This document shows, in pieces, positions 1 through 36,295 of a stretch of 36,295 nt of DNA. The notes beneath the pieces are model-generated. The model was not told the origin of the DNA. It made no database searches and saw only the letters and a program-made list of their open reading frames with translations. The stretch lies in IMG/VR virus record IMGVR_UViG_3300022701_000064, positions 1-36,295 of that record. One strand, written 5' to 3'. Position 1 is the first letter of the stretch, and each line of letters begins with the position of its first letter. A program made the translations under genes and the position numbers. Origin of the DNA: a virus.

Positions 1-99
1 ATTTTTCAGTATAATATGAAAACATTTGAAATAAAAGATCTATTTTATACCTCCTGGGATGAGCTCAATGCTGATCAGGCTGCATTGGTTATATTTTTT
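1..99. repeat. Terminal direct repeat, left copy (genome closes on itself)
   Basis: These 99 bases are identical to 36197-36295, the end of the window. The repeat spans the last 14 bases of the DUF6712-type gene and the first 84 bases of the next gene, so the two ends join into continuous, sensible gene order. An exact 99-base overlap is what an assembler leaves on a circular contig. It could also be a genuine short terminal redundancy. Confidence 0.97.
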
Positions 100-798
100 A
101 ATAACCGGTTAAAGAGTTTATTAAAAAGGAGCCTCAGGGGAAAGATAAAGGCCGGTGAATACCAGCTGAGGATCCTCAGGATCCTATGTAAAAAACCAAA
201 AATATTAAAAATGCTCTCTCCGGAGCAATTATTGGATATATCGGAGGATCTTTCCTTTATAGATACACCGGTTTACAAATTTCACATCCCATGGATCAGG
301 ACAAAAGCCGGCACCTTGAAAGCTCCAGGAGAAAATTTAAATACTTTCACATTTTATCAGCTGATCAAGGCTGATGCCGAATACTCAAAACTCCTGATAT
401 TAACATCAGAGTTAAAACAGGAGCAATTTCATTCAATAAACAGGCTGATCTCAATAATTTACCAGCCAGAACATTATCAATTTGATGAGGATCTGATTGA
501 GATCTCCGCTGGATCCCTGCCGGCCAGGCTCACATTTGATCTGAAATATCTGATCCTCCATACGTATGCCAGCTGCAGGAGATATATTGTGGATCAGCGG
601 TGCCCTGATCTGTTCAATAAGGGAGATGAGAGCTCTGAAAAAATTGAATATACCGGCAAAATGTGGCAGGATCTTTTATTTGATCTCAGTGAAACTCCTG
701 CATTTAATGGCCTGGAAACTGCAAAGAATGCCAGGATATTTAATGCCCTGGATTATCTGGAGAAAAAAGTGAAAGAGATTCCAAAAATGAAAAAATGA
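16..798 (+). CDS. Hypothetical phage structural-region protein
   Basis: A 260-residue protein I do not recognise. It is mostly charged and helical in appearance, with no signal peptide, membrane segment or cysteine motif. On the circle it begins 1 base after the stop of the DUF6712-type connector (36210), and its own TGA overlaps the ATG of the following gene (ATGA at 795-798). It is therefore translated as part of the portal-connector-tail operon. A neck or tail-completion role fits the position, but that is inference only. The same start is present again at 36212 because of the terminal repeat. Confidence 0.85.
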   Translation: MKTFEIKDLFYTSWDELNADQAALVIFFNNRLKSLLKRSLRGKIKAGEYQLRILRILCKKPKILKMLSPEQLLDISEDLSFIDTPVYKFHIPWIRTKAGTLKAPGENLNTFTFYQLIKADAEYSKLLILTSELKQEQFHSINRLISIIYQPEHYQFDEDLIEISAGSLPARLTFDLKYLILHTYASCRRYIVDQRCPDLFNKGDESSEKIEYTGKMWQDLLFDLSETPAFNGLETAKNARIFNALDYLEKKVKEIPKMKK

Positions 799-1274
799 TG
801 GATTTAACCAATTTACAGGAGTACCATGATTATTTTGAGAGTTTGGCCAGCTCCCATATCTCAATCAATTCCTTTTTATATGGTGATGAGGAGAGGCTGA
901 TGGAAGCCTCCAGGAGCAACCTGATCCTCCCGGTATTGTGGCTGGAACCATATCAGCCGGCCACCATCATTGATAATTTGAGTGATAATGAGATGGACCG
1001 GATCCAGGGAACATTGGCGATTTATACGGTGCCTGATTCGGAGCTCCATGCTGATGAATTTTCAAAGGTGAAAGAGTGTGAGGGAATCATCAAAGATATT
1101 TTATCAAGGATAAAAAAAGATCATCAGGAGGGAACCATATACAACCAAATTAATGGAGCTCAATATGGCAGATCACTGGATGTAATGGGTGCCTCCAAAT
1201 TAGTGGGATACCGGTTGGATTTAACTTTCCTCAGGCCGGCCAGGTTAGTATATAACCCAGATAATTGGCAGTAA
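795..1274 (+). CDS. Hypothetical protein, possible neck/tail-completion protein
   Basis: A 159-residue soluble protein with no recognised motif. Its ATG overlaps the stop of the preceding gene and the next gene starts one base after its TAA, so it lies inside a tightly coupled structural operon. Its size and place between the connector and the large tail proteins match the tail-completion or neck proteins of siphoviruses. The sequence itself does not prove this. Confidence 0.85.
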   Translation: MMDLTNLQEYHDYFESLASSHISINSFLYGDEERLMEASRSNLILPVLWLEPYQPATIIDNLSDNEMDRIQGTLAIYTVPDSELHADEFSKVKECEGIIKDILSRIKKDHQEGTIYNQINGAQYGRSLDVMGASKLVGYRLDLTFLRPARLVYNPDNWQ

Positions 1275-1275
1275 T

Positions 1276-3501
1276 ATGGCTCTAACTATTGTAAGCGGAA
1301 ATTTAAATATAAAGGGTAACTCAGGTAATTTTGAAACTGATCCAAGTACCTGGGGAATCACTTTAAATGATAATGATTGGAGGATCTCCAGGAGTAATGC
1401 AGTGGCTCAGCTGGGATTGAACTCTGCAGAGTTTAAAACATTGAGAACAACCTGGCCAGGAGGCAATGTACTGGATGGATTTTACAATGCAGCTGCCAGT
1501 TTTACGAATGGCAAATTATACCTGGCAAAAGTTTATGTCTATTTGCCCAGCTCCAATCCCATTACCTCCATTGGGGCCGTGGTGGCCATTGAGAATGATG
1601 ATGCAAATATCAGTGAATATGGATCCTATAAAATTGACAAAGGGCTGAGCCTGGCCCTGGATTCCTGGACTGAGATCCAGACTGTTTTCCAGGTAAATGG
1701 ATCAGTAACGGATTTAAAACTCCAGGTTAAAATCCACAATTACTCAGGAACTGAATCAATTACATATGGAGGAGTAATTTATATTGATAATTTCCGGATC
1801 TATGAAGTTACCGAGGATGCAGCTCCTCAGCCATCCATTGAGATTGATATAAATAACACGGTGATCACTCATGAGAGCTCACCTGGAGCAAATGATGGAT
1901 CCATCACAGTGGCCATCATTTCCAGTGATACCACAGCTCCCATTGAATACTCAAAGGATAATGGATCCAATTGGCAGAGCTCCAATCAATTCACCGGCCT
2001 GGCTCCTGGCACCTACCAGGTGAGGGTGAGGGATTCCAGTGCTCCTCCTGCAGAGGATTATCAATCTTTCAGTATTAATGCAGCCAGCCCAAATTTTGAT
2101 TTTACCACCTCCATCACTGATGAATCAGTAAGCGGAGCAGCTGATGGAGTTATTGAGATAACTGTATCCGGCACCGGTGGACCATTTACATTCTCAAAGG
2201 ATGGTGGATCCACTTACCAGGGGAGCAACATTTTCACCGGCCTGGCTCCCACCACCTATGTGATTGCCGTGAAAGATGCCGGAGGGAATATTGTTTCACA
2301 TAATGCCACCGTGGATCCTGGAGCAGCTGATTTTGATAAGGTTTTTTTTGATAAAAATCCCGTTCCATTAGATCTCTATGAAACTGCCAACGGATCCCAG
2401 GATAATTATAAAATATTTGTGGATGTAAAAGTGGAAGATCAGGCAGGATCCGGATCTTATAACTCTAAAATAAAGCTGGCCATCCCTCCGGATTCTAATG
2501 GCAAAAGCCATTTTGAATTGAGGCAGGCATTCAGAGGAGTGCTCTCAGCTGATCCTCCAAATCTATCCACAGGAACCCTGGGGAGATTAAAGGACCGGAT
2601 TAAATTATTCATTGTCCAGTACGGTGATATTTATGATGATCTCACCCAGCCCGGATCCCTGATCACCACCGTTCCATCCATAATCATGATGGGTGGCCTG
2701 GCAAAAAGATCCTATCCGGATATTGATTTTTTCTCCCAATACCTTCCAACTTATAAAAAATTTATGAGCTGGGCACCGGTTGAAAAATACATCGATGATT
2801 ACCAGGAGGATTATCTTAATTTCTGGATATATGATCAAGATATCACCACTCTAAAACTGATGATAAAAGCCTATTATGATGATGATACAGATCAATCCAA
2901 TGCCACACGGATTTTAAATGGAGTGGAATATGGCCAGCTCTTTCTCATCCCTGCAGGGCCATCCAATTCAGGAGCAAACCTGGTCAATTCAGGTAAAAAT
3001 ATGATTAAATATGATTTATGGCTCACTGATCAGAATGATGCAGTGATCAGTGAGGTGAGAACCTATAAAATCACTGAATTTAAGCATCCGAATACAAGGT
3101 ATATTATGTTTTTAAATAGCCTGGGAGCATATGAGGTGATCAGGACCACCGGCCAATCAGAGGAGATGGCAGATTTTGAGAGAGAGATCCTGCAAAAGAA
3201 TCTCACATATAATTACAATGCATTGGATGGAGAATACCAGATCAGCAACGTGAGTAAAACAAATAGATTCATTTATTCATCCGGGTATTTTACTGGCCGT
3301 TATTCTGATCAATGGCTGGAACATATGCAGGAATTATATCTCAGCCAAAAGGTTTATGATGTTACTGATGGATTGAGGGTGCCAATTATCATCCAATCAG
3401 GATCCATGCAGGTGAAAAAAGATGCAGATAATAAAAGATCAATCAGGTTTGAGGCCATTGAGGCATATTTTGATTACGTAAATACACCCAGATCAGTATG
3501 A
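1276..3501 (+). CDS. Tail/baseplate protein with jelly-roll CBM-like domain and two SprB-type repeats
   Basis: A 741-residue protein in three parts. Residues about 1-180 look like a beta jelly-roll carbohydrate-binding module of the CBM4/9 kind, with aromatic-rich strands and a closing strand YIDNFRIYEV. Residues about 187-268 and 269-350 are two repeats of one pattern (GANDGSI..., YSKDNG, FTGLAPGTY, then the same order with GAADGVI, FSKDGG, FTGLAPTTY). This is the SprB repeat found in Bacteroidota surface adhesins. The remaining 390 residues are unrecognised and probably bind the tail. The role inferred is tail-tip or side-fibre binding to surface glycans. The gene overlaps the next by ATGA. 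Confidence 0.8.
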   Translation: MALTIVSGNLNIKGNSGNFETDPSTWGITLNDNDWRISRSNAVAQLGLNSAEFKTLRTTWPGGNVLDGFYNAAASFTNGKLYLAKVYVYLPSSNPITSIGAVVAIENDDANISEYGSYKIDKGLSLALDSWTEIQTVFQVNGSVTDLKLQVKIHNYSGTESITYGGVIYIDNFRIYEVTEDAAPQPSIEIDINNTVITHESSPGANDGSITVAIISSDTTAPIEYSKDNGSNWQSSNQFTGLAPGTYQVRVRDSSAPPAEDYQSFSINAASPNFDFTTSITDESVSGAADGVIEITVSGTGGPFTFSKDGGSTYQGSNIFTGLAPTTYVIAVKDAGGNIVSHNATVDPGAADFDKVFFDKNPVPLDLYETANGSQDNYKIFVDVKVEDQAGSGSYNSKIKLAIPPDSNGKSHFELRQAFRGVLSADPPNLSTGTLGRLKDRIKLFIVQYGDIYDDLTQPGSLITTVPSIIMMGGLAKRSYPDIDFFSQYLPTYKKFMSWAPVEKYIDDYQEDYLNFWIYDQDITTLKLMIKAYYDDDTDQSNATRILNGVEYGQLFLIPAGPSNSGANLVNSGKNMIKYDLWLTDQNDAVISEVRTYKITEFKHPNTRYIMFLNSLGAYEVIRTTGQSEEMADFEREILQKNLTYNYNALDGEYQISNVSKTNRFIYSSGYFTGRYSDQWLEHMQELYLSQKVYDVTDGLRVPIIIQSGSMQVKKDADNKRSIRFEAIEAYFDYVNTPRSV

Positions 3502-5327
3502 TTCAGATCCAAGTTAATGGAGAATATTTGGAGCTCTTTCCGGATATCCGGATCAATATGCAGCTGAGAAATCCAATTTTTGCTGATGGTGATATCATCC
3601 CTGGATCTTTCTCTCTGCCTTTTGATTTACCTGGAGGGGATCTCTCCGGGAACAATGCCAGGATCCTCAATAATCCGGATCTGGTAGAAAGCCGGACCGG
3701 TAAACTAAAGTTTACAAATGTGACCATTTATTTTGATGGAGTGCCATTCAAATCAGGTGAGCTGATCATCAATCCAGTGAGTGGAAAATCATACCGGGGG
3801 AATTTTAATTTTGGATTGAGGACTATTGCATCAGATTTCAAATCATCAAAGATCCGGGATATTATTGATGAGGTTATCTCCATGACCGTGGAAACCTACT
3901 CAAAAAAAATATATGCAGCTCCCTCCGGAGGAACCTCCTCTCCATATAAAATCCACATCAACGGGAAAGATTTTGAGGGAGCCACACTCCAGGATCTTGC
4001 AACTGATATAAACAATGAGATCTGGGATCCTGATATCACTGCCACCTATGTTTCCACCGGCACCACTCCCCTGGGATATTCAGCTCCATTTATCACCATT
4101 GTGCCGGCAAATCCAACGGATCCGGATACTGAATTTCATGTGGATTCAGAAAATAATGAATATTCAACCAGGGCAAATTGGTATATTGAAGCTGAGCCAG
4201 TTACCACCTATGTGAACAGCATTAAAACATTTGTGGAATCTTATATCTCCAGCACTCCTGCAGATGATAAACTCAGATTTCCCATGGTTTACAATGATGG
4301 ATTTTATGAGGAGTATAAAACAGCTCCAATCCTGATGCCAAAATCTCAGCGATTTTGGGCCAATTATGCTCCGGATGGAACTTTGAGAACCAATGATCCA
4401 AATTATGGAGCAACGAATACAAAACCATTCATGATCTATAATTACACCAATGTTCAGCCATTCATCCCATTAAAATACATTTTTGATCAGATCGCTAATT
4501 CATTTGGATTCACATATGAGGGAGATTTCTTTGATGATCCATATTATCTGGAGGCTTTGTTCAGCTCCTCCTTTGTGATTGATAAAGAAATGCCATATAT
4601 AGGGCCATTACCATATTTATTCTGGCTCCCTTCATTCAATCTCCGGGAGTTGGTTCCTGATATCACCGTGGAGGAGCTGTTCAAAGGGATCCAGAAAAAA
4701 TTAAATCTGGCTATATCCTATAATGAGGATCTGAATGCAATCAGGATTATTAAAAGAGGCCCAATTTTTCAGGATACCTCATACATTGATCTGAGTGAGA
4801 TCTCCGGACCGGTGGATGATATTGATGTGGTGGCCGTGGATGGAGTGAGGCTGGAGAGCAAAATTGATGAGAGTGATCTCCTGGCCGTGGATGATTATTT
4901 TGAAAGTGGATCTCCGGAACTTATTATATCATCCATTTTCAGTGGCCTGGAGGGTGATTATACTGCCGGTGCCTATCAGTTTTTAAAACTTCGTCAAAAA
5001 GCCCTGGAGGATTTTACTCCCAGGCTGGTATTTTATAAGGGTATTGATGGCACCAATGGATATCCTAAAGCCTCATACCTGGGATGGGAGATGAAATTCT
5101 CAGGCATTTCCGGCCTGGGAGAAACTGCCTGGAAAGAATATATCCGATTTTTAAAATCTAGGAAACAAATCTCATTAAAAATGGATATGCCATTCAGAAC
5201 CTTAAAAGCAATTGATTGGGAGAAAAAATACAGGATTCATGATTCAGTATTCTTTTTTAAATCGATTGATATAAATCTCACCATGAAAGGAATATCCATC
5301 AGTAAAGTGGATCTGTTCAGCACATGA
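3498..5327 (+). CDS. Large tail/baseplate protein, Bacteroidota phage type
   Basis: A 609-residue protein with no transmembrane segment. The N-terminus (MIQIQVNGEYLELFPD, then a strand-rich region on a 'surface to tail' theme) resembles hypothetical tail proteins commonly found in Bacteroidota prophages. I cannot assign a named family. It overlaps the SprB-repeat tail protein by four bases and is the last gene of this operon arm. Its size suits a baseplate hub or distal tail component. Its stop lies inside a 6-bp hairpin shared with the convergent minus-strand gene. Confidence 0.75.
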   Translation: MIQIQVNGEYLELFPDIRINMQLRNPIFADGDIIPGSFSLPFDLPGGDLSGNNARILNNPDLVESRTGKLKFTNVTIYFDGVPFKSGELIINPVSGKSYRGNFNFGLRTIASDFKSSKIRDIIDEVISMTVETYSKKIYAAPSGGTSSPYKIHINGKDFEGATLQDLATDINNEIWDPDITATYVSTGTTPLGYSAPFITIVPANPTDPDTEFHVDSENNEYSTRANWYIEAEPVTTYVNSIKTFVESYISSTPADDKLRFPMVYNDGFYEEYKTAPILMPKSQRFWANYAPDGTLRTNDPNYGATNTKPFMIYNYTNVQPFIPLKYIFDQIANSFGFTYEGDFFDDPYYLEALFSSSFVIDKEMPYIGPLPYLFWLPSFNLRELVPDITVEELFKGIQKKLNLAISYNEDLNAIRIIKRGPIFQDTSYIDLSEISGPVDDIDVVAVDGVRLESKIDESDLLAVDDYFESGSPELIISSIFSGLEGDYTAGAYQFLKLRQKALEDFTPRLVFYKGIDGTNGYPKASYLGWEMKFSGISGLGETAWKEYIRFLKSRKQISLKMDMPFRTLKAIDWEKKYRIHDSVFFFKSIDINLTMKGISISKVDLFST

Positions 5328-5339
5328 TTTACCAATCAT
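5324..5339. terminator. Short hairpin spanning two convergent stop codons
   Basis: ATGATT and AATCAT are separated by TACC. The hairpin covers the stop of the plus-strand tail gene (5325-5327) and the stop of the minus-strand DUF4468-type gene (5329-5331). There is no T-run on either side, so termination is only possible, not convincing. Confidence 0.3.
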
Positions 5340-5829
5340 CATGGCTGGCACCGGTGATTGATTGAAATAGATTCTCAAAAAGATTATTAAAATCCTTTTC
5401 AGTTTGGAGGATATCTTTCACTCTAGCTGGCCGGAATGTATCATCTTTTTTGAGCCAATATTGCTCCAGTGGGAATCCATAATTAACATTATTCATATTA
5501 GATATTTTAACCCTATATTTTCCATCCTTCAAATCCACCTGGATCCTATGATTTAAATCCATATTTAATCCGTTTTGTACTTTGTGAGCCTGGATATAAT
5601 TGCCGGTGATATATCCCTGATCCTTACTCTCTGCAGTGATCACCTCAGATGAATTATTAAATCTTTGGGCAAACCAATATTTTACACCTTCAAATAATTG
5701 ATCCTTTGATTTACCAGGGATCTCCCGGATATCTTCAATAATAATGGATCCATTTTCAACCTGAAATTTTTGCTGGCCATTAGATTGAAATGCTATAATT
5801 AAAAGAGGGATTAAAAAAAATGCTCTCAT
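5329..5829 (-). CDS. Secreted DUF4468-type protein (probable moron)
   Basis: A 166-residue protein that starts with a clear cleavable signal peptide (MRAFFLIPLLIIAFQSNGQ). The mature part resembles the DUF4468 (TBP-like fold) proteins of Bacteroidota: a KDQLFEGVKYWFAQRF-like helix, a GYITG strand, then a RIQVDLKDGKYRVKISN strand pair. It should be exported to the periplasm or outer membrane. It lies alone on the minus strand inside a plus-strand tail region, with its own upstream gap, which is the typical arrangement of a lysogenic-conversion gene expressed from the prophage. The function of the family is unknown. A superinfection-exclusion or host-surface role is inference. Confidence 0.85.
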   Translation of the reverse strand: MRAFFLIPLLIIAFQSNGQQKFQVENGSIIIEDIREIPGKSKDQLFEGVKYWFAQRFNNSSEVITAESKDQGYITGNYIQAHKVQNGLNMDLNHRIQVDLKDGKYRVKISNMNNVNYGFPLEQYWLKKDDTFRPARVKDILQTEKDFNNLFENLFQSITGASHDDW

Positions 5830-5888
5830 AACTTTTAATATTTATTGATCAAACCAATTTAATCAAATATCATTCCATCAGCAATTTT

Positions 5889-5895
5889 GTCCTAA
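5889..5895 (+). promoter_or_regulatory. GTCCTAA element upstream of tape-measure block
   Basis: One of six intergenic copies of GTCCTA. It lies 39 bases before the ATG at 5928, almost the same distance as the copy in front of the 21158 operon (40 bases). This suggests a shared late promoter element. Confidence 0.5.
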
Positions 5896-5927
5896 GATTA
5901 GAACCAGATTACCACCAATTTTGATGT

Positions 5928-6470
5928 ATGGCAAAGATTCCAGAGAGTATTATCAACCGTTTAAATGAACTGGCTCAGATTTATGCTCAATATTTATTTG
6001 ATAAAGCCTATAATCTTTTAAAGGAGAATAAATACAGAAATACCGGTCAGCTCCTGAACAGCCTCAAAGTTACCTGGCTGAAAGCTGATGAGAATTATCC
6101 TCCCAGGATTTTACTCATTTACCTGGAGTATGCTGATATTTTTGAGCAGAAAAAACTCTCATGGGTGAGGACACCACCACCGGAGGAGCTGATCAAATGG
6201 GTAATGGAAAAAGGGCTCCATAAATCAGGAAAGATCCCAGGATATACAGCAAATTCCAGGATTGGAATCAGTGACTATCAAAAAGCTCAGCGGATTGGCT
6301 GGGCCATATCCATTGATAAAAGGATTAATGATACTCATCAGCGGAAACCATGGAAACGCCAAACATTATCAGAGCTATTAAAGCAGATGAATTATGAAGT
6401 GCATGAGGCATTCAGGCAGGAATCTGAGCAGCTGATGGCAAATGCCCTGCAGGGTGGAATCATAAAATAA
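5928..6470 (+). CDS. Putative minor tail protein upstream of tape measure
   Basis: A 180-residue, basic and aromatic-rich protein without membrane segments. It opens a new transcription unit directly in front of the tape-measure gene, 7 bases away. The features visible are an N-terminal helix pair (SIINRLNELAQIYAQYLFDKA), a RNTGQLLNSLKV segment and a helical C-terminus. The 'TGQLLNSL' area is reminiscent of HK97-gp10-like tail-completion proteins, but I would not assign that family firmly. Position argues for a tail assembly role. Confidence 0.8.
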   Translation: MAKIPESIINRLNELAQIYAQYLFDKAYNLLKENKYRNTGQLLNSLKVTWLKADENYPPRILLIYLEYADIFEQKKLSWVRTPPPEELIKWVMEKGLHKSGKIPGYTANSRIGISDYQKAQRIGWAISIDKRINDTHQRKPWKRQTLSELLKQMNYEVHEAFRQESEQLMANALQGGIIK

Positions 6471-6477
6471 AATTATA

Positions 6478-8580
6478 ATGGCAGCACAGGCAAATATTGA
6501 AATTGTATTGAGCAACGGCCAGAAAGCCGGTGAAACTCTAAAGGAACTATTTAAATCAGCTAACAGGCTGAATAAAGAGATCAAAGATCTGAAACCAGGA
6601 TCAGAGGAGTTTATTAAAAAATCAAAGGATCTGCAGGCGGTAAATGCCAGGCTCAAAGACGTAAAAACCCAGGCATATGGAGTGAACCAGGCCACAAAAT
6701 CACTCTTGGGATCATTCAGCCAGTTTATCCCATTCGGAGGGCAAATCCAGGGGATCACCAATAAAATGGGAATGTTAAAGGGAGGAGTTGGAGGTGTGGC
6801 CAGCCAGTTTGGGATCCTGAGAACTGCCATCATATCCACCGGAATAGGGGCTCTGATTGTGATTATCGGATCCCTGGTGGCCATGTTCAAATCCAGTGAG
6901 GAGGGCCAGGATAAATGGAATAAAATCATGAAGGTGACCGGTGTGATTGTCGGAAACCTATCTGATATCCTGGCCAATCTGGGAGAGGTGATCTTTGATG
7001 CCATTGTTAATCCGGTGGATGCAGCCAAAAAAGCCTGGGAGGGATTAAAGAAATTTTTTACAGATCCTTTGGGAACCATAAAAGAGGGGGTCCAGGCCAC
7101 AAAGGATGCCATAAAGGGATTTGTTGAGGAAACAAAAAATGAGGTGAATGCTGCAGCTGAGGTGGCTGATCTGGAGGCTAAAACAAACCGTATTGAGAGG
7201 GAATTGCTGGTGGAACGCAAAAGGATTGAGGCTGATATTGCTGAGCTCCGGTTGAAAGCCAGGCAGGAGGATCAGTTTAATGCAGAGGAGAGGTTGATGT
7301 TTTTAGATGAGGCCAATCAATTGCAAAACAGGCTCCTGGATAAAGATCTGCAGATTGCTGAAAATCGGGCTGAAATTGTCAGGCAGACAAATGCATTCAG
7401 CAAAAGCACAAAGGAAAATTTAGATAAACAGGCCGAGGCTGAGGCCAGAGTTGAGGAGATCCAGGTTTCCAGATTGAATCAGCAACGACAAATTGAAAGA
7501 GAGAGGCAGAGAGTTTTAAAGGAGGTGGAAAGGAATGAAGCAGCTGCAGCAAAAGCAGCTGAGGAATCTGAGAAAAAGAAGCAGGAGGCCAGGGAGAAAG
7601 CTCTCCAGGATGAGGCAGAAGCTCAGCAAGCCATCCAGGATCTCCGGATTGAGGTCATGGAGGAAGGTATTGAGAAAGAGATTGAACTGATCAAGCTGGA
7701 TGCAGAGAGAAAGATCTCAGCTCTCAAGGGAACGGAGGAGCAGATCACTGATCAGAGGCTTTTAATAGAGATGATCAGGAACAGGGAAATCATGGCCATC
7801 CGTGATGAATATAGAAAACAGGAGGAGGAAAAAGAAAAAGAGCTGCAGGCCAAAAAAGATGAAATAAGGAAAAAGGATCAGCAAAGAGAAATGCAAGCTC
7901 TGGAGGGCACACTGGCATTTGCCTCCAATACTTTTGGGGGGATGGCTCAACTGTTCCATGAGGGATCAGTGGCATATAAATTTTTTGCGATTACCCAGGC
8001 CGAGATTGATACTATCCAGGCAAGTATTGCTGCCTATAAATCCACCGCTGCCATCCCAATTGTGGGCCCAATCCTGGCTCCCATTGCAGCCGGTGTGGCG
8101 TTTGCATTTGGCCAGGCGAAGATCGCGCAGATCCAGGCCAAAGAGGTGCCAAAAGCATCCAGAGGATGGATTGCCAGAGGCAGAACTCATGCCCAGGGTG
8201 GGATCCCTGGAATGGTATCCAGCACCGGAGAGCCGGTTGAGTTTGAAGATGGGGAGATCATTCTCACCAGGGGAGTGAGCCAGGATCCTGCCGGCATGGC
8301 TGCAGCCAGTGATCTCAATGCCAGATATGGAGGGATCCGATTTTTCCAGGCAGGTGGGCCGGTGAATCCACTCTCCCAGGCTCCCGGATCCGGATCAGCT
8401 CCAGGATCTATTCAATCAGAGATCTCCTCCAGGAGTGATGCCAATATTGTGAGAGAGCTCCGGGAGATTAAAACCATTGTGAATGCCTGGCCAACAAAAT
8501 TGCAGGTGAATAATAATCTGCAGGATACCAGGGAGGGATTGAACACGTTAAATAAACTGGAATCTGAGAGTAATTTTTAA
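6478..8580 (+). CDS. Tail tape-measure protein
   Basis: A 700-residue protein with the standard tape-measure layout. There is a helical N-terminus, then a hydrophobic segment at about residues 117-137 (rich in I, G, V, A). A very long charged coiled coil with many E, K, R, Q and A follows at about 225-480. A second hydrophobic Ala/Gly/Pro-rich stretch lies near 515-560, and the C-terminus is glycine-rich (GWIARGRTHAQGGIPG, FEDGEIILTRG). It fixes tail length and is injected with the DNA. At the usual 1.5 angstroms per residue it predicts a tail of roughly 100 nm. The gene follows a new promoter element and precedes a small DUF6527-like gene. Confidence 0.93.
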   Translation: MAAQANIEIVLSNGQKAGETLKELFKSANRLNKEIKDLKPGSEEFIKKSKDLQAVNARLKDVKTQAYGVNQATKSLLGSFSQFIPFGGQIQGITNKMGMLKGGVGGVASQFGILRTAIISTGIGALIVIIGSLVAMFKSSEEGQDKWNKIMKVTGVIVGNLSDILANLGEVIFDAIVNPVDAAKKAWEGLKKFFTDPLGTIKEGVQATKDAIKGFVEETKNEVNAAAEVADLEAKTNRIERELLVERKRIEADIAELRLKARQEDQFNAEERLMFLDEANQLQNRLLDKDLQIAENRAEIVRQTNAFSKSTKENLDKQAEAEARVEEIQVSRLNQQRQIERERQRVLKEVERNEAAAAKAAEESEKKKQEAREKALQDEAEAQQAIQDLRIEVMEEGIEKEIELIKLDAERKISALKGTEEQITDQRLLIEMIRNREIMAIRDEYRKQEEEKEKELQAKKDEIRKKDQQREMQALEGTLAFASNTFGGMAQLFHEGSVAYKFFAITQAEIDTIQASIAAYKSTAAIPIVGPILAPIAAGVAFAFGQAKIAQIQAKEVPKASRGWIARGRTHAQGGIPGMVSSTGEPVEFEDGEIILTRGVSQDPAGMAAASDLNARYGGIRFFQAGGPVNPLSQAPGSGSAPGSIQSEISSRSDANIVRELREIKTIVNAWPTKLQVNNNLQDTREGLNTLNKLESESNF

Positions 8581-8581
8581 A

Positions 8582-8845
8582 ATGAAAATAAAAGTATTTA
8601 TTGATAATCCGGGTTACCAGCTCTTTTATTGTCCAGGTTGTAAAGAATGGCATGTTATTGATCACCGGTGGGCATTTAATGGGAATATTAAGAATCCCAC
8701 TTTTAATCCATCATATAAAGCCACCGATCCAGATGGGAAAATCTGCCATTTATTTATCAGAGATGGAAAGATTCAATATTTGAATGATTGTTATCATTCT
8801 TTGAAGGGTCAAACCATTGATATGGTTGATGTAAGAAACATTTAA
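8582..8845 (+). CDS. DUF6527-like small metal-binding protein
   Basis: An 87-residue protein with FYCPGC near the start, WAFNG and NPTFNPS in the middle, then CHLFIRDGKIQYL and DCYHSLKGQTI. That order of motifs matches the phage family DUF6527. The two CxxC-like cysteines plus CH and DCYH would bind a zinc ion. Its function is unknown. It starts one base after the tape-measure stop and is the last gene before the convergent integrase. Confidence 0.8.
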   Translation: MKIKVFIDNPGYQLFYCPGCKEWHVIDHRWAFNGNIKNPTFNPSYKATDPDGKICHLFIRDGKIQYLNDCYHSLKGQTIDMVDVRNI

Positions 8846-9001
8846 AAAATTAACTTTTTTACAATCAGGCTAAAAATCTAAATCAGTCAATACTGCCAAA
8901 AATCGCACTTTTGAAAATTTTTACCATGGCACCTGTGGCCTTAACTCATCCGGCGCCTGAGCTTGCCACCTGGTTACCGGCCATGTAAGAAATCAGGAAA
9001 T
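8846..9001. other. Convergent intergenic gap, possible attachment-site area
   Basis: This 156-base gap lies between the tape-measure block and the minus-strand integrase. It contains ATGGCACCTG at 8936-8945, which recurs at 10286-10295 on the other side of the integrase, and a GC-rich stretch around 8938-8985 with several GGC/GCC pairs. I see no T-rich terminator. A phage attachment site next to the integrase gene is plausible but unproven. Confidence 0.3.
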
Positions 9002-10192
9002 TTAAAAGATTTTATCCATCGGCCTCATTTTCTTCCTCATCTCCTCCCGGTTCTGATGGGTGTATGCCTCAGTCTGCCTGATATTCTCATGGCCGGCAAA
9101 TTCCTTTGCAGATAATAAATCCTTTGTTTTATTGTAATATAGAGTGATGAAGGTGTGCCGGCCTACATGAAAATGAATGTTTGATTTTATTCCCAGCTCC
9201 ATGGCAATATCTTTAAAAACCCGGTTTGCATATTGCTCAGCAAAATCATTAAATATTTTCTCACCGGGCCGGTGATCCCGGATGGCATCATTGAAAAGCT
9301 CTTTGGCAATTTTATTCAGTGGGATCTCCAGGATCCTGTTTTTCTTTCTATTTTTAAATGGAACAAATGTGAGAATATTATTCATATTCCATTCAGCATT
9401 CACACGGATCAGATCTGAGATCCTGAGGCCGGTCATACAGGAGAATAAAAAAGCTCTCAGCATCGATCTCCGGATTTGAGGGATCTCAGCTGATTTATAA
9501 TATTCATATAATTTTTTGAGATCCTCCTCAAATATGGCTCTCCAGTTTCCTTTGGTGGATGAGATAGTAAAATAATGATATGGATAAATAAATTTGATAT
9601 TATCTTTCATGGCCTGCCTCAGATATGTTTTTACCACCTTGTGGATGGTCCACCTGGAATTGGTATTGTTATCCAGCCGGGAGGCCATTGTTTTTTTTAG
9701 GTAATTATCAAAACTGAGAGCCCAATTTTCATCAAAATTACTGAACATGATCACATCCTGGAAAGCCTTTATTTTTCTGAGAGCCTTTAAATGATTCAGA
9801 TATGTGGAATAAATGATCTCTCTCTCCCTCATCCTGAATCTGATTTTTTTCTCCATATACTGGATAAAATCTTTCTTTGAAAAATTATGCTTGTAATCAT
9901 ACAGGAATTTATTCATAGTGAGAGGGATCTCAGAGAGCCTGTAATACTTAAAAATCTCATTCATTTTTGCAATCTCACTCCGGATCATCATGTTGTGATC
10001 ATCAGCATCATGATCATCCTGGAACCGGTGCCGGCACAATCCATTCTCATGATCAAATTTATCCACCGGCCAGCGAATATCAAGGGGGATCTCCTTTTTC
10101 TTTCCTGAGATTTTTACCCGGATATAAAGGCTGGAGATCCCGAACCTGGATATCCTTTGTTTGTTAAAAATCACTTTGATACTGCCATTCAT
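9002..10192 (-). CDS. int: Tyrosine recombinase / phage integrase
   Basis: A 396-residue enzyme that cuts and rejoins DNA to integrate and excise the prophage. The N-terminal part (to about residue 90) is an arm-binding-type domain common in Bacteroidota integrases. A SAM-like core-binding domain follows at about 105-205, then the catalytic domain. The catalytic set is visible: Arg257 in TGLRISD, the HVGR motif with His342 and Arg345, His368 in AGHEN, and the tyrosine nucleophile Tyr377 in AYTH. All are present, so it should be active. It lies on the minus strand beside the repressor, as expected for lysogeny genes. ATGTTGA direct repeats lie just upstream of its start. Confidence 0.97.
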   Translation of the reverse strand: MNGSIKVIFNKQRISRFGISSLYIRVKISGKKKEIPLDIRWPVDKFDHENGLCRHRFQDDHDADDHNMMIRSEIAKMNEIFKYYRLSEIPLTMNKFLYDYKHNFSKKDFIQYMEKKIRFRMREREIIYSTYLNHLKALRKIKAFQDVIMFSNFDENWALSFDNYLKKTMASRLDNNTNSRWTIHKVVKTYLRQAMKDNIKFIYPYHYFTISSTKGNWRAIFEEDLKKLYEYYKSAEIPQIRRSMLRAFLFSCMTGLRISDLIRVNAEWNMNNILTFVPFKNRKKNRILEIPLNKIAKELFNDAIRDHRPGEKIFNDFAEQYANRVFKDIAMELGIKSNIHFHVGRHTFITLYYNKTKDLLSAKEFAGHENIRQTEAYTHQNREEMRKKMRPMDKIF

Positions 10193-10208
10193 GTTTTCTG
10201 TTTTTTAA

Positions 10209-10229
10209 ATGTTGAACCAATGTTGAACC
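10209..10229 (+). repeat. Tandem ATGTTGAACC repeats (two further ATGTTGA copies downstream)
   Basis: Two copies of ATGTTGAACC start at 10209 and 10220, an 11-base period equal to one helical turn. ATGTTGACC at 10360 and ATGTTGAA at 10447 share the core. The cluster lies directly upstream of the integrase start, which suits arm-type integrase binding sites. Confidence 0.55.
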
Positions 10230-10384
10230 GTACATATAATAATGAGGCTCATTTGTGAGCCAGTATGGCCCTTTTTTTCACATTTATGGCACCTGGAGAG
10301 AGAAAAGAGCCTCCCACCGGGGCTCATTTCATCACTGTAAATCAGGCAATTAATATTAAATGTTGACCTGATGTTTTTTTGATT

Positions 10385-10409
10385 GCAATAAATGCTCCTC
10401 ATTTATTGC
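10385..10409. promoter_or_regulatory. Perfect 10-bp inverted repeat, candidate operator
   Basis: GCAATAAATG and CATTTATTGC flank the 5-base spacer CTCCT. There is no T-run in the correct position on either strand, so it is unlikely to be a terminator. The right arm continues as TTATTGCGTT, the same ten bases found in the repressor/Cro intergenic region at 10964-10973, which suggests binding of the same regulator. Confidence 0.5.
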
Positions 10410-10461
10410 GTTTATTACAGTATGAATTGTTTTTTTTATTAAATGGATGTTGAATAGGATA

Positions 10462-10872
10462 TCAGTTTCCAGCTTTATCCCTGAGCATTTTTATCATATC
10501 ATCTTTAGCTCTCAGCAATTCATTTAATAAATCCACCTCCCTTTTGAGTGAATCCTTTTGCTTTGAGAGCTCATCTCTTTTTTGGGCAATTGATTCATAT
10601 TTTCCCCTGGATTCATTGAGCTGATTATAATATTCAGGATCAATTTCAGTAATTACATCCAGTCCATTTTCCTGGAGAAAACCTGTAAACCTTTTGTATG
10701 ATCCAGGGCCATAAATCTGGAGGAGTTTTACGAACTCTTTCAATTTGATCTGATGCACACCACTTTCATATCTATTATATGAGGAGGGTTGAATATTAAG
10801 AAGATCAGCCACCTGGCTTTGTGTGTAACCATGCTCAATCCTCATTTCTCTCAGCAAAACGGGTATATCCAT
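10462..10872 (-). CDS. XRE-family HTH regulator, probable lysogeny repressor
   Basis: A 136-residue protein when started at the ATG at 10872. An in-frame GTG at 10935 would add 21 residues unlike the family. Residues about 1-55 are a lambda-repressor-type helix-turn-helix (LREMRIEHGYTQSQVADLLN, then SSYNRYESG). The C-terminal half is a coiled coil (KRDELSKQKDSLKREVDLL) for oligomerisation, with no self-cleaving peptidase domain. Induction must therefore work by something other than RecA-driven autocleavage. It is divergent from the Cro-like gene and sits next to the integrase, which argues for the repressor role. Confidence 0.85.
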   Translation of the reverse strand: MDIPVLLREMRIEHGYTQSQVADLLNIQPSSYNRYESGVHQIKLKEFVKLLQIYGPGSYKRFTGFLQENGLDVITEIDPEYYNQLNESRGKYESIAQKRDELSKQKDSLKREVDLLNELLRAKDDMIKMLRDKAGN

Positions 10873-10935
10873 AATCCATGATAGTTGTATAAGCAAATTA
10901 ACCATGGCAGATGTATTTTGTTTGGTAGTTATCAC

Positions 10936-11028
10936 ACAATGTTTTGCGTTTTTTGTTGTTATATTATTGCGTTATTTATATTTTAGATTGCGATTTAAGC
11001 AATAATTGTATCACGAAAAAAGCAAAAC
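10936..11028. promoter_or_regulatory. Divergent early promoter/operator region
   Basis: This AT-rich region lies between the repressor and the Cro-like gene. TTGCGTT occurs at 10944-10950 and 10967-10973, and ATTGC/GCAAT form an inverted repeat at 10987-10991 and 10999-11003. TATATTTT at about 10976-10983, with TTG about 20 bases before it, resembles a Bacteroidota promoter. These are the expected operators of the lysis/lysogeny switch. Confidence 0.6.
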
Positions 11029-11265
11029 ATGTGCCAAATGCCTGTAAATAAGATTGATGAGGTGATCCGGAGCCGAGGATTTAAAGAGCTAAAACCAACT
11101 GATGAACAGCTCAAAAAAATGGATACCTCTCTGAAAATGTGGAATAAATGGATCCTGAAAAAACGGGATCCGGAGCTTTATCAGCTGCCAGCCATCGCCG
11201 ATTTTTTAGGCTGCAGCATCTCTGAACTGGTTGGATCAAAACCAGTTTTAGTATCTGCCAACTAA
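11029..11265 (+). CDS. Cro-like small HTH protein
   Basis: A 78-residue protein at the head of the early operon, divergent from the repressor. The C-terminal half has a helix-turn-helix-like pattern (LYQLPAIADFLGCSISELVG), in which 'LPAIADFLGCS' fits the recognition part of an XRE domain. An alternative ATG at 11038 removes three residues. By position it should act as the early switch protein opposing the repressor. The domain match is by eye only. Confidence 0.75.
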   Translation: MCQMPVNKIDEVIRSRGFKELKPTDEQLKKMDTSLKMWNKWILKKRDPELYQLPAIADFLGCSISELVGSKPVLVSAN

Positions 11266-11277
11266 AAAAAATGAATC

Positions 11278-11580
11278 ATGGACCAGAAAAAACGTATCAG
11301 ATCACTCCTCACCTCCCTGGTAAACCAGCGACAAAAGCAGGGAGATATGAGGATCAGAACTTTATCAGGCTCAGAATGCAGAGCCATCACGGTGATCAGA
11401 AATGAGCTGGATTACCGGAAAAATCAGGATGATAAAGCTCATATCCGGATGATAAAAAATCTGGAATATCACATCCGGATCCTGATGCCAGGACCGGGAT
11501 CAAAATTCAGCACTTTCAGGAGCCAGCTCATTGAGCTAATCGAAGATTATAAGCCTATCACAAAACCACTGGAAGCATGA
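11278..11580 (+). CDS. Hypothetical early protein
   Basis: A 100-residue basic protein that appears helical. No motif is recognised. It follows the Cro-like gene by 12 bases and overlaps the next gene through ATGA (11577-11580), so it belongs to the early operon. A role in DNA metabolism or host takeover is possible but not visible in the sequence. Confidence 0.75.
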   Translation: MDQKKRIRSLLTSLVNQRQKQGDMRIRTLSGSECRAITVIRNELDYRKNQDDKAHIRMIKNLEYHIRILMPGPGSKFSTFRSQLIELIEDYKPITKPLEA

Positions 11581-12107
11581 GAAAAAATTTATCCATTGAG
11601 CAGCTGGAGAGATTACTCATCTCCAGGAGATACGGCCAGATCCATTTGAAGCATATGAGATCTGAGCTCAGCCAGGATACCAGATCATCAATCATTGTGG
11701 CCAGCATTGATAAAATTGATGATATCCTGGAGGCCAATATTCCGCAGAGTTTTAAATCACAGATTCCAAAAAATTTACCCATGAAAGAGATCCATTTATA
11801 CACTAATAACCCAGCAAATCCGAAACTGGAGAAGCTCTTTGTTTACCTGGTAAAAATAGGATACCAGGTGATCATTGATGGCCTGAAATTTTTAAAGAGG
11901 AGGAGAAAGCCGGCCAGGCGTGGTGATTATATCCTGATCAATAAATCAATCACTCCAGATCATTTTGGAGCACTGATGAATGATGATTATTTCAACCGGT
12001 ACATCAAAAATCAACACCTGCAAATCATTCAAACATATCCAGGCAGATATGAGGTGGCAGATAAAAACAATGCATACTGGCTGATCAATAAAACCTGGAT
12101 AAAATAA
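11577..12107 (+). CDS. Hypothetical early protein
   Basis: A 176-residue basic protein. The middle contains a very basic cluster (KFLKRRRKPARRGDY), suggesting contact with nucleic acid, and the C-terminus ends in ADKNNAYWLINKTW. No family is recognised. It overlaps genes on both sides (ATGA at 11577, and TAATG with the next start at 12107). Confidence 0.75.
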   Translation: MRKNLSIEQLERLLISRRYGQIHLKHMRSELSQDTRSSIIVASIDKIDDILEANIPQSFKSQIPKNLPMKEIHLYTNNPANPKLEKLFVYLVKIGYQVIIDGLKFLKRRRKPARRGDYILINKSITPDHFGALMNDDYFNRYIKNQHLQIIQTYPGRYEVADKNNAYWLINKTWIK

Positions 12108-12367
12108 TGGATAAAAATATCAATTACAGATTTATCTCTCCAGACACCATTAAACCAGAGATAAAAGAAAAAAATCACTCTGCAATCCTGCAATCACTCT
12201 ATTCAATCAGGATGAACATTGATCACATTGAGAGGCTCACATTTGAAATGTACGTAGATCAAAAGGATCAAAAATTCATTGATGATCTAAAAATGATTAA
12301 AAAGGAATTTGGAATCATCATGGCCACCTGGAAGGAACGCAAAAACGGGAATAATAAACCAGATTAA
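12107..12367 (+). CDS. Hypothetical early protein
   Basis: An 86-residue charged helical protein translationally coupled to the preceding gene through TAATG. No motif is recognised. It has the same GATC-rich base use as its neighbours, which indicates long residence in this genome. Confidence 0.7.
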   Translation: MDKNINYRFISPDTIKPEIKEKNHSAILQSLYSIRMNIDHIERLTFEMYVDQKDQKFIDDLKMIKKEFGIIMATWKERKNGNNKPD

Positions 12368-12369
12368 TT

Positions 12370-12579
12370 ATGCCTAAAATCCAGCAATTATTTGAAATCA
12401 ATGTCACTCCTCAAAAGTTCCTGGATCGCTGCAGTGATCAGGAGCTCTATGAGGTTTATTTGCTAATGAATCAGCCGGCCATCCATAACAGGCTGGCAAA
12501 ATTTAACTGCCGGCCTAATGGAGCCACAGCCAAAAGGAGGTTGGAGAGTTTTCCGCAGCCAGACGTAAACAATATATAA
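12370..12579 (+). CDS. Hypothetical early protein
   Basis: A 69-residue protein two bases after the previous stop, started at TTATG. It has two predicted helices (PQKFLDRCSDQELYEVYLLM) and a basic C-terminal part. No family is recognised. Confidence 0.7.
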   Translation: MPKIQQLFEINVTPQKFLDRCSDQELYEVYLLMNQPAIHNRLAKFNCRPNGATAKRRLESFPQPDVNNI

Positions 12580-12595
12580 TTAACTCAAATAAACT

Positions 12596-12868
12596 ATGGG
12601 AACATTATTAAATCAGCTACCACGGAAACACTTCGATTTTAGTTCTAAGGATATAACAGAACAAATATCTCTTATGAAAGAGATATGCATTAAAACTGGA
12701 ATTTCATTCGATCAACTTGTAAAAGTTTATGAAGTCAGGAACAAACAGAGAGAGCTCGATCTTCGATGGAATGATGGGGATATTAAGGATGAACAATTAT
12801 CCGGATTTGGTGATTTACTTGGCGAATTGAATATGTTAATAAATAGATTAATTGAAAATGATGATTGA
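12596..12868 (+). CDS. Hypothetical protein, compositionally foreign
   Basis: A 90-residue acidic helical protein. Its codon use differs from its neighbours: AGT-TCT-AAG, CTT, GGC and several TCGA words (12633-12775), which are rare elsewhere. This suggests recent acquisition. The N-terminus reads MGTLLNQLPRKHFDF and a helical domain follows (SLMKEICIKTGISFDQLVKVYE). No family is recognised. It is the last gene before the structured RNA region. Confidence 0.7.
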   Translation: MGTLLNQLPRKHFDFSSKDITEQISLMKEICIKTGISFDQLVKVYEVRNKQRELDLRWNDGDIKDEQLSGFGDLLGELNMLINRLIENDD

Positions 12869-12886
12869 TTCGCGGCAATCATCGGT

Positions 12887-12949
12887 GATCCCTGGCAGGA
12901 GTTTTATTGTGTTTTCTCCTGGCCACCGGTTCAATCCCGGAAGGGATCA
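12887..12949 (+). ncRNA. tRNA-like structured RNA lacking a D arm (candidate)
   Basis: A 7-bp outer stem (GATCCCT 12887-12893 with AGGGATC 12942-12948) closes two hairpins and is followed by an unpaired A as in a tRNA discriminator. The first hairpin is TGGC-AGGAG / CTCCT-G-GCCA (12893-12925), with a 14-base loop at 12902-12915 and one bulged G. The second is CCGG TTCAATC CCGG (12926-12940), with the 7-base loop of a T arm. There is no D arm and the middle loop is not a 7-base anticodon loop, so it is not a standard tRNA. Some pairing could be chance in a genome rich in CCGG and GATC. Confidence 0.4.
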
Positions 12950-12950
12950 C

Positions 12951-13069
12951 AAAAGGGAGAGGATTTGGCTTTGTGCCATGTGCCATAAAACATGGTTAAA
13001 AATGTATCTATACACTAATACAAAAAATGCACCTGGTTTGATTAGCCTCTCCCTTTTTTTTCAAACCAG
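12951..13069 (+). terminator. Long-range stem with T-run; alternative antiterminator pairing
   Basis: AAAAGGGAGAGG (12951-12962) pairs perfectly with CCTCTCCCTTTT (13046-13057). T-run 13054-13061 follows the GC part, as in a terminator closing a large loop. Inside the loop CCATGT and ACATGG can form a 6-bp hairpin. A competing 9-bp stem, CTGGTTTGA (13033-13041) with TCAAACCAG (13061-13069), would trap the 3' arm CCTCTCCC in its loop. Two mutually exclusive folds suggest attenuation or processing in front of the membrane-protein gene at 13086. Confidence 0.45.
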
Positions 13070-13085
13070 ATAAAAATCAATCACA

Positions 13086-13679
13086 ATGGAAAAATTTTAT
13101 TTAATCCTCACAATGGTGGTTTTTTTTAGTGGATACTTTGCTATCTATTTCCTGGTAAAAGGGCACAAAATCACTGAATCTGTATCTGCATCATTTTACT
13201 CCTGGGATCATACGGATGCAAAACCCTGGACTGATCGATTCTTTTTCAGGATCATGATTGCAGGGATCTCCATTCCCTGGTTTTTTTTGGTGCCTCAGTG
13301 GAGTGGATGGCTGGCAGGATCCCTGGTTTTATTAATTGGCCAGGCTGCACATTTCAGGCAGAAAGCTCCCTATATTTTAACCATGCACATGATTGGATCC
13401 TTTGCCGGGATCCTGATGGCCTTGATCTCCATTGGATTATATTTTGGCCATGTTCATTTTGCCATTTATCCTGGCTGGAAAGAGATCTCCATCACCTGGG
13501 AGAATCTCTGGTATTTCACTTTTTTGATTGCCGGCCTGGTTGGATCAGCTGCAATCAAATTTGATTGGATCAAAAAAATTCCGGCCGTGGTCCGTGAGAA
13601 TAAAACCTGGTGGATTGAAATCTATTTCTTTATTCTGGCAGTGATTGGAGCATCCATTGGATCCTGGTTATATAAATAA
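13086..13679 (+). CDS. Polytopic inner-membrane protein
   Basis: A 197-residue protein with about six hydrophobic segments: residues about 4-25, 57-72, 75-90, 98-124, 140-158 and 175-195. Short loops rich in Trp and His lie between them (KPWTDRFFF, YPGWKEISITW). No enzyme motif is seen and the family is not recognised. It opens a run of three envelope genes (membrane protein, lipoprotein, small lipoprotein) before the replication gene. An exclusion or envelope-modifying role is inference from that setting. Confidence 0.8.
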   Translation: MEKFYLILTMVVFFSGYFAIYFLVKGHKITESVSASFYSWDHTDAKPWTDRFFFRIMIAGISIPWFFLVPQWSGWLAGSLVLLIGQAAHFRQKAPYILTMHMIGSFAGILMALISIGLYFGHVHFAIYPGWKEISITWENLWYFTFLIAGLVGSAAIKFDWIKKIPAVVRENKTWWIEIYFFILAVIGASIGSWLYK

Positions 13680-13686
13680 ATTTACC

Positions 13687-14112
13687 ATGAGGGGAATATT
13701 GATCCTATCACAAATTTTAATCCTTTTTTCCTGTTCATCAGATCCGGAGATTCAGCCTCAATTGAGGATTGCTGAATCATGTGATCAGTGCCTGGATTCA
13801 CTGGCCTTTTATAAACAGTACATTGATTCAACCAGGATTTATAAAGATTCCCTGTATATGTATAAACCGGATTTATGTGCCATTGATAGCTCTGAATATT
13901 GGTGGCCAGGTGATCCATATCAGCCTGGGGATACCCTGAGGATTTACCGGGGATGTTATATGCCAGATTCTCTCTTTTATATCCGGATCCCTCCAGGGGG
14001 TCCAATTGGTGTGCCTGGCAGTGAGATCAATTGCGAATGGCATAGGCATTGGCTTGATTCCATTTGTGAAAACAAAGAAATAATACTCCAGCAATATGGA
14101 TGCAATGAATAA
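13687..14112 (+). CDS. Cysteine-rich lipoprotein
   Basis: A 141-residue protein. The start at 13687 gives a complete lipoprotein signal (MRGILILSQILILFSC) with the lipobox LFSC. An upstream in-frame ATG at 13645 would bury the signal and overlap the previous gene. The mature part carries further cysteines (CDQC near the start and four or five more) and an aromatic-rich middle, so it probably forms disulfides in the periplasm or on the outer membrane. Function is unknown. It overlaps the next gene slightly. Confidence 0.8.
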   Translation: MRGILILSQILILFSCSSDPEIQPQLRIAESCDQCLDSLAFYKQYIDSTRIYKDSLYMYKPDLCAIDSSEYWWPGDPYQPGDTLRIYRGCYMPDSLFYIRIPPGGPIGVPGSEINCEWHRHWLDSICENKEIILQQYGCNE

Positions 14113-14332
14113 ATCAGATAAATATTATCTCAGTGAGAGGAGGATTAAAAGCCAGGATGATTCAATGAAATTTACGGTAATTGGATGGATTGGGATCATC
14201 CTGATCATCATCATCCTGGCATTAACCAGCTGCAGTGATCGGGTGACCTGCCACACCTATACCAAAACCAAATATAAAAGGGAGAATGTAAAATATAAAC
14301 CTGCCATTTATACTATAAAAGTAAAAAAATGA
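14105..14332 (+). CDS. Small membrane-anchored protein or lipoprotein
   Basis: The ATG at 14105 gives a 75-residue protein with a short polar N-terminus, then one hydrophobic segment ending in LTSC, and a basic tail (TKTKYKRENVKYK). An internal ATG at 14165 gives MKFTVIGWIG and a perfect lipoprotein signal with that LTSC lipobox (cysteine at residue 23), leaving a mature part of about 33 residues. That start may be the real one, or both may be used. Short lipoproteins of this kind can be outer-membrane spanins or exclusion factors, but the gene is far from the lysis cassette. Confidence 0.65.
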   Translation: MNKSDKYYLSERRIKSQDDSMKFTVIGWIGIILIIIILALTSCSDRVTCHTYTKTKYKRENVKYKPAIYTIKVKK

Positions 14333-14562
14333 ATGAATTACTCTATCACCTTGTCAATTACGCCAAAGAGGTAAAAAAGATGAGGGAGGCTCAGAAAAAC
14401 TATTTCAGTACAAGGAAAACAACGTGGCTCATAAATGCAAAGGATCTTGAAAAGCAGATTGATCAGGATACTGATCAAATTTTATCAAAGGAATTTGAGG
14501 AGGCATTTATGGCCCAATGTGAATCAATTTTTTCAACACAAAACCAGGAGAAATCTGAATGA
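14329..14562 (+). CDS. Hypothetical protein upstream of primase-helicase
   Basis: A 77-residue helical, charged protein with no motif. It overlaps genes on both sides by four bases (ATGA at 14329 and 14559), so it is translated with the primase-helicase. It may be an accessory replication factor, judged only from coupling. Confidence 0.7.
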   Translation: MNELLYHLVNYAKEVKKMREAQKNYFSTRKTTWLINAKDLEKQIDQDTDQILSKEFEEAFMAQCESIFSTQNQEKSE

Positions 14563-17360
14563 GTTTTATTGATCAAAATGAACTACTGGAGAAAACCAAT
14601 GGAGGGCTCAATATTATTCTCTCCTATTATCCACAGGCTGAGAAATGCATCAATAATAAAAATGAGAAATTCAAGATCCGGGAGGAGAAAACGGCCAGCA
14701 CATCACTGAAAAAATTACCGGATGGAGTATGGGTGGTGACTGATTTTGGAGATGATCAGAAGCCCAGGAACGGGATCCAGGTTTGCATGAATGAGGAGGG
14801 AGTGGAATTCAAAGAGGCTCTCCAGATCCTGGGAGCCAGATTTGGTATTTCAGGGAGTAACTCTGTAACTGAGGCAGTCAAATATGAATTTAAAAAGCGG
14901 AAAGCAAAAGCCTCAGAGAAAGAGGGAGAGTATTATTTCAAGATCCATAAGGAGATCCCGGATTCAGCTCTGGAGATCCTGGGGCCATACATCGCTGAGA
15001 ATCATTGCAAATATCTCCATTTTTATTCCCTGGAGAGTTTTACATATGTAAAGGACCGGCAAGCATTTGAAACCATTGCAAATGATGAGTATCCCATTTT
15101 TCTGATTGATGAGGATGATTTCAAAAAGATATACCAGCCCAAAAATCCGGATAAAAAATACCGGTTTAGGTATTACGGTAAAAAGCCTAAAAATTTTATT
15201 CACGGTCTGGAGCAATGCATTCATAAATACAATGATCTGAATGCTGATGCCGGTGATTATGATCAGGATGCAGCTGATGCAGAGGAGCAACGGAGAGAGA
15301 AAAAGCTCCCTGAGATCATTCTTTGCTCCGGTGATCGGGATGCCCTGAACGTACATTCCCTGGGATACAATGTGATCTGGCTCAATTCGGAGAGTGCAAA
15401 GATCTCCGGAGATCAATACAAAAGGATAATGAGCATTTGTGAGGGATTTTATAATCTGCCTGATATTGATCACACTGGATTAAAGCAGGGCCATGAGCTG
15501 GCCAATAAATACCTGGATATTAAAACCATTGAGCTCCCTCCAGAGCTGCAGTATAAAAGAGATTTCAGGGGTAATCCCTGCAAGGATGTAACCGATTTTT
15601 TGAAGCACTACAAAAGGAATGAGCTGAGAAAGCTCATTGATGTGGCCACACCGGCCAGATTTTGGGATGAGCTGCCAAAGTACAATAAAAAAGGAGAATG
15701 GATTGGCCAGGAGTATTATTTCAATAATACACAGGCATATCATTTTTTGCAGATAAATGGATTTTTCCGGTTTGAAAATCGCAATGAAAAGAATGGATAT
15801 ATATTTATCCATTTTGACGGGAACATAGTTGATGAGATCGATCCGGTTAAAATAAAGGGATTTGTAAACGATTTTTTAAAGCAAAGGAAACTCCCGATAT
15901 CCCTCAGAAACATGGTATATAAAACAGCCCAGCTGGCTGAAAACAGCCTGAGCAACCTGGACCGGATTGATATTGATTTCACCGATTATGATAAAGCCAG
16001 CCAGTTCTTATTTTTTGAAAATAAAACCTGGTGTATCAATCAGAAAGATATCAAAGAGTTTAAGCCTGGCCAGGTTGACAAATTTGTCTGGATGGATGAG
16101 GTGATTCCACACAAAGTAAAAAAGCTGGAGGATTTTTTTGAGGTTACCTGCACAGAGATGGAGGATGGAGTGAGGGAATATGATATCCAGATCAAAGATA
16201 CCTCTCCCATGTTCATGAAATTCCTGATCCAAACATGCCGGATCCATTGGAGGAAAGAATTTGAACAGATCCCGGAGCAGCTGGATCCAAAGGAGAGGGA
16301 AAAGTATTTCCAGGATATCCGGTTCACAATTGACAATCCCAGGCTGGATCATGATGAGATCTATGAGCACAAATTGCACCTGATTAATAAAATATATTCC
16401 CTGGGCTATTTATTGCACCGGTACAAAGAGCCATCCCGGCCATGGTGTGTATTTGCCATGGATAATAAGATTGCTGATGAGAGTGAGAGCCATGGAGGAT
16501 CCGGGAAATCCATTGTATACAATGCCATCAGGCAATTTATGAAATCAGTTACCCTGAACGGGAGAAACCGGAAACTCACTGAGAATCCTCATATTTATGA
16601 GAATGTAACTGAGCACACGGATTATATTTTCATTGATGATGCAGATAGATACATTGATTTCCAGTTTTTTTTCAAAGGGCTCACCGGTGATCTGGATGTG
16701 AATCCGAAAAATAACCGGCAATATTCCATCCCATTTAAAGAGGCTCCCAAATTTTGTATCACTTCAAATTATACTCTCCGGAACATAGATCCATCCACTG
16801 AGAGGAGGCTTTTATATACCGTTTTCTCTGATTATTATCATTACAATTCAAATAATGAATACAAAGAGCATAGAGATCCAAAATCAGATTTTGGGATCAA
16901 TCTCTTTGATGATTTCACGGAGGATGAGTGGAATCTATTTTTTAATTTCATGGCTCAGTGCCTCCGGTTGTACCTCTCTCATCCTAAAATTGATCCTCCC
17001 ATGAATAATGTTACCAAAAGGAATCTCATTACTGAGATGGGAGATGCATTCAAAAAGTGGGCTGATGTTTATTTCAGTGCTGAGAATGATCCTCCCAGGG
17101 TGGATCAATTACTGGTCAAAAAGGAGGCATTTGAAAACTTCAAAGATGAAACCAAAATGCATAAATGGACCATTAACAGATTTACCAGATCTCTGAAAGC
17201 ATGGTGCCGGTATTATGTATATGAGCTGGATCCGGATGAGCTCTGTAATTCCCAGGGCCGGATCATCCGGAAAAAGGATGGCATTGCCACAGAGATGATA
17301 TACATCAAAACCACTGAGGTGATCAATGATCAGGAGAATCCGGATAAACTACCATTTTAA
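14559..17360 (+). CDS. Primase-helicase fusion (degenerate Zn/TOPRIM plus SF3-like helicase)
   Basis: A 933-residue replication protein. Residues about 20-95 look like a primase N-terminal zinc-ribbon region that has lost most of its cysteines. Residues about 251-325 look like a TOPRIM fold (ILCSGDRDAL, then LPDIDHTGLKQG). The C-terminal half is a D5/SF3-type helicase: Walker A GGSGKS at about 646-651, Walker B YIFIDDAD at about 689-696, sensor CITSN at about 733-737 and arginine finger STERR at about 746-750. It should unwind and prime phage DNA. Context fits, as it is the largest early gene. Priming activity is less certain because the catalytic Glu of TOPRIM appears replaced (SGDRD instead of EGxxD). 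Confidence 0.9.
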   Translation: MSFIDQNELLEKTNGGLNIILSYYPQAEKCINNKNEKFKIREEKTASTSLKKLPDGVWVVTDFGDDQKPRNGIQVCMNEEGVEFKEALQILGARFGISGSNSVTEAVKYEFKKRKAKASEKEGEYYFKIHKEIPDSALEILGPYIAENHCKYLHFYSLESFTYVKDRQAFETIANDEYPIFLIDEDDFKKIYQPKNPDKKYRFRYYGKKPKNFIHGLEQCIHKYNDLNADAGDYDQDAADAEEQRREKKLPEIILCSGDRDALNVHSLGYNVIWLNSESAKISGDQYKRIMSICEGFYNLPDIDHTGLKQGHELANKYLDIKTIELPPELQYKRDFRGNPCKDVTDFLKHYKRNELRKLIDVATPARFWDELPKYNKKGEWIGQEYYFNNTQAYHFLQINGFFRFENRNEKNGYIFIHFDGNIVDEIDPVKIKGFVNDFLKQRKLPISLRNMVYKTAQLAENSLSNLDRIDIDFTDYDKASQFLFFENKTWCINQKDIKEFKPGQVDKFVWMDEVIPHKVKKLEDFFEVTCTEMEDGVREYDIQIKDTSPMFMKFLIQTCRIHWRKEFEQIPEQLDPKEREKYFQDIRFTIDNPRLDHDEIYEHKLHLINKIYSLGYLLHRYKEPSRPWCVFAMDNKIADESESHGGSGKSIVYNAIRQFMKSVTLNGRNRKLTENPHIYENVTEHTDYIFIDDADRYIDFQFFFKGLTGDLDVNPKNNRQYSIPFKEAPKFCITSNYTLRNIDPSTERRLLYTVFSDYYHYNSNNEYKEHRDPKSDFGINLFDDFTEDEWNLFFNFMAQCLRLYLSHPKIDPPMNNVTKRNLITEMGDAFKKWADVYFSAENDPPRVDQLLVKKEAFENFKDETKMHKWTINRFTRSLKAWCRYYVYELDPDELCNSQGRIIRKKDGIATEMIYIKTTEVINDQENPDKLPF

Positions 17361-17387
17361 AAATATGTTCAATAAAAAATTACCATC

Positions 17388-17810
17388 ATGAAAATCAAAA
17401 TCCACGACCGTGGCCAGTGCCTGGCTCCAGGCGTGCCGGCAATTACTTTCACCAAGTATGGAACCATTTTACTCAATGAGGCCACAAACAATTTGCTGGA
17501 TCTGGATCCTGGGGATTCAGTTTTTATCATGCAGGATGAGGACAATCCACGGGATTTTTATATCTCAAAATCTGAGGATCCTGATCATCCGAAAGGAATA
17601 AAGCTCCGGAGATTCGCAAACATGAAAGGAGGGCTCCAGAGTAGTTTCAAAGAATTATGCCGGTTAATTAACCGGACCAATGGCCACCTGGAAAAATCAA
17701 CTGTAAAATACCAGATCAGTAAAGAGCCTATCCAGGAGAATGGATATACCATGTTTCCGATCATTACCAGGGGAGGGAAAGAGATCATCCGGAGGTATGG
17801 AAACGCCTGA
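17388..17810 (+). CDS. Hypothetical early protein
   Basis: A 140-residue protein that follows the primase-helicase by 27 bases. The N-terminal half is strand-rich with the pattern LDLDPGDSVFIMQDEDNPRDF, suggesting a small beta domain. The C-terminal part is basic (GGKEIIRRYGNA). Genes of this size next to phage primases are frequent in Bacteroidota prophages, but I cannot name the family. Confidence 0.75.
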   Translation: MKIKIHDRGQCLAPGVPAITFTKYGTILLNEATNNLLDLDPGDSVFIMQDEDNPRDFYISKSEDPDHPKGIKLRRFANMKGGLQSSFKELCRLINRTNGHLEKSTVKYQISKEPIQENGYTMFPIITRGGKEIIRRYGNA

Positions 17811-18033
17811 TCAAATTACCATCTCTGAGAGGCTCAGGAGAGCTGAGAGCCTGGATCAGTTCCGGAGTGATAGTGGCCACCGGATCCACATGATGCCATA
17901 TTACAGGAGGCTCTCTGATGGCTCCCTGGCATTTGATTTCATCGGGGATCATACCAATGCCAGGCAGCTGGAGAGCTGGATCAAAGAGGGGGTGATATAC
18001 ATCCGGGATGGAGAGATCATTGAAAACAATTAA
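17797..18033 (+). CDS. Hypothetical small early protein
   Basis: Starting at the ATG at 17797 (METPDQITISERLRRAESL) gives 78 residues and a 14-base overlap with the preceding gene, with GGAGG just before the start. An earlier ATG at 17740 would add 19 residues with no sensible pattern. No family is recognised. The C-terminus has an IYIRDGEIIEN strand. Confidence 0.7.
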   Translation: METPDQITISERLRRAESLDQFRSDSGHRIHMMPYYRRLSDGSLAFDFIGDHTNARQLESWIKEGVIYIRDGEIIENN

Positions 18034-18051
18034 TAATTTAAAACTACTATT

Positions 18052-18441
18052 ATGGAAGATATTGAGAAAATCATTGATGAAAGATTGAGTGATCTTGATA
18101 GATCCAAAAGAGAGGAGCTGAACTTCTTTGCAGCTCATGCACCGGAGCAGATCCCTGGCTGGTTTAAGGTTGAAAATCTTGAATTACCGGAGCAGCCAAA
18201 ATATGAAAGTGAGGTTTTTTCTGATGATGAAAAATTGAGAATTGAGGCTGAATCATGGAGAAAGGATCCCATTTATGATCTGGATGAATCCACAAATGAG
18301 AGGCTCCGGGAATTTGCAATTGCATGGAAAAAACACTGGAGTGAAATGAGCCAGTTTAGAAAAAATTATGATAGCCGGAGATTTTTTGCCTGGCGGTGGT
18401 ATTATGCCAAAATGATGATCCAGGAACGGCCTGAGATTTAA
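18052..18441 (+). CDS. Hypothetical early protein
   Basis: A 129-residue acidic helical protein, rich in Trp toward the end (WRWYYAKMMIQERPEI). No family is recognised. Its last 17 bases are part of a 19-base sequence that is repeated exactly at 18598-18616, so the 3' end of this gene has been duplicated. Confidence 0.75.
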   Translation: MEDIEKIIDERLSDLDRSKREELNFFAAHAPEQIPGWFKVENLELPEQPKYESEVFSDDEKLRIEAESWRKDPIYDLDESTNERLREFAIAWKKHWSEMSQFRKNYDSRRFFAWRWYYAKMMIQERPEI

Positions 18442-18442
18442 T
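18424..18442 (+). repeat. 19-base direct repeat, first copy (second at 18598-18616)
   Basis: GAACGGCCTGAGATTTAAT covers the final codons and stop of the preceding gene and recurs 174 bases downstream, flanking one small gene. It looks like the scar of a duplication or recombination event. Confidence 0.9.
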
Positions 18443-18599
18443 GATCATGGATCTATTCAATTCATATGAGTTTTATATTCTTGAGATATGTATTCTGATT
18501 GAAAATGGTATCACCCATGAGAAGGCAAAAGCCTGGACTGTGGAATATTTCCCAAAATTCAGGAATGCATATATCAATTTCTTATTTTATTCAAAATGA
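18441..18599 (+). CDS. Small hypothetical protein, 52 residues
   Basis: A 52-residue gene starting at the ATG that overlaps the preceding TAA (TAATG); ATG at 18447 is the alternative. The product is aromatic-rich and helical (MDLFNSYEFYILEICILIEN, later AKAWTVEYFPKFRNAYI). Its reading frame, start context and codon use fit the surrounding genes. It lies between the two copies of the 19-base direct repeat, so it may have arrived or been kept as an insertion. Confidence 0.6.
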   Translation: MIMDLFNSYEFYILEICILIENGITHEKAKAWTVEYFPKFRNAYINFLFYSK

Positions 18600-18608
18600 A
18601 CGGCCTGA

Positions 18609-18701
18609 GATTTAATTGCATGGGTATACGGCCGGGAGGATCTTAAATATTCGATTCTCAGAGCCTTTAAACAGCTAAAAATGAGGATAATATGGAGATA
18701 A
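18609..18701 (+). pseudogene. Truncated gene fragment without start codon
   Basis: An open frame of 30 codons reads DLIAWVYGREDLKYSILRAF, followed by KQLKMRIIWR and TAA. It looks like the C-terminus of a real small phage protein and overlaps the next start in the way intact genes here do. No ATG, GTG or TTG is in frame after the preceding TGA. It directly follows the second copy of the 19-base repeat, so its 5' part was probably lost in that rearrangement. Confidence 0.45.
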
Positions 18702-18892
18702 ACAATCAAATGAATTACTCAAAATATATGAGAGTTAAAATCATTATTGATGATAATTGGAAAGATTTTCAAAATACAATAAATGATTGGCTGAGTAATA
18801 ATTCAAAGGATATTATTGATATCCAGATCACTCATACTGCCAGTGATGAGGCACTTTTTCAGTACATGGCAACAATATTTTATAAAGTCTAA
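18692..18892 (+). CDS. Cse60-like small protein
   Basis: A 66-residue protein; an internal ATG at 18728 would leave a 54-residue core. The pattern (MRVKIIIDDNWKDFQNTIND, then WL, then IIDIQITHTASDEALFQY, then ATIFYKV) resembles the small Cse60 family (about 60 residues, found in Bacillus and in many phages): a strand, a helix, then a strand with a terminal IY. Function is unknown. It lies among small early genes. Confidence 0.6.
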   Translation: MEINNQMNYSKYMRVKIIIDDNWKDFQNTINDWLSNNSKDIIDIQITHTASDEALFQYMATIFYKV

Positions 18893-18898
18893 AAATAT

Positions 18899-19207
18899 AT
18901 GAGAACAGCTGAGGAATTCCATGAATTTATTATGGCCTCACTTGGGGCACACTATAAGACCATTCATATAGGAGTGGCAAAGGAGGTTTTATCTAATCAA
19001 TTTATTTACAAAAAACAGATTGAGAATCTTGCAAAAGAATTAGCCGATTTGGCTAAAATAGACCGGGAACAACATGCCAAAGAAACATCCATTAAGTTTT
19101 TAAAATGGTCGGATTCATTGGAATCAAAATACCCAGGGGATAAACCATCCTTTATGTATAACCATGAAAAAATGTTCAAAAAATTCAAAAAGCAAAATAA
19201 GATATGA
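18899..19207 (+). CDS. Hypothetical early protein
   Basis: A 102-residue, helical, lysine-rich protein (MRTAEEFHEFIMASLGAHYK and a coiled middle, IENLAKELADLAKIDREQHA). No family is recognised. Its stop overlaps the ATG of the following membrane protein (ATGA at 19204). Confidence 0.75.
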   Translation: MRTAEEFHEFIMASLGAHYKTIHIGVAKEVLSNQFIYKKQIENLAKELADLAKIDREQHAKETSIKFLKWSDSLESKYPGDKPSFMYNHEKMFKKFKKQNKI

Positions 19208-19641
19208 GAACATTATTGATATTAATTGCATTCACGGCCGGGATTGAGATCCTGGCCCTGATCCATTCCAAAAGGATCCTGGCAGGGGTGGATCCATTCA
19301 AGTGGGGGAAAGCTGGGAATCTCTGGTTTAAATTTATGATGGCCACAGCTGCCTCCTTTGCTTTATCGATATGGAACCACCGTGGGGATGTGCCATATCC
19401 GGCCGGCCTGGTTGAAGTACCTGGAGAGGTGATCTTTCTCCTGGGATATCTCTGGACGGTTTTCGATCCATCACTAAATCTGATGAGGGGAAAGCCTTGT
19501 TTATATATCTCAGATAGCAATGGAAAGGCTCTGGATGAGTGGTTTGCCGGCCGGTGGCAGCTGCAGTATATAAATAAAGCAGCGGTGATGATCATTGGAA
19601 TCCTTTTGATTATCATTTCCTGGTTTATGGCATTTTGTTAA
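19204..19641 (+). CDS. Membrane protein with about four transmembrane segments
   Basis: A 145-residue protein with hydrophobic stretches at about residues 2-20, 43-62, 74-95 and 125-144. Between them lie GKAGNLWFKF and a more polar loop with WQLQYINK. No motif is recognised. It is the last gene before a good terminator at 19703, so it closes the early operon. Envelope function, perhaps exclusion, is inference. Confidence 0.75.
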   Translation: MRTLLILIAFTAGIEILALIHSKRILAGVDPFKWGKAGNLWFKFMMATAASFALSIWNHRGDVPYPAGLVEVPGEVIFLLGYLWTVFDPSLNLMRGKPCLYISDSNGKALDEWFAGRWQLQYINKAAVMIIGILLIIISWFMAFC

Positions 19642-19702
19642 AATTTCACGGTTACTTTTATATATGTAAAAACATTAATATTTTGAGGGAGATTTTAAGG
19701 AG

Positions 19703-19740
19703 AGTGCAATTCTGTATAAGTACAGGAGTGCACTTTTTTT
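19703..19740 (+). terminator. Rho-independent terminator of the early operon
   Basis: AGTGCA (19703-19708) pairs with TGCACT (19729-19734), and inside it CTGTA (19712-19716) pairs with TACAG (19721-19725) around the TAAG loop. Six T follow immediately. It is placed 61 bases after the stop of the membrane-protein gene. Confidence 0.8.
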
Positions 19741-19792
19741 ATATATACACCAAAGTTGTTTTTATCACCATCTATTGAATGAGAGAAATTAA

Positions 19793-20011
19793 ATGAAAAT
19801 TTATGAGAGAAAGAATGCGGGGAACAGTAAGATTAAACAATTCAGTGAAATCCTGGCTTACTTTAATACAAAGGATCCTGATGATCTACAAAGGCAAATC
19901 ATGTGGAATGGAATCCGGTTTATAATGTATAAGCTGGCCACCACAGAGGAGGAAAATGAGATCATAAAAAAGCAGGATGAAATATTCAGAACAGTCCAGG
20001 CATTGAAATAG
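19793..20011 (+). CDS. Hypothetical small protein
   Basis: A 72-residue protein (start ATGAAAATTTATGAG) after the early terminator, so it has its own promoter. It is helical and charged, with no recognised family. It is the last gene before the GTTACA array and might be co-regulated with it. Confidence 0.65.
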   Translation: MKIYERKNAGNSKIKQFSEILAYFNTKDPDDLQRQIMWNGIRFIMYKLATTEEENEIIKKQDEIFRTVQALK

Positions 20012-20142
20012 ATCATCAGCCTGAAATCATTCCAAGCAGGTACATATCCAGTAATATTTCAATTTATCTTAAATTGTCCAGGCTTTTTATGTCCAGCTCC
20101 ACTCTCTTTCCAACTTTCTCTCCCTATTTACATAAAAAAAAG

Positions 20143-20372
20143 TGTAACTCTGTAACTCTATTATAAAATACTGATAAACAGAAAAATAAAGGTTACACTT
20201 TGGTTACACTTTTTTTTGAGGTTACACTTTAAACTGTAACCGGACCGGATCAGGGTCCACCGGTTACACTTTTAAAAAACCGGTTACAAACCCAAAAAAT
20301 AAAATGTAACCCAGTTAAGTTACACAATTACAGAAAGTTAGAGTGATTTTTTCAGCCGGTTACACAGTTACA
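20143..20372. repeat. Array of 12 GTTACA/TGTAAC words (iteron-like)
   Basis: GTTACA occurs on the plus strand at 20192, 20203, 20221, 20263, 20283, 20319, 20359 and 20367. TGTAAC occurs at 20143, 20151, 20235 and 20305. Several share the longer form GGTTACACTTT or CCGGTTACA. Spacing is irregular (8-42 bases) and both orientations occur, so this is neither a tandem repeat nor a CRISPR array. It suits multiple binding sites for one DNA-binding protein. Confidence 0.85.
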
Positions 20373-20478
20373 AAATATTTCCATACTCGCCACAGGAGAA
20401 TTTTACTCTCCAGGAGCAGGAAAATCATCATATCCAGCCAGGATCCCGAATTTCTTTAAAAAATACAAATTATTGAAA

Positions 20479-20518
20479 ATTGCGTTTTATGAATAATGAT
20501 TTGCAATTTGTGCAAATT
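20479..20518. promoter_or_regulatory. Operator-like repeats upstream of the 142-residue gene
   Basis: ATTGC at 20479-20483 (as TTGCGTT at 20480-20486) and GCAAT at 20503-20507 share half-sites with the repressor/Cro region. AATTTG TG CAAATT (20505-20518) is a 14-base palindrome. A TATATTTA box lies at about 20535 before the ATG at 20545. Confidence 0.5.
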
Positions 20519-20544
20519 AATTTGCTTTTTACGTATATTTAAGC

Positions 20545-20973
20545 ATGGGAAAAATTGTTCATATTCCAGTATTGCCACATGTTAAAAAAATCATCTTAAA
20601 TCATTACAAGTTTACAGAGCCGGTGAAAGCAGATCTCTCCAATGTGATCGGGCTGCAGCTCTATGCACTGGTAAAAGAGAAATCCAGGAGGAGAAATGGC
20701 CATAATTCATATAGAGATATTTTGAAGGTGGATTTATGTCACGAAATAGAAAAACGTGAAATTAGGATGGGATCATTGATTCTGATTAACCATTATTTTG
20801 ATAAGCATTTTAAATATCTCATGTTCAATTGGATCCAGGCACAATATGAGGCAGGGATCTCAGCCTATCAAGCGGTTAAAAATTTTCTGAATTTTTACCA
20901 GATTGATGAGAATGAATATTCCTATGAATCCGGATATCGGGCCTGGCTCAGATATAAGAATGATGAGTATTAA
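20545..20973 (+). CDS. Hypothetical protein, candidate late regulator
   Basis: A 142-residue basic, helical and aromatic-rich protein (MGKIVHIPVLPHVKKIILNH; YFDKHFKYLMFNWIQAQYEA). I do not recognise a named domain. Proteins of this size and pattern are recurrent between early and late blocks in Bacteroidota prophages. It has its own operator-rich promoter and is the last gene before the first late block with two GTCCTA elements. That makes it a candidate activator of late transcription, though no helix-turn-helix is obvious. Confidence 0.8.
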   Translation: MGKIVHIPVLPHVKKIILNHYKFTEPVKADLSNVIGLQLYALVKEKSRRRNGHNSYRDILKVDLCHEIEKREIRMGSLILINHYFDKHFKYLMFNWIQAQYEAGISAYQAVKNFLNFYQIDENEYSYESGYRAWLRYKNDEY

Positions 20974-21027
20974 AAGTATAAAAATGAAAAAAAAGGGGCG
21001 ATCTTGTCATAAAATAGGCCGGATTAC

Positions 21028-21033
21028 GTCCTA
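21028..21033 (+). promoter_or_regulatory. GTCCTA element, distal copy of the 21158 operon
   Basis: It lies in the sequence TTACGTCCTA, repeated 90 bases downstream at 21118 in the context TTACGTCCTAA. It is 130 bases before the first gene of the late operon. A TTGACA word follows at about 21049. Confidence 0.5.
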
Positions 21034-21117
21034 GCCAAAAAAAATCCCTTGACAATCGTTTTTTTATTACTTAAAAGCCGGTTTTATATGTCACTTCTTT
21101 GATACCCTCTCTTTTAC

Positions 21118-21124
21118 GTCCTAA
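21118..21124 (+). promoter_or_regulatory. GTCCTAA element, proximal copy of the 21158 operon
   Basis: It reads TTACGTCCTAA, 40 bases before the ATG at 21158. This is the clearest copy of the shared element and the second of two in the same 184-base gap. Confidence 0.55.
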
Positions 21125-21157
21125 AAAAGTTATCAATTATTATTCACATTCACAGCC

Positions 21158-21772
21158 ATGAGCTACCTGGGAAACATATCTCTTTTTAGTGGTGACAATA
21201 TCGGAGGGATCCTGGAATTGAAAGTGGCCAGGGCCAGTGATATTTCAGATATTCCGGATCCGGTGGATGGAGTGGTGTATGGAAATATCACATTTAATCC
21301 AGGCAAAGGGTTTTTCACCTGGATGGCCACACGGGGATCCTCATCATTTTTGGGTGAGGGAAATAATACAAGTGATGGCCCTGTAAAGGAAAACTCACTG
21401 GATTTTGTATTGCCAAAGGATCAGCCTGGAATAAAAAGGATGTTGGAGCTGGCTGAGCAGGATGAGCTCATTGTATTATATAAGGATGCCAATGGCAATC
21501 AAAAGATATTCGGAGCCATCTCTGATCCGGTATATTTCACATTCAGCCAGGCAAGCGGAGAGAAAACAAACAACCGGAATGAATACCGGTGCCGGTTTTA
21601 TGCGGATGGTCCTGATAATAATTTCTTTTATAATGGATCCATTCCGGTGGCTCCAGGTGGAACAGCTCCAGCCATTGTAAAATCAGGAGATGGAACAGTG
21701 CTGGCAACTCTCTCTCCTGGCCAGATTTTCACATTGACCAGCCCATTTACCACAGGATATAAAATCACATAA
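21158..21772 (+). CDS. Second tail-tube-like protein
   Basis: A 204-residue beta-rich protein. It can be laid out collinearly with the tail-tube protein at 29740: GDNIGG against QDNMGG, a G-ITF/ITL strand, KGFF/KKWF, TRGSS/TRGTG, the LDFVLPKDQ and CEFKFPGD strands, VLYKDANGNQKIFG against LIGRDPQGNYRILG, and NNFFYNG against PPLFYEG. It also has about 40 extra C-terminal residues. It leads the receptor-binding operon, so it may form the tube end or a minor tube component. Confidence 0.7.
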   Translation: MSYLGNISLFSGDNIGGILELKVARASDISDIPDPVDGVVYGNITFNPGKGFFTWMATRGSSSFLGEGNNTSDGPVKENSLDFVLPKDQPGIKRMLELAEQDELIVLYKDANGNQKIFGAISDPVYFTFSQASGEKTNNRNEYRCRFYADGPDNNFFYNGSIPVAPGGTAPAIVKSGDGTVLATLSPGQIFTLTSPFTTGYKIT

Positions 21773-21773
21773 A

Positions 21774-22589
21774 ATGGCTTTAACATATCAGGAGGTTTTG
21801 GATTTAATAAACAATTTGCTGCCGGATAATACCACTCAGCAAATATCAGAGAAAGATCTCCGGGATGTGGCAACTGCCATTCTGGACCGAACAAACCAGA
21901 GTAATATTGAGGATTTAAATATTGAATGGGATGTGGCCACCACTTATGCCCTGGATGAGATTGTAACCTATCTGGATAGGATATGGAAAAGTAAATCAGC
22001 CGGCAATGTTGGCCATCAGCCTCCATCAGATCCAGGAATCACAGAGAATACATACTGGATTGAACAGTCCAGATCTGAATCAGTAAACTTCCCGGAATGG
22101 TCTGCAGGGGTGTACGGATCCGGGCTGATCATTGTCTATTATAACAACCAATTATATAAACTCAATGTGGGGACCAGGCCATTCAATTCCACTAATATAG
22201 TGAATGAGATTGCTGCAGGGGATTGGCGTTTATTAACAGGGATATTGAACCTGGGCACCCTAACCGATGGAGCCACAGTGAATCTCAATTGCTTAAATGC
22301 TGAACAGGCCAAAGCATATTGGAGCACAGCTCAATCAGCTCCAACACTTAATTTATCTGGCCTGGGAAAGATTGCTGATGTAAGCATAAAAAAAACTATT
22401 TCCGGGGATTCAGTAGTAACAATCCAGGGAACGGGATACAAATTTATTAATATGGATAATAAAACTTTGCCAGCTACCTCCGTAAATATAACCTTATCAG
22501 ATTCGGTAAATTTTTTCTTTGAGATATCATTGAAATATTCCGGAATTACTGATGGAGGATCAAAAGTGATTTTAATTCAATATAAATAA
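21774..22589 (+). CDS. Tail fibre / receptor-binding protein with two CBM-like domains
   Basis: A 271-residue protein starting one base after the tube-like gene. Residues about 1-50 are a helical attachment part. Two small aromatic domains follow: about 51-98 (WDVATTYALDEIVTYLDRIW ending in YWIEQ) and about 109-155 (WSAGVYGSGLIIVYYNNQLY ending in WRLLTG). Both follow the pattern of CBM5/12 chitin/glycan-binding modules. The remaining 115 residues are a beta-rich domain. It probably binds the host surface glycan. Confidence 0.75.
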   Translation: MALTYQEVLDLINNLLPDNTTQQISEKDLRDVATAILDRTNQSNIEDLNIEWDVATTYALDEIVTYLDRIWKSKSAGNVGHQPPSDPGITENTYWIEQSRSESVNFPEWSAGVYGSGLIIVYYNNQLYKLNVGTRPFNSTNIVNEIAAGDWRLLTGILNLGTLTDGATVNLNCLNAEQAKAYWSTAQSAPTLNLSGLGKIADVSIKKTISGDSVVTIQGTGYKFINMDNKTLPATSVNITLSDSVNFFFEISLKYSGITDGGSKVILIQYK

Positions 22590-23243
22590 ATGCTATTACG
22601 CCGGCACTATAAAACAGAAAACCCATTTACTCCAGCTCAGCTCAATCCGCATATATGGCTGGATGCCTCAGATCTTTCCACTTTTGTTTTGAGTGGGATT
22701 GATGTCAGCGAATGGCACAACAAAGGATCATCAACATTCAAAATGATTCCTTATAATGGAACCCCAAACAGGGGATACCTGGGAGGAAAAGTGGGAGTAA
22801 GATTTGCTCAATACAATACCACCTGGAGCCTCATCAGTGATGTGATCCTGCCTTGGGATTGGAGTACAAATCCTCAAACTCATTTTGTGGTAACATATAG
22901 TTATGCAGATTCTAATCTATATCAATATTTGGCTGGAATAGATAACCAGGTAGATTCCCTGATCAGATTTGTTCAATCCACCGGCCATTTTACATTGTGG
23001 GCTGGAGGAGAGGTGGCCATAATCAGAAATTTTCCTTTTGCAGTGATTAAGGCTGGATATGCTTACACATCCGGATCCGGTGATTATTCAAGCAATAAAC
23101 TGGTATTAGGGCATAGAGGGGGATCTTCAATATTTCCATGGGGTGGAGCAATATATGAGTATTTAGTTTTCAGGGATACTTTATCAGCTAACAATGTAAG
23201 CAAGGTAATGAGTTATTTAAATACAAAATGGGGGATTACTTAA
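22590..23243 (+). CDS. Concanavalin-A-like (LamG-type) lectin tail protein
   Basis: A 217-residue protein immediately after the tail-fibre stop. The opening IWLDASDLST, middle GVRFAQYN and end AIYEYLVFRDTLSANNVSKV... (L)NTKWG match the laminin-G-like lectin fold found in many phage and bacterial glycan binders. It has no signal peptide, as expected for a virion protein. It likely works with the preceding protein in receptor recognition. Confidence 0.75.
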   Translation: MLLRRHYKTENPFTPAQLNPHIWLDASDLSTFVLSGIDVSEWHNKGSSTFKMIPYNGTPNRGYLGGKVGVRFAQYNTTWSLISDVILPWDWSTNPQTHFVVTYSYADSNLYQYLAGIDNQVDSLIRFVQSTGHFTLWAGGEVAIIRNFPFAVIKAGYAYTSGSGDYSSNKLVLGHRGGSSIFPWGGAIYEYLVFRDTLSANNVSKVMSYLNTKWGIT

Positions 23244-23256
23244 ATCAAATTTAATT

Positions 23257-23706
23257 ATGGCTTTAACATTAGAACAAAGGATCAATCTTTTTAAGGGATT
23301 TTATTCACCTGGGAATAATGCCCTGGGGGAGAATTGGATGGAATTGCTGATCACTGCAGCTGCCATGGATTATGCAACTAATTTTTTATTGAATGTGATT
23401 GATTTTCCACTGGAGAGCAGTGGAAATCCTATCAATCAGAATGCGAATAATTATAAAAATTCAATGGTAAGCCTATGCAAAGCAATTGTGAATTTTGAAA
23501 GATTTCAGAATCACTCTATCCTGAATAGTTTAAAGAGAGTATTTACAACCGTGGTGGGATTATCCAGCTATACTCCAGCACAGATCTCCGGAGCTGATTG
23601 GAGCCAGTGGGAAACCTTTGCCCTAAATAATATACAGGAGGTTTGTGAAATTATGGCCGGAGTTTTACCGGTTGAAAAATCTGAATATGAATCATTATTG
23701 CCATGA
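23257..23706 (+). CDS. Hypothetical protein of the receptor-binding operon
   Basis: A 149-residue helical protein (MALTLEQRINLFKGFYSPGN) with no recognised family. It overlaps the next gene by ATGA. Its place after two receptor-binding genes suggests a fibre accessory or chaperone, which is inference. Confidence 0.75.
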   Translation: MALTLEQRINLFKGFYSPGNNALGENWMELLITAAAMDYATNFLLNVIDFPLESSGNPINQNANNYKNSMVSLCKAIVNFERFQNHSILNSLKRVFTTVVGLSSYTPAQISGADWSQWETFALNNIQEVCEIMAGVLPVEKSEYESLLP

Positions 23707-24488
23707 GAAATAAAAATCTTTTATTTTATCTCACATCAGGGATCCTGGCAGGGATCATCCTGGTATTTATATTCCTGGCCAGCTGCCAGCCACCGGAGGC
23801 CAGGGCCAGGGCATTCACGGTGAAATTTTCTCTCCAGGATACTATGTTTGGAAACCTGGATCCTGGAGATGGGATCTGGACACATCCAATTGATTCCGGA
23901 GCTGGGCTCTGGCTGGTTTGGGATCGGGGATCCCTCCAGGCTGATTCAATTCTCACCACATATGGAAATCTGAAAGATCTGAAAATCACTCTGGATGAGG
24001 GCACTCATCAGATTGATTTATATCCGGATTCAATCCCTATTCATGGAGCATATCAATACTGGAATTTTTCTCAGGTTTGGCATTTAAAGGAATCAACCCA
24101 AATCATGCTGATTTATCCGGATGGCAGGGATCAGTTTGCAGTGCTCCTGGATACTGTTCACACCTGGGATTTTAGGGTGGCTAATACTCATCATGAATTC
24201 AGATATCAATATTATAAATGGGGTGAGCCATCTCCATACTGGCCTCATTATGAAATGGATTTTTATGGAGGATTACCGGGATTTGATTCCACCAGGTATC
24301 TGGTGAGATTGGATACTGGATTCCAGGATATTGATACAACATTCATGGAGGGGGAATCAGTGGTATTTCAAAGAAAATTAAAACCGGGGAAAATTTACCC
24401 TGCATATTATATCATACAATGGGCTCTGGGATTTCATGTGATCAATAAATTTTCCATGGATTTTGAGCCGGCAATGATAGCGAATTGA
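23703..24488 (+). CDS. Predicted lipoprotein, possible virion or lysis component
   Basis: A 261-residue protein. The hydrophobic start (residues about 7-27) ends in LASC, a lipobox (cysteine about residue 28), and the rest is rich in Trp and Tyr and strand-like. It is exported and lipid-anchored in the host envelope. It lies between the receptor-binding genes and the lysis cassette. It might be an exclusion lipoprotein that blocks the phage's own receptor, but this is inferred from position only. Confidence 0.75.
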   Translation: MRNKNLLFYLTSGILAGIILVFIFLASCQPPEARARAFTVKFSLQDTMFGNLDPGDGIWTHPIDSGAGLWLVWDRGSLQADSILTTYGNLKDLKITLDEGTHQIDLYPDSIPIHGAYQYWNFSQVWHLKESTQIMLIYPDGRDQFAVLLDTVHTWDFRVANTHHEFRYQYYKWGEPSPYWPHYEMDFYGGLPGFDSTRYLVRLDTGFQDIDTTFMEGESVVFQRKLKPGKIYPAYYIIQWALGFHVINKFSMDFEPAMIAN

Positions 24489-24637
24489 AAGAGATCATCC
24501 AGGTTAATATCATCATTAATGTGGATCCCAAAACCAGGGATTTTTCCATCCTTGAATTGATTGTAAAGCTCATGGATCATCTCTTTCCGGATCAATATGA
24601 GATCAAAACAAAGAAAAAAAATATAAAATCTGATTGA
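24485..24637 (+). CDS. Small TTG-start protein, 50 residues
   Basis: A 50-residue frame beginning with TTG that overlaps the previous TGA (TTGA at 24485-24488). The product reads MKEIIQVNIIINVDPKTRDF and ends in a lysine-rich tail (EIKTKKKNIKSD). It fills an otherwise empty gap exactly between neighbouring genes, with typical codon use. No family is recognised. I am confident it is a gene, less so of its start. Confidence 0.65.
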   Translation: MKEIIQVNIIINVDPKTRDFSILELIVKLMDHLFPDQYEIKTKKKNIKSD

Positions 24638-24640
24638 ATT

Positions 24641-24907
24641 ATGGCCAATGGAAATGGGAACGGATACAACGGATCAAAAAATGCCACAGCTGTAATGAAT
24701 ATTTTATTAGTTATTCTGGCAGCCATTTTAACTGGCCTTTTTTCTCTTTTATTAGATATCCGTTCTGATGTAAGATCAATGAATACTGATATCAAATCAA
24801 ATTCTTTAAAAAATGTGGAGCAGGATGGCAAGCTCAATCAGTATGGGAATGACCATCTCCAATTCCGGGAGGATCTCAGAGAATTAAAATCATACCATAA
24901 AAAATAA
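24641..24907 (+). CDS. Small membrane protein with coiled-coil tail (lysis cassette)
   Basis: An 88-residue protein with one transmembrane segment at about residues 18-39 (NILLVILAAILTGLFSLLLD) and a charged coiled coil after it (DIRSDVRSMN, then QFREDLRELKSYHKK). The topology is like an inner-membrane spanin subunit or a holin partner. Located just before the holin-like gene and endolysin, it belongs to the lysis set. Confidence 0.75.
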   Translation: MANGNGNGYNGSKNATAVMNILLVILAAILTGLFSLLLDIRSDVRSMNTDIKSNSLKNVEQDGKLNQYGNDHLQFREDLRELKSYHKK

Positions 24908-24914
24908 AGATATC

Positions 24915-25121
24915 ATGAAACCAAAAAATCCAATTACCTCAATCATCGGGATTATCGTTGGATTGCTCCCGATTATTGCACTTTTATTCCCTCATCTGTT
25001 TGGTATTGATTGGGCAGCTGAGGGATTTGTTGAAAAGATTTCTGCAGCTCTCCTGGGCCTTGGAAATGAGATCACTGCAGCGGTCCTGATATTTAAAGCA
25101 GGTGACAAAGGAGGCTGGTAA
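24915..25121 (+). CDS. Putative holin
   Basis: A 68-residue protein with two hydrophobic segments (about residues 5-28 and 40-61) separated by a short loop (GIDWAAEGFVEK). Its size and two-helix topology suit a class II holin that perforates the inner membrane and releases the endolysin. Its last base is shared with the start of the endolysin gene (TAATG at 25119-25123), which supports the role. Confidence 0.75.
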   Translation: MKPKNPITSIIGIIVGLLPIIALLFPHLFGIDWAAEGFVEKISAALLGLGNEITAAVLIFKAGDKGGW

Positions 25122-25633
25122 TGGCTCATGTTTTTGGTGATCGATCTGAGAGAAACCTGATCACCTGCCATCCGGATCTCCAGGAGATTATGAGGCAGGC
25201 TCTCCGGATCTCTCCCATAGATTTTTCCATCATTTTTGGCCACCGGCCAATGGAGGAGCAATTTGATCTGTATAAACAGGGCCGATCCTATAAAAATGGA
25301 AAATGGGTGATCACTGATAAAACAAAGGTTGTCACCAATATTGATGGATACCGGATCCAGGGAAAGCACAATCTTGATCCATCGGAGGCGGTTGATATCA
25401 TGATATATACTCCCAGCCATGATGATCTGGCCTGGGATCCGGAACATCTCAGCCATGTGGCTGGGGTAGTGATTGCCGTGGCTGATCGATTGCTCCAGGA
25501 GGGCCGGATTGCTCACCGGATCCGGTGGGGTGGAAATTGGGATGGAGATGGAATCATCCTGAGGGATCAGAGGCTCATGGACCGGCCACATTTTGAGATC
25601 ATCACTGATGATCAGGATATATTCCATGCATGA
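25121..25633 (+). CDS. M15-type endolysin (L-alanyl-D-glutamate / D-Ala-D-Ala peptidase fold)
   Basis: A 170-residue enzyme that cleaves the peptide part of peptidoglycan. The metal-binding pattern of the M15/VanY family is present: GKHNLDPSEAVDI with His83 and Asp92 (H-x6-A-x-D, with A90), and RPHFEI with His157. FGHRPMEEQFDLY near residue 40 is the conserved substrate-binding start. Trp-rich GGNWDGDG precedes the last ligand. There is no signal peptide, so it needs the holin. The next gene overlaps by four bases. Confidence 0.92.
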   Translation: MAHVFGDRSERNLITCHPDLQEIMRQALRISPIDFSIIFGHRPMEEQFDLYKQGRSYKNGKWVITDKTKVVTNIDGYRIQGKHNLDPSEAVDIMIYTPSHDDLAWDPEHLSHVAGVVIAVADRLLQEGRIAHRIRWGGNWDGDGIILRDQRLMDRPHFEIITDDQDIFHA

Positions 25634-26211
25634 GGGATCTCATCACAAATATCATTTTTATTGCCATTGTTTTCACCATTGGGATGGTGGCTGGATCCTC
25701 ATTCAGATCATGCTCCCATCAGCCAGGTGGCTCCATCGATACCATTGAAACCATCACCATCAAAACAGATACAATCTGGATGGATACCATTTTCATTCCG
25801 GTGCCTGGAGAGCCGGCACAGCTGATCAGCCAGGAGGAACCGGCCGGCCAGGATCTCCATACCTTTTATGATACCGTGAGAGTTTTCACTGGCCTCAATA
25901 AGATCCGGAGATACCATAAATCATTCAATGATACCTGGGCAAAAATCAATGCTGAAATCAGGGTCCATGGATACCTGATGGATCTGAGGATTGAATATGC
26001 CAATTTGAAACCGGATATCCTGCAGACCAAAACCATTGAGAGGACCGTGATCAAGAGAGAGCCTCAAAGGGGTGTATTTATCGGAGCCCAGGGAGGATCT
26101 GATGTGCTTACCGGTGCCGGTTATCTCACTAAAAAAGGATGGTTTATCCAGTATAATTATGCTCCATTCACCCAGGGCCATTACCTGGGGATTTATAAAA
26201 AATTGTTTTAA
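25630..26211 (+). CDS. Membrane-anchored periplasmic protein of the lysis cassette (spanin-like)
   Basis: A 193-residue protein with one N-terminal membrane segment (residues about 5-25), a threonine/isoleucine-rich linker (IETITIKTDTIWMDTIFIPV), an ordered domain and a beta-rich C-terminus (GVFIGAQGGSDVLTGAGYLT). This layout is common next to endolysins in Bacteroidota phages. A role in outer-membrane disruption is plausible by position but not shown by a motif. Confidence 0.75.
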   Translation: MRDLITNIIFIAIVFTIGMVAGSSFRSCSHQPGGSIDTIETITIKTDTIWMDTIFIPVPGEPAQLISQEEPAGQDLHTFYDTVRVFTGLNKIRRYHKSFNDTWAKINAEIRVHGYLMDLRIEYANLKPDILQTKTIERTVIKREPQRGVFIGAQGGSDVLTGAGYLTKKGWFIQYNYAPFTQGHYLGIYKKLF

Positions 26212-26380
26212 TCCCTGTTTCTTACATGCTCTTTAACCAGATGGCTAGCTGCGGATCCGGAGGAGCTCAGGCCACCGGTGGCCAGGTTGAAAATTTTAAA
26301 AGTTAAATTTTGGAGAGTATAGGCAGATTCTGATTTTTGGCCGGTTCCTGAAAAAGTGAATTTTTTAAATGTTTCTTACA
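26212..26380. other. Gap after the lysis cassette with 12-base direct repeats
   Basis: TGTTTCTTACAT occurs at 26216-26227 and 26370-26381, framing the gap. The second copy overlaps the stop of the minus-strand gene that follows. Apart from one very short open frame (26226-26306) I see nothing else; no terminator is visible. Confidence 0.5.
26226..26306 (+). CDS. Possible 26-residue peptide
   Basis: An open frame from ATG at 26226 (second ATG at 26241) with SCGSGGAQATGG in the middle, ending in ENFKS and TAA. It has the codon pattern of neighbouring genes, but length and lack of a clear start signal make chance likely. Confidence 0.2.
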   Translation: MLFNQMASCGSGGAQATGGQVENFKS

Positions 26381-26608
26381 TTAAAAATCTTTATTTTTTT
26401 CTCTCATCTCATTCAAATAATTAATGATATATTTTTGCATATCATCCACATCCTTTGCTGTTTTTTCAAGATTTTCAAAATATTTTTCTTTGAAATCATC
26501 CATTTTATCCTCAGGTATCGAAAATTGAATAAAGGTTTTCAACATTGATTCAGTTTTGGCTAACCGGTATATTATAGGGGCGATTACATAGGTCATATCA
26601 ATATCCAT
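26381..26608 (-). CDS. Hypothetical minus-strand protein, possible moron
   Basis: A 75-residue helical protein (MDIDMTYVIAPIIYRLAKTE; KYFENLEKTAKDVDDMQKYI). It lies on the minus strand between two plus-strand late blocks, with its own AT-rich upstream region, which is the typical place of a prophage-expressed accessory gene. No family is recognised. Confidence 0.7.
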   Translation of the reverse strand: MDIDMTYVIAPIIYRLAKTESMLKTFIQFSIPEDKMDDFKEKYFENLEKTAKDVDDMQKYIINYLNEMREKNKDF

Positions 26609-26694
26609 AATATCATGTTTTTTAGTTCAGATTAAAATTAAAAACAATCTCAAAAAATAACACCATTCCACCTGGTTTATTATCGTCCTAAAAT

Positions 26695-26701
26695 CCCAGG
26701 A
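26695..26701 (+). promoter_or_regulatory. GTCCTAA element upstream of the head operon
   Basis: It reads TTATCGTCCTAA, 86 bases before the protease ATG, followed by an untranslated leader with a perfect 9-bp hairpin at 26726-26747. Confidence 0.55.
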
Positions 26702-26725
26702 TTTAATCCCATATGTTTGAAACTG

Positions 26726-26747
26726 TTTTTAATAGGCATATTAAAAA
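26726..26747 (+). promoter_or_regulatory. Leader hairpin of the head operon
   Basis: TTTTTAATA and TATTAAAAA surround the 4-base loop GGCA, a perfect 9-bp stem made almost only of A and T. It sits between the GTCCTAA element and the first gene. It could be a binding palindrome or an mRNA-stabilising hairpin. Confidence 0.4.
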
Positions 26748-26780
26748 GCGTAAAAAGCTCTATTATGAAATAATTTCTCT

Positions 26781-28124
26781 ATGCATTGGGATTTATTATT
26801 CACGTATAAAGCCTGGGCACTTGAAACCAGCTTTTTTGAAAGGATGTATCCGGTGGTGATGGAAATGATCCGCAGCGGAGCTCCTCTCTCCAGGCTCAGG
26901 AAACTCAATCCAAATTTAAAAGAAAACAAGGCTCTCCAGATTGCTGAATTTGACCGGGAATCTGGTTTGTATCTCTTTGGAGCCTCCGGATCCAGTGATC
27001 CCTCCGTGGCATTTATCCCGGTCCTGGGATCCCTCACAAAAAGAGGTGATTTATGCTCATATGGCATGATGGATTATATCAAAAGGATCCAGAGTGCAAA
27101 CAAATCAAAGAGAGTGGATTCCATAGTAATTGAGATGGAGAGCCCTGGAGGCACCGTGGATGGCACTCCCGAATTTGCAAAAGTGGTCCGGGAGAGTGAA
27201 AAACCGGTGGTGATCTTTGGGGATGGCCTGGTGGCCTCCGCTGCCTATTGGGTATCCTCCCAGGCTGATTTGATTGTGGCCAATGCTGATAATTACGTGG
27301 ATTTCGGATCCATCGGAGCTCTCTATGTATATGAAAACTGGAGTAAATACATTGAGAAAGAGATTGGAGAGATCCGGATCATCAGGGCTCCTCAGTCAAA
27401 GGATAAAGCTCTGATCAATCCCATTGAACCACTCACCTCAGATCAAGAGAAAGAGATCCGGGATGAGCTCAGGACCATCACAGATTTTTTCATTCAGACC
27501 GTGAAAGCCGGCCGGGGTGATAAACTCAATGCTGATGATAAAGAGATATTCACCGGCAAAATGTTTGATAAAGAGAGATCCCTGGAGATGGGATTGATTG
27601 ATTCCATCGGAACTCTCCAGGATGCCATTGATGCCTCATATCTCCTGGCACATAGCAATAAAGGAGGAAACTCCAAATCTAATACACAAAGTAAAAATAT
27701 GAAATTCCCAAAACTCAGCTCTTTATTCGGCAAGGCCGAAGAAGAAGCACATTCAGAAGATCTTTCAGCTGAGGAGCAGGCTTCTTTGGAGGCCATTGAA
27801 ACAAAGCTGGCTGAAAATGAAGAGCAGGTAAACGGCCTGCAGGCACAGATCTCAGATCTGGAAAATCAAATCAGTACACTTAACCAGGAGAAAACTTTGC
27901 TCCAGGAGCAGATCTCTGCAAAGGATCAAGAGATCCAGGATCTCCAGGATCGATTGGCTAAAAAGCCGGCCGGTGAGGCCACCACAGCATTGAGCAATCA
28001 GGATCAGGGTCCGGAGTACAAAGAAACAAAGGAGGATCAGTTCAGAACCAGCCTGGATGATGAGGCTGATCAATACCGGGCCATGAATGGCAAACCAAAG
28101 GAGGCTGAGGCCCAGGAAAAATAA
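26781..28124 (+). CDS. S49-type prohead protease with fused C-terminal scaffold domain
   Basis: A 447-residue protein. Residues about 75-290 are a SppA/ClpP-like S49 peptidase: MESPGGTVDG (about 119-128), the catalytic serine Ser153 in VASAAYW, and a catalytic lysine likely at K207 or K209 in APQSKDKA. The remaining residues form a long coiled coil (EQVNGLQAQISDLENQISTL) and an acidic end, as expected for a capsid scaffold. The protease trims the scaffold and capsid during maturation. An internal ATG at 27699 could give the scaffold alone. Confidence 0.93.
   Translation: MHWDLLFTYKAWALETSFFERMYPVVMEMIRSGAPLSRLRKLNPNLKENKALQIAEFDRESGLYLFGASGSSDPSVAFIPVLGSLTKRGDLCSYGMMDYIKRIQSANKSKRVDSIVIEMESPGGTVDGTPEFAKVVRESEKPVVIFGDGLVASAAYWVSSQADLIVANADNYVDFGSIGALYVYENWSKYIEKEIGEIRIIRAPQSKDKALINPIEPLTSDQEKEIRDELRTITDFFIQTVKAGRGDKLNADDKEIFTGKMFDKERSLEMGLIDSIGTLQDAIDASYLLAHSNKGGNSKSNTQSKNMKFPKLSSLFGKAEEEAHSEDLSAEEQASLEAIETKLAENEEQVNGLQAQISDLENQISTLNQEKTLLQEQISAKDQEIQDLQDRLAKKPAGEATTALSNQDQGPEYKETKEDQFRTSLDDEADQYRAMNGKPKEAEAQEK
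27699..28124 (+). CDS. Nested scaffold protein (internal in-frame start)
   Basis: ATG at 27699 (residue 307 of the protease gene) has a strong start context, TAAAAATATG, with AAGGAGG about 35 bases upstream. It would give a 141-residue protein, MKFPKLSSLFGKAEEEAHSE and the coiled coil, without the protease. A separate scaffold made from the 3' end of the protease gene is known in other phages (lambda C/Nu3). Here it is inferred. Confidence 0.5.
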   Translation: MKFPKLSSLFGKAEEEAHSEDLSAEEQASLEAIETKLAENEEQVNGLQAQISDLENQISTLNQEKTLLQEQISAKDQEIQDLQDRLAKKPAGEATTALSNQDQGPEYKETKEDQFRTSLDDEADQYRAMNGKPKEAEAQEK

Positions 28125-28156
28125 AGGAATTTAAAAACTCAAAACAGCATATTAAA

Positions 28157-29428
28157 ATGAAAAAATTTCTTGTATTATTTAATCTGATATTTTTCTCCTA
28201 TATCATTGGAGGGATTTTCTCAGCGTACACAGGAGCCTCTCCTTATGTGGCCATTCCATCAGTGGGATTGCTCAGCATTGTGAGTGCTCATTTTGTTACT
28301 GGATCCGGTTTTGCCTATGCATCCCAGGATTTATCAGCTCTGGCCAGGTATGCTCATCAATTCCAAAAGAGTTTGATTTCAACACTTGTGAATGGATTGG
28401 ATATTGCCATGGATATACCGGTGATTCCTAACATCAAAAGCTCACTGAAATTACCAAAAATTAAGGTGGGTGATGGCCTCAGGCCGTACAGTGCAAACAC
28501 TGAATTTTATACCGGGGATGTGGTTTATTCTGATAGGGAATTAAAGGTGGATATTGGAAAGAGGGAGATCCTGATTGATCCGGAGGCATACCGGCACACC
28601 TATTTATCCCTGGTGAACTCTCCTGGCAGCGGAGCAAATAAAATGGATATTCCATTTGCTCAATATCTCTGGAATGAGGTGATTAAAAACGTGGCCAGGG
28701 AGATAAATGATGAGGTGGCATATTTCGGGTTTGATAAAACCACTGCCACAGCTTACAGTGAAGCCTCAACCTATTCTCCTGGGGATTATATTACATATTC
28801 TCTGAACAGCATCACAGAGTATTATGTTTGTTTGACAGCTACCTCAGCCGGTGAGGATCCAGTGGATACTCCTGCCAAATGGCAGAAAGTAACGGCCAGG
28901 GCCGTGGTGCCTGGCTTAAAGGTGGCCATTGAAACTGCCATCTCCGGAGGTGGTTTGACTGCCACAGCCACCGGCCAGATTGATAATACCACCGGAAAAA
29001 AGGCTCATGCTGCATTCCTCAAATTGTTCCGGGCCATGCCGGTTCCATATAAGAGAGCCGGAGTGATCATTCATTGCTCCTTTACTGATTGGGAATACCT
29101 GATGGATGATCTGAAAACTCAGTTCCAATATACCGTGGCTGATATGAGCAACATGGTGCAAAATGGAATGCTCCCTCTCCCATTAACCAATGGCAGAGGA
29201 TTTGCAAAGCCAGCCACCTGGCTGGGATCATCCCGGAGGCTGATTGCTCAGCCGGTTGATGTGGCCAGGGCCAAAGGTATAAACCTGGTAATGGGTACGG
29301 ATCTTTTGAGTGATGCCAATGAGATCAAAACAAAGGAAAATCTCTGGACGTTGGAAGCAGGGATTAAATTTGTTTCTGGATTCCAGGTATCTGATCTGGA
29401 TGCCTTGAAAGTAGGTGATCAGAGTTAA
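28157..29428 (+). CDS. Major capsid protein with inserted CBM-like domain and hydrophobic N-terminus
   Basis: A 423-residue protein placed directly after protease/scaffold. Residues about 1-50 are hydrophobic with two membrane-like segments, unusual for a capsid protein and probably removed by the protease. About 60-190 and 250-423 look like an HK97-type capsid (SLISTLVNGLDIAMDIPVIP; REILIDPEAYRHTYLS; FKFVSGF-like end). Residues about 196-247 contain YSPGDYITYSLNSITEYYVC, then PVDTPAKWQKV, a CBM5/12-like pattern similar to that in the tail fibre. It would sit as a surface loop. Confidence 0.85.
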   Translation: MKKFLVLFNLIFFSYIIGGIFSAYTGASPYVAIPSVGLLSIVSAHFVTGSGFAYASQDLSALARYAHQFQKSLISTLVNGLDIAMDIPVIPNIKSSLKLPKIKVGDGLRPYSANTEFYTGDVVYSDRELKVDIGKREILIDPEAYRHTYLSLVNSPGSGANKMDIPFAQYLWNEVIKNVAREINDEVAYFGFDKTTATAYSEASTYSPGDYITYSLNSITEYYVCLTATSAGEDPVDTPAKWQKVTARAVVPGLKVAIETAISGGGLTATATGQIDNTTGKKAHAAFLKLFRAMPVPYKRAGVIIHCSFTDWEYLMDDLKTQFQYTVADMSNMVQNGMLPLPLTNGRGFAKPATWLGSSRRLIAQPVDVARAKGINLVMGTDLLSDANEIKTKENLWTLEAGIKFVSGFQVSDLDALKVGDQS

Positions 29429-29439
29429 TTTGATTGATT

Positions 29440-29721
29440 ATGGCAGCACAGAAAAAAGATAAAAAGGTTTTAAAATTCCCGGTTTTCTCAGTGAAAGCCG
29501 GGAAAAAATCCAAAAAATTTGCCGTGGTATATCCCAAAATTGAGATACCCAGGATCAATAAAATGATCCCGGATCATGGCATTTTTACAGCTGAGCAGGT
29601 GGCCTCATCTCCCAGGGTGGCGGCCTACCTGGTGAAAATCGGATCCGGAGCCCTGATGGAGATTGCTGATGAGAGTGAGATTCAGGTGGATCCCGATCAG
29701 GAAAAAAAGGAAAGTGAATAA
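29440..29721 (+). CDS. Small basic protein downstream of the capsid gene
   Basis: A 93-residue protein from ATG at 29440; an upstream TTG adds two residues. The N-terminus is lysine-rich (MAAQKKDKKVLKFPVFSVKA), then a strand/helix domain with IFTAEQVASSPRVAAYLVKI and an acidic tail. The size and place between the capsid and tail-tube genes suit a head-tail joining or capsid-decorating protein, unproven. Confidence 0.75.
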   Translation: MAAQKKDKKVLKFPVFSVKAGKKSKKFAVVYPKIEIPRINKMIPDHGIFTAEQVASSPRVAAYLVKIGSGALMEIADESEIQVDPDQEKKESE

Positions 29722-29739
29722 TCTTTAAATTGAAATAAT

Positions 29740-30303
29740 ATGGCATTTGAGGATATTTTATGGACACAGGGTCAGGATAATATGGGTGGCCTGGTTGGTG
29801 ACCTTTATTTTGTACCCATTGAGGATATTGATTTCACCACTCCTCCCACACTGGATGCAGATGGAGTGACCATCTCAGGAGCCATCACCCTGAAAGCCTT
29901 GAAAAAGTGGTTCAGGATCTATCATACCAGGGGAACCGGTAAGATTGATGATAATGTGGTGGGTGAACGGGATGGCAGGAGTTTTGAGAATTTATGTGAG
30001 TTTAAATTTCCAGGGGATACAAAGGAGGTGATTGCTTTTAAGCGTCAGGTTTTAAATACTCCCATTGCCCTGATCGGGAGAGATCCTCAGGGCAATTACC
30101 GGATTTTGGGGATCACAGTGATCAAAAATCAATCCACCAGCCTGGATGAGCTCACTCTGGATTTCCCTGCATATATTGAGAGTGCTCCTGGCACCACCGG
30201 CCTGGGATCTGATGCCAAAGGGCATACATTCCAGGTAAAATGTGAGGCCATCTCTCCTCCTTTATTCTATGAGGGCACCATTGATCTGGATGCAGGAACC
30301 TGA
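29740..30303 (+). CDS. Major tail tube protein
   Basis: A 187-residue beta-rich soluble protein (MAFEDILWTQGQDNMGGLVG; KALKKWFRIYHTRGTG; IALIGRDPQGNYRILGI). The features are those of Bacteroidota phage tube proteins and it lies in the head-tail block. It has a longer, collinear relative in the 21158 operon. The tube forms the DNA channel of the tail. Confidence 0.78.
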   Translation: MAFEDILWTQGQDNMGGLVGDLYFVPIEDIDFTTPPTLDADGVTISGAITLKALKKWFRIYHTRGTGKIDDNVVGERDGRSFENLCEFKFPGDTKEVIAFKRQVLNTPIALIGRDPQGNYRILGITVIKNQSTSLDELTLDFPAYIESAPGTTGLGSDAKGHTFQVKCEAISPPLFYEGTIDLDAGT

Positions 30304-30306
30304 TAA

Positions 30307-30501
30307 ATGATGGCTAAGAAAAAACAAAACATATTACCTGAGGAGATTGCTGATGATTTCACGGTGGATCCAAAAGCTCCGGTGAGGTTTGCTCATCGGA
30401 GATATGGAGAGTATGATCTGAGAAAGATCACCCGGAATGCAGCTGATTTCCTGGCCAGTAAAAAAATCTATTTAAGTAGGGTGAACAAAAAGGATGATTG
30501 A
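30307..30501 (+). CDS. Small hypothetical protein after the tail tube gene
   Basis: A 64-residue basic protein (MMAKKKQNILPEEIADDFTV) with no recognised family. It starts three bases after the tail-tube stop and ends the operon before the terminator at 30542. A small assembly partner is possible from position. Confidence 0.7.
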   Translation: MMAKKKQNILPEEIADDFTVDPKAPVRFAHRRYGEYDLRKITRNAADFLASKKIYLSRVNKKDD

Positions 30502-30541
30502 TTCAGGCGGTAGGTAATTTTTTTCATGTTTTCTAGTTGAC

Positions 30542-30570
30542 AAGCTCCGGAGCTCTCCGGAGCTTTTTTA
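30542..30570 (+). terminator. Rho-independent terminator after head-tail operon
   Basis: AAGCTCCGGA (30542-30551) and TCCGGAGCTT (30556-30565) form a perfect 10-bp stem around the loop GCTC, followed by a T-run to 30569. It lies 41 bases after the last stop of the head-tail block and before the terminase block. Confidence 0.88.
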
Positions 30571-30572
30571 TG

Positions 30573-30578
30573 GTCCTA
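30573..30578 (+). promoter_or_regulatory. GTCCTA element upstream of the terminase block
   Basis: It reads ATGGTCCTATG, directly after the terminator T-run and 55 bases before the first ATG. Downstream GCGACT occurs twice (30585-30590 and 30610-30615). A packaging-site function is also conceivable here. Confidence 0.45.
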
Positions 30579-30627
30579 TGTTTGGCGACTTATAAGGGGT
30601 AATTTTTTAGCGACTAATATAAAAATC

Positions 30628-31266
30628 ATGCTCATTGATGTTGATCAGATATTAAAAGAGGCCAGGGAGGGAGAGAAAAATCCTGAGGATCCTGAGGTGA
30701 TCCAGGAGAGCCAGGTTGAATATATTGAGGCCGGCCAGATCAGGGCACCATCCATCCCGGATCCGGATCCTCCGGCCATCCAGGATCCCGGCCGGCAGGA
30801 TGAGAGATCCAGGCCAATCAAAGGAGATCTCCTGGCTGATCTTGCCATGGAGATGAAAAATCTGAGGATTGCCAGGGCCAGGCTCTCCAATAAATATCCG
30901 GAGATGGTCCGCAATGGTGCCTCAGCTCTGGATCTTATCTCAAATTATAAAGAGATTGAGAGCTATACCGAACAAATGAAAGAGGTATATTCCAGGAGGA
31001 GATTTATTGAAAGATATGGCAGGCTCCCTGATCCGGAGCCCAGGCAAGTGGATCCGGTGGAAAGCAATGATCTGATCAGGCTGAAAAAATACCGGAGATC
31101 CCTCAATGATAAGAAATGTAAGCTCAAAAGGAAGCTCCAGCCAAGTGCCAAAACTCCCAAAAATCCCTCCAGGATAACGGAGTGGGCTCTGGAGCTGGAC
31201 CAGGTTGAAGCAGAGCAAAAAAGAGTAATTGAAAAAATCAATCAGATAAAGGATAAATATGAGTGA
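30628..31266 (+). CDS. Hypothetical protein upstream of small terminase
   Basis: A 212-residue protein. The first 70 residues are acidic and proline-rich (IPDPDPPAIQDPGRQDERSR), and the rest is charged and helical with basic stretches (KKCKLKRKLQPSAKTPK). It overlaps the small-terminase start by eight bases. A packaging accessory role is possible. Confidence 0.72.
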   Translation: MLIDVDQILKEAREGEKNPEDPEVIQESQVEYIEAGQIRAPSIPDPDPPAIQDPGRQDERSRPIKGDLLADLAMEMKNLRIARARLSNKYPEMVRNGASALDLISNYKEIESYTEQMKEVYSRRRFIERYGRLPDPEPRQVDPVESNDLIRLKKYRRSLNDKKCKLKRKLQPSAKTPKNPSRITEWALELDQVEAEQKRVIEKINQIKDKYE

Positions 31267-31852
31267 AAATTTAATCATCCGGGATAAATCCCATTTGCCC
31301 AGGGAGGCAAAAAAAAAGCTGGATACCTCCTTTGATCGGATCTGGAAATTTTATTTTAAAAATAATGTGAGGATTGAACTCACCAAAAAGGAGGAGCAGC
31401 TCCGGGAGAGATGGGAGCATGTTTGGTCCTTATTAGGAAAAATTTTAACCACTCGCCAGGTAATTAAAAAACACTCTTTCAAATATAGTATTGATCTGAG
31501 CACTGCATATGAGGATATGCATAATGCAAAAAAATTATTTGGGGATTCCCAGGATCAAATGAAGAAAGCACAGAGGGCCATTGTGAGTGTGTGGCTGGAG
31601 AAAGCCATCAAAAAAGCATATAAAGCGGATGAATGGAAATCCATGGAAAAACTGATCCTCAGGTACACCCGGATCAATGGCCTGGATCTCAATGAGGGGG
31701 ATGGTATTGCTGATCTGATCAAAAAAATGAAGCCTCATACCATTATAATTACAGGGGATCCCAGATCATTAAAACAGGAGGCTGATGAGCTGATGGAGGG
31801 AGTGGAACAGGATCAGGATATTGGTTTTGAATTCATGGATCAGGATGATTGA
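31259..31852 (+). CDS. Putative terminase small subunit
   Basis: A 197-residue helical, basic protein directly before the large terminase, overlapping both neighbours. The segment TTRQVIKKHSFKYSIDLSTA looks like a helix-turn-helix that would recognise packaging-site DNA, and the C-terminus is acidic (EQDQDIGFEFMDQDD). Position next to the large subunit supports the assignment. Confidence 0.72.
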   Translation: MSENLIIRDKSHLPREAKKKLDTSFDRIWKFYFKNNVRIELTKKEEQLRERWEHVWSLLGKILTTRQVIKKHSFKYSIDLSTAYEDMHNAKKLFGDSQDQMKKAQRAIVSVWLEKAIKKAYKADEWKSMEKLILRYTRINGLDLNEGDGIADLIKKMKPHTIIITGDPRSLKQEADELMEGVEQDQDIGFEFMDQDD

Positions 31853-33323
31853 GCCGGTAAAAAAGAATTTTTATCTCAATCCCATTGCCAGGCTTTTTTT
31901 ATTGGCCAAACAATCAATAAAGGTTTTGATTGCCGGCCGGGGATTCAGCAAATCATTCACCAATGGGATCTCCATTCTGGTAAAAGTGGAACTCCTGCCA
32001 AAGAGCCGTGGATTGTTCCTGGGCCTCACTTATACTCAGATACTCACAAACACTCTCCTGCCTATCAAATCAGCCTGGGAATGGTTTGGATATTATGAGG
32101 GGATCCATTACGTGGTGGGGAAAAAGCCTCCGGAATGGTTTGATAAACCATACCAGAAACCGGAGAAATATGAGAATGTGATCACTTTCTGGAATGGCAC
32201 CACAATCATCATGGGATCTTTTGACCGGCCTCAGCTGATCCGGGGAGGCTCAAATGATTGGGTAATTGTGGATGAAGCTCTCCTCATCAAAAAGGATGTT
32301 TATGATCAGGTTGTGATCCCTACATTGAGAGGCTCTCACACGGTATTGAAAGACCGGCCAGGCCATCTCACTGAACAGTTTACAAGTACAATGCCATATG
32401 GATCCATAGGCCAATGGCTCCTGGAATTTGAGGAGAAAGCAAAGATCCGGGATAATGATGTATTTTTTATAACAGGAACCAGCTGGCACAATCGTGTGAT
32501 CCTGGGAGATAAGGTTCTGAACAGATGGAGGAGGACCATGCCAGCCCTGATCTACCAGGTGGAAGTGATGAGCAAAAGAATGATGAGGGCCGGGAATCTG
32601 TTTTATCCATCCCTCAGGGATCATCACTGGTATGAGGATTCCTTTGATTATGATTGGATTGATTCTCTGGGATTAGATATTGATGATAACAAAAGGGATT
32701 CCAGGTGGGATAAAGATTGTGATCCCTCCCTCCCATTACATATCAGCCATGATTGGGGAGCATTCAATGGGATTACCGTGGATCAGTATCATCAGGGATC
32801 CAATGAGGTAAGATTCATTAATGTGATGTATGTTCAGCATCCTGAGATCCTGGATGATCTGGCTGGTAAGTTTTGCAAATATTATCAGCATCATAAAAAG
32901 AAAACAGTATATCAGTGGGGAGATAAGTCAGGAGCTAAAAAGGAGGCTAATGCAAAGCTCTCATACTTCCAGCAATTTGCTAACATCCTGCAGAAAAATG
33001 GATGGAGGGTGATCCGGAAAAAGATTGGGGATGTATCTCACCTGGCCAGGCATAAATTTATCAGTGACCTGCATAAAGAGAGGGATTCCAGGATGCCCAG
33101 GATCAGGCATAATGCAAACAATTGCAAGGATCTCAGGATTGCCCTGGAGCTGGCCGGGATGAGGGGCGATAAAAAGGATAAGAGATCTGAGCTCAATCCA
33201 TCCATTAAACAGCAACATGCAACTCACCTCACTGATGCCTATGATTATAGATTATTCCATGGATTCCATGGTGTGAGCCTGGATACTCCAGATCCCAGCG
33301 GTGTATCCTTTGGAGGCCGGTGA
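31845..33323 (+). CDS. Terminase large subunit (ATPase and nuclease)
   Basis: A 492-residue enzyme starting at ATG 31845 inside an ATGATTGA overlap with the previous gene; the upstream in-frame ATG at 31821 adds eight unlikely residues. It contains the ATPase Walker A-like GRGFSKS (about residues 31-37) and Walker B WVIVDEA (about 139-145), then the RNase H-like nuclease with acidic residues in ISHDWG, GDKSG and HLTDAYDY. It pumps DNA into the prohead and cuts it at the end of packaging. Confidence 0.93.
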   Translation: MIEPVKKNFYLNPIARLFLLAKQSIKVLIAGRGFSKSFTNGISILVKVELLPKSRGLFLGLTYTQILTNTLLPIKSAWEWFGYYEGIHYVVGKKPPEWFDKPYQKPEKYENVITFWNGTTIIMGSFDRPQLIRGGSNDWVIVDEALLIKKDVYDQVVIPTLRGSHTVLKDRPGHLTEQFTSTMPYGSIGQWLLEFEEKAKIRDNDVFFITGTSWHNRVILGDKVLNRWRRTMPALIYQVEVMSKRMMRAGNLFYPSLRDHHWYEDSFDYDWIDSLGLDIDDNKRDSRWDKDCDPSLPLHISHDWGAFNGITVDQYHQGSNEVRFINVMYVQHPEILDDLAGKFCKYYQHHKKKTVYQWGDKSGAKKEANAKLSYFQQFANILQKNGWRVIRKKIGDVSHLARHKFISDLHKERDSRMPRIRHNANNCKDLRIALELAGMRGDKKDKRSELNPSIKQQHATHLTDAYDYRLFHGFHGVSLDTPDPSGVSFGGR

Positions 33324-33533
33324 TTCATATATCCCTCAATTAATCGCAAATAATCGCCAAAATGATAAAGCGGTCGGGAGTACGGAGTGACCAAAACCCT
33401 TTTATTTCAACATTCAGAGTGGTTAAAGATTTGGAGCTCATAAAATTGTTTATACCTTTTTCCAATCAGAGAAAGCCTTTTAAACGTCCTATTTTCACCG
33501 GTCCGGATCACTTAAAATTGTAAGGTGAAAAAA
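33324..33533. other. Leader gap with GTCCTA between terminase and portal blocks
   Basis: About 200 bases without a supported gene. It contains AATCGC twice (33342 and 33351), a CpG-rich patch with GGTC and GACC arms at 33372-33392, and GTCCTA at 33486-33491. It probably holds the promoter of the portal block. Confidence 0.5.
33486..33491 (+). promoter_or_regulatory. GTCCTA element upstream of the portal block
   Basis: It reads AAACGTCCTATTTTCACCGG, 48 bases before the chosen ATG at 33534 and 39 before an in-frame GTG at 33525, a distance like that in the 5928 and 21158 operons. Confidence 0.5.
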
Positions 33534-33860
33534 ATGAGGATTGATATTGGAACGGTCCTGAATAAATTTGATGATCTGGTGGATGAGGCTCAAAATAAAA
33601 CCAGAACATATGGAATCCGGTTCTTCACAGCTGATGGCAGGATCCGGGAGATCAGCAATGCCAGGAAAAATGTCAAGATTCCAGGCAGATCCAGAACAGG
33701 ATCAAACAACCTGAGGAGCCGTTCCATGTTCAATCTCAAATTCAATGGAGTTATGCTCCTATTTGATGAAGATTCCCAAAATTACAGGAGTGTGAAAGTG
33801 GCTCAAATGTTTCAATTCAGGGATCCTAAATCAAAAATCTGGCTGGATATATTTCACTAA
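33534..33860 (+). CDS. Hypothetical protein upstream of portal
   Basis: A 108-residue basic protein (MRIDIGTVLNKFDDLVDEAQ); GTG at 33525 would add three residues. The middle is strongly basic (GRSRTGSNNLRSRSMFNLK). No family is recognised. The portal start overlaps its stop through TAATG, so both are translated together. Confidence 0.72.
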   Translation: MRIDIGTVLNKFDDLVDEAQNKTRTYGIRFFTADGRIREISNARKNVKIPGRSRTGSNNLRSRSMFNLKFNGVMLLFDEDSQNYRSVKVAQMFQFRDPKSKIWLDIFH

Positions 33861-35200
33861 TGATGGATATAAATCAACAAATAAAAGAAATCAAAGCTGG
33901 CATATCATGGGGGGCAAAGAGTGGCTCCATCATTGAGATCACAAAGGCTGATATTGAGCCTGATGCCGTTTCCAATGTTTCAAATTATAAATCCAAGCCC
34001 TGGGCCTATTGGGGAGCTGAGAATGACCGGCCACAAAAGATTGTGGATGAAAATATGCAGGATGGCACCTCGGCCGGTGCCATCAGATTCAAGATCCTGG
34101 CTCATTACGGTGCTGGGCCATATTTTTACCGGAGGAGGGTGGAGAATGATCGGGAGATCATCACACCGGTGGCCATGGAGGATCTGGATCAGGAGATTCA
34201 GAATTTCTGGTTTGAAAATGATATCCAGAATTTTATCCAGGCAATTATCACTGATTTTGAGTGGTGGAATATGTATCATGTTCAGTACATTCCCAATGAG
34301 CCCAGGAATAAAATCATCCGGGTGAAGCATCAGAGAACCATTGATCTGAGGGCTGAGATCCGGGATCAAAAGGATGGAGAAATAAAATACTATTTCCTTT
34401 CAAGATATTGGCCGGATCCGAAAAGTGGGCAATTTACCAGGATCCCTGCATTCAATAAAATGGATCCTTTTGGCCAGCCAAACGCCATATACCAGCACAG
34501 ATTGATCTCAGTGGATAAAGATTATTATATCACTCCTCAATGGCAATCAAATTTAAAGTGGCTGGCCGTGGCAAAAAAGATCCCGGAGTGGATCAATTCA
34601 AATATTGATAATTCTCTGAATATTAAATATCACATTGAGATCCCGGAGAGTTATTTCATGAATCTGTATCCAAGAGAACACTATGAAAGTGATGAGGCAT
34701 GGAAAAAAGCAGTGAAAGAGGCTGAGGAAAATCTCAAAAAACAGATTGATGATTTCCTGGCAGGGTCCAAAAATGTAGGCAAAACATTTTATACCAAATT
34801 TGCCCTGGATGAAACCGGAAATATCCTGCCAGGATGGAAAATCACTCCAATTACAAATGATTTAAAGGATGAGGCATGGCTCAATGCATATGGCACCGGA
34901 GCTGCAGCCATTGCAACTGCCCACGGAGTACCTCCATCACTGCAGGGTTTGATCCTGTCCAATGGATTGGGCACAGGCTCTGCCAGTGATGTGAGGGAGC
35001 AGTTCAATTATTACCTGCAGCTCAATACGGTTATACCCAGACAAACATCCCTGGAGTGGTGGGAATTTATAAAGAGGTTTAATAAATGGGATCCCAGGCT
35101 GCACCTGGGATATAAAAACATTGTGCTCCAGAGCATTGATCAGAGTAAAAAGGGATATCAAACCCAGAGTGAACAAAATCCAACGTCAAACAATCAATAA
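33860..35200 (+). CDS. Portal protein
   Basis: A 446-residue protein with the layout of a phage portal: a helical start, the segment SYKP-like NYKSKPWAYWGAENDRPQ, a long helical middle (IIRVKHQRTIDLRAEIRDQK), and the C-terminal pattern GAAAIATAHGVPPSLQGL typical of Bacteroidota portals. It follows the large terminase block and precedes the DUF6712-type connector. It forms the ring at the capsid vertex through which DNA enters. Confidence 0.85.
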   Translation: MMDINQQIKEIKAGISWGAKSGSIIEITKADIEPDAVSNVSNYKSKPWAYWGAENDRPQKIVDENMQDGTSAGAIRFKILAHYGAGPYFYRRRVENDREIITPVAMEDLDQEIQNFWFENDIQNFIQAIITDFEWWNMYHVQYIPNEPRNKIIRVKHQRTIDLRAEIRDQKDGEIKYYFLSRYWPDPKSGQFTRIPAFNKMDPFGQPNAIYQHRLISVDKDYYITPQWQSNLKWLAVAKKIPEWINSNIDNSLNIKYHIEIPESYFMNLYPREHYESDEAWKKAVKEAEENLKKQIDDFLAGSKNVGKTFYTKFALDETGNILPGWKITPITNDLKDEAWLNAYGTGAAAIATAHGVPPSLQGLILSNGLGTGSASDVREQFNYYLQLNTVIPRQTSLEWWEFIKRFNKWDPRLHLGYKNIVLQSIDQSKKGYQTQSEQNPTSNNQ

Positions 35201-36210
35201 TGGCTCTATTTATAACAACATCGGAATTTAAGAAATATAAGGCGATTGATGCCAATACCAATTTTAATACACTTTTACCATTCATTGAGAGTGCTGAGCA
35301 GGATTTCATAAAACCATTATTGGGCTCCACTTTATATGATTTACTCCTCTCCGGTTATACCTCAGGAGGTGGAACTCCTGCAGATCTGGATCTCCTGGCT
35401 CTCCTGCCCTATGTTCAGAGGCCATTGGCATTATATGCCTTTTATCATGGATTCACTGATCTGATGGCCAGTGTGGGAGATGCAGGGATCCAGGTGCAAA
35501 GGGGTAATAATACGGAGCCGGCACCTAAATGGATGCATGATAAATTATCCTCCAAGGCTCTCCGGGATGCTGATAAACATGCTGATAATTTACTGGCATT
35601 TCTGGAGGCCAACAAGGCAATAACAGCATACGCAGGCTGGGCAAACAGTCCATCAAATACAATTGCTCAGGGAATGATTTTGCACTCTGCCAGCGTGGCC
35701 AGTAATCACATTGATATCCAGGAGAGCCGGAGGATCTTTCTAAAAATGAAACGGTTTATAAGAGCGGTGGAGGATAAAGAGATCAGGAAATTGATCTGCC
35801 AGGATCAATATGATCTGATTGTGAGCCATATCAAATCAGCATCTCTCACATCCCAGGAGGAAACTCTCCTCTCCTATTTACGGCCAATCATTGCAAAGGA
35901 GGCTCTCTGGCTTTTAATTCCTACCCTGTCCATCACAATTGATCCTGAGGGTTTGTTTATGTTCAGCACAGTGGATCCCACCGTGAAAAAAGAGCTGGCC
36001 TCAGCTGAGATGGTTAAAAATTACCGGGAATCACTGAGGACCGGGATCACAGGATTCCTGGCTGATATCGAAAATGCAAAGGAATTTATAATAAACAACA
36101 TTGATGATTATCCGGAGATTAAAGATTCATCATGTTACACCTCCAGGTCGGATCCAGGGCCATTGCATACCGTGGACAATTATCAGGACCGGAGCCATTT
36201 TTCAGTATAA
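35200..36210 (+). CDS. DUF6712-type protein, probable head-tail connector, with internal duplication
   Basis: A 336-residue helical protein that opens with MALFITTSEFKKYKAID, the start of DUF6712 proteins found after portals in Bacteroidota phages. Two similar halves can be seen: FIESAEQDFIKPLLGSTLYD...YVQRPLALYAFYHG, and FIRAVEDKEIRKLICQDQYD...YLRPIIAKEALWLLIP. The gene continues to 36210 and so overlaps the terminal repeat; the next gene starts at 36212 and again at 16. A connector role is inferred from position and helical fold. Confidence 0.85.
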   Translation: MALFITTSEFKKYKAIDANTNFNTLLPFIESAEQDFIKPLLGSTLYDLLLSGYTSGGGTPADLDLLALLPYVQRPLALYAFYHGFTDLMASVGDAGIQVQRGNNTEPAPKWMHDKLSSKALRDADKHADNLLAFLEANKAITAYAGWANSPSNTIAQGMILHSASVASNHIDIQESRRIFLKMKRFIRAVEDKEIRKLICQDQYDLIVSHIKSASLTSQEETLLSYLRPIIAKEALWLLIPTLSITIDPEGLFMFSTVDPTVKKELASAEMVKNYRESLRTGITGFLADIENAKEFIINNIDDYPEIKDSSCYTSRSDPGPLHTVDNYQDRSHFSV

Positions 36211-36295
36211 TATGAAAACATTTGAAATAAAAGATCTATTTTATACCTCCTGGGATGAGCTCAATGCTGATCAGGCTGCATTGGTTATATTTTTT
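36197..36295. repeat. Terminal direct repeat, right copy
   Basis: Identical to 1-99. It contains the last 14 bases of the DUF6712-type gene and the first 84 bases of the gene that starts at 16. Only one copy should be counted, giving a 36,196-base unit. Confidence 0.97.

Follow-up and report, generated by a model that had tools for sequence, protein, structure and literature searches.

The window, by which we mean the whole 36,295-base stretch of viral DNA analysed here, carries blocks of late genes on its plus strand, and each block is headed by one or two copies of the hexamer GTCCTA, as the original prediction had claimed (Table 1). Within the head block, the maturation protease was identified by PHROG phrog_53. 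Directly upstream of the first GTCCTA pair lies a small gene, at 20545-20973, whose product is considered below as a candidate activator of the late blocks.

Table 1 GTCCTA sites, late blocks and the candidate activator gene of the window
Feature	Position	Strand	Details
GTCCTA, -33-slot element of the tail/tape-measure block	5889..5894	+	-7 box CAATTTTG at 5916-5923; predicted +1 5928, the A of ATG
Tail block	5928..8845	+	Tape measure 6478-8580
Candidate late activator, 142 aa	20545..20973	+	Directly 5' of the first late promoter pair; common to the four nearest phages; fold modelled
GTCCTA, upstream member of the pair before the 21158 block	21028..21033	+	Weak -7 box, 3/6
GTCCTA, proximal member of the pair before the 21158 block	21118..21123	+	40 bases to ATG; weak -7 box CACATTCA, 3/6
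Late block 3' of the 21028/21118 pair	21158..26211	+	Tail-fibre-like, lysis-like and accessory genes
GTCCTA, head block (protease, capsid)	26685..26690	+	-7 box TATGTTTG at 26712-26719, 6/6; predicted +1 26724
Head block	26781..30501	+	Maturation protease 26781-28124; putative major capsid protein 28157-29428; further genes
GTCCTA, terminase block	30573..30578	+	-7 box TAATTTTT at 30600-30607; predicted +1 30612
Packaging block	30628..33323	+	Large terminase ~31842-33323
GTCCTA, portal block	33486..33491	+	-7 box TAAAATTG at 33513-33520; predicted +1 33525, the G of the GTG start
Portal block	33525..36210	+	Portal 33860-35200

GTCCTA in the gaps ahead of the late blocks

A search of both strands found six copies of GTCCTA in the window. 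As predicted, all six lie on the plus strand and in the gaps between called genes, which account for about 8% of the window; copies within genes or on the minus strand, which had been named as evidence against a promoter role, were not found. Five of the six positions first proposed are correct, while the fourth had been given as 26695 instead of 26685. The early region (11029-20545) holds no copy, in agreement with the claim that the early operon lacks the word.

The total is unremarkable, as dinucleotide-shuffled sequences contain 8.3 copies on average; it is the placement that is unusual. Ranked by bias towards plus-strand gaps among the 3557 observed hexamers, GTCCTA comes behind poly-T alone (raw p = 4e-9), and the only words with at least four copies, every one in a gap, are GTCCTA and its overlapping neighbour CGTCCT. 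The reported depletion of GTC was also borne out, GTC/GAC being the most depleted trinucleotide in the window (observed/expected 0.26). A total of six copies lies within what chance would give, but the gap placement and the recurrence in relatives described below speak against it, and the comparison already refutes this explanation, to which we give virtually no probability.

Two sites had been placed 39-40 bases before an ATG, and the distances are 39 bases at 5889 and 40 at 21118. The site at 33486 lies 39 bases before the GTG at 33525, and longer distances separate 30573 (55 bases) and 26685 (96 bases) from their start codons. The sequence context first reported was accurate in part: TTACGTCCTAA is found only at 21118, and 21028 instead reads TTACGTCCTAG. 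A terminator-like hairpin, AGCTCCGGAGCTCTCCGGAGCTTTTTT, stands immediately ahead of the GTCCTA at 30573. A scan of the window for E. coli-type promoters was uninformative, finding 64 sites where 62 were expected.

A -7 box at a fixed distance

When 23 sites of this kind were aligned, a second conserved element emerged, with A in position +28 and TTTG in positions +31 to +34 (the G of GTCCTA being 0). This downstream element is the Bacteroidota -7 box TAnnTTTG, beginning 27 bases past the G, which gives the promoter build GTCCTW - 21 bases - TAnnTTTG. The longer shared motif sought around GTCCTA therefore exists, downstream of the word and not upstream. In the window, four sites have a -7 box scoring 5/6 or better, and the other two, 21028 and 21118, reach only 3/6.

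The spacer was analysed at 110 plus-strand gap sites from 30 phage sequences, with the remaining 365 copies of GTCCTW in these sequences as the control. The -7 score peaked at a spacer of 21 alone, with a mean of 4.28 of 6 compared with 1.0-2.5 for the other spacers from 10 to 35. A box scoring at least 5/6 at this spacer was present at 61% of the gap sites and 7% of the other copies, and with spacers 21-22 pooled the difference between gap sites and other copies gave p = 1e-30. The commonest offset of the ATG from GTCCTW was 39, with a second peak at 55-56; sites of this second class retain the -7 spacing but not the codon spacing.

The Flavobacterium johnsoniae box has the numbering T-12, A-11, T-8, T-7, T-6, G-5; in this species transcription usually starts 4-5 bases past it, the -33 box TTTG is weak, and leaders exceed 10 bases in 87% of transcripts with a probable promoter (PMC6847099). 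When we looked for the -33 TTTG in the phage promoters, its slot was filled by GTCCTW instead. Applying the published numbering would set GTCCTW at about -39 to -34, the site of the weak host -33 box, and +1 at offset 39. Consequently, many late mRNAs are predicted to be leaderless or to have very short leaders, with +1 falling on the start codon or about 16 bases before it. The build resembles the promoter of the Bacteroidota primary sigma factor (sigma-ABfr; TTTG / TAnnTTTG) in its -7 box, 4-5 bases before the predicted start, and differs in that the -33 TTTG, itself weak in the host (PMC6847099), gives way to GTCCTW, invariant and separated from the -7 box by a fixed spacer of 21 bases. The element is better described as standing in for the -33 box than as an independent word.

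GTCCTA might alternatively work in RNA, as a leader, processing or translation signal, which we consider highly improbable. Start codons do follow at a near-constant distance (39-43), and many sites have inverted repeats by the start codon, with a mean arm of 6.1 compared with 4.7 in shuffled sequence. However, the fixed 21-base spacer to TAnnTTTG puts GTCCTA upstream of the transcription start, and where the codon lies at 55-56 it is the -7 spacing that is preserved. Sequestration of the start codon was no greater than in shuffled upstream sequence (p = 0.11 overall); on the same comparison, a role of inverted repeats in hiding the start codon of read-through transcripts is no more than a lead.

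The same arrangement in related phages

Among the named phages of the collection searched, none is closely related to the window phage. Neither the window terminase nor the window regulator gave matches when used as a single sequence to scan viral contigs, and by tblastn the window regulator and capsid had no match among phages either; alignment-based queries were needed. An alignment of three terminases retrieved the viral contigs L008 (G001), L009 (G002) and L010 (G003), whose terminases are 60%, 50% and 65% identical to that of the window, respectively. Although these relatives were selected by terminase only, all three carry GTCCTA ahead of the orthologous late blocks, mostly 39-43 bases before the start codon. 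In G003, the orthologue of site 5889 lies 39 bases ahead of the ATG. Paired sites before the 21158-type gene recur at 7399/7444 in G001r, 9884/9982 in G003 and 26055/26100 in G008, with a spacing of 45-98 bases. In G002 the terminase block has been relocated behind the tape-measure gene, yet it has kept its own site 39 bases before the ATG.

That the relocated block retained its site, and that the sites lie at block borders, would also suit a module-boundary signal (a recombination linker) or a packaging signal with no role in transcription. The strict orientation, the -7 box at fixed spacing and the 39-base codon spacing are instead properties of a promoter, and the sequences flanking GTCCTA differ from site to site; we find a boundary or packaging signal improbable in the extreme.

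In all, about 30 related phages and prophages, the isolates Leef_1 and Ingeline_1 among them, have this arrangement ahead of the same late blocks. In an independent sample of 51 terminase-selected viral loci, GTCCTW-N22-A-NN-TTT occurred 83 times on the strand of the late genes and 7 times on the opposite strand, and a permuted-word control matched 0 times in the same loci. We are therefore nearly certain, on this comparison of sequences, that GTCCTA, or GTCCTW, is a late promoter element, as originally proposed, but it is not confined to the window phage.

The word itself varies while its slot is kept. Leef_1, Ingeline_1 and Mea-Yong924-1 use GTCCTT, L105 (G009) has GTATTA and L168 has GTCTTT. 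Among the flavobacterial phages, Leef_1, Ingeline_1 and FPSV-F7 share the promoter build, FPSV-F7 (Flavobacterium phage) departing from it with GTCTTA and a 20-base spacer. A changed word in a kept slot is expected from a reader encoded by the phage, yet it also tracks phage descent, and this observation is thus supportive and not decisive.

The gene at 20545-20973 and the proposed late switch

At E 1e-4, the four nearest phages have genes for structure and packaging in common, three of them share the integrase, and the only further shared gene is the window gene 20545-20973. Its homologues in these phages are 31-35% identical. An alignment search with this gene retrieved five further viral contigs (L099, L101, L104, L105, L106), a Cytophagales bacterium prophage (L097) and Rufibacter roseus (L098). 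Across the phylum, only 5 of 395 genomes had members of the family at E 1e-5. The order of G004, with homologues in 57 of 390 genomes, therefore gives its best sample. An unbiased search for words enriched 3' of the homologues returned GTCCTA, GTCCTTT or near variants in most regions, and inspection revealed the same build.

We then scanned the 390 genomes of this bacterial order with the pattern GTCCTW-N22-A-NN-TTTG-N4-8-ATG. Among the matches listed, 46 of 149 have a homologue upstream on the same strand at a distance of at most 35 kb, where about 0.1 would be expected, and the corresponding count for the opposite strand is 0. Matches away from homologues are scattered, with totals of the same order as in a reversed-pattern control. 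Some terminase relatives depart from this linkage: L048, L058 and L083 have a weak homologue and no GTCCTW site, and L031 and L077 have a clear homologue and no match to the strict pattern. In the prophages L150, L151, L153, L154, L156 and L162 the site also stands ahead of the homologue itself, which suggests positive feedback.

The promoter could be real and be read by a host factor, a host alternative sigma or another phage protein, with 20545-20973 as a mere neighbour. The early regions do hold other DNA-binding genes, such as the annotated LuxR-like proteins of Leef_1 and Ingeline_1, and the GTCCT core is unchanged across very divergent homologues. Against a host reader, the full pattern clusters beside the phage gene in the 390 host genomes, and no host regulon carrying it was seen there; against another phage reader, the four nearest phages share no further gene at E 1e-4 beyond the structural and packaging genes and the integrase. 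We regard such a reader as unlikely. Since the core is constant though identity between the window protein and its homologues reaches only about 20-35%, a conserved host partner may also act.

Searches of the regulator family against Pfam, PHROGs, NCBIfam and PDB sequences gave no significant match. An AlphaFold2 model of the window protein, built from ten sequences (pLDDT 88), has the order beta-alpha-alpha-beta-alpha-alpha followed by C-terminal helices, which suggests a tandem ribbon-helix-helix protein with a C-terminal helical extension. The best PDB match, a modest one to residues 1-88, was a chain taken to be F plasmid TraY from its length and PMC12117103, with Z 6.5 over 82 residues and 13-16% identity; because the Foldseek E is ~1, this match is only suggestive. 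TraY is a single-chain double ribbon-helix-helix DNA-binding protein (PMC12117103). It shares the predicted fold of this N-terminal part and differs in lacking the extra C-terminal helical part, in its low identity and in its role. The Leef_1 homologue, Leef1_39, annotated only as a hypothetical protein, has the same predicted fold (TM 0.88). From the model, we infer that the 20545-20973 protein binds DNA. Sigma-like helices at its C-terminus were considered and rejected, the match being negligible (Z 2.3).

Our preferred reading, which we hold to be quite probable, is a two-part late promoter at which a phage activator replaces -33 recognition by the host RNA polymerase. The build would be GTCCTW - 21 bases - (T)AnnTTTG - 4 bases - transcription start, with the downstream half read as a -7 box by the Bacteroidota primary sigma factor. 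Host RNA polymerase alone would probably be unable to use such promoters. The 20545-20973 protein, likely the late activator given its linkage to the sites, and its homologues would probably bind GTCCTW beside or instead of sigma region 4, and we infer that the bound activator jointly switches on the blocks for lysis, head, terminase, portal and tail. The weak -7 boxes at 21028 and 21118 and the 96 bases between 26685 and its ATG count against this reading. A more specific version, in which -33 recognition passes to a single-chain ribbon-helix-helix protein belonging to a new family and transcripts begin at the A of the start codon, is tentative, with somewhat less than an even chance.

T4 middle promoters combine a MotA box at about -30 with the host -10 element, through sigma appropriation by MotA and AsiA. 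The logic is alike, a phage protein having its own box in the -35 zone while the host downstream element is retained. The box, its position, the phylum and the protein family differ, and here late structural genes are served. The fixed spacing of a phage-specific box in the -35 zone and a host downstream box is a likeness of working, not of membership. A Pfam search of 20 window proteins matched only an HTH repressor and the integrase, with no MotA homologue, though very distant ones could escape it, and no sigma or RNA polymerase domain was found among the window proteins scanned, where remote forms could likewise escape.

In the open-access literature searched (subscription papers and preprints lay outside it), we found no earlier description of the GTCCTA word, of Bacteroidota phage late promoters or of leaderless phage genes, and the paper on Leef_1 and Ingeline_1 (PMC8776804) does not mention promoters. 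A phage factor that acts with a host sigma follows a known logic; what appears to be new is the promoter code, the protein family and the prediction of leaderless late mRNAs in Bacteroidota. Late-gene control in Bacteroidota phages is essentially undescribed in that literature, and the present analysis offers a promoter code open to testing, together with a named candidate for the activator, and cultured phages have both. Late operons could be annotated from sequence, and a phage-controlled promoter for Bacteroidota genetics is possible. If the more specific version is true, the structural proteins would be made from leaderless mRNAs in a phylum that has no Shine-Dalgarno sequences and whose studied member has mostly leadered transcripts, which raises the question of leaderless translation for this phylum.

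Genome ends and composition

The two ends of the window share an exact direct repeat of 99 bases. Thus, the genome in this record, with 36,196 unique bases, is either circular or terminally redundant. GTC/GAC is its rarest trinucleotide relative to expectation (observed/expected 0.26), and restriction avoidance is one possible cause of this depletion.

Repeats before the early genes and the candidate activator

TTGCG words are repeated in a region flanked by an HTH_3 repressor on one side and the early genes on the other, a region that is likely to be an operator. The gap preceding the candidate activator carries 12 copies of GTTACA/TGTAAC, compared with 6 in the rest of the window. This iteron-like array is possibly an origin, or an operator timing the candidate activator.

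Sequences surrounding the late promoters

Inverted repeats of 8-17 bases occur at late sites, where they span the start codon together with either the -7 box or the spacer; they are unlike in sequence from site to site. The palindrome GCGATCGC was also found repeatedly, immediately upstream or downstream of late promoters, in the viral contigs L104, L106, G001r and G003. FPSV-F7 (L171), a Flavobacterium psychrophilum phage, uses the variant form GTCTTA-N20-TAnnTTTG, with longer leaders.

Coordinates of the repeats and promoter-associated features
Feature	Sequence	Position
99-base direct repeat	window	1-99; 36197-36295
TTGCG repeats	window	10936-11028
GTTACA/TGTAAC array	window	20143-20372
T-run	window	30530-30570
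Inverted repeat	L154 (prophage)	9039
Inverted repeat	L162 (prophage)	1837
Inverted repeat	L170	28690
Inverted repeat	G001r	7444
Inverted repeat	G008 (relative)	26100
Variant late promoters	FPSV-F7	6269; 7940; 16772; 23257; 30050

The GTCCTW element itself is often directly abutted by the end of a terminator-like T-run, both in the window and at many sites of its relatives. Consequently, the late blocks seem to be terminated and then restarted.
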